DNA from: Cyclobacteriaceae bacterium
GTDB taxonomy: Bacteria; Bacteroidota; Bacteroidia; Cytophagales; Cyclobacteriaceae
DNA length: 54,043 nt
Assembly (NCBI GenBank): GCA_012033595.1
Contig: JAAUQL010000032.1
Location: 1 to 54,043, forward strand
Direction: 5' to 3'
The first letter of the stretch is position 1; every line of letters starts with the position of its first letter. Below the pieces are notes generated by a model that was not told the DNA's origin, did not search any database, and was given only the letters and a program-made list of their open reading frames with translations. Of this stretch, positions 1 to 54,043 are shown piece after piece. A program made the translations under genes and the position numbers.

Positions 1-125
1 TTATATCCGCGAATTGCGCTATTTGACGCTTATTTCTTTTGTCCACGAATTGCGCTAATTGACGCTAATTTTTAATTCGTTTAATACGCGGAATTAGCGG
101 ACAATTTTATATCCGCGGAATTGTA
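1..125. repeat. AATT-phased palindromic repeat, left block
   Basis: One complete copy (about 41-104) and one partial copy (1-37) of a repeat that recurs to 2.2 kb. The left half reads as GCGAATTGCGCTAATTGACG and the right half is roughly its reverse complement, ending GGAATTAGCGGACA. AATT occurs every 9-10 bases, about one helical turn. The right end overlaps the 3' end of the NTase gene, whose last codons lie inside repeat sequence. Confidence 0.85.
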
Positions 126-425
126 TAGTGTTTTCCCCACCCTATCAATATGATTGATCAAGTCCGGATTGCTAATTTTTGAGTATATGGTTACATCGAA
201 AGTATAAGGCAGGTAAAGTTCGTCGAGCGATAATTGTAGCTGATACATATCGGAAAGTTCTACCTGATCGCCTTTTAGACAAAGATCAATATCAGAACCG
301 TTTTTGTAATTTCCTTTTGCCCGACTACCATATAATATAACCTCCTTTAAAGTAGATACTTTTTCAAATTCAACAATTACCTTTTGCCAGGTATCCTTTG
401 AAATGCCATAACTATCCCCGTTCAT
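81..425 (-). CDS. MNT-type minimal nucleotidyltransferase
   Basis: A 114-residue protein with the pol-beta-type nucleotidyltransferase signature GSRAKGNYKNGSDID near residues 34-48 (GS then DxD, the metal-binding aspartates). Such minimal NTases pair with HEPN or HI0074-like partners; in characterised MntA-HepT pairs the NTase AMPylates and silences the HEPN toxin. The ATG overlaps the stop of the upstream HI0074-like gene by 4 bases (ATGA), so the two are translationally coupled. The last residues run into a palindromic repeat, so the C-terminal tail may be non-native. The family call is firm; an antitoxin role is inferred. Confidence 0.85.
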   Translation of the reverse strand: MNGDSYGISKDTWQKVIVEFEKVSTLKEVILYGSRAKGNYKNGSDIDLCLKGDQVELSDMYQLQLSLDELYLPYTFDVTIYSKISNPDLINHIDRVGKTLYNSADIKLSANSAY

Positions 426-832
426 CTTTCTTCTTTTATTAGCACCTTAAAAGCTTCGCGCAGATAAACAAACTCTGAGTAATAAGACTGCTTAATATCA
501 TAAACAACAGCTTCTGCAAATTTCCTGTTATAAGTATGCGAGGAAAGGATTCTGCTTTTTACCATGTCCATCCAAATTGTTCCATTGGGCAGCAGTCCCC
601 GTTTAAAGGCAAGCTGAATAGCGTCACGGCTACCTTGAATATTGACCTCTCCCTGATGTTCATAATAATCCTTGATGGTATTCCAGGCCAGTTCATAATT
701 GTATTCAAATGACTGGATCAAGCCTTGTTCCTCAAACTCATTCAAATCGCCTTTCTCTATAAATTTTGTTAGCTGCGCCAAAGCCTGTTGGAAATTCTTA
801 AAGCGTTGATGCCATCGGATGTCTTGATTCAT
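422..832 (-). CDS. HI0074-family NTase substrate-binding / HEPN-like protein
   Basis: A 136-residue, mostly helical protein resembling the HI0074 nucleotidyltransferase substrate-binding family: QRFKNFQQAL at the start, FEYNYELAWNTIKDYY at about 43-58 and SRDAIQLAFKRG at about 67-78. This family has the HEPN four-helix fold but no RxxxxH RNase motif is visible here, unlike the DUF86 protein at 1167. It is first in a two-gene operon with the NTase at 81-425. The function as the toxin half of a type VII-like pair is inferred from family pairing. Confidence 0.82.
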   Translation of the reverse strand: MNQDIRWHQRFKNFQQALAQLTKFIEKGDLNEFEEQGLIQSFEYNYELAWNTIKDYYEHQGEVNIQGSRDAIQLAFKRGLLPNGTIWMDMVKSRILSSHTYNRKFAEAVVYDIKQSYYSEFVYLREAFKVLIKEER

Positions 833-865
833 TGTAAATTCATTTTATCCAAGAATTAGCAGCAG

Positions 866-1075
866 TATTTTATCCACGAATTGCGCTAATTAACGCTAAT
901 TTTTAATTCGTTTAATTAGCGTAATTAGCGGACAATTTTTTATCCACGAATTGCGCGAATTGACACTAATTTTTTTACTGTCAATCGAACTGATAGCCAC
1001 TCTTTTAATTCGTTTAACCTGCCTTTGCCCGCAGGCAGGTTAGCATAATTAGCGGACAAGGATTAGCGGACGATG
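866..1075. repeat. AATT-phased palindromic repeat, second block
   Basis: A complete copy at about 870-936 is followed by a second copy (941-1060) whose two halves are separated by a short spacer and a foreign hairpin (1018-1039). Degenerate right-end pieces (AGCGGACAAG, then TTAGCGGACGATG) follow. No gene fits between 833 and 1166. Confidence 0.8.
1018..1039. repeat. CCTGCC/GGCAGG hairpin inside a repeat copy
   Basis: A 22-base palindrome (stem CCTGCCT at 1018-1024 with AGGCAGG at 1033-1039) interrupts the right half of a larger repeat. In other copies TTTAA is directly followed by TTAGC or TTCGC; here the hairpin lies exactly between TTTAA (1013-1017) and TTAGC (1040-1044). Similar CTGCC..GGCAG palindromes occur at 33444-33460 and 40878-40888. 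Confidence 0.7.
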
Positions 1076-1166
1076 ATTAACGGACGTTTATTTAATTCGT
1101 GTAAATGAACTATATATAGTCGAACCGGCACATCGGTATATTCCTTCTGGCACTTCATAACTCACC

Positions 1167-1490
1167 TTAGGCTTCGTTTTTCAAAATGCTTTCAATTTGG
1201 GCCTTATTTTCCGGGAGATTGTTAACAGCTACATCCCAAATTATTTCGTAATCAATACCAAAATATTCATGGGATACCTTATTTCTAAGAAGATACATTT
1301 CCGCCCAAGGTACTTCATGATATTTTTCTTTTATTTCTTTTGGTAAATTTTTTGCAGCTTCCCCGATTACTTCAAAATTTCTAATTACGGCATCAACAGT
1401 CTTATAATCTCGTTTGAACTCAGTGAACATAAGATTATCGAGGTATTCGGATATCCTATTCATGGCAGTAAGAATATCTTCAAGATACAT
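1167..1490 (-). CDS. hepT: HepT-like DUF86 HEPN toxin
   Basis: A 107-residue DUF86/HEPN protein. It carries RNKVSHEY at about residues 69-76, matching the RX4HXY motif of HepT, in which R and H form the RNase site and the Tyr is the AMPylation target. It lies 25 bases downstream of the MntA-like gene on the same strand, giving the usual MntA-HepT operon. Family knowledge: HepT is an RNase toxin silenced by NTase-mediated AMPylation. All motif residues are present, so the protein looks intact. Confidence 0.88.
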   Translation of the reverse strand: MYLEDILTAMNRISEYLDNLMFTEFKRDYKTVDAVIRNFEVIGEAAKNLPKEIKEKYHEVPWAEMYLLRNKVSHEYFGIDYEIIWDVAVNNLPENKAQIESILKNEA

Positions 1491-1515
1491 TCTGTGTTCT
1501 ATTTTTGTTTTTCAA

Positions 1516-1806
1516 TTACACGAAATCAACTTGTTTCATAATAGTACCTCTGATTTGCTCTTTTAGTGCATTTTCCGTAACCAAATCTATCTTTCGGCCA
1601 AATATTTTCTCCAGGTATAATTCAAGAGTGAAATATTTCCAGCCAATTGGTTTTTCGAATTCAACCAGCAAATCTATATCGCTGTATTCAGTAGAGTCGC
1701 CTACTGAAAACGAGCCAAACAATCCAATGTTTTTGACGGCATAGTCCTTGTAAAGTGCCAGCTTTAACTCTTTCAATTTCGATATAATTTCACTTTTGGT
1801 TAACAT
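1516..1806 (-). CDS. mntA: MntA-like nucleotidyltransferase antitoxin
   Basis: A 96-residue minimal nucleotidyltransferase with GSFSVGDSTEYSDID at about residues 31-45, the GSX10DXD signature of MntA antitoxins. It is the first gene of an operon with the HepT-like toxin 25 bases downstream. The start at 1806 gives a normal N-terminus (MLTKSEIISKLKEL). Inferred role: AMPylating antitoxin of the HepT partner. It is a separate module from the NTase/HI0074 pair at 81-832; the two pairs have opposite gene order. Confidence 0.88.
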   Translation of the reverse strand: MLTKSEIISKLKELKLALYKDYAVKNIGLFGSFSVGDSTEYSDIDLLVEFEKPIGWKYFTLELYLEKIFGRKIDLVTENALKEQIRGTIMKQVDFV

Positions 1807-1839
1807 CCTTCAAATATAATTATTGTTGATCTAATAAAA

Positions 1840-2200
1840 CTTGTCCGCTAATTGCGGCACTCTCTTCGTCCACGAATTCTTTCGTCCGCGAATTTCGCCA
1901 ATTGACATTAGTTTTTTTAAATCTTCGAAAGCAGTGATCAACACTTAATAAATTCGTTTAATTGGCGGAATTAGCGGACAATTTTTCATCCGCGGATTGC
2001 GCTAATTGACGCTAATTCTTTTCATCCGCGGATTACGCTAATTAACGCTAATTTTTAATTCGCTTAATTCGCGGAATTAGCGGACATTATTTTCACTCCA
2101 CGGATTGCGCTAATTGACGCTAATTCTTTTCATCCGCGAATTACGCTAATTGACGCTAATTTTTAATTCGTTTAATTCGCGGAATTAGCGGACAATTATT
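1840..2200. repeat. Tandem field of AATT-phased palindromic repeats
   Basis: At least two full and several partial copies lie head to tail: a diverged copy at about 1843-1983, a left half at 1988-2016, full copy 2023-2084, left half 2098-2126, full copy 2131-2194. The left halves repeat GCTAATTGACGCTAATT and the right halves end in GGAATTAGCGGACA. This array fills the whole interval between mntA and the GxxExxY gene and ends 14 bases before the latter's stop codon. Confidence 0.85.
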
Positions 2201-2207
2201 GGCGGAC

Positions 2208-2597
2208 CTATTTGGCAGTGTCGTACACCATTCTCTTATATTCCAGGCTAGGGCTGCCGAAATTGATCAATAGCCCTAATTTAAAATTTGTCGCCTTTAG
2301 ATAATTTAACATTTGTGCTTCATGACTGCTGTCAAGGGCTTTGAGTGCTTTGACCTCCAGGATGATTTTGCTGTAACAGATAAAATCTGCTATATAATTT
2401 TTCTGTAGGAGGGTGCCCTTATACATGACTGGCATAAAGACCTCACGCTGAAATGGTATATTGTGGTCAATCAATTCGATCTCCAAAGCCTCCTGATACA
2501 CAGCTTCCAAAAATCCGTGCCCCAGCTCACGATGGACAGTCATTGCTGCACCTATGATCTTGTAAGCTTCGTCCTTATAAATTAAATGATTCGTCAA
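2208..2597 (-). CDS. GxxExxY family protein
   Basis: A 129-residue protein with the family-defining GFLEAVY motif (GxxExxY) near residues 28-34, followed by IADFICYSKIILEVKAL at about 68-84, which resembles the D...ExK core of PD-(D/E)xK nuclease-like folds. Its biochemical function is not established. It is flanked on both sides by palindromic repeat DNA: the tandem field downstream and degenerate copies at 2620-2700 upstream. The full family length is present. Confidence 0.85.
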   Translation of the reverse strand: MTNHLIYKDEAYKIIGAAMTVHRELGHGFLEAVYQEALEIELIDHNIPFQREVFMPVMYKGTLLQKNYIADFICYSKIILEVKALKALDSSHEAQMLNYLKATNFKLGLLINFGSPSLEYKRMVYDTAK

Positions 2598-2619
2598 TTT
2601 CTATTAATCAGTCAATTTC

Positions 2620-2700
2620 TCTGTCTGTGAATTGAGACAATTACCGCTTATATTTTCTATCCGCGAATTGCGATGATTACCGGTAGTTCCTTTTGTCTAT
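2620..2700. repeat. Degenerate AATT-phased repeat copies
   Basis: Two decayed copies: CTGTGAATTGAGACAATTAC, then TATCCGCGAATTGCG followed by diverged sequence. They occupy the gap between the GxxExxY start and the wza stop and mark the right edge of the repeat-rich zone. Confidence 0.55.
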
Positions 2701-2714
2701 CCAATGGCTATTGC

Positions 2715-3695
2715 CTAGTTATTTAAGGAAATAACCAGGGCGGCGATGGACAGTATCGCTGTGGATATGCCCAGGAAGAAACTGATGTTCTTAAGGGTAT
2801 ATCGGCTGGTGGTGCGGGCCTGCAATGCCGGCACTATAATGATGTCGTCGCGCTGGATGTAGAAGTTGTCCGCATCGAGGGTGCGTTCGTCCAGCATATT
2901 CAGGTACAGCACCTTGGCCTGCGACCCATCGCCGCGGATGATCTTGATGTTGCTGCGGTCGGCAAATTCACCAATATTCCCGGCAAGGGAAACCGCATCG
3001 AATATGTTGATGCGCGGATCGAAACTGGTATAACGTCCTTCGTTTTCTACTTCGCCCAAAACGGTAAAGTGATAGTTGATCAGTTGTACCCGCACCATGG
3101 GAACTTCATAGTAGCCTGTGAGGGCCTCTTTAATTTTTTGTTCCGCCTCCGGAATGGTAAGGCCGGCCAAATTGAGCACCCCTATCTCGGGCAGTTCCAA
3201 TTCGCCCCTGGCATCGAGGGTAAAGCCAGTATTTTGTCGGTCGAGCACCAGAGAAGAAACCATTCCTTCCCCGCCACCTATATTCATGCGGTTATTGTTG
3301 TTGAGCAGGTTTTGCTGATTGTCGGTGATAATAGACCTGGAATATTGATCGAGTTTGCGAATAAGTCCCAGATCAGTTTCATATTTTTTTATAAAATTAT
3401 ACTCTTCGGAAGTGATGCTCGCCACACGGATGGTAATGATATCTTCGGGTTGCAAGCGATATACCTTTTGCTTGAGGGTGTATTGCCTTAGTATGGTGTC
3501 TGTAGGATTGGAACCTCTAAGGTCTTCGCCATACTGCAAATAGGTGAGCTTTTTGTTGGGCACGCACGCATAAACCAGCAGGGCAAGCAAAACCACGGCC
3601 ATGCCGGGATATGACATGGCAAAGACCCTTGGGATGCCAGCAGCCTTGAGTAGTAGTGTTGCCATTTTAAATTGAGTGTTTTTCAAAAGTTCCAT
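2715..3695 (-). CDS. Wza-like polysaccharide export lipoprotein
   Basis: A polysaccharide biosynthesis/export (OPX) protein of about 326 residues. LQPEDIITIRVAS begins the Poly_export domain, followed by SLBB-like segments (ELPEIGVLNLAGLTIPEAEQ, then FTVLGEVENEGRY) and a C-terminal membrane segment (FFLGISTAILSIAALVISL), as in Wza-type outer-membrane pores. The lipobox LVYAC predicts an outer-membrane lipoprotein. I chose the ATG at 3695 over 3737: it has AAAGGA seven bases upstream and starts 11 bases after the Wzc stop. It is the last gene of the export operon; no glycosyltransferases follow. Confidence 0.88.
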   Translation of the reverse strand: MELLKNTQFKMATLLLKAAGIPRVFAMSYPGMAVVLLALLVYACVPNKKLTYLQYGEDLRGSNPTDTILRQYTLKQKVYRLQPEDIITIRVASITSEEYNFIKKYETDLGLIRKLDQYSRSIITDNQQNLLNNNNRMNIGGGEGMVSSLVLDRQNTGFTLDARGELELPEIGVLNLAGLTIPEAEQKIKEALTGYYEVPMVRVQLINYHFTVLGEVENEGRYTSFDPRINIFDAVSLAGNIGEFADRSNIKIIRGDGSQAKVLYLNMLDERTLDADNFYIQRDDIIIVPALQARTTSRYTLKNISFFLGISTAILSIAALVISLNN

Positions 3696-3706
3696 TTGGT
3701 TTTCCT

Positions 3707-6091
3707 TTACTTTTGCAAACGCCAGAAACGCCTCCAAAAACTCTTTCTGTTTTCATCGTCATAGTATCCATACCCCTCACCGCTGCCATAGCCATAACTT
3801 TGTCCATAGTAGGTACCATAGTCGTATTTTGTGTAGTTGACGTCATTTACGATGATGCCCAGGTTTTTGATTTTACCGGCATTGTACATTTCGGTAATGG
3901 CCTCGAGCGACTTTTTGTAGGTGACATCCTGGCGCACGATTAGAATAGGGGTATAAGAGTGCTTGACCAGCTCTACCGTATCTGATACCAGTCCGATCGG
4001 GGGGGTATCGAATATGATGACCTCATATTGCTCTTTGATCATCTCCATAAGCTCGCCCATACGCTCAGAGGTGAGCAGCTCTGCCGGATTGGGGGGCACA
4101 TGTCCACCGGGAATCACGTCGAGTCCGGCTTTGTTGCTGGAATAAATGATACTTTCCAGTTCATTTTGTCCCGACAGGTAGTTGCTCAAACCGCGCTCCC
4201 TTTCCAGTCCAAAGTTTTTGGCCAGGGCCGGTCTTCGCATATCAGCACCTATCAGCAGGGTTTTTTTACCCATATTGGCATAGGTATAGGCCAGGTTGGT
4301 AGAGCAAAAGGTCTTTCCTTCGCCGCTAATGGAAGAAGTGATGAGTATGACACGCGCTTCTTTACTGTCTGAAATGATGTACTCGAGGTTGGCTCTGATC
4401 ACGCGGAAAGACTCAGAGACCTGTGATTTTGGTTCATTGAGCACCACCAGGTTGGTCTTGCCCCTAAAGTGACCCACCGAGCCGATCAATGGTATATTGG
4501 TGTATTTTTTCAGGTCTTCCTTGCTTATGATCCGTGGATTGATAAAGTCGAGCAGAAAAATAAACCCAATAGGCAGACCCAGACCTAGCACAATGGCGAT
4601 GATGTAGCTCTTTTTTTTGTTGGGATAGATGGGCACATTGCTATAGTTGGCTTCCGTAACCAACTGGTAATCGGAGGTCGCTGATGCCTTGGAGATATTG
4701 GCATCGGTTTTTCGGGTGAGCAGTTGGTTATACAACCCTTCATAAATGGCTTTCATCCGATCCATATTGATGTAGTTGCGGTATTCTACATGCAAATCGT
4801 CGATGGATCGAAGATAAAAGTTGATCTGTTTATCGATCTCCCTTATTTTTTCTTTGTTGAGTGCTTTGAGGTTGTTTACACTTTCGTAAATGTTTTTTTC
4901 CAGCCTTTCAAACTGTTCATTGCCTTTGGTGACCAGCGGGTTTTTTTCGTTGGCCTGGTTCAGGTCAATCTTATCTTCCCACTTTTGTTCCATGTATTTG
5001 CCGACCAGCTCTTCGAGGGGGGGCACCGTGATACCGATAAGGTTTGGGGCAAAGACCTCTTCTGTCTTTTGCTTCTTGATGTATTCTTCTATGTAGTCAT
5101 AGTAGTTTTCTTCCAGCAACAGGTTGGCACGGCTTTCATCGAGTACATTGAGTTTGTCGATTACGAGTGTAGAACCGCTAATGATCTCCCGGTTGTTGAG
5201 CCGGAATTTGTCGATCTTGTTTTGATAGTTGAGCAGGGTATCGGCGATTTCTAACATATACCCATCTATAAATTTGATGGAGTTGACCAGGTATTCGTTT
5301 TTCTCTTCCAATCCGAGATCGACGACCACCTCCAAATAGGTACTAAGGAATTCGAGGTCCTTTTCAGGGATTTTGGTGCTGATGGAGGCATTTAATATGG
5401 CCGAACCCTTAAAGGCCCAATCTACATTGAGCCTGCTTCGGTATTCGTTCATGAGCCGGCGTGGATTATGAACTACGAAATAATAGTCGTAGTCGGGATT
5501 CATGCTCACATTTTGTTCACTTTTTATGGTGAATTGCCAACCGTTGATAATTTGGGGTATGTTGAATAAATACGTTTTGCCCGATAGCTTTTTGTTGAGT
5601 TCTGCATCTACGGTATGCAGTGCAAATGAGCGGTCGTTGTGACGCTCGATATATATGGGTATCTCGTATGGAATGCTTTTGGAACTGTCGGAGGTGAGCA
5701 CGGTGAAAGGAGTGCTTTTGTAAAGCTCTGTCTTTTTCAATCGGCCTTCGACAATATAGGTAACGCCAAAGTTGAGCCGACGTAGGGTTTCCGATATCCG
5801 CAATTCCGATTTCAGCAGCGGGATTTGTTGGAACACTTCGATGCGATCGGAAAATCCACCAAATTCAGAAATATTGGGCACCACATCGTTTCGACGGTCA
5901 TCGAACTTCCTGCTGATAAAACTGGAATTGACCACATACACCGGATCCTGGTACCGGATATAAAGATATGCTGCGGCCATGGCCAAAGCGAAAGATATGG
6001 CCACCCAATGCCAGCGACGCAATACCTTAGCCAGCAGGATTTTTATGTCCTCCAGGTTATCTTTACTTTCCCAATTAAGCTGCTCTGCCAA
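3707..6091 (-). CDS. Wzc-like chain-length regulator with BY-kinase domain
   Basis: A 794-residue inner-membrane protein fusing a Wzz chain-length domain to a bacterial tyrosine kinase. There is an N-terminal membrane segment near residues 27-46, a long coiled-coil-rich periplasmic part, a second membrane segment near 500 (SYIIAIVLGLGLPIGFIFLL), then Walker A SISGEGKT at about 588, Walker A' LLIGADMRRP, Walker B VIIFDTPP at about 694, and a C-terminal cluster of tyrosines (about 11 Tyr in 40 residues). These tyrosines are the usual autophosphorylation targets that control polymer assembly. It precedes the Wza gene by 11 bases. Confidence 0.93.
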   Translation of the reverse strand: MAEQLNWESKDNLEDIKILLAKVLRRWHWVAISFALAMAAAYLYIRYQDPVYVVNSSFISRKFDDRRNDVVPNISEFGGFSDRIEVFQQIPLLKSELRISETLRRLNFGVTYIVEGRLKKTELYKSTPFTVLTSDSSKSIPYEIPIYIERHNDRSFALHTVDAELNKKLSGKTYLFNIPQIINGWQFTIKSEQNVSMNPDYDYYFVVHNPRRLMNEYRSRLNVDWAFKGSAILNASISTKIPEKDLEFLSTYLEVVVDLGLEEKNEYLVNSIKFIDGYMLEIADTLLNYQNKIDKFRLNNREIISGSTLVIDKLNVLDESRANLLLEENYYDYIEEYIKKQKTEEVFAPNLIGITVPPLEELVGKYMEQKWEDKIDLNQANEKNPLVTKGNEQFERLEKNIYESVNNLKALNKEKIREIDKQINFYLRSIDDLHVEYRNYINMDRMKAIYEGLYNQLLTRKTDANISKASATSDYQLVTEANYSNVPIYPNKKKSYIIAIVLGLGLPIGFIFLLDFINPRIISKEDLKKYTNIPLIGSVGHFRGKTNLVVLNEPKSQVSESFRVIRANLEYIISDSKEARVILITSSISGEGKTFCSTNLAYTYANMGKKTLLIGADMRRPALAKNFGLERERGLSNYLSGQNELESIIYSSNKAGLDVIPGGHVPPNPAELLTSERMGELMEMIKEQYEVIIFDTPPIGLVSDTVELVKHSYTPILIVRQDVTYKKSLEAITEMYNAGKIKNLGIIVNDVNYTKYDYGTYYGQSYGYGSGEGYGYYDDENRKSFWRRFWRLQK

Positions 6092-6159
6092 TTAACAATA
6101 ACGATTTAGTGCGAATGTATTCAAAATGTTTGATAGCTGCCAGGGGCTGGGCGCCGGGT

Positions 6160-6191
6160 GCTTGCGGCTTGTAGCTTGTGGCCTATAGCTT
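6160..6191. repeat. Degenerate GTAGCTT-type short repeat
   Basis: A run of imperfect 6-8 base units (GGCTT, GTAGCTT, GTGGCCT, ATAGCTT) in the 131-base gap between the NusG-like and Wzc genes. Related sequence appears, inverted, at 29781-29812 and 41089-41112. Confidence 0.45.
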
Positions 6192-6222
6192 CACAACCAT
6201 CAATCATCAACACCCCCCCTGC

Positions 6223-6708
6223 CTACACCAGGGAATAGCGAAAACTCACCATGCAGTCGAGTTGTTCTACAAAGACGATTACTTTGCGTGAGTCCAGTTT
6301 GTTGATTATGCCCGTCATTCCTTTGAATGGGCCTATCGGGATTTCGACCAGTTGCCCTTTTTCCAATCCGGCACTTTCTACCTTGATATCTTCACCACTT
6401 TCGGCAATTTGCCTGATGGCCTCCATTTCCTTGTCGCGAATGATGGCCGGTCTGCCCAGCCAGTAAACAAAATTGAGCACGCCCTGATCCATCAGTATTT
6501 GCGCCCTTTCCAGTTCGGTGACATGAGCAAAAATATAACCCGGAAACATGGGCAATTGCACCTTTTTCTTTCTATCGCTCCATTGCCTTAGGGTGCGGAT
6601 CAGCGGGCAATACATTTCAAATCCCTTTTCCGTAAGGCGCTCTGTTACTTTTTTTTCATTTCTCGGCTTGGTGTACAATACCAGCCATTGCCTTTGTGTG
6701 CTTACCAA
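6223..6708 (-). CDS. NusG-like antiterminator (UpxY/RfaH type)
   Basis: A 161-residue NusG paralogue. The NGN domain starts with WLVLYTKPRNEKKVTERL and contains FPGYIFAHV at about residues 54-62; the C-terminal KOW motif is LVEIPIGPFKGMTGIINKL at about 125-143. In Bacteroidota such specialised NusG proteins head capsule or exopolysaccharide operons and prevent premature termination in the long transcript. It lies between the NTase regulator gene (24 bases upstream) and wzc (131 bases downstream), which fits that role. Confidence 0.9.
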   Translation of the reverse strand: MVSTQRQWLVLYTKPRNEKKVTERLTEKGFEMYCPLIRTLRQWSDRKKKVQLPMFPGYIFAHVTELERAQILMDQGVLNFVYWLGRPAIIRDKEMEAIRQIAESGEDIKVESAGLEKGQLVEIPIGPFKGMTGIINKLDSRKVIVFVEQLDCMVSFRYSLV

Positions 6709-6731
6709 AATATCTTTATAAACTTATGCTG

Positions 6732-7276
6732 CTATTTGTCGCTATGTTTTGTATCGCTTGCCCACACCAGTAACATGCCCTCTTTGCCGGCCTGAATTTC
6801 CCCAAATTCGACATCGGAATATACCAGGTAGCGGATCTTGCGTTGAATGAGTTTCTCTGCCTTTTCTATTAGCGTAAGCAAATAACCCTGATCGATACTG
6901 CCTATGAGCACCAAATCGATCAGTTTGCTGTCTTTGCCTTCTGCGATGTCGCCGGTGAGGTACACCGCATGCAATTCGCCCAATCGTTTGGCGATCCACT
7001 CAATGACCACATCGAGGCCAAAGTATTTTCTGACAATGCTGTTGATTTCGAAATACAAAGGGTGGTCTTGATTGACTGAAAAACCTTTTTATTGCCATTA
7101 ACCTCCGACTTAATCATATTGGCATCTTCCAGCCGGTTAAGCTCCAACCTGATCGCATTGCTTGATTCACCGAATTCATTTTCTAATCCGCGCAAATACG
7201 CTGAGTTTCCCGGATTGAGGAAAAACTTCAACAGCAGCTTTACCCGCGTTTTGGAAGTGATGAGCGTATCGATCAC
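6732..7276 (-). pseudogene. Winged-helix/nucleotidyltransferase regulator, frameshifted
   Basis: The reading frame from 7276 encodes a winged-helix domain (TLITSKTRVKLLLKFFLN, then SSNAIRLELNRLEDANMI); the second half is in another frame from about 7080 (HPLYFEINSIVRKYFGLD, then VYLTGDIAEGKDSKLIDLVL with an NTase-like G..D core). Adding one base in the A5 run at 7079-7083 (T5 on the coding strand) joins them into a single 181-residue protein of a type commonly found beside upxY genes. It is the first gene of the export operon. Whether the break is real or a sequencing error cannot be told here. Confidence 0.8.
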
Positions 7277-7605
7277 AGGAGTAGAGCAGATTTACGATGA
7301 AGTGGCCACGTGGGTTAAATACAGCTTCGCCATGTAAGTCCCATTTGGGATTATAGAGTGAGTAGTAAAAGTACTCAATTAAACAATTACCAAGCAATAG
7401 CGCAAGGATAAACAATCTTATGATTTTAAAAAAGAATATAACTTTTAATGATTGAAATCTGAAAATCTTCCAAAAACAACAGACAAACACGCCACCCATG
7501 TCAAATTTGATGCGCTCTATGGGAAAAAACGAAAGATGCCTTGCGTGAAAAGTGCGAAACATGGCGATCTTACGCGTAATTTTGTTTGCATAAACCCAAC
7601 TGTTA
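7277..7605. other. Divergent intergenic region, no gene seen
   Basis: The 329 bases between the exopolysaccharide operon and corA hold no convincing ORF. A TAATTTTG sequence at 7577-7584 fits a Bacteroidota -7 element for corA, 22 bases before its ATG, but no matching -33 box is evident. A small dyad GAGTA...TACTC lies at about 7361-7377. Confidence 0.4.
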
Positions 7606-8730
7606 ATGAAAAAAGTCAAACTTCCCTTCCTCACCCCGAAAGCCTTTGCCAATTCGGCAAAATCACTTGTTGACCATCTGCGGCCATCGACGCACAAAAT
7701 CGGCCTGCCGCCCGGGACGCTTACATATACCGGAAAAAACAAGCTCGATACCAAGATCAGGCTGTTTCAATTTAACCAGGAAGCGTTGCTTCTTGACAAA
7801 ATCAAAAGCGTAAAGGAACTTGATGCTAAGATGTCGGACAAGCACATCAGTTGGATCGATGTGGTCGGTTTTGACAACATTAAACTGTACGACGAGCTGG
7901 GGTCATATCTGGGCATCGACCAGCTCACACTCGAAGACATGCTCAACATCAGCCAGTTGCCCAAGATAGAAGACCACGACGACTATATTTTCATCACCCT
8001 GAAGGTAGTGGATCTGCTGCCCGAAGAACACATGTTTAGTTTTACTCATTACAGCCTCATTGTAAAGGACAATATGCTCATTACCTTTTCTGAAAAGCCA
8101 AACCCCATCTTCCAGAGTGTAGAAGAACGCCTGCAAAACACTGCCAGCAAAATCCGCAGTTCGTCTATAGACTACCTCAGCTACCGCATTATAGACATCA
8201 TTGTCGATCACTACTACAATGCCCTCGACTGGTTTACCAATATCTTGTCCGACCTCGAATCGGAGCTAATCGACAACCCTTCCAAAAAGCACATCAACTC
8301 GATACTTACCTTCAAGAAGCAATGGCTGATATTGCGCAAAGCGATCATTCCATTTAAAGAAGCCATGCGCAGGCTGATGAAAACGGAAGACAGCGACTAC
8401 ATCAAGCTGGTAGGCGAGCACTACATCGGTGACCTGGTCGATCACCTGCACAGCATCGAACAGACCCTGGACATCCTGCGTGAGACGCTCAACAACCTGA
8501 TGGACCTCTACAACTCGTCTATCAGCAACAAAATGAACGAAGTAATGAAAATGCTTACGCTGGTCTCCACCATCTTTATACCCCTCACATTTATAGCGGG
8601 TATCTACGGCATGAATTTTAAATATATGCCTGCGCTCGATATGCCCAATGGATATTACTATACCTTAGGCTCGATGGGAGCCATTGGATTGGTGATGTTC
8701 ATTTACATGAAGCGGAACAGGTGGTTATGA
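7606..8730 (+). CDS. corA: CorA family magnesium/cobalt transporter
   Basis: A 374-residue CorA-type channel. The N-terminal cytoplasmic domain contains TLEDMLNISQLPKIEDHDDY; the C-terminus has two membrane helices with the diagnostic GMN motif (IYGMNFKYMP, about residues 341-350) after the first helix, and ends with a positively charged tail (MKRNRWL). It mediates Mg2+ (Co2+) uptake across the inner membrane as a pentamer. It is a monocistronic unit closed by a strong hairpin at 8791-8822. Confidence 0.94.
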   Translation: MKKVKLPFLTPKAFANSAKSLVDHLRPSTHKIGLPPGTLTYTGKNKLDTKIRLFQFNQEALLLDKIKSVKELDAKMSDKHISWIDVVGFDNIKLYDELGSYLGIDQLTLEDMLNISQLPKIEDHDDYIFITLKVVDLLPEEHMFSFTHYSLIVKDNMLITFSEKPNPIFQSVEERLQNTASKIRSSSIDYLSYRIIDIIVDHYYNALDWFTNILSDLESELIDNPSKKHINSILTFKKQWLILRKAIIPFKEAMRRLMKTEDSDYIKLVGEHYIGDLVDHLHSIEQTLDILRETLNNLMDLYNSSISNKMNEVMKMLTLVSTIFIPLTFIAGIYGMNFKYMPALDMPNGYYYTLGSMGAIGLVMFIYMKRNRWL

Positions 8731-8790
8731 GTAGCGCTGTCTGTGATCCGTCAACATGCATGCCCTTTGCGCGGGCGGTATCCTTAAGAC

Positions 8791-8822
8791 AAAAAGCAAC
8801 CCCATGTGCCGGGTTGCTTTTT
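8791..8822. terminator. Bidirectional rho-independent terminator
   Basis: A 12-bp stem AAAAAGCAACCC (8791-8802) pairs with GGGTTGCTTTTT (8811-8822) around an 8-base loop, with A and T tracts on both sides. It sits between the convergent corA and flotillin genes and can serve both. Confidence 0.88.
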
Positions 8823-8857
8823 GCTTGAGCTTAAATGGCAAAACTGTATTTAAAAGG

Positions 8858-10471
8858 CTATTTTTCCTCTTTGCCTTTTTTGCTGTTCTCTTTTGCTAGG
8901 GTATCTGCTGGTTTTATCATATGCACTTCAGCGGGCAGATCGGCAGTTTTCTGATGATTGGCGCCTTGTAGCAAAGCGGGCAATTCTATGCCTGCATTTT
9001 TTAACAGGTCTTCGATAGGAGGCAGCGACTTGGCCAGACCAGACAAGAAGTTGGAGGTAGCGTTGGTGCCATTGCCATTGCTGCCGCTATCCCACACGGT
9101 TACTTTGTCTATTTTTATGTTTTTAATCGCCTCTACTTGCGATTTCACAATCTCGGGCAGTTTATCGGCAATCATCAACAATACGGCATCGCGCGAATTG
9201 GAACCTGCTGCCTCTACGATTTTCTGAAATCCTTCTGCCTGCTTGCTCAATATTTCCAGCATACCATTGGCTTCAGCCTGCATTTTGAAAAAGATGGCAT
9301 CGGCCTCGCCTTTGGCCTGCCTTCTGATGCGTTCGGCGGTGGCTTCTGCATCTATCTCCACCTTTTCTTTATCGATCTGCGAAGGAATTACAATATCGGC
9401 CATTTGTGAAGCTTTGTCTCTGAGTGCCCTGGCGACTTCGGCTTTTCTCTCCGATTCATAGGCTTCTTCCAGGGCTTTTGCCTGGCTCACCTTTTCTGCG
9501 GCTATGGCCTTGCGCTGCGCTTCGGCTTCTTTTTCCCTTCTCAAGGCTTCCGAATTGGCGATGGAGATTTTGGCCATATTTTCCCCTTCCACAGCACGGG
9601 CATTGGCTTCCGACACGGCTATACGCTCATTTTTCCTCGCTTCAGCTTCTCCTACATTGGCCTTGGCGCTCGATTCTGATTCGCCAATTTTGGCCAGTGA
9701 ATCTGCCGCGGCGATTTTTATACGTTCCAATTGGGCGGCCTCAGCCTCCCCTATCTTGGCCTGGGCGGTCAATGCAGCCACTTTGATCCGTTCGTCCTGA
9801 AAAGCATCTGCTTCACCAATAGAACCATCGCGGTTTTTCTCGGCGACACTTTTTCTGGCATCGTTTACGGCTTTAGATGCTGCCTCCTTGCCCAATGCCT
9901 CAATGTATCCTGACTCGTCTTTGATGTCCGTGACGTTAACATTGATCAGTTTCAGGCCGATCTTCTTCAACTCGGCCTCTACATTGCTGGCTACATTTGC
10001 AAGAAACTTGTCTCTGTTGTTATTGATCTCCTCGATATCCATAGTAGCGACCACCAGGCGCAATTGCCCAAAAATGATGTCCTTGGCCAAATCATAGATT
10101 TCCTGTTGGGTCAGACCCAGCAGACGCTCGGCAGCATTGTTCATAATACCCGATTCCGTTGAAATACCAACTGTAAATCTGGAAGGTACATCGACACGGA
10201 TATTTTGCCGGCTAAGGGCATTGGTTAGATTAACTTCAATAGAAATAGGCGTGAGATCCATGAACTTATAGTCCTGGATAATAGGCCAGATAAAGGCGGC
10301 ACCACCATGGATACATCTGGCAGTAAGTACGCCATCGGCATTGCTGCCCACCCTGCCAAACACCACCAATATGCGGTCAGAAGGACAGCGTTTGTAGCGT
10401 TTGAAAAGTGACGATAAAATAATGGCCAGAAACAATATTCCGGCGACAACGGCAATTAGAATGTAGCTCAT
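8858..10471 (-). CDS. Flotillin-like (SPFH) membrane scaffold protein
   Basis: A 537-residue SPFH/flotillin protein. An N-terminal membrane anchor (IAVVAGILFLAIILSSLF) is followed by the SPFH domain (about residues 35-200, with LINVNVTDIKDESGYIEALG at its end) and a long Ala/Glu-rich coiled coil (about 200-390) with repeated GEAEA segments typical of flotillins, then KNIKIDKVTVWDSG and a low-complexity tail. Flotillins organise membrane microdomains and oligomerise. The gene starts 10 bases after the NfeD-like gene, the standard partner of prokaryotic flotillins. Confidence 0.92.
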   Translation of the reverse strand: MSYILIAVVAGILFLAIILSSLFKRYKRCPSDRILVVFGRVGSNADGVLTARCIHGGAAFIWPIIQDYKFMDLTPISIEVNLTNALSRQNIRVDVPSRFTVGISTESGIMNNAAERLLGLTQQEIYDLAKDIIFGQLRLVVATMDIEEINNNRDKFLANVASNVEAELKKIGLKLINVNVTDIKDESGYIEALGKEAASKAVNDARKSVAEKNRDGSIGEADAFQDERIKVAALTAQAKIGEAEAAQLERIKIAAADSLAKIGESESSAKANVGEAEARKNERIAVSEANARAVEGENMAKISIANSEALRREKEAEAQRKAIAAEKVSQAKALEEAYESERKAEVARALRDKASQMADIVIPSQIDKEKVEIDAEATAERIRRQAKGEADAIFFKMQAEANGMLEILSKQAEGFQKIVEAAGSNSRDAVLLMIADKLPEIVKSQVEAIKNIKIDKVTVWDSGSNGNGTNATSNFLSGLAKSLPPIEDLLKNAGIELPALLQGANHQKTADLPAEVHMIKPADTLAKENSKKGKEEK

Positions 10472-10481
10472 AAAGAAAAAA

Positions 10482-11087
10482 TTAATATAAAACCTGAGTG
10501 ACCAATAAAATTTGATTGTTTACGATTTCCAGCACCAGCGCAACACTTCCCGTGGGGAGGTCCTTTTCGTCGTCGGTGATGGCTTCCATTTCACGCAATG
10601 TGCCTTGTATTTCCACCATTACTTTACCATGGCCGGCCCTGTTGGCTGGCACCCTCAGGTACACATCGCCGCTTCGACCAATGGCACGCTCTATGACCAT
10701 GGTGCCGTTCTGGTCGAGTTTGCCAATATAGTAAAATAACGCAGCCATGACTACCATCATCACAAATCCGCATGTCGCAGAAAATAAAATAACCAGAAAT
10801 AGCCCCAGTCCCATGTTCAAAAAACCAAGGCCTGTCCAGCCGAAAAGCATGAAAAAACCCAGCACATTTTTGTACGTAAAAAACTGCCATCCCACACCTC
10901 CATCAGCATCGCCATCAATATCTAAACCTGTACCGCCATCGGCGCTCATGTCGTCGGTATCGCTACCCAACAGGGTCATCACCAATTGAATGATGAATAA
11001 CACTGTAGCAGGAAGAACAATGATCCAATAAATTTTTTCGGAAAAGGCCAGGGCAGCCCACCAGGAAGAAATGTCGAGTAGCATCAT
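10482..11087 (-). CDS. NfeD-like membrane protein, flotillin partner
   Basis: A protein of about 201 residues with two to three N-terminal membrane segments (IYWIIVLPATVLFIIQLVMTLL; KNVLGFFMLFGWTGLGFLNM; FLVILFSATCGFVMMVVMAALF) and a C-terminal OB-fold region (IGRSGDVYLRVPANRAGHGKVMVEIQGT). Such NfeD/YqiJ-type proteins are encoded just upstream of flotillins and are thought to act with them in the membrane. An acidic GSDTDDMSADGGTGLDIDGD loop follows the first segment. An ATG at 11117 would add 10 residues; the one at 11087 starts closer to the first helix and is preferred weakly. Confidence 0.82.
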   Translation of the reverse strand: MMLLDISSWWAALAFSEKIYWIIVLPATVLFIIQLVMTLLGSDTDDMSADGGTGLDIDGDADGGVGWQFFTYKNVLGFFMLFGWTGLGFLNMGLGLFLVILFSATCGFVMMVVMAALFYYIGKLDQNGTMVIERAIGRSGDVYLRVPANRAGHGKVMVEIQGTLREMEAITDDEKDLPTGSVALVLEIVNNQILLVTQVLY

Positions 11088-11367
11088 AAAAATTTTCAGG
11101 TTTAAAAAAATCGCCAAATACCCACCTCGCTAAAACGCATTAATGTTACCCAATAAAATTGATTTTTCAATATTTTTTTCTTTTGAAATACAAATGAATC
11201 CCGGTGCGTTTTTTTAATAAAAATGGAATATTTATAGCCTACCGCCCCATACGGTTACTATTGAGCTCATGGCTTAGCAAATGCCCAGTCATATATGCAT
11301 TGCATAAGAATGAAAAGGAAAAAAAAAAACACTCATGTCCTGGAACAGCAGTAGGAATAAAATCCAG

Positions 11368-11423
11368 ATGTTCAACATATGTGACTTTTGTCATATGTAG
11401 TGAACATCTCAGCTATACCTTTG
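11368..11423 (+). promoter_or_regulatory. Putative Crp/Fnr-type operator and promoter of the CoA-disulfide reductase gene
   Basis: A 40-base imperfect inverted repeat has outer arms ATGTTCA (11368-11374) and TGAACAT (11401-11407) around a core TGTGA-N6-TCATA (11380-11395), close to the Crp/Fnr consensus TGTGA-N6-TCACA. A Bacteroidota -7 element TACCTTTG lies at 11416-11423. With a start site about 6 bases beyond it, the operator centre (11387.5) falls near -41.5, the class II activator position. The operator and promoter are read from sequence; the identity of the regulator is inferred. Confidence 0.55.
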
Positions 11424-11455
11424 TATTGAATATGGAAATCAAGCTTTAAATATAC

Positions 11456-13140
11456 ATGGAAGAAACAATCATAATCATAGGCGGGCTGTCAGCCGGTCCA
11501 TCAGCCGCTGCCAAAGCAAGGAGGGTAAACGAACACGCAAAAATCCTCCTTTCGAAAAGACAGCATACATCAGCTATGCCACTTGTGGCATACCTTATTC
11601 GATGTCGGGAACTATAAAGAAACGTGACAAATTATTGGTGGTTTCACCCGATTTATTGCGCGAACGCTTTCAGATAGAGGTGCACCTCAATGAACCGGTA
11701 TTGGATATATTGCCCGATGAGCACAAAATTCTGACCCCTGAAGGCGCGTATAACTATACCAAACTCATCTATGCGGTTGGTGCCCTTCCTTTTGTGCCAC
11801 CGATCAACAATCTGGAAAAGACCGAAGATTGGTCTAACTGCCGTACCATCGAAGATTTCGATAAGATCGTGGCCGACAAGGTGCTCACCGACAAGCAGCA
11901 CATCACCGTATTGGGAGCCGGCCTCATTGGCGTAGAAGTAGCCGAAAACCTGAACAAAATCGGCAAAAAAGTGACTATTGTTGAGTTGGCGCCCACTGTG
12001 CTTTCGCCATGGGACAGCAAGTTTGGCAACCTGGCCGAAAGCGTACTCAAAGACCATGGCATCGACATTTATACCAACACCACCATCGAAAACTTGAAAG
12101 TGGAAGACGGACACCTCACCGAAGTGATGCTGAGCAATGGACAGGTGCTGAAAAGCGAATACCTGCTGATGGGTATTGGCGGCAGACCAAACACCGCCAT
12201 GCTTGCCTCCAAAGGAGTGGAAACCATCCGCAATGGCGCGATAAAAGTGAACGCAAAAATGGAAACTTCGCTGCCCGATATCTATGCTGCCGGAGACTGT
12301 GCCAGCATCATGAACCTGCAGACGGGCGAGCATGATTACTTTCCGATGGGCACCCATGCCAACAAGGGAGGCCGTGCCGCCGGAGCAAACGCTGCCGGAG
12401 GAGAGGAACACTTTAAGGGCGCATACCGCACGGCCATCGTGAAGGTATTCGAATATACCCTCGCCAGGACAGGCCTTAACCCACGTGCACTGAAAATGAT
12501 GAACTACGACTACGACGCTACCTTCATCATTGCGCCTTCTACCCCGGGCTTCTATCCGGATCAGAAGGAAATGCTCATGGAAATTTATTATAATAAAAAT
12601 ACCGGTGAGTTGCTCGGCGCAGAAATATTTGGCGAGGTAGGCATAGATAAGCGTATAGATGTGCTGAGCACTGCCATATTGGGCAAGCTGACCGTCGAAG
12701 ACCTCACCAACCTCGACCTGGCCTATGCACCGCCGTTCTCCCCGGCCAAAGACCCTGTGGTTATTGCAGGATTTGTATCTGGCGACAAAGACAAGAACAA
12801 GTTTAAGGAAATCAGCGCAGACGATCTCTCCAATGTGATCAGAGGCGAAAAGTTTAAGAAATACCAGTTGATCGATGTACGCGGCGCCATAGAGCTGGAA
12901 AAACAAGGCATGATAGCCACCGCACAAAACCTGGAGTTGGATCACCTTCGGGAGACCCTCGGCACGCTCGACAAAGACGTGCCGACCATAGTGTATTGCG
13001 CCAAAGGCCTAAGGGGATACCTGGGGAGCATGATCCTTGAAAACCACGGCTTCAAACATGTCTTTAATCTGGGTGGCGGCTTTACGGCATGGAAAAAATT
13101 CGGGTTGGAGATTAAGTCTTACTCCATCGAAAATAAATAA
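11456..13140 (+). pseudogene. CoA-disulfide reductase with C-terminal rhodanese domain, frameshifted near N-terminus
   Basis: A FAD/NAD(P) disulfide reductase of the CoADR-rhodanese type. The ATG at 11456 opens a flavin-binding fold (IIIIGGLSAGPSAAAKARR). One base is missing in the TTT at 11550-11552; adding a T gives FEKTAYISYATCGIPYSMSG, which includes the active-site Cys, and continues in the long frame to 13140 (561 residues). The NADH fold is ITVLGAGLIGVEVAENL, the second FAD motif is DIYAAGDCASI, and the rhodanese end has YCAKGLRGY with the catalytic Cys. It reduces CoA disulfide or CoA persulfide. Without the restored base the downstream frame would start at 11602 and lack the flavin fold. 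Confidence 0.88.
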
Positions 13141-13170
13141 TTTTCTATAGTTGGTTGTTTTGGTTTGATT

Positions 13171-13195
13171 AAGGGTCTTCGGACCCTTTTTTTTT
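13171..13195 (+). terminator. Rho-independent terminator
   Basis: AAGGGTC-TTCG-GACCCTT, a stem capped by a stable UUCG tetraloop and followed by a T9 tract, 30 bases after the CoA-disulfide reductase stop. Confidence 0.93.
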
Positions 13196-13341
13196 GTCAG
13201 AAATTCAAATTCGACCCAATCAGGGGCAGCAATGATCCCGCACACAACAAATTTGATATGCAAACCGTGCTATATTGATTTTTAAACCAAGGTAAAATAG
13301 CTACTTTTAAGCCTGTTTTTGAACTAATTAAACTATTATAA

Positions 13342-15570
<2,229 letters not shown>

Positions 15571-15668
15571 CATATTGATTCCGGTCAGGCAAGCACCAAA
15601 GTGTGACATCCTGGCCGGGAATACATTATATTTAATCAAGAAACCGATAACCTATTGATCATTCTTCT

Positions 15669-16250
15669 ATGCATAGTTTTAAATTCACGATCATACTCCT
15701 GCTCTTTTTCTTCGCCTTTTCGTGCAAACAAAAGCCACAAAATAGCCAGGAAAAGGCAGACACTGCTCCGGCAGTCAACATGGAATCGTATTTTCAAGGT
15801 GCCCTCGACGGCGACATCAACCCTGTGCGCGATGCCCTTGCACAGGGCGCTGATGTAAATGCCAGAGATGAAAACGGGCGCACTGCATTGATGCTCGCCG
15901 CGTTCAACGGTCACGATCACATTGTACGCTTGCTATTGAGCAAAGATGCCAAAGTCGATTTGACAGACCAGTCAGACCGCAGCGCTTTGATGTTTGCTTC
16001 GTCAGGCCCATTTGCCCCTACGGTGCAGACCTTACTGGAAGCAGGAGCCAGCCTCGACCTGGTCGATAAAGAAGAGCACTGGACTGCATTGATGTTTGCC
16101 GCCGGTGAAGGTCAGATGGAAGTAGTGAAAAAGCTGGTCGGTGAGGGAGCCGATGTCAACTGGAAAGATATAGATGGTGAATCGGCCTATGACTTCGCGC
16201 TAAGCAGACAACACCACGATGTGGCAGCATTTCTCAAAAGCAAAATGTAA
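15669..16250 (+). CDS. Ankyrin-repeat lipoprotein
   Basis: A 193-residue protein with a lipoprotein signal (FTIILLLFFFAFSC, lipobox FAFSC) and about four ankyrin repeats from residue 40 on: ADVNARDENGRTALMLAAFNGHDHIVRLLL, AKVDLTDQSDRSALMFAS, ASLDLVDKEEHWTALMFAA and ADVNWKDIDGESAYDFALS. Ankyrin repeats mediate protein binding; the ligand is unknown. Location in the periplasm or outer membrane is inferred from the lipobox. Confidence 0.88.
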   Translation: MHSFKFTIILLLFFFAFSCKQKPQNSQEKADTAPAVNMESYFQGALDGDINPVRDALAQGADVNARDENGRTALMLAAFNGHDHIVRLLLSKDAKVDLTDQSDRSALMFASSGPFAPTVQTLLEAGASLDLVDKEEHWTALMFAAGEGQMEVVKKLVGEGADVNWKDIDGESAYDFALSRQHHDVAAFLKSKM

Positions 16251-16364
16251 GAAGAAGTGCTACGGCTCTGGTGCGTACAGTTTTGTGCATGTTTAATTAT
16301 GATTTCGATGATGCAAGGTGGGTATGAAAAGGTATAAAGGTGTCGAATTTCAAATGGCAGTGCT

Positions 16365-16850
16365 ATGATCTTACATATTACACAGCCAGAGGCTGAGGAC
16401 TATTTGAAACTCACCGAAATTTGCCAGGCTGCCAACAGAAACTGGGGATATCCTGACTATCTGATCGATTTGTGGCAAGACAAACTTACCATCACACCAA
16501 GGTATATTCGCAGTCACTACATGCTAAAAGCAGAAAACCAGATTGGCGAAATATTAGGTTTTGGAGCTATCAAAAAAGAATTTGCCAGCAATATATTTGA
16601 TCTCATGCACCTGTGGATGCTCCCCGGCCACAAGTACCAATACATTGGGCAAATGTTGCTTTCGAACCTGGAACAACAAGCCCAACACAGGGATATCATC
16701 AAGACCGTAGTCGATCCAAATTTATCTGATTTCTTCAAAAAATCCGGTTACCAAAAAGTGGGCGAAGTAAAAAGCCAGCCGGATGGAAGAAAGATGCCTT
16801 TGTTTAAAAAAGTAGTGGAAAGGGTGAAAATCGTTGAACCTTTGCCCTGA
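16365..16850 (+). CDS. GNAT-family N-acetyltransferase
   Basis: A 161-residue GNAT-like protein. The N-terminus LHITQPEAEDYLKLTEICQAA, the strand IGEILGFGAIKKE, the segment LMHLWMLPGHKYQYIGQMLLSNLEQQA (the acetyl-CoA-binding loop and helix) and the C-terminal FFKKSGYQKVGEV fit the GNAT fold. The pyrophosphate loop is atypical (PGHKYQYIG in place of R/QxxGxG/A). The substrate is unknown. Confidence 0.72.
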   Translation: MILHITQPEAEDYLKLTEICQAANRNWGYPDYLIDLWQDKLTITPRYIRSHYMLKAENQIGEILGFGAIKKEFASNIFDLMHLWMLPGHKYQYIGQMLLSNLEQQAQHRDIIKTVVDPNLSDFFKKSGYQKVGEVKSQPDGRKMPLFKKVVERVKIVEPLP

Positions 16851-16959
16851 ACCCTTAGGGGTAAGACACTGAAAAAAACATTTCAGCTTTTAAAACCCAT
16901 AGGTTTTGACCAAATTTAGTAGAATTATCGCTACCTGCATCCATCATAATTTTACACAA

Positions 16960-17628
16960 ATGAACATTGCTGACTCTATATCAAGACCGCTGGCATTTTA
17001 CCTGGCTTTGGCAGGTTTGATGGCCTCCTGCACTTCCCGGCTCTATGTGGCTCCAAGGCAGGGCGACTGTACCGGCCTGGCGGAACAAAAGTGTCTGCTG
17101 ATCCGGCACGATGCCACCGGCAATTGGATCATCCATCAAGACAAAATCACGGGTTTTGATTATGAACCAGGCTTTAGCTATTTGATAAAAGTAAAAAAGG
17201 AACATGTAAAAAAACCACCTCCAGGCACCTCTTCCATCAGATACAGTCTATTGGAAACCATAGAAAAAAAGGATGTGACCAGTGATATGGAAAAAAGCGA
17301 CCTGACCGGTAAAGATTGGAAGTTGGCATATATGATAGAAAATGGCACCACCATCCAGATCGAAAATAAGATTCCTGTTTTACGTTTTTCGAATGACGGG
17401 GAGATCAGTGGAAACGGGGGTTGCAATAATTTTTTCGGCAGTTACTCGCTGCTTGACCGCACCATACGTATCGGGCAAGTGGGTGCCACCAAAATGATGT
17501 GCGCAGATGGGGCTGACCTGGAGCAGTCCTTTTTGAAGGTGCTTTCTGGCGAGCTGAGGGGATTGTTTAGCAATGACCAACTGATACTCAGCAGCGACGG
17601 AGGCAACAGACTGGTCTTTGAATATTGA
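16960..17628 (+). CDS. DUF4377/META-domain lipoprotein
   Basis: A protein of about 222 residues. The ATG at 16960 gives a clean lipoprotein signal with lipobox LMASC; an upstream ATG at 16906 would place an 18-residue hydrophilic extension before it. After the signal comes a DUF4377-like region (VAPRQGDCTGLAEQKCLLIR...GFDYEPGFSYLIKVKKE), then a META/HslJ domain (LTGKDWKLAYMIENG, ISGNGGCNNFFGSYSL, IGQVGATKMMCADGADLEQSFLKVL). META domains are linked to envelope stress and heat-shock responses; the role here is unknown. Confidence 0.85.
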   Translation: MNIADSISRPLAFYLALAGLMASCTSRLYVAPRQGDCTGLAEQKCLLIRHDATGNWIIHQDKITGFDYEPGFSYLIKVKKEHVKKPPPGTSSIRYSLLETIEKKDVTSDMEKSDLTGKDWKLAYMIENGTTIQIENKIPVLRFSNDGEISGNGGCNNFFGSYSLLDRTIRIGQVGATKMMCADGADLEQSFLKVLSGELRGLFSNDQLILSSDGGNRLVFEY

Positions 17629-17686
17629 GAAGCTTAGACGGGTTCAAAACACCACTTTCCATTATTCACCTGCAAATAATTTCACC

Positions 17687-18888
17687 ATGACAAAAACATC
17701 ACTGCTTCCTCAAAACGACCGCGCGCATGCGCTGGATGCCTTGCGGGGGGTAGCTGTGCTTGGTATTTTGATTATGAACATCCAAAGCTTTGCCATGATC
17801 TCTGCTTCATACACCAATCCTATGGTGTTTGGAAGCATGACCGGCGTCAATAAAACCTTATGGTTGTTTAGCCATTTTTTTGCAGATCAGAAATTCCTAA
17901 GCATATTCTCGATGCTATTTGGAGCAGGCATCGTGCTTTTCAGCGACAATTCCGAGCAAAAAGGGTATCTGCCGGCACGTTTTTATTTTCAAAAGCTTTT
18001 TTGGCTGTTGGTTATTGGCCTAGCCCATGGATATCTGCTGTGGCATGGCGATATCTTGGTGTTTTATGCCCTCTCGGGCGCAATAGCATTTTTGTTTCGC
18101 AAACTTTCTCCCTGGGTACTGGTCAGCCTGGCAGTGGTCATTTTTCTAATACCGGTTTTCAACTATTGGTTGTTTGGCAAAACTTTGCCAATGTGGCCCC
18201 CGGAAGCATTGGAGGGAATAAAAGTAAGTTGGCGCCCGGGCCGGCAGAAGTCGATAGGGAAGTAACTGCCCTGACAGGCAACTATCTCCAGGCATTGATG
18301 TGGCGGATCCCTCAAACATTTATGATGCAGACTTACGTTTTTTTGGCATTAATGGGCTGGCGCGTACTGTCTATGATGTTGCTGGGCATGGCCCTGCTAA
18401 GGTGGGGCGTACTCACCGCAAGGCTAAGCATAAAAAACTATGTGGTCATGGCAGTGTTGGGACTGTCGATTGGTTTTTACTGATTGAAATTGGTGTGCAA
18501 AAAATTTTGCTGCCGATTGGTCTGTGGCCTATTCCATGTTTTTGGGGTATTGTGGAATTATGTAGGGAGTTTATTTGTCGCCTTAGGATATGTCGCTTTC
18601 ATAATGATGCTCTGTCGTGTCCGCAAACTTAGCCTATTGGCCAAAGTGGGCAAAATGGCATTCACCAATTACATTTTAATGACCCTGATTGGTACCACCA
18701 TATTCTATGGGCACGGCTTTGGTCTGTTTGGCACCATGGAGCGATCGGGGCAACTGCTGGTGGTGGTGTGCATTTGGGTCGTGATCATGGTCTTTAGTCA
18801 CCTTTGGCAAACCAGGTACTATTTTGGGCCGATCGAGTGGCTGTGGCGATACCTTACCTATGGCAACAAGCCGGTCAATAGGCGGTGA
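17687..18888 (+). pseudogene. DUF418 family membrane protein with four single-base losses
   Basis: The start (DRAHALDALRGVAVLGILIMNIQSFAM) and end (KLSLLAKVGKMAFTNYILMTLIGTTIFYG) are a DUF418/YeiB-type inner-membrane protein, probably eight or more membrane segments. The frame is broken four times: near 18205-18213, in T5 at 18474-18478, in A6 at 18499-18504 and in T5 at 18539-18543. Adding one base at each point restores continuous DUF418-like sequence (GFLLIEIGVQKNFAADWSVAYSMFFGVL written in pieces) and a length of 401 residues. Four losses, all apparently in short runs, suggest read error rather than decay. Confidence 0.82.
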
Positions 18889-19005
18889 TATAAAATGTAG
18901 CATGTGGTAATAAAGCCAATAGGAAAATAAATGGAAATAAAGGGCAGAAAATGCCTGCAGCTTTTGTTCAACGGTAATTTGCCTGAAGGCAAAAAATATT
19001 AAACT

Positions 19006-19524
19006 ATGAAAAACACAAAAGAGATCATGCTCTTGCAAAAACAAATCGAAAAGCTCAATGCTGATGATTTTGACCTCGGTGCCTGGAAAGCCGGAACCAT
19101 AATATTGTTGGAGCGCTTATTTGGTTCCGAAAACCAAAAAATCGATCAAATCGAGAATATCCGATACGACCAGAGCAGTTGGGCGTTGCGCCAGGCCAAA
19201 GGCTCGACCAATATGATGGAAATGTGCAAAGCCCAGGGCAGAGAAATCTTGCATATCGCCATAGATGAGCTGGAAAATTTTGGCCTTTCCAATAACCAAA
19301 GCGACACTACCTCCTCCCCTTTCACAACGGTAATTGTACAAGCACTGGAAAGAGAATTGAAAATATCGCAATACCGGGAAGTGATCGCTTTGATCAAGGC
19401 TGACAAAAAAATTGCGGACAAACAAAAGGAATTGATCGAAAAACTCAATGACTTTGGCCACAATTGCGTAGAAAATATGCTGGCCTCTATATTATTGGCC
19501 GAAGAAACAAAAGTTAACCTTTAA
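19006..19524 (+). CDS. Conserved hypothetical protein
   Basis: A soluble, helix-rich 172-residue protein with no signal peptide or membrane segment. I recognise no family. Features: AWKAGTIILLERLFGSENQKIDQIENIRYDQSSWALR near residues 26-62 and an acidic/helical C-terminal half. It precedes the DUF6483-like gene by 11 bases on the same strand, so the two are probably cotranscribed. Confidence 0.7.
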   Translation: MKNTKEIMLLQKQIEKLNADDFDLGAWKAGTIILLERLFGSENQKIDQIENIRYDQSSWALRQAKGSTNMMEMCKAQGREILHIAIDELENFGLSNNQSDTTSSPFTTVIVQALERELKISQYREVIALIKADKKIADKQKELIEKLNDFGHNCVENMLASILLAEETKVNL

Positions 19525-19535
19525 ACCACAATCAC

Positions 19536-19946
19536 ATGATACGGAAAGATTATATTCTGCGCATAGTAGATGAATTTGGAAAATTCATGGCTAAAATTAT
19601 CGGCCTAAGACTGGAGGGTAAAATTGAGGAAGCGCTCAACGAAATAGATAATGTATATGATGGGTTGATAGAAGCAGACCCCAGGGTGCTCAAATCCATT
19701 AAGACCAAAGCCTTGCTTCCTTTTCTGATCGATGAAAAAGGATTCAACAATCAATACCTGCGTATGATCGCCGACCTGCACTTCGAAGAAGGTATGCTGT
19801 ACATCGAAAATGGCGACCCGGTGAGTGCCCGAAATGTGATGGAAAAAGCCAGGGTGCTCATCACCTATCTGATGGACAACGACAGCATTGTTTCTTTTGA
19901 TTGGCAAGAGAAATTGAGGATGATAGAAGAATTGCTCGCTGACTAA
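19536..19946 (+). CDS. DUF6483-like hypothetical protein
   Basis: A 136-residue helical protein: MIRKDYILRIVDEFGKFMAKIIGLRLEGKIEEALNEID, then two further helical hairpins with a TPR-like look (LHFEEGMLYIENGDPVSARNVMEKARVLI). The N-terminus resembles proteins annotated DUF6483. The function is unknown. It follows the 172-residue gene by 11 bases. Confidence 0.7.
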   Translation: MIRKDYILRIVDEFGKFMAKIIGLRLEGKIEEALNEIDNVYDGLIEADPRVLKSIKTKALLPFLIDEKGFNNQYLRMIADLHFEEGMLYIENGDPVSARNVMEKARVLITYLMDNDSIVSFDWQEKLRMIEELLAD

Positions 19947-20126
19947 GCTCAGCCACCAGGCAGCAGCACATTTAGCCAGGGCCAGCTTAAACACGTAAAA
20001 TTTTCCGTACGATTAAATTTCCTGGCGTGGAAGTTACTTGCGTGCCTATCGAAATTGATTCGTTAGCAGCTTGTTTCCAACGCTCGGTTATCAAGATGAT
20101 TCCGACCCATTACCATTGCTGGCACA

Positions 20127-21122
20127 TTACTCCTTATTATAATTTTTGGTCTCTTGCAAAGTGGCCACTCGCTCATCGCTGTATAGTTCTTGCACCGCTT
20201 CCCGGGTATTGTGAGTCCAGGGAAATCGCGCCCAACACATAAACCAGCTCCATTGGTTTTGTTGACGGAGTATGGCAGGTGTGGGCAGTTGTCCCACTTC
20301 GCCTAAGGCAATAAGTTTGCCCTGACCCAGTTCCAACAGCTCGTCATGGTGTGACTGCTTAAAATCATTTTTATATACATCAGCCGCAAGAATATCGACA
20401 TATTCATTTCCCGGGTAAAACAAATGATATGCGCCTGCCTCGTCGTCTTTCCAATCACGGGGGGCATTGGCATTCCACACCCAAATCAAATTATGAAGGT
20501 GATGATGGTTTACGTAGCGGTCGTACATCATTTTCCAAAGTTTCTGTATTCCATCTGGTCCTGGCCGTTTGCCATACCAAAACCACATGCCGTTCATTTC
20601 GTGGTATGGTCGCCAAAGCACCGGGATCTGCGCATCTCTGAATTTTTTCAGAAACGCTGCCCGCTGGTCAATCTTATCGAGCCACATCATATGGTATTCG
20701 GTGCCAGGGGTAATGATCTGCTGCCATTGCTCATCGGTGACCATGCCCTTTACACTGCGTGCAAAACCAAGGCTGTCGTGGTCAAATGGTTTTACCTGGT
20801 GGTACATCAGGGTAATGATGGATCCTTTTTCAAACTCTTCCTTGGCTTGCTGAAAAAGATTGTCCGACATAGAAGAAACATCGGTACCCCAAATAGATGG
20901 TGTTTTTTCAGTGATGGCGACAATACTATCGGTCGAATTGGTCAACTCGTGCGGATAATTATGCTGACCACTTAGTATTTTTTCACCCCGGTGGGTATAC
21001 AAAAAATCCAGCAGGCGTCTTGCTTCCGCAGTGGCTTCTTTATTGACCGGCGAAACGGATGGCTTGCATGCATGCAAAAACAATGCTGCCGATAAGGCTA
21101 AAAAAATAAGTTGTTTTTTCAT
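20127..21122 (-). CDS. GH26 family glycoside hydrolase (beta-mannanase-like), lipoprotein
   Basis: A lipoprotein of about 331 residues (lipobox LFLHAC). It matches GH26: EKILSGQHNY near the start, WRPYHEMNGMWFWYG around residue 180 with the acid/base Glu after the His, NLIWVWNAN, and LIALGEVGQLP near 275 with the nucleophile Glu. GH26 enzymes mostly cleave beta-1,4-mannans; some members act on other beta-glycans. The start at 21122 puts two Lys directly before the hydrophobic core. It is the last of three same-strand carbohydrate genes (sulfatase, GH78, GH26). Confidence 0.88.
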   Translation of the reverse strand: MKKQLIFLALSAALFLHACKPSVSPVNKEATAEARRLLDFLYTHRGEKILSGQHNYPHELTNSTDSIVAITEKTPSIWGTDVSSMSDNLFQQAKEEFEKGSIITLMYHQVKPFDHDSLGFARSVKGMVTDEQWQQIITPGTEYHMMWLDKIDQRAAFLKKFRDAQIPVLWRPYHEMNGMWFWYGKRPGPDGIQKLWKMMYDRYVNHHHLHNLIWVWNANAPRDWKDDEAGAYHLFYPGNEYVDILAADVYKNDFKQSHHDELLELGQGKLIALGEVGQLPTPAILRQQNQWSWFMCWARFPWTHNTREAVQELYSDERVATLQETKNYNKE

Positions 21123-21229
21123 CGAGAGGTACATTATGTTTTAAAATATTGTCGTTTCATTGCCAAAATGCACATTTCCAATTTAAGATACAATTACCGA
21201 CATAATGCATTTTTTTTCAGCGTTGAATG

Positions 21230-23644
21230 CTAGAATGAAACTTCATTGAGGCCGGATTTCAGCTTTTTTGATTGATCACCTACGGTGATTGTTCCGTCCA
21301 ATCCACCGGGTAGCTTCACCGTTCCTGACAAGTTTCCTTTCTCGTCTTTCTTAAAATCCACCGCAATATCGCCAAGAAAATGTGGATAAGATGCCTTTAC
21401 ATAGCGTAGCTTACCCAGGTTTGGTCTGATTTCCACAGATTTATACCCTGGCGCAGCAGGTGCAATGCCGGCCACCACATTTACAAAAGCTACGGAAGGA
21501 TAGGCGCTCCAAGGGTGTGCATCAGAGCGCTGCCGGGCGATCCTCTCGGGCGTAGTGGTATAATGCAGCGGCAGCAACGCTTTCCAAATATCCAGTACCT
21601 CATCTACCTGATGGCCCAGGTTTAGCTTGCGCAAAGCCTCAAAATGATAGAGCCTGAAAAAATACCCGGCCTTATTTACCGAAGTATCGGCAAAGGAGCG
21701 CAGCAACAGGTCTTTTTGAAATTGATGATCGAACATACCGGATGTGACGGCCAACACATTGGTTCGCTCATCGTAAAAATCGCCCCCGGGATTGTCGGTG
21801 AACAATTTTTTGTCGGCATCCCAGCAGGCAGCAAATACATCGGATTTCATCTTTTCGGCTCTTTGCAGGTAGTTTGTAGCAAGTTGATTTTCACCAATAT
21901 GTTCCATGATTTCGGCGGCTTTTATCAGCGTAGTCGCATATTGCAAGGAAATGGTGGCTGAGTTTCCATCTTTCGCGCCGGGCTGTACGCCTTTGCCAGC
22001 CCAAGGGGCATTGTGATACCAATCGACAAAATATGCCCCTACCGGTTTGCCGATCAGTCCATTTTCAAGGCGATTTTGATCAAACCAATCCAGACCCAGA
22101 TAAATGGCATTTTTGTAAGAAGCCACAAACTGTTTGTCGCGGCAATACATCATGTAGTCGTGGATCATATCGATCCAGATCAGGGTGAAGTTGGGATGCA
22201 GGAAAGTGCCGCGTACCGGATAGCAACTCGTGATTTGTCCATGTGGCATTTGCGAATAGCCAAATTGCTCAATGGCATTGCGCAGCCATGTGGTATCGCC
22301 TGACATGTACAAATTTACCAGTGCATGTACTTTCGAATCACCGACGTACATCATTTGTTCATAGTAGGCATCACTCATCAGGTTGTCCTGTGTACATATC
22401 TTTGCCGTTCTCCAGCAAATTTCATCAATTTGGAGGTAGTCATTGTCGTCGCAATCGAAGATGGCACGCCGGCTGATGGGCGCAATCGTCTCCATATTGT
22501 AAAAATCTTCGAGTACGAGGGCTTCCTCGGCAGTTTCTACCTCTATCTGCACAAACCTAAAGGCCCTGTACCAAAGCGGTGCATATACAAATGGCCGACC
22601 ATCGGGCATAATGATGTCATGTACCCCACGTATTGCTTTGCCATCGATCTCATTTCGATCTCCCTTGGTCAAATCTGGCAGCAGCAGGTTTTCGGCATAC
22701 CTCACCACTATTTTTGATTGCTCACCTCCCCTGATCTTCAATTCGGGAAACCCAAGGGTCACGGTGTTGTTGTCTAGCAAAATGGTGGCGTTGGTATGTG
22801 GCGGAACAGTTAACTTTTGGGTGCCCTCCAAAAACTCCGGGGGTATTTGTATGCCACTGACGCGCGCCACCACGGGTAGCCTTTGCTTTATTTGCTGCAC
22901 CTGGGGGGTGGTACGAGCCTTCATCAGCCAGTGATGCCCGGTTTGCCCCTCCTTGCTGGCTTTAAATATCCATTTGGCAGGTTCCCAGTGGCTGTCGTCA
23001 TACTCAATGTTTTGCCATCCGACCGGGTAAGCATTTACCAAAATACTATCTCCGGGATTGCTGGCATAAAACCCTCCAACTATATCTTTGTCCTCACCAA
23101 AAATCCATGAAATGTGGTTGGGCAACATCGCCTGGTTTTGCCTTGCCTTCCAGTTGGTATCGGTGTTTACGATTTTTTCCTTATCGGAATAGCCCTGAAG
23201 GATGAATCCGGTACGCAGCGACATGATACCATAGAAGCGATCAACGCCCCAATTGGCTACTTCGGCAGCCAACACATTATTGCCTGCCTGGAGATACGGT
23301 GAAATATCGATGGTTTCATAGCGCCAATGCCTCCAATCAGACAGTTGCGGCCCGATACTGCAAAGCGTTCCGTTTACATACAATTTGTACCTGTTGTCTG
23401 CCGAAACATGGATTATGAAGCTATCCGGTACGGCAATGATTTGGAAGGTTTTGCGATAGTTTGTTACACTGTAGTCGGCCAGAGGTGCCCTACTGGTGCA
23501 AATCCAGGAGGCCGTCCAGTTTTGAGCCTGGTATGCCTGATCCGGATGGTTAAGTTCTGCGGCAAGTTGCCCTTTCAGCGTAAAAGCTACGGACATTAGT
23601 GCCATTGCCACCAACATGGACTTGTAATTTTTCATCTTCATCAT
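21230..23644 (-). CDS. GH78-type alpha-L-rhamnosidase-like protein
   Basis: A secreted protein of about 804 residues with signal peptide MLVAMALMSVAFTLKGQ. It has the multidomain plan of GH78: an N-terminal beta-sandwich (WTASWICTSRAPLADYSVTNYRKTF; YKLYVNGTLCSIGP), an (alpha/alpha)6 barrel region (DAYYEQMMYVGDSKVHALVNLYMSGD; SCYPVRGTFLHPNFTLIWIDMIHDYMMYCRD; DGNSATISLQYATTLIKAAEIM) and a C-terminal beta-sandwich (AHPWSAYPSVAFVNVVAGIAPAAPGYKSVEIRPN). GH78 enzymes release terminal alpha-L-rhamnose. The ATG at 23644 is preferred to 23686 because it starts the signal peptide closely. Confidence 0.88.
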   Translation of the reverse strand: MMKMKNYKSMLVAMALMSVAFTLKGQLAAELNHPDQAYQAQNWTASWICTSRAPLADYSVTNYRKTFQIIAVPDSFIIHVSADNRYKLYVNGTLCSIGPQLSDWRHWRYETIDISPYLQAGNNVLAAEVANWGVDRFYGIMSLRTGFILQGYSDKEKIVNTDTNWKARQNQAMLPNHISWIFGEDKDIVGGFYASNPGDSILVNAYPVGWQNIEYDDSHWEPAKWIFKASKEGQTGHHWLMKARTTPQVQQIKQRLPVVARVSGIQIPPEFLEGTQKLTVPPHTNATILLDNNTVTLGFPELKIRGGEQSKIVVRYAENLLLPDLTKGDRNEIDGKAIRGVHDIIMPDGRPFVYAPLWYRAFRFVQIEVETAEEALVLEDFYNMETIAPISRRAIFDCDDNDYLQIDEICWRTAKICTQDNLMSDAYYEQMMYVGDSKVHALVNLYMSGDTTWLRNAIEQFGYSQMPHGQITSCYPVRGTFLHPNFTLIWIDMIHDYMMYCRDKQFVASYKNAIYLGLDWFDQNRLENGLIGKPVGAYFVDWYHNAPWAGKGVQPGAKDGNSATISLQYATTLIKAAEIMEHIGENQLATNYLQRAEKMKSDVFAACWDADKKLFTDNPGGDFYDERTNVLAVTSGMFDHQFQKDLLLRSFADTSVNKAGYFFRLYHFEALRKLNLGHQVDEVLDIWKALLPLHYTTTPERIARQRSDAHPWSAYPSVAFVNVVAGIAPAAPGYKSVEIRPNLGKLRYVKASYPHFLGDIAVDFKKDEKGNLSGTVKLPGGLDGTITVGDQSKKLKSGLNEVSF

Positions 23645-23716
23645 ATTTCGTTCAGCGTATGATAGGCGCACGGCACGGTGTCGCAAGACGCCTGTATTTC
23701 CAACAGTAATGTATGC

Positions 23717-25476
23717 TTATTCTTTCTTTAAAAAAATGCCTTCTATTTCCAGCTCATTTTCCTTACCTATTTCAATCAGTTCCAGCGTCAATTCGGTTTC
23801 CTGCCCTGCTTTCAGGCTTGCTTTCGTTGTCTGAAATTCCGTCCAATCATGGAGGTGATCGTAGTCTGGCAGAGCTGTTTGAACATGTTCGCCATTGACT
23901 TGCGTACCGAGCAGGCAGTGGCTTATCTGGCCGCGATACCTAACCGAAATGCTGTAATAGCCGCTGGAAGCAGGCAATATGCTCCAGCGAATCATGTCTC
24001 CTGCGGCCTTCCATCCTGTGATGTAGCTCGCATCGGTGCCCGAAGGATGAAAGCCGCCATTTGGATTTTTGAATTTCAGGTTGCCCGAGGCATTTCCAAG
24101 GTGGGGCGCCAGTCGCACCGGGTTTTCTTCATCAAATCCGACAGGAACAGGCTTGGGCAAATGTGAGGTGCTGTCGTAAATCATGTGGTAAAAATCCAGG
24201 TAGGCCTGGTTAAGTTCTTTCAGTTTTCCGGAAATTCCTCAGCCAGATTGTGCTTTTCGCCGGGGTCGCTTGCCAGGTGGTATAGTTCATCCCCATTCAC
24301 CATTTTCCACCTTTGCCTGATAGCCGCCCCGCCGGGGTACGGAGCCAGGTCGCGCAAGGTACTCAAGTGAAAATTTTCGAAATAGCTTCTTTCATCCTTG
24401 GAATTGGGCTGACCTTCCAACTGGTTTTTCAGGCTTACCCCGTCAAAATCAGCAACATTTCCTGATCCAATGATATCGAGCAGCGTAGGTACCACATCGA
24501 TATGGGCGGCCAGGCTTATGGTGTCATATGCGGGAAACCACTTCCCCTCCCATTTCCAAAAGCACTGTGTGCGGATGCCACCTTCATAAACACTATATTT
24601 TTGATTGCGCAAGCCCACATTGTACCGAAGTTCATCGGTATTTTTCCAGCCTCCGGTCAGTGGTCCATTATCGCTCATAAAGATAATGATGGTGTTGTCC
24701 ATCAGCGAATTATCGTTTATTGCCTGAAACAGCCGACCCAAATTTTCATCTATGTTTTCTATCATTCCATAAACTTTGGCGGTTTGGAGCGGCAGTCCCT
24801 TTTCAAGGAAATGTCGGTAATAGGCGCTGTCGATCTGAAGCGGAGTATGGGGCGCATTGTAGGCCAGATAACAAAAAATAGGTGTCTTTTGATTGCTTAT
24901 AAATTCAATGGCCTTGTCGGTAAGCACATCGGTGATATAGCCCCGGGTTTGTTCCATCTTTCCATTGTGTTCCAGGATCGGATCAAAGTAATTTTCGGTA
25001 TGTCCGGTACGAAAACCGAAGTATTCGTCAAACCCCTGGGCATTTGGCACAGAAGGGTAATTTTCGCCGAGATGCCATTTGCCAAAAATACCCGTGGTGT
25101 AGCCTTTGGCGCTAAGTATTTCGGCCAGGCTATTTGCACCGGGATCCATAGTTTCAAATCCGTTCAATACACTACGCACCCCAACCTTCTGATGATATTT
25201 ACCGGTAAGCAGGCTAGCCCTGGTCGGTGCACATACCGGCGATACATAAAAGTATTTGAACTTTACGCTTTCACCGGCCAGCTCATCTAAATGAGTAGTT
25301 TGGAGGTGAGGATTGCCCGCGCTGCCATAGTCGCCATAGCCCATATCATCCGTTAAAACGATGAGTATATTCGGAAAGGTTGGCAACGCCTTTTTGCCGG
25401 CACAGCCAAGCATAGACAGCGAAAGTAGCGTTGTTTTCAAAAAATTGAAAAGGAAGTTTTTGCAGTTTAGGTTCAT
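23717..25476 (-). pseudogene. S1-family sulfatase lipoprotein with C-terminal beta-domain, frameshifted
   Basis: A formylglycine-dependent sulfatase: lipobox SMLGC, IVLTDDMGYGDYG (metal-binding Asp pair), VCAPTRASLLTGKY (CxPxR, Cys converted to formylglycine), FGKWHLG, and FMSDNGPLTGG. The first frame ends just after LYHLASDPGEKHNLAEEFPEN; one base is missing in the T4 at 24224-24227. Restoring it continues as KLKELNQAYLDFYHMIYDS into a C-terminal beta-rich module (ASYITGWKAAGDMIRWSILP; GYYSISVRYRG), giving 586 residues. It removes sulfate from a polysaccharide. It heads the GH78/GH26 gene group. Confidence 0.85.
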
Positions 25477-25506
25477 TATTATAATTAAAAAAAAATTACC
25501 ATACAC

Positions 25507-25866
25507 ACTCCAATGGGCAAGGGCTGTACCCCATCGCGTTGTATCCTTTTGATCAAAAATATAAAATGTATTGGTTCCGCTAGTATTTATGCCGCATTTT
25601 TTTTCTATGCCTTATCAGCGCTATCTATAACGGCTTGAAAGAAAAATTTTTTGTTTTTACGTCGAATACGTCGGGCGCCCTTTTTCCCTTGCATTGGTTG
25701 AAAGCACAGAGCCGGAAAAAGTTAAAGCGAACAAGACACGCAAGCGGTGGAAGGGCTTTGCATGGAAGGTGCTACGCGGGTCGAATTAAACTTGCAGGTG
25801 AAAATATGTTTCCCACAAACCACTAATATCCCCGGCTCCCTCTTTGGATTTATATCTGTATTTTTG
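25507..25866. promoter_or_regulatory. Intergenic region with -7 element of the flippase gene
   Basis: The interval between the divergent sulfatase and flippase genes carries no convincing gene. TATTTTTG at 25859-25866 is a perfect match to the Bacteroidota -7 motif TAnnTTTG and lies 22 bases before the preferred GTG start of the flippase. The expected -33 TTTG is not at the normal distance (one lies at 25843-25846, only 12 bases away). Confidence 0.5.
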
Positions 25867-25888
25867 CATCCAATTTAGCATTCGCGAT

Positions 25889-27379
25889 GTGGGCATAATA
25901 AAAAAACAAGCGTTACAGTCATCGGTACTATTATATATAGGTACGCTAATCGGTTTTCTCACCACGGGGCTCCTGGCGCCCAACCTGTTGAGCGAAAGCG
26001 AAATCGGAACCCTCCGCTTGCTCATGTCTTACTCTGCTATATTCATGAGCATCAGCATATTGGGTATTAGCACAGTCACCATCCGCTTTATTCCCCAGTT
26101 TTATAATAAAAAAAACAACAGGCACAATGGATTTTTGGGCATTGCGCTTTTGGTAGGTACCCTTGGCTTGCTGGTGTCCATTGTGCTTATTCTGGCTATT
26201 AAGCCCACCATAGTAAGTAACAACCTGGATAAATCACCGCAATTTGCCCGGTATTTTTACCTCATCCTTCCCCTTACGCTCTTTCAGACCTACTACTCCA
26301 TACTCGATTCTTACAATAATGCTTTGTACAGGGCCTCCTATGGAGTCTTCCTGCGCGATTTTGTGCAACGCATTTTTATTTTGGCTGCGCTTACCCTGGT
26401 GCTGGTACATTTAATAGATTTCGAAATATACGTTTATGTGTACGTAGCCGCTATATGCTTCCCTACCCTGCTTATTTTCCTGCACCTTATCCGGCATAAT
26501 GCCATAGATATTCGCATCAACACCGCTATGCTCAACAAGCCGCTTATCTCTTCGATGGTAAGTGTGAGCATTTTCGGTTTGCTCAATAGCTTTAGCAACC
26601 TGGCCGTATTGCAAATAGATACCATAATGGTCAACATGTATCTGGATGCTGCTGCAGTGGGTATTTATACCATCACTTTTTTCTTTGGTACCCTGGTTTT
26701 TATTCCTGCCAAAGCGCTCAATAAGATTGCGCCTACCCTCATAGCCAAAGCATATAAGGAAAAAGACGCCGAGGCCATCAGGGATATTTATTATAAAAGT
26801 TGTGGCAATTTGTACCTGGTGGGCACCCTCATTTTGCTGGGCTTGCTGGTCAACCTCGACAATGTTTTCCACATCATCCCCGACACCTACGAACCGGGCA
26901 GGTATGTGATCGTACTGATTGGCATAGCCAACCTGATAAAAATGGCCGGAGGAACAAATGATTCGATCATCACCTATTCCAAAGATTACAAGATCACCAC
27001 ATTGTTTCTGATTCTGCTGGGCATTTTGGTCATATCGCTCAATTTTGTTTTCATTCCCCTGTGGGGAATGACGGGAGCGGCATTTGCGTCGCTTTTGTCA
27101 TTGCTTTTTTACAACCTGGGCAAAATGATCTTTATCTGGCAGCGTTTTGGTCTCAATCCATACAACCTCCAATACCTGGTGGTGCTGGTCATTGCCACTG
27201 GTATTTATATTGGGGTGTCGCTCCTGCCAATAGATATGCACTTCATCGCAGAAATTATGCTGGATAGTATGCTGACCACGCTGCTGTTTTATCTGGCCAT
27301 CAGGCGCATGCCGCTGGCGGCTGACCTCGACCTGGCCATAAAGCAGGTTTATGCCAAAGTAATGGGTATTTTGAGATAA
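25889..27379 (+). CDS. Oligosaccharide flippase / polysaccharide biosynthesis membrane protein
   Basis: A protein of about 496 residues with 12-14 membrane segments in the MATE/MVF Wzx-like pattern, starting GIIKKQALQSSVLLYIGTLIGFLTTGLLAPNLL, with a central FGLLNSFSNLAVLQIDTIMVNMYL and GTLVFIPAKALNKIAPTLIAKAY. Such proteins move lipid-linked oligosaccharides across the inner membrane. A GTG at 25889 is preferred over the ATG at 25844, which lies upstream of the -7 promoter element. No glycosyltransferase genes are adjacent. Confidence 0.85.
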   Translation: MGIIKKQALQSSVLLYIGTLIGFLTTGLLAPNLLSESEIGTLRLLMSYSAIFMSISILGISTVTIRFIPQFYNKKNNRHNGFLGIALLVGTLGLLVSIVLILAIKPTIVSNNLDKSPQFARYFYLILPLTLFQTYYSILDSYNNALYRASYGVFLRDFVQRIFILAALTLVLVHLIDFEIYVYVYVAAICFPTLLIFLHLIRHNAIDIRINTAMLNKPLISSMVSVSIFGLLNSFSNLAVLQIDTIMVNMYLDAAAVGIYTITFFFGTLVFIPAKALNKIAPTLIAKAYKEKDAEAIRDIYYKSCGNLYLVGTLILLGLLVNLDNVFHIIPDTYEPGRYVIVLIGIANLIKMAGGTNDSIITYSKDYKITTLFLILLGILVISLNFVFIPLWGMTGAAFASLLSLLFYNLGKMIFIWQRFGLNPYNLQYLVVLVIATGIYIGVSLLPIDMHFIAEIMLDSMLTTLLFYLAIRRMPLAADLDLAIKQVYAKVMGILR

Positions 27380-27451
27380 TTTTTTTTGGTGAATGTTTTA
27401 AATATAAAATTTAATCCTACCTTTGTACCTCGAAAAATGAGACATCAAAAA

Positions 27452-27524
27452 TGTCCTATGGTGTAACTGGCAACACGTCTGATTTTGGTTCAGAAGAGTC
27501 TAGGTTCGAGCCCTAGTAGGACAA
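27452..27524 (+). tRNA. tRNA-Gln (TTG anticodon)
   Basis: A 73-base cloverleaf: acceptor TGTCCTA (27452-27458) pairs with TAGGACA (27517-27523), discriminator A at 27524, D-arm around GGTGTAACTGGCAAC, anticodon loop GATTTTGGT giving TTG (Gln), T-arm with GGTTCGAGCC. The 3' CCA is not encoded. A -7-like TACCTTTG lies upstream at 27418-27425. Confidence 0.96.
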
Positions 27525-27530
27525 CAAAAA

Positions 27531-27556
27531 TCCCGAATTTCATTCGGGAATTTTAT
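27531..27556 (+). terminator. Terminator after tRNA-Gln
   Basis: Stem TCCCGAAT (27531-27538) with ATTCGGGA (27542-27549) and a TTC loop, followed by TTTTATTT. It ends the tRNA transcript 24 bases before prs. Confidence 0.85.
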
Positions 27557-27579
27557 TTAAAAAAAATCCAATTTTTCCC

Positions 27580-28509
27580 ATGTCCAAGGTCAAGCTTTTT
27601 TCAGGCACTAATTCAGAGTATTTAGCTAAGAAAATCGCGACCGAATATGGCAAGCCGCTCGGTGAGATCGAGGTTCAGAAATTCAGCGATGGCGAAATGT
27701 CCCCCTATTTTATCGAATCTGTGCGAGGGTGCGATGTTTTCCTCATCAATTCCACCTTTGCCCCTTCCGACAACCTAATGGAGCTGCTATTGATGATAGA
27801 TGCTGCCAAAAGGGCAAGTGCCAAATATGTGACCGTGGTAATACCTTACTTTGGGTATGCCAGGCAAGACCGAAAAGACAGACCGCGTGTCTCCATCGGA
27901 GCCAAGTTGGTGGCCAATCTCATTTCAGCGGCAGGCGCACATCGCATCATGACTTGTGACCTGCACGCAGGCCAGATCCAGGGATTTTTTGATATACCGG
28001 TCGACCACCTCGATGGATCCTACATATTTGTGCCTTATATCAAAAGCCTCAACCTGGACAATCTGCTGATCGCCTCGCCTGATGTTGGCGGCACCAAACG
28101 TGCTCGTGCCTTTGCCAAGCATTTCGAAGTAGATATGGTGGTGATAGACAAATACCGCAAAAGAGCTAATGAAGTGGCCAGCATGCAGGTAATTGGCAAT
28201 GTAGAAGGGCGTGATATCGTATTGGTCGATGACCTTATAGACACCGGAGGTACCCTGGCCAAAGCCAGTATCGTACTCAAAGAAGAAGGAGCCCGCTCGG
28301 TGAGGGCTATTGCCACTCATCCGATATTGTCTGGCAATGCATATGAAAATATTGAAAACTCAGCCCTGGAAGAATTGGTAGTAACAGATACCATACCCCT
28401 TTACAGGGAAAGTAACAAAATAAAAGTGTTGAGCGTGGCCAACCTGTTTGCCAAGGGCATCAGAAAAACCCACACCAACGAATCAATCAGTTCATTATTT
28501 ATTCACTAA
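27580..28509 (+). CDS. prs: Ribose-phosphate pyrophosphokinase
   Basis: A 309-residue PRPP synthase: KLFSGTNSEYLAKKIATEYG, KFSDGEMSPYF, the ATP-loop region PYFGYARQDRK, HAGQIQGFF (catalytic His region), and the PRPP-binding signature IVLVDDLIDTGGTL at about residues 213-226. It makes PRPP from ribose 5-phosphate and ATP for nucleotide, His and Trp synthesis. It starts 24 bases after the tRNA terminator and precedes rplY by 14 bases, the common prs-ctc-pth order. Confidence 0.97.
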   Translation: MSKVKLFSGTNSEYLAKKIATEYGKPLGEIEVQKFSDGEMSPYFIESVRGCDVFLINSTFAPSDNLMELLLMIDAAKRASAKYVTVVIPYFGYARQDRKDRPRVSIGAKLVANLISAAGAHRIMTCDLHAGQIQGFFDIPVDHLDGSYIFVPYIKSLNLDNLLIASPDVGGTKRARAFAKHFEVDMVVIDKYRKRANEVASMQVIGNVEGRDIVLVDDLIDTGGTLAKASIVLKEEGARSVRAIATHPILSGNAYENIENSALEELVVTDTIPLYRESNKIKVLSVANLFAKGIRKTHTNESISSLFIH

Positions 28510-28523
28510 TTAAAAACAAAAAA

Positions 28524-29138
28524 ATGCGTAAAGTAGAGATTATAGGGTATAAAAGAGCAAATCTCGGCAAAACCGATTCTAAAAGACTTAGAACTGAAAG
28601 CCAGGTTCCCTGTGTGTTGTATGGCGGAAAAGAGCAAGTGCATTTCTCTGCCCCAATGATTTTGTTCAGGGATGTGGTTTACACACCTGAGCCTGCCTTT
28701 GTCAAGCTCAATATCGAAGGTGAAATTCACAACGCCATCCTTCAGGATATCCAGTTTCATCCGGTCAACGAAATCATTCTCCATGCTGATTTTCTTGAAC
28801 TTGCCGATGATAAGCTGATCAAAATGGATATTCCGATCAAATTTACCGGTAAAGCACCGGGCGTAATTGCCGGCGGAAAATTGCTTGTGAAATTAAGGAA
28901 AGTGACCATTAAGGCTGTCCCGGGCAATATGCCCGAATCCATCAGCATGGACATCAGCGGATTGTCACTTGGAAAATCGCTGAAAGTATCAAACATCGAA
29001 GCAAAAGATTTTGAGATACTCAACAACCCAAGGATCACCATAGCCACGGTAGAAATACCAAGAACACTGAAAGCCGGTGAGCAAGAGGAAGAAGAGGAAG
29101 AAGCAACAGCAGAAACTGCGGAAGCTGGCGAAGAATAG
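28524..29138 (+). CDS. rplY: Ribosomal protein bL25 (CTC type)
   Basis: A 204-residue bL25 of the long CTC type: RKVEIIGYKRANLGKTDSKRLR and VPCVLYGG at the 5S-rRNA-binding N-terminal domain, the TL5-like C-terminal beta domain (VNEIILHADFLELADDKLIKMDIPIKFTGKAPGV), and a Glu-rich tail (EQEEEEEEATAETAEAGEE) common in Bacteroidota. It binds 5S rRNA in the large subunit. It lies between prs and pth and is followed by a terminator. Confidence 0.97.
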   Translation: MRKVEIIGYKRANLGKTDSKRLRTESQVPCVLYGGKEQVHFSAPMILFRDVVYTPEPAFVKLNIEGEIHNAILQDIQFHPVNEIILHADFLELADDKLIKMDIPIKFTGKAPGVIAGGKLLVKLRKVTIKAVPGNMPESISMDISGLSLGKSLKVSNIEAKDFEILNNPRITIATVEIPRTLKAGEQEEEEEEATAETAEAGEE

Positions 29139-29157
29139 CCGCTCGACAACGATAATG

Positions 29158-29194
29158 AAAATCCTGCTTATTGATGGTAAGCAGGATTTTTTTA
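29158..29194 (+). terminator. Rho-independent terminator after rplY
   Basis: A 13-bp stem AAAATCCTGCTTA (29158-29170) pairs with TAAGCAGGATTTT (29178-29190) around a 7-base loop, then a T tract. It separates the prs-rplY pair from pth. Confidence 0.92.
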
Positions 29195-29215
29195 TTTATG
29201 GATAATGGTTGAACT

Positions 29216-29773
29216 ATGAAATTTTTAATTGTCGGACTGGGGAACATCGGAGCTGAATACGAGCTCACCAGGCATAACATAGGTTTTTTGATAAATGACT
29301 ATTTGGCCGACGAAGCAAAAACAAGCTTTGAAACCGCAAAATTGGCCGCAATGGCCAGCTATAAGCACAAAGGAAAAAGTATTTACCTCATAAAGCCTGC
29401 TACCTATATGAACCTGAGCGGTAAGGCAGTCAACTATTGGATGCAACATCTCGGCATACCGGTAGAAAGAACGCTGATCATCACCGACGACATCGCACTG
29501 CCCCTGGGCAAATTGCGCATGCGACCCAAAGGATCGAGTGCCGGACACAACGGACTGAAGAACATTGAGGGCTATTTGGGTCAGGATTACATTCGTCTAA
29601 GGGTAGGCATTGGCAGCAATTTTGGCAAAGGCCAACAAGTTGACTATGTGCTGAGCCGGTTTGAGGAAGAAGAAATGACCGCACTGCCAGGCATAATTAA
29701 AAAAGCAGGTGAGGCGGTGTTGTCCTTCTGCACCCTCGGCCTGGAGCGCACTATGAATTTTCATAATAACTGA
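29216..29773 (+). CDS. pth: Peptidyl-tRNA hydrolase
   Basis: A 185-residue Pth: [22 protein letters not shown] with the catalytic His, [16 protein letters not shown] with the substrate-binding Asn, and [21 protein letters not shown] with the second conserved His/Asn. It hydrolyses peptidyl-tRNAs released from stalled ribosomes. The full family length is present. It starts 25 bases after the rplY terminator. Confidence 0.96.
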
Positions 29774-29780
29774 GCGGAAA

Positions 29781-29812
29781 GCTGCAGGCGATAAGCTACA
29801 TGCTGCACCCAG
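29781..29812. repeat. Degenerate AAGCTAC-type short repeat
   Basis: GCTGCAGGCGATAAGCTACA followed by TGCTGCACCC, in the 43-base gap between pth and the ABC permease gene. Read on the other strand it resembles the GTAGCTT run at 6160-6191. Confidence 0.35.
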
Positions 29813-29816
29813 CATT

Positions 29817-31069
29817 CTAGTTGGAGCGAATGGCCACCACCGGATCGAGTCGGGCTGCCATCAGCGCGGGAATAATACCCGCAGATACGCCGACAAAGGT
29901 AGAAATGCCAATACCCAAAATAATATTTTTGAGCACCAGTGTGAGTACGAAATTACCAAGTGGAATAAAAGTGCCAAAATAAACCAGCATCAATCCAAAG
30001 CCTCCGCCAATCAAACTCAAAAACACAGCTTCGAACAAAAACTGAAAAAGGATAAAATAATTTTTGGCCCCCAGAGACTTTTGAATGCCAATAATCCCCG
30101 TGCGCTCGCTTACGGTTACAAACATGATATTGGCTATGCCAAAGGCGCCAACCAGGATGGAAAAATACCGATGAACCACCCCGCCATGGTGAGCACATCA
30201 AATACCCCATTGAGCGAGTTCATGATTGCTTCCGGTCTGTTGATGGCAAAATTGTCCTTTTCAGTAGGCCTGATGCCCCGGTAAATCCGAACAAGACCCC
30301 GCACTTCGTTTTCCAATTCGATAAGACCGATATCATTGGCTCCGCCTTTGAGCCACAGCGCAGTTCCCAGCCCACGATTTTTGCCAGTATAGTACAATTT
30401 GCGCAATGCATGAAAAGGAACGATCACCGACAGGTCATTGCTCGGTGTGCCCAGCAGGGTCTCTCCCACTTCTTTCATGAGACCGACCACAGTGAATTTC
30501 ATACCTCTGATGGTAATTTCTTTTCCTATGGGCGATTCTGTGGCCTGGAAAAGCGCCTCTTTCACATCATGGCCTATTACGGCCACATTGGTCCCGAAAG
30601 AGAACTCCCGGGAAGAAACAAATCTACCTTCGATAATATCAATGTCAAACAAGTCGATGTGGCCCTCGGTAGTCCCCCAGAAATTGATACCGCCTATGCT
30701 ACTGCTTTTTCTCTTGATGGTGCTGCCCCCTGCCACCGCAAAAAAGCACATAGACGTGGCATTGGTGAGGTTGTCTTGCAGGTATTTAAATTCGTTGTAC
30801 TCCACCTCGGGCCGTTTCATATATTCCCACCAGGGATAATCGGGGCCAAAGGTCATGGGCCATTTTTCGAGGTAGATGACGTCAGAACCTAAGAAAGAAA
30901 GGCTGTCTTTGATGTTTGCCTTGAGCGAATCTACCACGGTGAGCGCTGCGATAATGGCAAAAATACCAATGGTGACCCCGGTAAGGGAAAGAATAGTGCG
31001 CAGTGGATTTTGAGTGAGCGCGTTCCAGGCAAACCTAAAACTTTCGTAAACTAATCTAATTATAATCAA
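29817..31069 (-). pseudogene. MacB-like ABC transporter permease, frameshifted
   Basis: A MacB/FtsX-family permease. N-terminal membrane segment in LTQNPLRTILSLTGVTIGIFAIIAALTVVDSLK; a periplasmic MacB_PCD domain to about residue 290; then GWFIGIF followed, in another frame, by SILVGAFGIANIMFVTVSERTGIIGIQKSLGA and two more membrane segments ending LMAARLDPVVAIRSN. Adding one base to the A5 at 30161-30165 joins them into 417 residues, the normal family size. It exports lipoprotein-, peptide- or drug-type substrates with an ATPase encoded elsewhere. Confidence 0.87.
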
Positions 31070-31129
31070 TGGATGCTTAATTTATTTAAAAGTATCGACC
31101 CTGGCATAATATTAAACAATCTATTTTGC

Positions 31130-31137
31130 TATCTTTG
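31130..31137 (+). promoter_or_regulatory. -7 promoter element of queA
   Basis: TATCTTTG matches TAnnTTTG exactly and lies 52 bases before the queA ATG; the intervening leader is AT-rich with no ORF. No clear TTTG box at -33 was found. Confidence 0.5.
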
Positions 31138-31189
31138 CAGCCCTTTATTTTAATACTAATCCATTTTATTTAATACCGTAATATTAAAT

Positions 31190-32236
31190 ATGAAATTATC
31201 TGAATTCAAGTTCGATTTGCCAGCTGGCTCCATAGCTTTATATCCGGCTGATAACAGGGATGAATCCCGACTAATGGTAGTGCATCGAGACACCGGAAAA
31301 ATCGAGCATAGAACCTTCAAAGACCTCGTTGAGTACTTTAATGAAGGCGACACGCTGGTGATGAACGACACCAAGGTATTTCCGGCAAGGCTGTACGGAA
31401 ACAAAGAAAAAACAGGCGCTAAAATCGAGGTTTTTCTGCTTCGTGAACTCAACAAGGAAATGCGGCTTTGGGATGTGCTGGTTGACCCGGCCAGAAAAAT
31501 CAGGGTAGGCAACAAATTGTATTTTGGTGAAGGCGACCTGGTGGCTGAGGTTATTGACAATACCACCTCCAGAGGGCGCACCATCAGATTTTTGTATGAT
31601 GGTTCCGACGAGGAATTCAGGTCAATAATAGATTCTTTGGGCGAAACCCCACTGCCTAAATATATCAAAAGGCAAACCGAACCCGAAGACAGGGAGCGAT
31701 TCCAAACCATATTTGCCGAAAATATTGGCGCTGTGGCCGCCCCAACAGCTGGGATGCACTTTACCAAACAATTGGTAAAACGGCTGGAGATCGTTGGCGC
31801 TCACATCACGCCCATCACCCTGCATATTGGCCTGGGCTCTTTTAGACCGGTAGATGTGGAAGACCTTACCAAACACAAGATGGATTCGGAGAATTTTTTT
31901 GTTGGTAAAAAGACCGTAGAACTGGTAAATGAAGCCCTCGATAACAAAAAGAAAGTTTGTGCCGTGGGTACCACCAGCATGCGCGCCCTGGAATCTTCTG
32001 TGTCGGCCAATGGAAGGCTCAAAGAAAGGGAAGGCTGGACAGACAAATTCATTTTTCCTCCATACGAATTCAAAATCTGCAATGCACTCATCACTAATTT
32101 CCATATGCCTGAAAGCACGCTTTTGATGATGGCCTGTGCGTTTGGCGGTTACAACCTGGTAATGGAAGCCTACAAAACGGCGATCAAAGAAAAATACCGG
32201 TTTTTTAGTTATGGCGATGTGATGCTGATCATTTAA
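31190..32236 (+). CDS. queA: tRNA preQ1(34) S-adenosylmethionine ribosyltransferase-isomerase
   Basis: A 348-residue QueA: the start [83 protein letters not shown] and [19 protein letters not shown] are all family signatures. It transfers the ribosyl moiety of SAM to preQ1 in tRNA, making epoxyqueuosine. It is followed by a hairpin that immediately precedes ispD. Confidence 0.97.
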
Positions 32237-32243
32237 AAACTTT

Positions 32244-32270
32244 AAAGCTTCCTCGAAGGGAGCTTTTTTT
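32244..32270 (+). terminator. Hairpin between queA and ispD
   Basis: AAAGCT-T-CC (32244-32252) pairs with GG-G-AGCTTT (32258-32266) around TCGAA, followed by a T run. It looks like a terminator for queA, yet ends only 4 bases before the ispD ATG; its right arm contains AAGGGAG, the only Shine-Dalgarno-like sequence for ispD. Confidence 0.7.
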
Positions 32271-32273
32271 GTT

Positions 32274-32963
32274 ATGAATGAATATGCGATAATAGTAGCG
32301 GGAGGCAGCGGCTCCAGAATGCAAACGGAGACCCCCAAGCAGTTTTTGGAGCTACAAGGCAAGCCGGTACTGATGCACACCCTTGAGGTTTTTATGTCAT
32401 ATGCCAGCCATCTCAAGCTCGTTTTGGTGCTTCCGGAGGCCTCCATTCCTGTATGGCAAGACCTCTGCAAGATGCATTCATTTCACCACCCCATCCACGT
32501 GGTGTCAGGTGGAAAATCGCGATACCAATCGGTAAAAAACGGGTTGATGCAATTGCCTCAGGAAGATAGCCTGGTGGCTATTCACGATGGGGTAAGACCG
32601 CTGGTGACCAGGGGAATAATTGCCGAAAGTTTTGCAACGGCAAAGGCATATGGAAGTGCCATCGCAGCCACACCACTCAAAGAAAGTATTGTAGAAGTAG
32701 CCGGAGACAGCGCAAGATCGATAGACCGCACCAGATTCAGGTCTATACAAACGCCCCAGACCTTTAAAACCCTATTGATCAGGGAAGCCTACGAGCAAAT
32801 AGACGAGCGCCACGCCTTGACAGACGACGCCAGCGTTGCCGAGAAATTCGGCCTTACAATCAGATTGATAGCTGGCAGCTATGAAAACATAAAAATCACC
32901 ACCCCGGAAGACTTGCTGCTGGCAGAAAGCATAATGGGCACAAAAAAAATAAGGCGATCATAA
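32274..32963 (+). CDS. ispD: 2-C-methyl-D-erythritol 4-phosphate cytidylyltransferase
   Basis: A 229-residue IspD: the nucleotide-binding signature IIVAGGSGSRMQTETPKQFLEL at the start (split GG-GSR...PKQF), VAIHDGVRPLV near residues 102-112, RSIQTPQTF near 161-169 and LTDDASVAEKFG near 183-194. It joins CTP and MEP in the non-mevalonate isoprenoid pathway. The gene starts inside the T tract of the queA hairpin. Confidence 0.95.
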   Translation: MNEYAIIVAGGSGSRMQTETPKQFLELQGKPVLMHTLEVFMSYASHLKLVLVLPEASIPVWQDLCKMHSFHHPIHVVSGGKSRYQSVKNGLMQLPQEDSLVAIHDGVRPLVTRGIIAESFATAKAYGSAIAATPLKESIVEVAGDSARSIDRTRFRSIQTPQTFKTLLIREAYEQIDERHALTDDASVAEKFGLTIRLIAGSYENIKITTPEDLLLAESIMGTKKIRRS

Positions 32964-32992
32964 TCGCCCTACTTTGTTCTTTGATTGTGTTC

Positions 32993-33214
32993 TTAATATT
33001 CGTCTTCGTTGAAGAAAAAATCGTCTTTGGTGGGATAATCCGGCCATATCTCCTCAATATTTTCATAAGGCTGTCCATCGTCCTCCAATTCCTGTAAATT
33101 CTCAACTACCTCCATTGGCGCACCTGAGCGGATAGAAAAATCAATTAACTCGTCTTTGGTGGCAGGCCAGGGAGCATCTTCCAAGTATGAAGCAAGTTCT
33201 AATGTCCAGTACAT
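32993..33214 (-). CDS. DUF2795 family small protein
   Basis: A 73-residue acidic protein: MYWTLELASYLEDAPWPATKDELIDFSIRSGAPMEVVENLQELEDDGQPY, matching short DUF2795 proteins common in Bacteroidota. The function is unknown. No signal peptide. It stands alone on the minus strand between ispD and the kinase cluster. Confidence 0.85.
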   Translation of the reverse strand: MYWTLELASYLEDAPWPATKDELIDFSIRSGAPMEVVENLQELEDDGQPYENIEEIWPDYPTKDDFFFNEDEY

Positions 33215-33401
33215 ATTAATATGGTTTCTAAATAATCGTGCAAAAATATAGTTTTATTTTTAAAAACAAACAGATGGCAAATTTTAAAAAACCAAAGCAG
33301 CTTCTTAAATCGACAGGCCTGCATCGGAAAATTTTCAGGGGGAACTCTGAGTGCTCCATCGGCAAATTTGCCATCATAAGCTCGCTCAAGTATCCGCACC
33401 A

Positions 33402-35341
33402 TCATTGCACAGTGAGCTGCTCCGCCAGCCTTATCTGCACAGACTGCCTGCCGGGCAGGGAAATGGTAAACGTTGTATATTGTTCGGGGATGCTCTCCAG
33501 GGTGATGTCGCCACCCATATTTTCCACCCCTTTTTTCACAACATACAGTCCCAGACCATTGCCTTTGGAATTGGTGTTGCCAATAAAAAACATTTCAAAA
33601 ACCTTATCTTTGATATCGGGAACGATGCCGGCGCCATTGTCGCTAAAGGTGATCATGGAGCGGCCGTCGACCACATCGAAGCCAATAGCAATGGTGAGAG
33701 ACATGCCGTGGATGGGGCCGTATTGCAGGCTGTTATCGAGCAGGTAAGTAAATATTATTTCCAGGATTTCTTCGTCGCCATAGAGCGGCTCGTCTGTGGC
33801 AATATCCAGCTTCATATTGATGTCTTGCTTTTCCAGCTTGTCATCGAATTTGGTTTTGATTTTTAGCACTAACGCTTCAAAATCAATTTCCTGGCATTTT
33901 GAGCTGTTATTGATCTGATGTATATGAATCAGTTTGCGCAATAGCAAATCCATCTGAGAGGCCGTCAGATTGATTTTATCCAAAATCTCATTGATTTTTT
34001 CATCTCCAGACATCACCCTGATAAGTGATGACAAGCCGAAAAAGGTGGTCAGCGGCCTACGCAAATCATGCGACGATTTGTACAGGAACACATCGAGCTC
34101 TTTGATGGCATTCTGCAACAATGCCGTTCTATTGGCTACCTTCACTTCCAGGCTGGCATTCACATCTGAAATGGTTCGATTGGCGGCTTCAAGTTCCTTT
34201 TTCTTTTCGCGCAACTTTTGCAGCAAAACCGTGAACACCGTTAGCACGGCGACGAGAAAAAGTACAATAATGGTGACGATAATCAATTTGCGCCTGAATT
34301 CCTTTTGTGCAAACTCCTTTTCCCGCTCGATTTCCACCAGCCGGATTTCCTGGGCTTTCAGTGACTCCCGCAGGTTTTCAATGGTACTCATGGATCCTTT
34401 GAAGGAGGTTTTGAAAAGTATCTCATTTTCAAGGAGCAGCGTTTCAAGACGACGTAATTGAGCGGCAATCTGCTCCTTCCGCTCAGGAGTCAACTGGGCG
34501 ATATCTTCTATTTTTTGGTTGAGCACACGCATATCGCGTTCCAGCCATTGGTTTTGCTTCAATAAAAACTGATGATCGAACGCGATATCGTCTATCATTT
34601 TTTCGAGGCTGCTGGAGATGTCCGCTTGCAGCAGGAGCGAATCCTGGACTTTTTCATTGAGGTAAAAATCCTTCAATTGATTCTCCAAATCATCTTCATT
34701 TTCCAGGTCTTCGATGGTAGATTGTGCCTCTATGGTTCGGGCAAAGCCTTGATTTTGCTGCGGCAAACCAGCCTCAACTTTGCGGCTTTTGATGATGGCC
34801 ACAAAGGCCGTGTCATTTTCTAAAAAACTCTTATTGAGTATTTCGTAGCCTGCTATCTGAAATCTTGTGGCTTCATTGAGCCGGAAGTCAAGCGGCAAGA
34901 TTAGCCTGAAAACGCCTATTTGATTGGTGGTTCGGGTAAATGACAAACCCTGGTTGTCGGTAACCAGCACTTCCATATCCTGCAACGCCACGCCTTGTTC
35001 GTTTTCTACGATGCCATATACGAATTTGTAATTTTTCTTATTGAGCATCACTTCCACCAGCTTGTCGCTGTAGCTCCAGGAGCTCAGCTCGTATCCTCTT
35101 TTATACGCGACCACCGATTTCGGCTTGGAAATTTGCGTTTGTGAAATCATAAAAGCCTCTCCCTGCATATCGGATAATAGAGGCTGGTTTTGATCTATGA
35201 CCATGGTGACATTGCTCAGGGCATTGCCCTGGCTGTCTTTAGAAATTACATAAAGCGTGTCCTGTGATTGAGCATAAGGGATGTGAAACAGGAAAAAACC
35301 AGAATAAGTGCAAAAATCATATTTTTATAGAGGAGTTTCAT
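33402..35341 (-). pseudogene. Membrane sensor histidine kinase with carboxypeptidase-regulatory-like sensor, frameshifted in signal peptide
   Basis: The frame from 35204 encodes most of the protein, but the ATG at 35341 (MKLLYKNMIFALIL) supplies a signal peptide if one base is added in the A6 at 35293-35298: LVFFLFHIPYAQSQDTLYVISKDSQG. Total 646 residues. A beta-sandwich segment (FVYGIVENEQGVALQDMEVLVTDNQG) is followed by coiled coil, a membrane helix near 358 (IVTIIVLFLVAVLTVFTVLL), an H-box SSHDLRRPLT near 424, N-box LLDNSLQYGP, G1 FSDNGAGI and G2 GNGLGLYVVKKG. The C-terminus after FTISLP runs through a palindromic element. No receiver domain or adjacent response regulator. Confidence 0.88.
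33444..33460. repeat. CCTGCC/GGCAGG palindrome in kinase 3' end
   Basis: CTGCCTGCCGGGCAGGG lies within the last 25 codons of the sensor kinase, just after the codons for FTISLP, where many histidine kinases end. It resembles the hairpin inserted in a repeat copy at 1018-1039. Confidence 0.55.
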
Positions 35342-35377
35342 ACAAATTGTCCGCTTAAGTATAAAAAAATCGTTCGA

Positions 35378-36960
35378 CTATTCCATGATTTCTCGCAATG
35401 AGGGAATGAATACTATAGAAATGTTTTTGTCAAGCGGATGGTTAACCGGCAAATGCAAATTGGTTTGGTATCTTGATCCCCCCTCCCTGATTACCACAAG
35501 TTTGTAGTTGGCATTCCAGGGAAGCAAGAAATCAAAATATCCCTTTTCGTCTGTATTTTGAGCATAAAGTAGTTCATTGGTTTGTGCATCAATCACCTGA
35601 ACAGGCAAATTGGCCAGCGGACTAACTGCTTGTTTTTTTTCAAATTGTGTTTTGTCCAGCATCACCGTACCCGAAATCCCATATCGGAATTTGTCTTTGT
35701 ATATCTCCAGGTAATAAATATCATCCTTAGATTGTTTGCCCCCTCTGTTGGAACAGAAATATCCGAAATCCCCGTGTTCATCCAGCGCGACTCCAAAATC
35801 ATCTGCCGTACTATTGATGGGGTATCCGAGATTTACCAATTGAAGGGCACTATCTTCTTCCACGTAAGTGGCAAAAATATCTAAACCACCCAAGCCACCA
35901 TGGCCATCGGAAGCAAAATAAAAAGTCTGATCGCGATGCAGATAAGGAAACATTTCGTTGCCGGGACTATTTATTTTCGGCCCCAGATTCTGAGGTTTGC
36001 TCCATCCCTGATCGTGATACAGGCACATATACAAATCAACACCTCCGTAGCCTCCCGGCATATCAGACGCAAAATACAAGCGCTTTCCATCACTGCTCAT
36101 GGCAGGATGAGCTAAAGAGGCTCCTTGCTCATTGATATCCAGAAGACTGACGTTGCCCCAATCCTGCTGCACCTTTTCTGCAGAAACAACTTTAGCCGTC
36201 CCTGCCCGCCCTCCGTATCATTAACATTGGAAGAGAAAATCATTTTGGTTTCATCCTTGTAAAAAGTGGCATTGCTTTCATTTGCCGGGCTGCTAAGACC
36301 CTGGCTAAACATCACCGGAACTTCAAAATCATTTTTCTCATTGGGCTTGCCAGATTTGGAAAATGGCGCAAAATATAAGTCGAAAAGTTCTGTATTGCCT
36401 GCGCCGGGCAACTTGCCAAACTTCCCCGGCCGGGAAGAAGAAAACACGATTCCCCCTTCGTAAAATGCGGGAGACATCTCTGAAAAACGGGTATTGATGT
36501 TTGTAGGCTTTACCAAATAAAACAAGGAATCAAGGTACAAATGTTCAATATTTTCCATTGAATGTATCGCATCCGAAAATTTGCCGGGAAACTGACTGTC
36601 CAGACGGTGGTAAATGTTGGCCGCTTTGTCGTAGTCACCGGTTTTAGAAAAGCAAATGGCCTTTTGCAACCAATCGTTTTGGCTCAGGTTATTTACATCC
36701 TGTACCTTGTCATACCAAAAGACTGTGGGCTTGGGCTCCCCGATTTTATAATAACTGCGCGCAATAAGCACAGCAGTGATGTCTGTAGGACGCTTTTTAT
36801 AATCTTTTTTAAAGAGTTCTATGGCGGTATGAAAGTCTTTGGCTTCGAAGCGCTGCTGCGCCACCGAAAATGAACTGGCAAAGATGTCCCAAACTGTCTG
36901 GGCAAATAATTGTCCATGCAAGAAAATAGCAATCGAAAAAAGACACAACAGTTTGCGCAT
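35378..36960 (-). pseudogene. TPR/PD40-repeat secreted protein, frameshifted
   Basis: Signal peptide LLCLFSIAIFLHGQLFAQ, TPR-like N-terminal region (FEAKDFHTAIELFKKDYKKRPTDITAVLIARSYYKIG), then WD40-like PD40 segments (FSEMSPAFYEGGIVFSSSRPG; LAHPAMSSDGKRLYFASDMPGGYGGVDLY; NEMFPYLHRDQTFYFASDGHGGLGGLDIF) and a terminal CNA/carboxypeptidase-like segment. One base is missing at the CC of 36196-36197; adding it gives GGQGRAKVVSAEKVQQDWG and a 527-residue product. Relatives beside PorP/SprF usually end in an OmpA domain, which is absent here. The stop lies 36 bases before the kinase ATG. Confidence 0.83.
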
Positions 36961-36970
36961 TCTATATCCT

Positions 36971-37912
36971 CTAAAAGTATCGTGGATTGATCACATCCCT
37001 TTTGTCAAAGGTAAAATAATAACTCAATAATATTTCATGAGATGCTGTAGAAACCGATTTGTTTTTGGCCAGTGGGGCATCGTATGCATAGCCAAGCCTT
37101 AGATGGTTGGTCACCTGCATTTGAATGAGCGCATTCAGACTGCTTACCGAACGGTACGATGCGCCTAGCCAGAGTGCATCCATAATAATAATGGTGCTGT
37201 TGACATCCAGATAAGTACCGTATCCGGATATTGCTTTGATCAACAATCCGGGTTGGAGTTTTACCTGGCTACTCAAATCAAACATATATCCTGCCGTGAC
37301 AAAGTAATGTCTTTTTTTACTTACCAAATTACCCTCATAGATATTATCCTGTCGGCTTATGCTGATATTCGGCACCGAAAAGCCTACATAGAACCTCGGA
37401 GTATAAAGATATAGCCCTGCGCCTATTTGGGGTTCGGTGGTACTGTAATCTGACTGGTAAAACAACTGGTCATTTGGATCTTGCAAATCTTGAGACAAAG
37501 AAGCATAGGCTGACCTCCTGGCGGCTATGCCGCCCTGCAAACCAAAATTAAGGGTGGCATTTTCAGCTATTGACAAAGCGTATGATCCTGCCAGCGAAAA
37601 ACTGTTGGTGCGATGAATGCCCACCTGGTCATTGGCAAACAGAATGCCCACACCTACTTTGCTCAAGCCTACTGGGGCATGTGCCGACATCACAAACGAA
37701 AGAGGAGCCTCCTTGACTCCCGCCCATTGGTTTTTGTACATGGCGGTGACATTGAGCACATCCTGACTACCCGCATAGGCCGGATTGACTATAAATCCAT
37801 TGAACATGTACTGACTGTACATACCATCGTACTGCGCCCACACATCACCTGCGCCAGCCATTGCGGCGATCCATAAAGCAACAAATTGTATGATTGGTCT
37901 CTTTAGCTTCAT
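36971..37912 (-). CDS. PorP/SprF family type IX secretion membrane protein
   Basis: A 313-residue outer-membrane beta-barrel with signal peptide (FVALWIAAMAGAGDVWAQ) and the PorP/SprF hallmark YSQYMFNGFIVNPAYAGSQDVLNVTAMYKNQWAG split across residues 32-65, later LGVGILFANDQVG-like GVGILFANDQVG and C-terminal LRLGYAYDAPL. SprF homologues are needed for secretion or attachment of partner type-B cargo. It overlaps the adhesin stop by 4 bases (ATGA), coupling it to that cargo gene. Confidence 0.92.
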   Translation of the reverse strand: MKLKRPIIQFVALWIAAMAGAGDVWAQYDGMYSQYMFNGFIVNPAYAGSQDVLNVTAMYKNQWAGVKEAPLSFVMSAHAPVGLSKVGVGILFANDQVGIHRTNSFSLAGSYALSIAENATLNFGLQGGIAARRSAYASLSQDLQDPNDQLFYQSDYSTTEPQIGAGLYLYTPRFYVGFSVPNISISRQDNIYEGNLVSKKRHYFVTAGYMFDLSSQVKLQPGLLIKAISGYGTYLDVNSTIIIMDALWLGASYRSVSSLNALIQMQVTNHLRLGYAYDAPLAKNKSVSTASHEILLSYYFTFDKRDVINPRYF

Positions 37913-40649
37913 TTCACTACTTCTACATATCCCTTTATCGTTTCGCCATTTCCCAGATCAATCCTATAGAAATATGAGCCATTGGGCAATTCGCTGCCGG
38001 AGCCCTTGTTGGCTCTGCCATCCCAAACCCGTTCTTCATTATTGTATTGATTAATTGCATACACCAGCTTGCCCCAGCGATCGAATATCCTGACGCTGTT
38101 GTCTGGGAACTGTTCAATACCCTCTATAATCCACATGTCATTAGATCCATCGCCATTGGGTGAAATTCCCTTATACACCCTGAGCTTAAGGTCTATTTCC
38201 AATGGAAATTCCACATTTACCAGCGTGCATGCTTTAGGTGCGCCATTGTCACAAACTTCAAATTCAAATTGTTGAGGTCCTGTGGCAGTAGTAAAATCAA
38301 AGCACAACTCCTCTGCCCTCACAGCTGCCACTTCTACCTCTGCGGGCTTCCGGACTATTTGAGCCAATGATAATTTATCCCCTTCCACATCAATCATTTG
38401 CAGGCAAAGCGTGACCAAACCCAGATCAGAAACCGTGAGATCAAAATCCTGAAACACAGGCAGGTCATTAACAGGGGTCACCACTATGGTCACATTGGCT
38501 CGGGCACAGCGGTCGGGCTGCGACACGGCACATACCTGATAGCTGAGCTGGTCGGTGCCGTTAAAGTTTACATTGGGCAAATAGACGATTTTTCCATCTT
38601 CGATGCGTGCCGTACCAAACTCCGGTTTTTGAAGGATTTCTTTAAGGAGCATTTTTTCTTTGGGGATGGATATTTCGTCGTTGGCAAGTACGTCCATGAC
38701 GATGGCCAGCTCTTCCTCGGTTGAAAAATCATCGTCTCCGGCAAATATGTCGATGGCCGGCACCAGGGTTTCTATCATAATAATCGAACTACACTGTGCA
38801 GTATTATTGTGTATGTCGATCGCTTCATATTGCAGCATATATTCCCCTTTCGGGAAAAAATCTCCGCTTGCATAGTTAAGTTTATCGATCCTATTCACGC
38901 TTTTTAAGCCACAATTATCCGAAACCACAGGGTCATCAAAATTTACAATTGTACCATTAAACTCGCCGCTGATAGAAAAAGACTGGCTCGGGGGGCAGAC
39001 CATCATTGGGGAAACCGTATCGTTTACCTGCACCTCAAACTCACATTTTGCCTGGTTTTCGGCCTTGTCGTAGATGTGGTATATTACCTTTGTGCTTCCA
39101 ACGTCAAATAGCCCTCCGGGAATTTTGTTGGATTCCACCCTGATCACTTTTACGTTGTCGGTAAATTGTGGCTCGGGCCAACTAACGTACGCATTACAAT
39201 CGCTCTCCACGGCATAGGTCATCACATTTGCCGGACAAAGGGTAAATTTTGGTTTTTCTGTATCCCTAACTTCCACCTTAAAACTGCAATAGGCTTTGTT
39301 TCCCGCTTCGTCAGTTGCCTCATAGTTAATGTTTGTGATGCCACAGTAGAATTTTTGGCCGCTGCTATGTGAACTGATGATGCTCACTTTTCCTTCTCCT
39401 CCCGCTACAAGCGGTGCCTTCCAGGTTGCTATCGCAAAACTGTCGGCGGCCTGGGTTATCAACAACTGATCGGCAGGGCAATTTGAAAAAACCGGTGGAT
39501 TAGCAGCTTTTTCTATCACTATCACCTGAAAATTGCAGAGGGTCAAGTTGCCTGATTTATCCGTAGCAGTATAGCTCACATTTGTTATTCCATTTTCAAA
39601 AAAGCTATCTGGCTCATGTGTACTGGTAAAGGTAGCTATGGCATCGTTATCACTGGCCGTGGGTTTTTCCCATTTCACCACAGTGCCATCGCTGCCTGTA
39701 TCGCTATACTCAGTGATATTGCCCGGGCATCCACTGATTACAGGATCAACTTTATCGAGGATGGTGACTTCAAAACTGCATGTACTGCTATTGCCTGCGG
39801 CATCTGTGGCCGTATAAGTCACCTGAGTAAGGCCTATCGGAAAAGCAAACTGCAAGTCGTGACTGCTGGTAAGCGAGGCGACCCCGACATTGTCTTTCAC
39901 AGCGGGAACCTGCCACACCACCACCTTCGTATTGGCGGCCGGGGCGACGTTTTCTATTATGTTATCAGGACAAGAAGAAAATACCGGCGCTTCGGTATCT
40001 GCACTCACACCCGAGAGCAGGCATGGGTATTGTTGGCAACATTCTTTGCTATCGCAATCGAATATGAGCCCACTGTTGTCCATTTTTCAACCACTTCCAC
40101 CGTTCCATTTCCTGTAACGACGGCTTTATTTTTGAACTCATTGATGGATAGTTTACCGTCGATGGTGTAAGTGGAATTCTGGTCTTCCAGCACCATTTCC
40201 CCCTTCCAGAGCATTTCACCACCGCTTTCGATGGCTAATCCATCATCAAATGCTTTGATCTCACATTTTGCACAGCCTTCTACTTCGCCTCCATCCTTGA
40301 CGATCAGCATGCCCCCATCCTTCATTTCCATATCTTCATTGTTCATGATCAACTTGCCATAAACGATCAATTTGCCGCCCTTGCCGATCTTGATCTCGCG
40401 GCTGGAGCTGAAGGTATGGCTGGCACTGATGGTGACTGTGTTTTTGATTTCTAAATCGAAATTGATGGCACTGTTGTGTTTGATATCCACATTTTGGGTG
40501 GTTTTGCCGCCATTCAGTGGCACACCTAGTGTCCAGTCTGAGGCTAAGTTCCATTTGGGATTTTCTTTGATGGAGGCCGTTTGCGCAATTAGGCTTGGCG
40601 CATAGCAAATGAAGAGTAAGATACCAAAACAAAACAGGGTTGGCTTCAT
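37909..40649 (-). pseudogene. HYR-repeat adhesin with type IX secretion type-B C-terminal domain, frameshifted
   Basis: Signal peptide (LFCFGILLFICYAPSLIAQ), an N-terminal beta-helix-like part (KNTVTISASHTFSSSREIKIGKGGKL...), five HYR repeats of about 80 residues (each with CP..., SGxx..VTYTATDAAGNSSTCSFEV-type ends), a tandem cadherin-like segment (VLANDEISIPKEK; NVNFNGTDQLSYQVC) and the gliding-type C-terminal domain (ISPNGDGSNDMWIIEGIEQFPDNSVRIFDRWGKLVY). One base is missing in the T5 at 40083-40087; restoring it (VVEKMDNSGLIFDCDSKECC) gives 913 residues. Secreted and surface-anchored or released by type IX secretion. Confidence 0.9.
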
Positions 40650-40657
40650 TCTTTAGT

Positions 40658-40943
40658 CTAATACATTGTCATCTGTAAATCAGAAAACATCAGGTTGATA
40701 TGTTTTGATTTGCATAATGGTTTAAAAGTCATCCGGATAATGTATCCCTGCTCAAGTAATATGGTGACCCTATTTTTACCTGCTTTTTTCAAAATATTAA
40801 TCTGAATAAAAAAATTGATAAAACCCATCATTTTCTTGAATTAACGCACAGCAAACCTGACCCCCAACTTGTGCGCCCTGCCAGGCAGCTACTGCACTAT
40901 CCGTGCTCGGAAGATGATGACCATCCACGGCCAGAGCTTGCAT
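40658..40943 (-). other. Possible small gene upstream of the adhesin (two overlapping frames)
   Basis: In the 539-base gap before 41189, the minus strand holds a 48-codon ORF (40943-40797, MQALAVDGHHLPSTDSAVAA...) and a second open stretch in another frame (about 40819-40658, ending LLEQGYIIRMTFKPLCKSKH... to a TAG). A single-base loss in the T run near 40806-40812 would join them to about 95 residues, as in neighbouring genes. I recognise no family; coding status is uncertain. The rest of the gap (40950-41188) shows nothing clear. Confidence 0.25.
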
Positions 40944-41188
40944 TAATTGGGTGAAATCGGACTGCCTGGATATATTTTGAGATAGATGGAATGTTCAAAA
41001 GACAGTACTATGCACCAGTAATCCTATATTTTGCCCTTTCACACAATTTATGTAAATAAAAATGGTGAATTGCGTACCTTTTTATACAAGGTACCAGCTA
41101 TAAGCCAGTGGCAAGATGCTTTCATGAAAATGAATTCTCAACGTTATGTAGCTGGTATCGAAAGCAGAACTTCTAAATCTCAGATTCC

Positions 41189-41590
41189 ATGACAAATCAA
41201 ACAAATATCGATCAACACAAAAAAATACTTGGTGTGTTGTACATTGTATTTGGTTCGCTCAACCTGGTGGGCTTACTGTTAATTTCGCTCATTATCTCTA
41301 CCGTTGTTCCATTTCATGTGCACGACTTCGATGCAATTCTGGCCATCCGGATCGTCAAGTATATTGTGATCACTTTTACCGTAGTGATTACTGCACCGGC
41401 CATCGTGGCGGGCATTGGCCTGATGTACAATAAAGACTGGGCACTTACACTTGCCTTTGTGATAGGCATTATCGGCTTGCTGGGCTTTCCGGTCTGGACG
41501 TTCATCGGTATCTACTCCATCGTCATCTTTATATTGGCACAAAACAAGCAGAAACCAAGGCAAGCATCAGACCTTATTTCCGGTCAGTAG
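41189..41590 (+). CDS. Small four-helix membrane protein
   Basis: A 133-residue protein with four membrane segments (ILGVLYIVFGSLNLVGLLLISLII; KYIVITFTVVITAPAIVAGIGLMY; WALTLAFVIGIIGLLGFPVWTFIGIYSIVIFIL) and a short charged tail. The family is not recognised with certainty. Its 3' end overlaps the convergent MFS gene by 17 bases. Confidence 0.75.
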   Translation: MTNQTNIDQHKKILGVLYIVFGSLNLVGLLLISLIISTVVPFHVHDFDAILAIRIVKYIVITFTVVITAPAIVAGIGLMYNKDWALTLAFVIGIIGLLGFPVWTFIGIYSIVIFILAQNKQKPRQASDLISGQ

Positions 41591-42770
41591 CCTGGCGACG
41601 TCGAATTAGCTGGTATCTTACCAGATAAACCACTGCCGACAATGCCAGTATGCTGGAAATAGCAAAGGAGATGATAAAGTTTGCGGGATTATTGTCATAG
41701 CTGTATCCCGAGATGACCCCACCTACCCCAATGCCTACCTCAAGCGCGATAAACATAGTCGCCATGGCTCGTCCGCGACGCATGGTATCGGCAAGGTCTA
41801 TTGTCCATGCAAAGATGGTAGGCGAGGTAAGTCCCGATGCCACGCCAAACAAGAAGGCGCCGACATAAAAAGCGCCTGCATTGGCAGCCATGCCGATAAG
41901 TATCATGGTGAAGCTATACATGCATGCCCCGGCGATAATAATGGGTACACGACCAAATTTATCACTTAACGTACCGGACACAATGCGCACCAGCAAGGAC
42001 GAGATAGTGAATATGCTAAAAAAAATGCCCTTGTTGGCGATGCCAAGGTGCGTACTGAGATCGGGGATGAGGGTAAGCACGGTGCCAAATGAGAAGGCAG
42101 TCAACAACATGGCAATGGCTGAAGGGTAAGCTTTGGGCTCCAGGATGTCTTTGCGCTTGAGCTTGAGCAAAGACCAGCGGAACTTTTCCTTGGCTATGAG
42201 TGTCTCAGGCATGTTAAGTACCACCAAAATAGAAAGCAAGGCAAAGCCCGAAGAGCAATAGAACATCCAGGAATAGCCGAAATGCATGGCCACCCAACTG
42301 CCAATGGCCGGACCTGCTGCCATACCAAGACTGCCAAACATGCCCAAAATACCCATCGCTTCGCCTCGGCGGCTTTCTGGTGCAATATCTCCCACATAGG
42401 CTGAGGTGGCTGTGGGTTTGAATCCGGTTGACATGCCATGTACCAGTCTGAGGGCAAAGAATCCAAGCACGGTGGTCATTACAGGATATAAAAAACCGGC
42501 GATAATGCAGACAAAGACTCCATAAATGATGATGGGAATGCGCCCGATGGTATCGGTGAGCCTGCCGCTGAAAGGCCTGGACAATCCGGCGGTGAGGGTA
42601 AAAAGTGGGATAATCAGCCCCTTATGATCGCCGCCACCAAGTGAGGTCAGGTAGTCGGGCAACTCGGGGATAATGAGATTGAAGCTTGCAAAAAAGAAAA
42701 ACGAACTCAGACTCAGCAACCAGAATTTGTACGTGTATAGTTTTTCTTTGTGTTTTACCATATAAGCCAT
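41574..42770 (-). CDS. MFS transporter
   Basis: A 398-residue major facilitator with 12 predicted membrane segments. The loop 2-3 motif GRLTDTIGRIPIIIYG (residues about 69-84) and the second-half counterpart SGTLSDKFGRVPIIIAG are the MFS A-motifs; GMSTGFKPTATSAYVGDIAPESRRGEAMG is the motif-B region. Probably a proton-coupled drug or metabolite exporter. The substrate is unknown. It overlaps the convergent 133-residue gene at its 3' end. Confidence 0.92.
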   Translation of the reverse strand: MAYMVKHKEKLYTYKFWLLSLSSFFFFASFNLIIPELPDYLTSLGGGDHKGLIIPLFTLTAGLSRPFSGRLTDTIGRIPIIIYGVFVCIIAGFLYPVMTTVLGFFALRLVHGMSTGFKPTATSAYVGDIAPESRRGEAMGILGMFGSLGMAAGPAIGSWVAMHFGYSWMFYCSSGFALLSILVVLNMPETLIAKEKFRWSLLKLKRKDILEPKAYPSAIAMLLTAFSFGTVLTLIPDLSTHLGIANKGIFFSIFTISSLLVRIVSGTLSDKFGRVPIIIAGACMYSFTMILIGMAANAGAFYVGAFLFGVASGLTSPTIFAWTIDLADTMRRGRAMATMFIALEVGIGVGGVISGYSYDNNPANFIISFAISSILALSAVVYLVRYQLIRRRQATDRK

Positions 42771-42961
42771 TGAGGGCGCATGCTAAAAATTATTCTTGAA
42801 TTTTCCTTACTTCGCGGAATCTTAAAATAATGAAAATGGAAGCGTAGGCGAAGGCCGGCTCTTCAACGCGTAAAAAAATATCAATTCAAGGCTAACAAAC
42901 CTCCCCTTCAGACAAATTTTTCATATTTTGGGCTTTTATGCTATTTACGAATATCCTCAAA

Positions 42962-43651
42962 ATGAATCACCCCCAACCATCGGTTGAATGGCTCGGCATC
43001 AGGATTGATGAGCCTGTCACTACGTTTACCGACCTGCTGGTCTCGCTGGTTTGCTTCTATGCATTTTACAAGCTGAACCGCATAGCCTTAAAGCACAAAG
43101 TCCACTGGAACCTCAAATACTATTTTCTCTCTATGGGCATAGCTACCCTGGTCGGGGGGCTCATCGGACATGGTTTTTTGTATTTGTTTTCTTTTGCCTG
43201 GAAACTACCCGGCTGGCTCACAAGCATGTTTTCCATAGCACTATTGGAGCGTGCTTCCATAATGTTTGCTAAGCCGCTAATAAAGCCGTCGGTGGGCAAT
43301 TTCTTTGCCTGGATGAATCTGATTGAATTGGCAACCTTTGTGATAGTGACTTTTTACACCCTCAATTTCTTCTTCGTAGAGGTACATTCGGCCTATGGAC
43401 TTTTGGTGATTGTGACCAGTTTTAATCTTTTTGTCTATTACAAAACAAAGAATCAGGCCAGTAAAACCTTTCTTATAGCAGTTGCCATATCTTCGGTCTC
43501 GGCCCTTATTTTCATGAATGAAATTGGGATTGGCCCCTGGTTCAACCACTATGATATTAGCCATACCCTGATGGCGTGCAGTGCATATGTTTTTTACCGG
43601 GGTAGCCTTAAAATGATAAATGACCCCCTGGCATACGGACAGCGTAGCTAA
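42962..43651 (+). CDS. Multi-pass membrane protein of unknown function
   Basis: A protein of about 229 residues with six or seven membrane segments (TDLLVSLVCFYAFYKLNRIAL; YYFLSMGIATLVGGLIGHGFLYLF; WMNLIELATFVIVTFYTLNFFFV; LLVIVTSFNLFVYY; FLIAVAISSVSALIFM) and a histidine in a late loop (WFNHYDISHTLMACSAY). The family is not recognised with certainty. The ATG at 42962 begins next to the first conserved-looking segment; one at 42938 would add 8 residues. Confidence 0.75.
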   Translation: MNHPQPSVEWLGIRIDEPVTTFTDLLVSLVCFYAFYKLNRIALKHKVHWNLKYYFLSMGIATLVGGLIGHGFLYLFSFAWKLPGWLTSMFSIALLERASIMFAKPLIKPSVGNFFAWMNLIELATFVIVTFYTLNFFFVEVHSAYGLLVIVTSFNLFVYYKTKNQASKTFLIAVAISSVSALIFMNEIGIGPWFNHYDISHTLMACSAYVFYRGSLKMINDPLAYGQRS

Positions 43652-43723
43652 AAACCATATTAAAAACGCGCACCAAGACCCAGATTAGTATAACCTGAGC
43701 TCAGGTGTGGTGACAATCTGGGC

Positions 43724-44869
43724 CTAAAAGGCCTGCCGCGTCAGTTGGCGTGGAACACCAGTAGAATCGACATGGATGTGAAAGTCGATTACCCCGAGCA
43801 CGAGGCCTTCGGCGGTGATTACCTCCACACGCCAATCTCCTTCCATCATATTGTTTTTGTAGGTATAGCCGCGGTAGCCATCGTCGCGACCTCCGGTAAT
43901 TTCATATTCTATTTTTTCAATTTCCTCCCATTGCCTGGTATGCGGGCTAAACCACTTCCAAAGATGGGCGACAGACTTCTCGAGATGTGTTGGGGCGAAT
44001 ATGGAAGAAAAAACAAAGACCTCCTCCCCTGGCTTATAGATATAATTGAAGCGGTTGTTGCGCCAAAATTTATACCATTCATCCTTTTCATAACTCACAA
44101 AATAGCGATCATTGTCACGCTCCACACGGTAGGCGGCCACACCTGTATCAAGCGCCAAAGGAACAGGCGGTATCAGGTTGAAATAATAAAATAAATTGAT
44201 GAAAACATAAATAGATGCAATGATGGCCAGCATTTTTCCCAAGTGTATGTCGGCTCTGGTCGAAGGACTCACAACATAAATAGTAATGATGAGGGCGAGC
44301 GTAATGGCCAGGCTAACAACACCCGAAACCATAAATACCGTAGTGTTCATTTGCCTGATGAGCACCGGGATAAAAAACGCAAAGAAGGTGAAGCTCACAA
44401 AAAAATAGGCTCCGAACTGAAGATATTTATTCGAAATCCGGTGTTTGAACAACTCGTTGGCAAACAGCAAAAATACCAGAATGACAAAAAAAGCAACAGT
44501 TTTGGAAAGGGAAACACTTCGGGAAAAATATACAACAAAAGCACTGGAAAGACCCCCAAGAAAAAACTGTATAGCCAGTGGGAGATAATCGAGGTAGCGC
44601 TCCAGCCAGGTATTTTTCCACTTGCCGTCATCGGCCAGGTTGAATACATACAAACAGGCTGTGAGACAAACCAGATAGCTACATAAGATGGTGCGGTCGT
44701 ACAGCCGGTCTATGCGGCCAAGTGTGAGGGAATCCCAGATAAAACCACCTATAAAAAACAACACCGGACCATACTTTTGATGCCTTCGTACAAATTGGCG
44801 CAAACCACTTTCCTTTTTTTCCATAATCGCGTTGTCGCGGAGATCACGCAGTTCATTTATCGTAAACAA
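43724..44869 (-). CDS. DUF2914 membrane protein
   Basis: A 381-residue protein with about eight membrane segments in its first 240 residues and a C-terminal DUF2914-like soluble domain (KSVAHLWKWFSPHTRQWEEIEKIEYEITGG...GDWRVEVITAEGLVLGVIDFHI). The function is unknown. The frame opens with TTG at 44869, preceded by AGGGAA at a short distance; an ATG at 44824 without a visible ribosome site is the alternative. It follows the AsmA-like gene by 30 bases on the same strand. Confidence 0.8.
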   Translation of the reverse strand: MFTINELRDLRDNAIMEKKESGLRQFVRRHQKYGPVLFFIGGFIWDSLTLGRIDRLYDRTILCSYLVCLTACLYVFNLADDGKWKNTWLERYLDYLPLAIQFFLGGLSSAFVVYFSRSVSLSKTVAFFVILVFLLFANELFKHRISNKYLQFGAYFFVSFTFFAFFIPVLIRQMNTTVFMVSGVVSLAITLALIITIYVVSPSTRADIHLGKMLAIIASIYVFINLFYYFNLIPPVPLALDTGVAAYRVERDNDRYFVSYEKDEWYKFWRNNRFNYIYKPGEEVFVFSSIFAPTHLEKSVAHLWKWFSPHTRQWEEIEKIEYEITGGRDDGYRGYTYKNNMMEGDWRVEVITAEGLVLGVIDFHIHVDSTGVPRQLTRQAF

Positions 44870-44899
44870 AACTTCCCTGATGGTCTTGATCTACATCAT

Positions 44900-46486
44900 T
44901 TATTTTTCTTCCGATAGCCCGGCACTTGACTTCACCCCCGAAAGTATGGATTTCCACCAATAATTGAATATCAATTTTTTGGGATCACGTTCAAATTCGA
45001 TATTGCCAATCCGGACTTGTTCACCTGCTTCATTTTTCTTTTTTACTATAAAACTCTTTGCCACAAAGGTCATAAGCTTTTCGTCCAGACCCGCCTTCAT
45101 CTTTTTGCCCTCAGTTTCAACCAGCTCAAAATCAAGGTCTTTGTACAGCATACGCATCTCGCCGTGCGATGAGCGGTGGTTGTATTCAAAATTAAAATCC
45201 ATGCTATTGAGCATGCCCGATTTTATGTTCAAATTGGCTACATAATTGGTCATTGGATTAAATGCCGCCAATTCAATTTGGTGCATGGTGCCCTTTACCT
45301 TGCTTTGCCGGGTGCTGTCATTAATGGCAAATTCAAAATCGGCTTCAAGCAGGCCCCGATCCATTATCATGGCTGATGCTGCCAAGACCATGCGTGTATT
45401 TTGGGCATTGGCCAAAGGGCCTCCTTTAATCTGTATGTCTTTAAATAACGCCGTGCCCGGATGGTCGCCAGAGATATGTTCGATATATGTGATGTCGGTA
45501 TCGCTGACCAGTAAGGTGTCAATGTGTAATTTTTGGTCGAACCCGCCAATGCGCTGGCTGGGCAACTTTTTGTCCGGAATATCGGGAAATGGCTGTCGCT
45601 TATCGCGGAAAATGGTAGCACGAACCCCGGAAAGTTCGGCTTTGCTCATCACTACATCGCCAGAGTCTATTAGAAGTCCTACCTCAAAGTCCTGCAATGT
45701 TAGCTGACCAATTTCTGCTTTTACCCAATCCGATTCATGCCCTTTCAGCTTTCCAATTTCGTATTTTCCTACCAGTGGCTCCACTTCCATTTGTAGCATT
45801 TTGAGCTCCTCGCTTGCGCCCATATAGTGCATCCCATCCATTTTTAAATCATAAAAGCCATCCGGCGTTCTGTACACAAATTTCGAAACCTCGATGTGCT
45901 CCACCTGCGTGGTAAACGATTGGCGCTGGCCGGCAGATAAGTGTTGGAGTGCGACTTCTACCCGACATTCCAGTTTCGACTTGCCTTTGGTAGCCTTCAC
46001 CGCTGCCTCGCGTACCTCCACACTGCCTATCACTAATTTCCTTCCTTTTCCGCTTTCGGGCGATTCCAATGAAAACGCCGGCACAGTGTCGCGGGAGGTG
46101 ACGGCTACGCTCAAAACCGGCGCTACCAAAGTGACGCCTGCCAGATTGAATTCGTTTTCGAAAACAAGCTTCCACAAACTCAGGCCATGCACGCCAAAGG
46201 TTTTGACAGAAATCTCCGGTAAAATGAAAGTGGTGGAGTCGAGTTGAGCATACACCTTGTTTTCGGACCAAAGGCGCACGCTGTCCAGCTCCACCCCCAA
46301 AGGAAAGATGCAAATGGTGAGTTTATCGAAAGCGAGCGTGTAATGCCCGGCGGAGGTTTTTTGCACCTTTTTCACCAAGGTATTGGATAATACACGCTCT
46401 CCCACCTCATAGGCAACAAACGATACAATAATTAAGACAAGGAGGATAAATAAAATTTGCTTTTTAGATCGGTTCATTGCGGCCAT
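44900..46486 (-). CDS. AsmA/DUF748-like membrane-anchored protein
   Basis: A 528-residue protein with one N-terminal membrane anchor (KKQILFILLVLIIVSFVAYEVGERVL) and a long beta-rich remainder with strands such as YTLAFDKLTICIFPLGVELDSVRLWSE and LHIDTLLVSDTDITYIEHISG. This resembles AsmA-like/DUF748 proteins of the cell envelope, which contribute to outer-membrane lipid or protein homeostasis. The similarity is by architecture; I am not sure of the exact family. Probably cotranscribed with the DUF2914 gene. Confidence 0.65.
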   Translation of the reverse strand: MAAMNRSKKQILFILLVLIIVSFVAYEVGERVLSNTLVKKVQKTSAGHYTLAFDKLTICIFPLGVELDSVRLWSENKVYAQLDSTTFILPEISVKTFGVHGLSLWKLVFENEFNLAGVTLVAPVLSVAVTSRDTVPAFSLESPESGKGRKLVIGSVEVREAAVKATKGKSKLECRVEVALQHLSAGQRQSFTTQVEHIEVSKFVYRTPDGFYDLKMDGMHYMGASEELKMLQMEVEPLVGKYEIGKLKGHESDWVKAEIGQLTLQDFEVGLLIDSGDVVMSKAELSGVRATIFRDKRQPFPDIPDKKLPSQRIGGFDQKLHIDTLLVSDTDITYIEHISGDHPGTALFKDIQIKGGPLANAQNTRMVLAASAMIMDRGLLEADFEFAINDSTRQSKVKGTMHQIELAAFNPMTNYVANLNIKSGMLNSMDFNFEYNHRSSHGEMRMLYKDLDFELVETEGKKMKAGLDEKLMTFVAKSFIVKKKNEAGEQVRIGNIEFERDPKKLIFNYWWKSILSGVKSSAGLSEEK

Positions 46487-46764
46487 TTATGCTGGGTAAA
46501 TTGATTCATACAAATGCGAGCACAAACGATGAATCTATAACAACCATGCCATACACTGCGATGTAAAGCTTTTGGCCAATAAGGCGCACGTTGGCCGATT
46601 TGCCATCTTGGGCATCGCATATTGTAGCTACGCGAGAATACCCATCCGGGTAAAAATTTCTACAATTCTTTCAGTTGATTTTGACCTGGATGAAGGGTGG
46701 AATGGCTATAAGCAGCAATGGTTTGGTTTTTGAAAATGCAGAACAGAACCAAACAACAAAATTT

Positions 46765-47271
46765 ATGGAAGAACCACTCTTTCAAAATGTAAGTGACCAA
46801 TTATTTATCTTATTAGACGTTTTTATTGCCATTATTTTGGGCGGTGTGGTTGGCTATGAACGAGAACAAAAGGACAAGCCAGCTGGCCTACGAACCAATA
46901 TGATCATAGCGGGCGCTACAGCGCTGCTGTTTTCTCTTGGCCGTGTGTTGGTGTCGAGCTTCGAAGACACCGTTCAGACCGATGCGCTCGGTATAGATTC
47001 GACTCGTATTATTCACGCCATTATTGTTGGGGTCAGCTTTATCGGCGCGGGTACCATCCTCAAAGGTAAAGGGAAGGAAAAGGTGTACTACCTCACCACC
47101 TCCGCCACCATTTTGCTATCGGCAGGCATAGGCATAAGCGTGGCCATGAGAAATTATATACTTGCTGTGGGCATTACCATTTTTGTGATCATCATCAACT
47201 CTGCCATGCAAAAACTCAGTATTCGCAACAGTGGCCATAAAGAAAAGACATCGGATCAGCAAACCAAATAA
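46765..47271 (+). CDS. MgtC/SapB family membrane protein
   Basis: A protein of about 168 residues: FIAIILGGVVGYEREQKDKPAGLRTNMIIAGATALLF (the MgtC signature G...GxERE...AGLRT), GVSFIGAGTILKGKGKEKVYYLTTSATIL, and four to five membrane segments. MgtC proteins affect growth at low Mg2+ and membrane potential. The ATG at 46765 is chosen over 46675 because the upstream part (ISSNGLVFENAEQNQ) is not MgtC-like. A small CCCC-TTCG-GGGG hairpin lies downstream at about 47334-47345. Confidence 0.88.
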   Translation: MEEPLFQNVSDQLFILLDVFIAIILGGVVGYEREQKDKPAGLRTNMIIAGATALLFSLGRVLVSSFEDTVQTDALGIDSTRIIHAIIVGVSFIGAGTILKGKGKEKVYYLTTSATILLSAGIGISVAMRNYILAVGITIFVIIINSAMQKLSIRNSGHKEKTSDQQTK

Positions 47272-47482
47272 AGCATACACAATTTGCCAACGGGTACTGA
47301 TGCTTATGATAAAAAAAACGGCGAAAAAACCAGACCCCTTCGGGGTAGATTGATTCGCCATTTTTTCCATTCATGGAGGTCTCCCTCTCCTATTCTTGTA
47401 CACGCACTGTGGACTAATAAGGGCTTGGTGAATAACTCAAATTATAGCATTACCGATATCCTTCCAAATTCCGCGCTATCAC

Positions 47483-48115
47483 TCACGGCACACCTTGCGC
47501 CAGATGGGTTAGCTTGACTGGAATTAAAAAAAATCCATGTTGGCACTTATCATTTGCACAATAAATAATTACTGAAAAACTGACCACCCGGTGCCGACGG
47601 TTGAATCCTGATTCCCGTCCGTCTTTACTGCCTGGGCTTAGGTTGGGTATCCCTACGGAATACGCCGTGCTCAATATGAACGGCTCAAGTTTATATCCAA
47701 TACCGAGGTTAACCCCATAGTCCAAGCCCCTAAATACGTTTTCAGTAAAGCCTGCAATATAATCATCAAATTTATGGAAGCGGGGGGATATAGATTGCTT
47801 GTCTTGATAAATATCAGATATGGAAGAAGACATGTGTGCCACATTATAGTCGTATTTGATTTTTCCATTTATCCACACAGCCAAATAATGCCCAGCAAAT
47901 ACCATCAGGTGATCAAAAAAGGTATAGGAAATTTGAATGGGCACTTCCAGATAATTATATGTCTGTTTCGAATAGCCCTCGGCAGTGTAAGGTATTTTAT
48001 AGGAGCTTTCAATATCATAACTTACCCTTGCTGGTGAAGATGAGCCTTGATTGCAAATCAATTGTAACCGCCTTGTAAACTCCATCTTCCAAAATTCGGG
48101 TGCTCTCAATATGTT
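47483..48115 (-). pseudogene. Outer-membrane beta-barrel fragment (PorT-like), truncated and frameshifted
   Basis: The second half reads as a Bacteroidota outer-membrane barrel (YNYLEVPIQISYTFFDHLMVFAGHYLAVWINGKI; FRGLDYGVNLGIGYKLEPFILSTAYSVGIPNLSPG). A preceding stretch in another frame (DGVYKAVTIDLQSRLIFTSKG) fits the same fold, with a frame change near 48022-48030. There is no signal peptide: the gene stops abruptly near 48115, where an IS66-like fragment begins. The C-terminus may also be out of frame after VVSFSVI. Probably a decayed remnant. Confidence 0.65.
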
Positions 48116-48129
48116 TGTAAAAAAAGATC

Positions 48130-48249
48130 ATGACACAAACCAAGGCAAGACGAAGCAAAGATGAGATGTACCCGGTTATCGAAGCCTGGCAAGACAGCGG
48201 GCTTGCTGCTGGAAACGGCATTCTTGAAGTAGCCAAAAAGTTTGGTTAA
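48130..48249 (+). pseudogene. IS66-type TnpA-like fragment
   Basis: The ATG at 48130 opens RRSKDEMYPVIEAWQDSGL, which resembles the N-terminus of IS66 accessory protein TnpA. After about 48200 the frame continues into antisense primase sequence and stops at 48249, so only about 24 residues are TnpA-like. The fragment joins a truncated barrel gene on its left and a truncated primase on its right, marking an old insertion/deletion junction. No inverted-repeat ends were seen. Confidence 0.45.
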
Positions 48250-48579
48250 TACGGCTTGTCTGCCGGTTTCAGGCATGGCTATTTTACCGGGTTGACTTGG
48301 TTTATTGAGGCCCGTGCCATTTACAAGCGATTTAGCTACAAGGATTCCTTTGTGTTTATCCTTTTCCATTTTGACGCAAAACTCCATCTGGTCGCCACTG
48401 CCGGCACTGCAGTTGCTGCTGAAGCAGGTCCGGGTATTGGTCTTCGGATAGAGCTGCAGGCTGGGCGTTTTGTCATCGTGCCAGGGACAGTTTAGCCGAT
48501 GGTTCTTGTCTGGTTTCAGCCCGTACTGATCCAAGACCTGGGCAAGTGGCAAACGCTGTTTGATCTCTTGGATTTCCAT
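48201..48579 (-). pseudogene. CHC2 zinc-finger primase-like fragment
   Basis: LAQVLDQYGLKPDKNHRLNCPWHDDKTPSLQLYPKTNTRTCFSSNCSAGS-like sequence (residues about 12-61) is a DnaG-type CHC2 zinc finger with C-H-C-C ligands, followed by GDQMEFCVKMEKDKHKG. The catalytic TOPRIM part is missing: the primase sequence ends near 48201 and the ORF runs on into IS66-like antisense sequence. The ATG overlaps the SymE stop (TAATG), a translationally coupled pair often seen on mobile elements. Confidence 0.75.
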
Positions 48580-48820
48580 TAGCCTATCTTTTTTAGAACT
48601 TGTCTGACTTTTTTCAAGGCTGATTTGTAGTCCTGCTCTGGTTCGGATACCTCCTGTGGCTCGATAATCAGTAACCTGTCTCTGGTCGTAATACTCACTT
48701 GATCACCTACTGTAAAACCTAGCTGCTCCATCCACAACCCGATTAACCGCAGCTCTGGTACTTGCTTGTTTCCCTATGATAGCCCTGGATTTTTAAGCTC
48801 CTGTCATATTTTTTCGCCAT
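48579..48820 (-). pseudogene. SymE-like toxin gene, frameshifted
   Basis: MAKKYDRSLKIQGYHRETSK is followed in another frame by VPELRLIGLWMEQLGFTVGDQVSITTRDRLLIIEPQE, the typical SymE-type (AbrB-like fold) sequence. One A is missing at 48762-48763; adding it gives an 80-residue protein. SymE proteins are known as type I toxins. Its stop codon overlaps the primase start. The A-poor site (only AA) makes this break less obviously a homopolymer artefact than others. Confidence 0.75.
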
Positions 48821-48840
48821 ACCAAAAATTTCTTAATAGT

Positions 48841-48926
48841 ACCTATAGGTGACAAAACTCATAAATAGGTTTTAACCAAACAATACCTTTACCATTTGTT
48901 TAGCATAAAAAAGTGCCGTATTTTTG
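48841..48926 (+). promoter_or_regulatory. HTH-vapBC promoter with palindromic operator
   Basis: TTTG at 48895-48898 and TATTTTTG at 48919-48926, 20 bases apart, form a good Bacteroidota sigma-A promoter 40 bases before the HTH gene. A perfect palindrome ACCTATAGGT (48841-48850) and a half site ATAGGT (48865-48870) lie in the shared 145-base region, 20 bases from the SymE start, and are candidate operator sites for the HTH protein. Confidence 0.55.
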
Positions 48927-48965
48927 CTTATATTCCTTATTTAAGGTTTCTTAAAGCACCTTTTT

Positions 48966-49301
48966 ATGACTTTCGGAGAACGTATTGTAGCACTTAGGAA
49001 AAAGCAAAAATGGTCACAGGATGAACTGGCCAAGAAGGTAGGAACGTCTGCTCCCATTATTGGTAGATATGAACGTAATGAGATTAAACCCTCCATTGAG
49101 GTAGCCAAAAAATTGGCTTATGAACTAGGCGTGACGATTGATTATTTGATTGGTGGTTCTGATAAAATCTTTGATAAAGATTTGCTTAAGAAGATCGAGG
49201 ATATCGAAAACCTGTCTGAGGAAGATAGACAGCAAGTTTACTATGTTTTGGATATGGCACTGAGCTATCACAAAACCAAACAGGCTTTTGCTACTAAATG
49301 A
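48966..49301 (+). CDS. XRE-family HTH regulator
   Basis: A 111-residue protein with an N-terminal helix-turn-helix of the Cro/CI type: FGERIVALRKKQKWSQDELAKKVGTSAPIIGRYERNEIKPSIEVAKKLAYELGVTIDYLIGG (residues 3-64), followed by a helical dimerisation-type tail (DLLKKIEDIENLSEEDRQQVYYVLDMAL). It precedes the vapB gene by 7 bases, so it probably belongs to the same operon and may autoregulate through the palindrome at 48841. Confidence 0.9.
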   Translation: MTFGERIVALRKKQKWSQDELAKKVGTSAPIIGRYERNEIKPSIEVAKKLAYELGVTIDYLIGGSDKIFDKDLLKKIEDIENLSEEDRQQVYYVLDMALSYHKTKQAFATK

Positions 49302-49308
49302 TTAAGGA

Positions 49309-49512
49309 ATGAGAACAATCACTATTGATATTATCAACGAAAAAGCGATCCATCTTTTACAGGATTTGGAACTGCTCAAACTGATTCGCCTTAGGAAGGA
49401 AAATGCTAGTCAAAAAGGTACTGATTGGGGTAAATACAAAGGGGCTATGTCTAAACAACCGATCAGTGAGGTTGACCAGCAACTAAATGAGCTACGCAAC
49501 GAATGGGAGTAA
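49309..49512 (+). CDS. VapB-like antitoxin
   Basis: A 67-residue protein (TIDIINEKAIHLLQDLELLKLIRLRKE...KGAMSKQPISEVDQQLNELRNEWE) whose last 10 bases overlap the PIN toxin gene. The C-terminal acidic/helical tail is of the kind that inserts in VapC active sites. Close homologues are annotated as antitoxins by position; the DNA-binding domain type is not obvious. Confidence 0.75.
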   Translation: MRTITIDIINEKAIHLLQDLELLKLIRLRKENASQKGTDWGKYKGAMSKQPISEVDQQLNELRNEWE

Positions 49513-49895
49513 AATACCTCTGGGACACTAACACCGCAATCTATTACCTGCAGCAACAGTTCCCATCTTCTGCCGAACAATTCATTGACAGCACTTTATC
49601 CGATTCCAGCCCAGCTATTTCTGCTATTACTGAGATTGAACTACTCTGCTGGAAAACTGCTACCGAAAAAGATCTGGAAGTACTGCATAATTTCATCAAT
49701 GACAGCCTGGTCTTTGAACTGGAAAAGGACATCAAGCTGAAAACGGCTGACATCCGTAAAGCTCACAAAATCAAACTGCCGGATGCGATCATTGCCGCTA
49801 CTGCTTTAGTTCATGATCTAATCTTGCTCACCAGGAATGTAAGTGATTTCAAAAATATTGATGGTATGGAGTTTATCAATCCGCACGAAAAGTAA
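49503..49895 (+). CDS. VapC-like PIN-domain RNase toxin
   Basis: A 130-residue PIN domain: YLWDTNTAIYYL (first catalytic Asp), SAITEIELLCW (Glu), IKLPDAIIAATAL (third acidic residue, Asp), LLTRNVSDF (fourth). VapC toxins cleave tRNA or rRNA. All catalytic acidic residues are present, so the toxin looks intact. Overlap with the antitoxin gene implies coupled translation. Confidence 0.9.
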   Translation: MGVKYLWDTNTAIYYLQQQFPSSAEQFIDSTLSDSSPAISAITEIELLCWKTATEKDLEVLHNFINDSLVFELEKDIKLKTADIRKAHKIKLPDAIIAATALVHDLILLTRNVSDFKNIDGMEFINPHEK

Positions 49896-49925
49896 AAGCC
49901 CCTGATCAATCAGAGGCTCTTAATT

Positions 49926-50264
49926 TTAAATGTCTAGAATTTTCTTCCTTTTGATGTAGATCCGTAAGATTCCATCTTCATGTTTTATGTTATACTCATC
50001 TAAAGCTTGATCTTTATTCAAGTACTCAACCTTATCTACTGTTGGTAAATACTTTTCTCTGAACTTTTCGATTCTCACCGTATCTCTTATTACAACATTA
50101 TTTATGATAAATATTGGGCTTAGCTTTTGCTCAATTGAAGGTTCAGTCCGACCCTGTAAAATAGCCTGAACCTCTTTTTGACCTATAACAATTTCTTGTG
50201 CATAAATACTTGATGCAAAGGAACAGCCAACTAACCATACTGTCAATACGAGTTTTTTCATCAT
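49926..50264 (-). CDS. Small secreted protein directly after the Rhs toxin gene
   Basis: A 112-residue protein with signal peptide LVLTVWLVGCSFASSIYAQ. The C-terminal part (PIFIINNVVI...VDKVEYLNKDQALDEYNIKHEDGILRIYIKRKK) resembles the mini-plug motif of TonB-receptor-like proteins (V..VLKD..A...YG...GVILI.TKK), only by pattern. Its ATG follows the Rhs stop by one base, the position where an immunity gene is expected. Both readings (plug-like orphan or periplasmic immunity protein) are inference. Confidence 0.7.
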   Translation of the reverse strand: MMKKLVLTVWLVGCSFASSIYAQEIVIGQKEVQAILQGRTEPSIEQKLSPIFIINNVVIRDTVRIEKFREKYLPTVDKVEYLNKDQALDEYNIKHEDGILRIYIKRKKILDI

Positions 50265-50265
50265 A

Positions 50266-51648
50266 TTACTTATCTAAACCAAAACGGCAGAGTATATAAA
50301 TTTCTAACGAGTTTGCATTTTTTATGATGTGGGCAAAATTCGCTCCGTTTCGGTACCCATAATTATAAACATTAGTTCTATCAACAATAATCCCGAGAAC
50401 GCCTGTGTCTTTTGCAAATTGGTAATCTCCCTGTGATGGGACATGGGCCCTTTTTGCTGAAAAAGATTGACCTAATAAGATTTCTATATCTGTAGCAAAA
50501 TCCAGGTTTGAGTTTACCACAAAATTTAAACCTGGTTTTGCCCAATGCGTATGGTAATGGAATAGAATATCTCCTTTGCCTTGGGCGGCAGATGTCCATG
50601 ATGCATCAAAATCAACTCCTAAGTTATGTCTATAATTTGCCGGAGCCCTTATTATTGAACCGCCACTTGTTGCTATTCCTCCGAATTCTCTTTTCCAAAC
50701 CCTAGATCGTTGAAAATCCGTGCTAATCTTAGCGAACTGTTTATAATTAATGACATCTTTCAATGAACTATTTCTGTAATTCAAATAGCCATTTACATGA
50801 TACACACCTAAACCTGCTGCTCCTGAAACCCCGGCTTGTAGAAAATTAACATCTCCCGTAGCTAATAATTGACCTGTAACATCTGATGCAGCAATTCCTA
50901 AAAATGCTCTGGCTCCACCACCGACTAATGAACCTATTCCACCAACCGCAGCACCTGCAAATGCCCCTTGCCAAGCACCGGTTAGCATAGCATTACCATC
51001 CCATCCGGTAGCCATCCTCGAAAATCCAGCACCCCCTACGGCTCCACAAGCTGCTCCGGCTAAGACAGCTCCGCCTCCTGCCGCAGCTACTCCAGCACCG
51101 GCTGCCCCAGCTAATGCTCCTCTCCAAATACCCCCGAAGGTTGAGTAACCCATATCTTTCGCTGCAATACCTCCAGAGATTCCCCCAATGCCTGCAGCTA
51201 TTCCAACTATCGCCAAGAACGCCAGCTCTCCATCGGGATCGACCATCATCAAGGGGCTGTTCCCCATCCCCACATACGGCGAGTCAAACTGCCCTTGTGG
51301 ATCCACCCCAAACCACCTGCCCACCGCAGCATCGTACTGCCTGGCGTGGAAGTCGTACTACTTCGTTAGGTCTTCATAAGCCTTGCCCTGAAAGATATCT
51401 TTGGTTTCCTTCTCTCCGGTACGCACCCAGTTTTTAGCCACCATGCCATAAGGATAGTAATCCGTGGTCTGCACGATGAAGCTCTCCGAGACGGTGAGCT
51501 TAAGATCATCGAAGTAGGCCTCATCGCCTTTTTGCCCTTCGTTGCTCAGGTAGATGTATAAATATCCCGGCTCCTGTGCCACCACCTCGTTGGCCAGCTT
51601 TTCATGTGGCACATTAATGCCGTCTTCCCGGCAGCTTCGGGCAATATG
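50266..51648 (-). pseudogene. Rhs/YD-repeat polymorphic toxin tip, 5'-truncated, with in-frame stop
   Basis: Readable from GEDGINVPHEKLANEVVAQEPGYLYIYLSNE-like Rhs sequence through YYPYGM and FQGKAYEDLTK, a TAG at 51358-51360, then YDFHARQYDAAVGRWFGVDP, the Rhs core boundary. After it come a Gly/Ala-rich segment (about residues 33-175 after the ATG-like Met at 51324) and a C-terminal domain with FHYHTHW (256-260) and PSQGD (296-300), a JAMM/DUF4329-like HxH...SxxD arrangement. The upstream part of the Rhs protein is missing before about 51640. The effector domain itself looks intact. Confidence 0.78.
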
Positions 51649-51652
51649 TTAA

Positions 51653-51880
51653 CTTGCCGAAAACCCCACAACCGGCACACCATTAGGCCATGATGTGTAC
51701 AAGGTACGGTTAGCCATAGCTTCCAAAGGCAAGGGGAAATCAGGTGGCGCCAGGGTAATCACTTTTGTGAAAGTGATCAAGGAAAAAGTATACCTGGTTT
51801 CCATCTACGACAAAGGACAGCTCGACAACTTGTCCAAAGACCAGATTGTCGAGCTGCTTAAAAAGGCTGGGTTGATATAA
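51653..51880 (+). pseudogene. RelE/HigB-type toxin fragment, 5'-truncated
   Basis: ENPTTGTPLGHDVYKVRLAIASKGKGKSGGARVITFVKVIKEKVYLVSIYDKGQLDNLSKDQIVELLKKAG matches the C-terminal two-thirds of a RelE-superfamily addiction-module toxin. The usual N-terminal strand-helix (FxxxxKKL.KKYPS) is missing; the frame hits a stop at 51650-51652, where the Rhs fragment on the other strand also ends. No antitoxin gene follows. Confidence 0.72.
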
Positions 51881-51896
51881 ACTATCTCTTAATTAT

Positions 51897-52355
51897 TCAT
51901 GGGTGGTCTTCCAAAATTATTGTCAATTTATCATCATATACTGACATCCCCTCACAGATCATAAAACCTTGCATTTGAACAAACAGCGAATCACCTGGTT
52001 GCAAATTTTCATCTATATCTAAGTTGATTATTCTTTTTTCATTTAAAGTGAGGTTTTTATCAGTGATAAGATTGCCAGTTTGAGCATCTAATATTTCGTA
52101 TAACAGCAGCTTATTGTGATATATAATCTGCAAAGAATCAAAGAATAGCGTTATTTCTTTATTCAAATTAAACTCATGGCTAATAATATAGCCTGGTCCC
52201 AGACTCTTTGTAACTAAGATTGTAACCTTGCCGCATGGAAAATCAATATTTTTTTCTTCAGAACCATCCGTTGGCAACACAGTTACCGGATCACATCCTT
52301 TTACACCAAGTATAAGGATACAAATAATAAAACCTATTTTCATCTTCCGAACCAT
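51897..52355 (-). CDS. Hypothetical lipoprotein
   Basis: A 152-residue protein (or 148 from the Met at 52343) with lipoprotein signal FIICILILGVKGC (lipobox VKGC). The mature part is beta-rich (CGKVTILVTKSLGPGYIISHEFNLNKEITLFFDSLQIIY). I recognise no family. AT-rich composition and isolation between truncated toxin genes suggest it belongs to the accessory patch. Confidence 0.6.
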   Translation of the reverse strand: MVRKMKIGFIICILILGVKGCDPVTVLPTDGSEEKNIDFPCGKVTILVTKSLGPGYIISHEFNLNKEITLFFDSLQIIYHNKLLLYEILDAQTGNLITDKNLTLNEKRIINLDIDENLQPGDSLFVQMQGFMICEGMSVYDDKLTIILEDHP

Positions 52356-52522
52356 TTAAAATAATAAGCTTGATTTTCAAAGTAATTAGGGTGCAATGCG
52401 GAATTTACAAAACTAAAAGGTCTACCCCATAAGAAGCCCCAGTAAGCCTTGTCCCGCATAGTTAGCGAGATACGCATCACCGAATGCTCGGGGACGATGG
52501 TGTATTTAGTAAAGGGAGACAA
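52340..52522 (-). other. Short ORF of uncertain coding status
   Basis: An open stretch of 60 codons (SPFTKYTIVPEHSVMRISLTMRDKAYWGFLWGRPFSFVNSALHPNYF) beginning with TTG, its end overlapping the lipoprotein start by 16 bases. It is aromatic-rich and could be the tail of a broken gene whose upstream part is missing. No family recognised. Bases 52523-52612 hold nothing clear. Confidence 0.3.
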
Positions 52523-52612
52523 GTTTTCGGCACAACAAAATATTTAGGTAGTCCAGCACGCGGTAAGGGATAAAGGAGAAAAGGTTTTTTTTCGACGCGT
52601 ACTCAGTCTAAG

Positions 52613-52813
52613 CTAATTTTTGTCTGCCTTCATCACAAAAAAGCCTACAATCGCCACAGCAGCACTAATAATAAGCGGTGTCCAATTGGCTTTGCTCACT
52701 GCAATGTCGAGCCCCAGCAAATTAAAACTTTCTGAATCATTGATGGCCTGAATGCCAAAAATGACGGCGCCGATAAGGCCCAAAACAAGTAAGATGATAC
52801 CGAAGATTTTCAT
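52613..52813 (-). CDS. Small two-helix membrane protein
   Basis: A 66-residue protein: MKIFGIILLVLGLIGAVIFGIQAIND, a loop with SESFNLLGLDIAVSKANW, and TPLIISAAVAIVGFFVMKADKN. The pattern is common in small Bacteroidota membrane proteins of unknown function. The ATG at 52813 directly starts the first helix; the upstream in-frame Met at 52870 would add a hydrophilic 19-residue extension. It lies in line with the DUF1328 gene and may be cotranscribed. Confidence 0.75.
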   Translation of the reverse strand: MKIFGIILLVLGLIGAVIFGIQAINDSESFNLLGLDIAVSKANWTPLIISAAVAIVGFFVMKADKN

Positions 52814-52955
52814 GTCGTAATGTGATTGGTTTAAAGAATTATGTATAAAATGAAACCTGACAGGGTTCAATCCACTGTCAGGTTGTTTGATTCATTTTGA
52901 AAAGGACGCTAATAATGCCCCTTTATGTAGTGCCGAGCCTTACGCCACGGCTGGC

Positions 52956-53129
52956 CTATCTGAACCCTTTGCCTCTGACTGCTCCGGCAATAAGTGAAAT
53001 AACCAGTAAGACCAGAAAAACAAAGAATACGATTTTGGCAATAGATGCAGCACCGGCGGCGATTCCACCAAATCCAAGAACTGCGGCAATTAGTGCGATA
53101 ACAAGAAATAATATAGTCAAGCGTAGCAT
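52956..53129 (-). CDS. DUF1328 family small membrane protein
   Basis: A 57-residue protein with two membrane segments: [53 protein letters not shown], a clear DUF1328 (YtjA-type) sequence. The function is unknown; relatives are often stress-induced. The start at 53129 matches the family N-terminus; the longer ORF upstream is non-coding extension. Confidence 0.9.
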
Positions 53130-53354
53130 GGTATATAATTTTAATGAAACATAAATCTTTAATTGGGTATAATAGAATTCCTTGCCAAACCTGATTATTG
53201 CCCTCAAAGCGGCTGAGCGCCTATCCAAATCCTGGAAGTTGGGGAATAAAATGCACAATATGCGCACAAAGTGTAACGGCTCGCCGCAAAACGAACCGAT
53301 CAAATGATATAAGATGCTTCAATGCATGATGCATGCAAAACCTCCTTTGCAGCG

Positions 53355-53918
53355 CTATTTACTTCTAATTAAATTTCTTAACACGCTCATTAAAATATTT
53401 GCCTTATCTTCTGTGTCAGATTTTTTAGGTATTGGTTTAATTTTACCAGAAGATATCAACTCCCCAGAGGAAGCGTGAAAATTCTTGTCTAAAAGTGGCG
53501 CAGTGATGTAAGAGGCGCCCTTTGATGGAGGTGGTAAAAACATTTTAAACCATCTGACAAAAAATGGCGCAGCTTCACCAGAAGTCATATCAGTCCTATT
53601 TCCTCCCGGGTCAATGGAAAAGACCTTTATACCATTTGATGAATATAAGTTTGCGAGTCTTTTGCTCATGACAGCCAAGGCCAATTTTGAATTGGCATAT
53701 GAATGAAAAATTCCACTCTTTTTCGGGTTTTTTAATTCATCCACGTTTAAAGCAGACGACATAAAAATAGCATTTGATGACGTATTAACTATTAGTGGAA
53801 ATTGAGCTCCGGCTTTACTTCGCATCAACAAGGGCCTAAATAGCTCCATCAAGAGGTATGGGGCTACCACGTTGGGAGTGTAAAACAAACTCTGTCTGGT
53901 TTGTTTAGTGTTCGTCAA
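53355..53918 (-). pseudogene. Short-chain dehydrogenase, 5'-truncated
   Basis: SDR C-terminal two-thirds: VVAPYLLMELFRPLL, LIVNTSSNAIF, the catalytic YANSK (YxxxK), and IKVFSIDPGGNRTDM. The N-terminal Rossmann motif (TGxxxGxG) and NNAG are missing. Upstream the frame continues through an A10 tract at 53927-53936 into sequence unlike any SDR, which then merges into a large inverted repeat. The residual frame opens with TTG. Probably a remnant, although the rest of the gene could be displaced beyond the window. Confidence 0.75.
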
Positions 53919-53960
53919 AACTACTGTTTTTTTTTTGAACGCAACTCTTAAATGCCTTTA

Positions 53961-54040
53961 AAATTTGGGGGCGAAGCCAGTCAAGGGCGGCCGAGGCACG
54001 AGGCCGTTCATATACCCTTGATTGGCTTTGTCCCAAATTT
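53961..54040. repeat. Long inverted repeat at window edge
   Basis: Left arm AAATTTGGGGGCGAAGCCAG plus TCAAGGG (53961-53987) and right arm CCCTTGATTGGCTTTGTCCC plus AAATTT (54015-54040) are reverse complements apart from about four differences and one indel. Between them lies a smaller nested hairpin CGGCC...GGCCG. GC content is clearly above that of the flanking DNA. Identity unknown. Confidence 0.75.
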
Positions 54041-54043
54041 TTC

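Follow-up and report, generated by a model that had tools for sequence, protein, structure and literature searches.

Scattered single bases have very probably been lost from the draft genome of a Cyclobacteriaceae bacterium through uncorrected sequencing or assembly error, so that genes that are whole in the bacterium appear broken in its assembly. The defect extends through the whole assembly: many contigs are affected, and related genomes show it rarely. The phenomenon is almost certainly an ordinary one, a flaw of the assembly and not a feature of the organism.

The window is the stretch of 54,043 nucleotides that was analysed, and it is the entire contig C63 of the draft genome, here called G000 (5.75 Mb in 234 contigs, 97.2% complete). 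The remainder of G000 was sampled as 20 stretches comprising 287 kb, giving 341 kb in all with the window included. The GC content of these 341 kb is 43-45%, and CHU_C and T9SS sorting domains are present in the window, which suggests a member of the Bacteroidota. Among the best 80 loci of a genome scan with a CorA-like protein, identity did not exceed 39%. Six congeners were compared, whose long matches to G000 are approximately 65-80% identical in DNA. A near-identical second copy of positions 17000-48900 of the window was sought within the G000 genome and a close species was sought among the six congeners; since neither was found, a comparison within the species was impossible. The main test was a frameshift-aware alignment of proteins to DNA, using ORFs of the relatives that were start-trimmed and non-overlapping. 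The congener baseline came from the same pipeline, with the congeners queried with G000's own ORFs. Matches from tblastn were retained at no less than 50% identity and 100 bits, with one query per target place, and alignments of less than 45% identity or fewer than 80 residues were dropped together with duplicate reference places (440 reduced to 312). As a second test, a dicodon frame model, which makes no use of homologues, was run at two settings. N-rich or masked stretches were removed throughout: 2 of 442 alignments at the frameshift-aware step, 4 loci in the first frame model, with the same filter in its tightened form, and 5 of 226 reference loci in a first frame-switch screen. That screen, which used stop-to-stop ORFs, was replaced because some of its reciprocal calls in the references were false, apparently through matches between wrong frames at these identities. 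The first frame model, which gave no event for the window, 8 for the other stretches and 5 for the congeners, was tightened because it absorbed real breaks as gene overlaps.

The original prediction, made from the window alone, was that about a dozen single-base losses interrupt otherwise complete genes. The runs that it listed are present in the window where it placed them, and at nine of the twelve sites, in six genes, the frameshift-aware alignment confirms one lost base each relative to homologues. In the relatives, homologues run whole across the tested junctions. On the reverse strand, 6732..7276 encodes an uncharacterised protein split near 7078-7083. Continuous homologues of two congeners locate one lost base at 7077-7078, with 125 of 172 residues identical to one of them; neither piece matches Pfam or NCBIfam, and by eye the product seems HTH/nucleotidyltransferase-like. 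On the forward strand, 11453..13140 encodes a flavoprotein with a rhodanese domain, split near 11549-11552, which we take from its domain order to be CoA-disulfide-reductase-like (Pfam Pyr_redox_2, Pyr_redox_dim and Rhodanese). The break puts its N-terminal ~33 residues out of frame, and 442 of 562 residues are identical to a protein of reference genome G002 when one lost base is allowed; a second reference concurs. The DUF418 (YeiB-like) gene, also on the forward strand (17687..18888), has lost four bases. It is identical to its G002 counterpart at 228 of 397 residues, with four -1 events and without an in-frame stop, and a G004 reference yields the identical four events. The Pfam DUF418 domain lies on the last piece, and the NCBIfam YeiB model matches the first, below its cut-off. 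Since the losses are placed near 18248, 18478, 18498 and 18549-18551, the predicted number is upheld, but the first site lies ~35-43 bases downstream of the spot that had been guessed.

The other three of these genes are on the reverse strand. For a sulfatase with a C-terminal extension (23717..25506; Pfam Sulfatase), split near 24224-24227, seven of seven reference sulfatases locate a lost base at 24221-24233, and one of them adds a second shift at 23931; the frame model has an event at 24222. A MacB/FtsX-type ABC permease (29817..31069), split near 30161-30166, is identical to a G003 protein at 350 of 417 residues with one lost base; seven queries concur, and MacB_PCD and FtsX fall on the two pieces. 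In a TPR-PD40 protein (35378..36960; Pfam TPR and PD40), split near 36196, one lost base is placed at 36173-36218 by seven of seven reference proteins and at 36186 by the frame model. The alignments of the 6.7-7.3 kb, CoA-disulfide-reductase-like, DUF418 and permease genes contain no in-frame stop.

Three listed sites, all on the reverse strand, lie in other genes. The break near 40083-40087, in a HYR-repeat surface protein with a T9SS type B sorting domain (37909..40649), is supported on the weaker grounds of the fit of its pieces and a frame model call. The upstream piece is leader-like by eye, the HYR repeats and T9SS domain are on the downstream piece in a different frame, and the model puts a lost base at 40019, within the same gene. 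A hydrophobic piece one frame away from the histidine kinase at 33402..35330 (HATPase_c) appears by eye to be its leader, which makes the junction near 35293-35298 a putative break. The candidate break near 48762 lies in a small ORF (48580..48820), presumably SymE-like and resembling a toxin family, whose frames were seen only separately. An apparent break at 32237 was rejected, as it has a stop and sits upstream of the start of a gene that we take to be IspD-like. In the region of the small ORF, at 49503-49895, 48106-48579 and 48966-49301, VapC-like and DnaG-N-terminal-like ORFs (NCBIfam matches below cut-offs) adjoin an XRE-like regulator recognised by eye, and this group is possibly a mobile or defence-type patch. 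Further along, 50266-51650 is presumably the tail of a repeat protein of the Rhs type and appears by eye to be in pieces; a Pfam search with 50266-51324 gave no match.

Comparison with the related genomes reveals a marked excess of breaks. By alignment, 10 of 84 places in G000 are broken, as against 2 of 312 in the congeners (Fisher P = 5e-6). The window contributes 4 of 25 places and the other stretches 6 of 59, and the window alone differs from the congeners with P = 3e-4. Counted as events, there are 16 in 80 kb of G000 and 2 in 269 kb of the congeners. Two events in G000 and six in the references were excluded from this count because their flanks were weak or short. Of the six excluded reference events, three lie opposite the permease break of the window itself. 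The two accepted ones include one that faces the dapF break of G000, so the true congener count may be 1 instead of 2. In coding sequence, the tightened frame model counted 6 events for the window (42 kb) and 12 for the other 20 stretches (227 kb), a total of 18 in 269 kb, compared with 8 in the 986 kb taken from four congeners. The looser setting yielded 7 in the window and 23 elsewhere (30 in 271 kb), compared with 19 in 987 kb. These model counts are rough: of the six calls in the window, no fewer than two (3742 and 23720) resemble ordinary gene borders, and the first version gave the window none. Outside the window, homologues did not confirm the calls in stretches L096, L099 and L103 or the second call in L110, some of which may mark borders between genes. 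On small numbers, breaks are somewhat denser in the window than in the other stretches. Individual stretches vary: L105 (G000:C100:1-20000), 20 kb with rpsD and long congener matches, has no break, which would reflect either an uneven distribution of errors or luck. Among the small contigs, L096 (G000:C10; 3.1 kb) has 2 indels and L111 (G000:C190; 3.8 kb) has 3, some of them gained bases, and the sequence of short contigs may be less reliable. At G000:C66:34900-36258, a match to sulfatase contains two in-frame stops and could be another damaged stretch.

The breaks outside the window include murD, dapF, recA, an M61 peptidase and an M49 peptidase. A model search of the whole genome found murD as two pieces that abut, one matching profile positions 1-249 and the other 252-440; both are below the family cut-off, and the halves are 5 bases apart, a distance that is not a multiple of three. 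An intact murD was sought with the same model across G000 (97% complete) and none was found, the split copy being the only one identified. The remaining six matches to the model score below 100 bits, and we read them as Mur-ligase paralogues. MurD should be present in a bacterium that has such a pathway for peptidoglycan. A recA is likewise in pieces, matching positions 2-131 and 130-262 of its Pfam profile, and dapF is in two pieces of one domain each, with a lost base placed by the alignment.

The original prediction also held that all the shifts go in the same direction. This is true of nine of nine tested sites in the window but not of the other 20 stretches, where the alignment gives 5 losses and 4 gains (n = 9) and the frame model 11 losses and 1 gain (n = 12). 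Overall, losses make up 12 of 16 alignment events and 16 of 18 model events, and three of the four gained bases among the alignment events are in the small contigs L096 and L111. The direction of a shift is not diagnostic by itself, because 7 of 8 model events in the congeners are losses too. The further statement that nearly all losses occur in homopolymers is borne out as a mild enrichment: the longest run within 7 bases averages 4.3 at lost-base sites and 2.97 at random coding positions (P = 5e-5; 14 lost-base sites, 12 from the alignment count plus those of the sulfatase and the TPR-PD40 protein, with the four gained-base sites excluded). The runs, however, are only 2-6 long, and those at the window sites are heterogeneous (A5, T3, T5, A6, T4, CC). 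A crude nanopore consensus shows a shortage of long homopolymers. When such a depletion of runs of 7 or more was sought in G000 relative to the congeners, there was none; A/T runs of at least 8 occur at 3.15 per 10 kb in the window, 2.72 in the other G000 stretches and 1.79-3.91 in four congeners. Wholesale truncation of long runs is thus not seen, and the proposed uncorrected homopolymer under-calling is supported as sequence error but is better described as a residual loss of bases from short runs. In the intergenic region 11310-11330, about ten consecutive A are retained, which also speaks against wholesale homopolymer truncation.

If the lineage were losing genes through small deletions, the broken genes would be true pseudogenes. 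The four lesions of the DUF418 gene fit this reading, and deletion bias is common in bacteria. However, the relaxed constraint expected of pseudogenes was absent from the broken places: the ratio of divergence at first and second codon positions to that at fourfold sites was the same in the 10 broken and the 74 intact places (P = 0.67). The 25 aligned places in the window have 7 frame breaks and 0 in-frame stops. In the 59 other G000 places there are 9 events along with 5 stops (one poorly aligned case accounts for 4 of the stops), and the 312 reference places have 2 events and 5 stops. This pattern of stops, breaks and constraint is unlike that of decaying genes. Since, in addition, the relatives have whole homologues of the tested genes, and the broken set includes murD (with no intact copy found), dapF and recA, pseudogenes are very unlikely.

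Transcriptional slippage or ribosomal frameshifting could instead restore the proteins, so that the breaks would be tolerated; both processes have been described in bacteria and endosymbionts. No run type, however, is common to the sites, and in place of the long A/T run that this reading would require at each of them there are runs of 2-6; the DUF418 gene would require four independent rescues. In E. coli and Buchnera, according to one study, transcript insertions rise exponentially with run length, all are in A/T runs, and no frame-restoring transcription error was found (PMC5574713). Rescue of this kind seems even less likely than decay. It is scarcely credible that the living cell itself carries the breaks and that hundreds of lost bases, even in murD, dapF and recA, are tolerated through a general frame-correcting decoding. 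Equally hard to credit is the proposal that chance neighbours or overlapping genes were mistaken for split genes. The frame model calls at 3742 and 23720 do look like plain gene borders, and chance neighbours are possible at 35293 and 48762, but single homologues cross the junctions at nine sites and exclude this reading there. The preference of the original prediction for error over pseudogenisation or slippage is therefore sustained by breaks that are assembly-wide, rare in congeners, present in the housekeeping genes murD, dapF and recA, and accompanied by normal constraint.

Sequence error would arise if an indel-prone method, probably long-read sequencing, left errors uncorrected or only partly corrected. 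Scattered single bases would then drop out, chiefly from homopolymer runs 2-6 long, and every loss would shift the reading frame, leading gene finders to cut one gene into two. We infer the sequencing origin, including the platform. The excess over relatives, the predominance of losses over gains and the enrichment in homopolymers are as expected of long-read error; the low rate, the gained bases, the undepleted long runs and the intact L105 count against it. With approximately 0.7 (model) to 2 (alignment) breaks per 10 kb, G000 probably holds several hundred split genes, if the 341 kb sampled are extrapolated roughly to its 5.75 Mb. The breaks would mislead gene counts, pseudogene counts, gene lists and presence/absence calls, the last because the murD model has no match above its cut-off even though both halves exist.

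Two known systems may be compared with these results. Insect endosymbionts have frameshifts that are rescued by slippage, and G000 resembles them in possessing frame-broken genes under constraint. Unlike theirs, its sites lack long poly-A tracts and include T3 and CC, and its GC content (43-45% in the 341 kb sampled) and 5.7-Mb genome are also different. The second system is the residual error of long-read assemblies. A study of long-read metagenome contigs gives 6 frameshifts per kb unpolished and 1.2 per kb after short-read polishing (PMC6469205); the rate in G000, ~0.07-0.2 per kb, is far lower than even the latter, and its long homopolymers are undepleted. In one long-read draft, as described in PMC12007338, false deletions peak after runs of 4-5, mostly of A and T, a profile that the pattern in G000 matches, and the deletion errors that remain in nanopore and PacBio assemblies resemble those of G000 in being single losses, mostly in short runs (2-6), spread through the genome and splitting genes.
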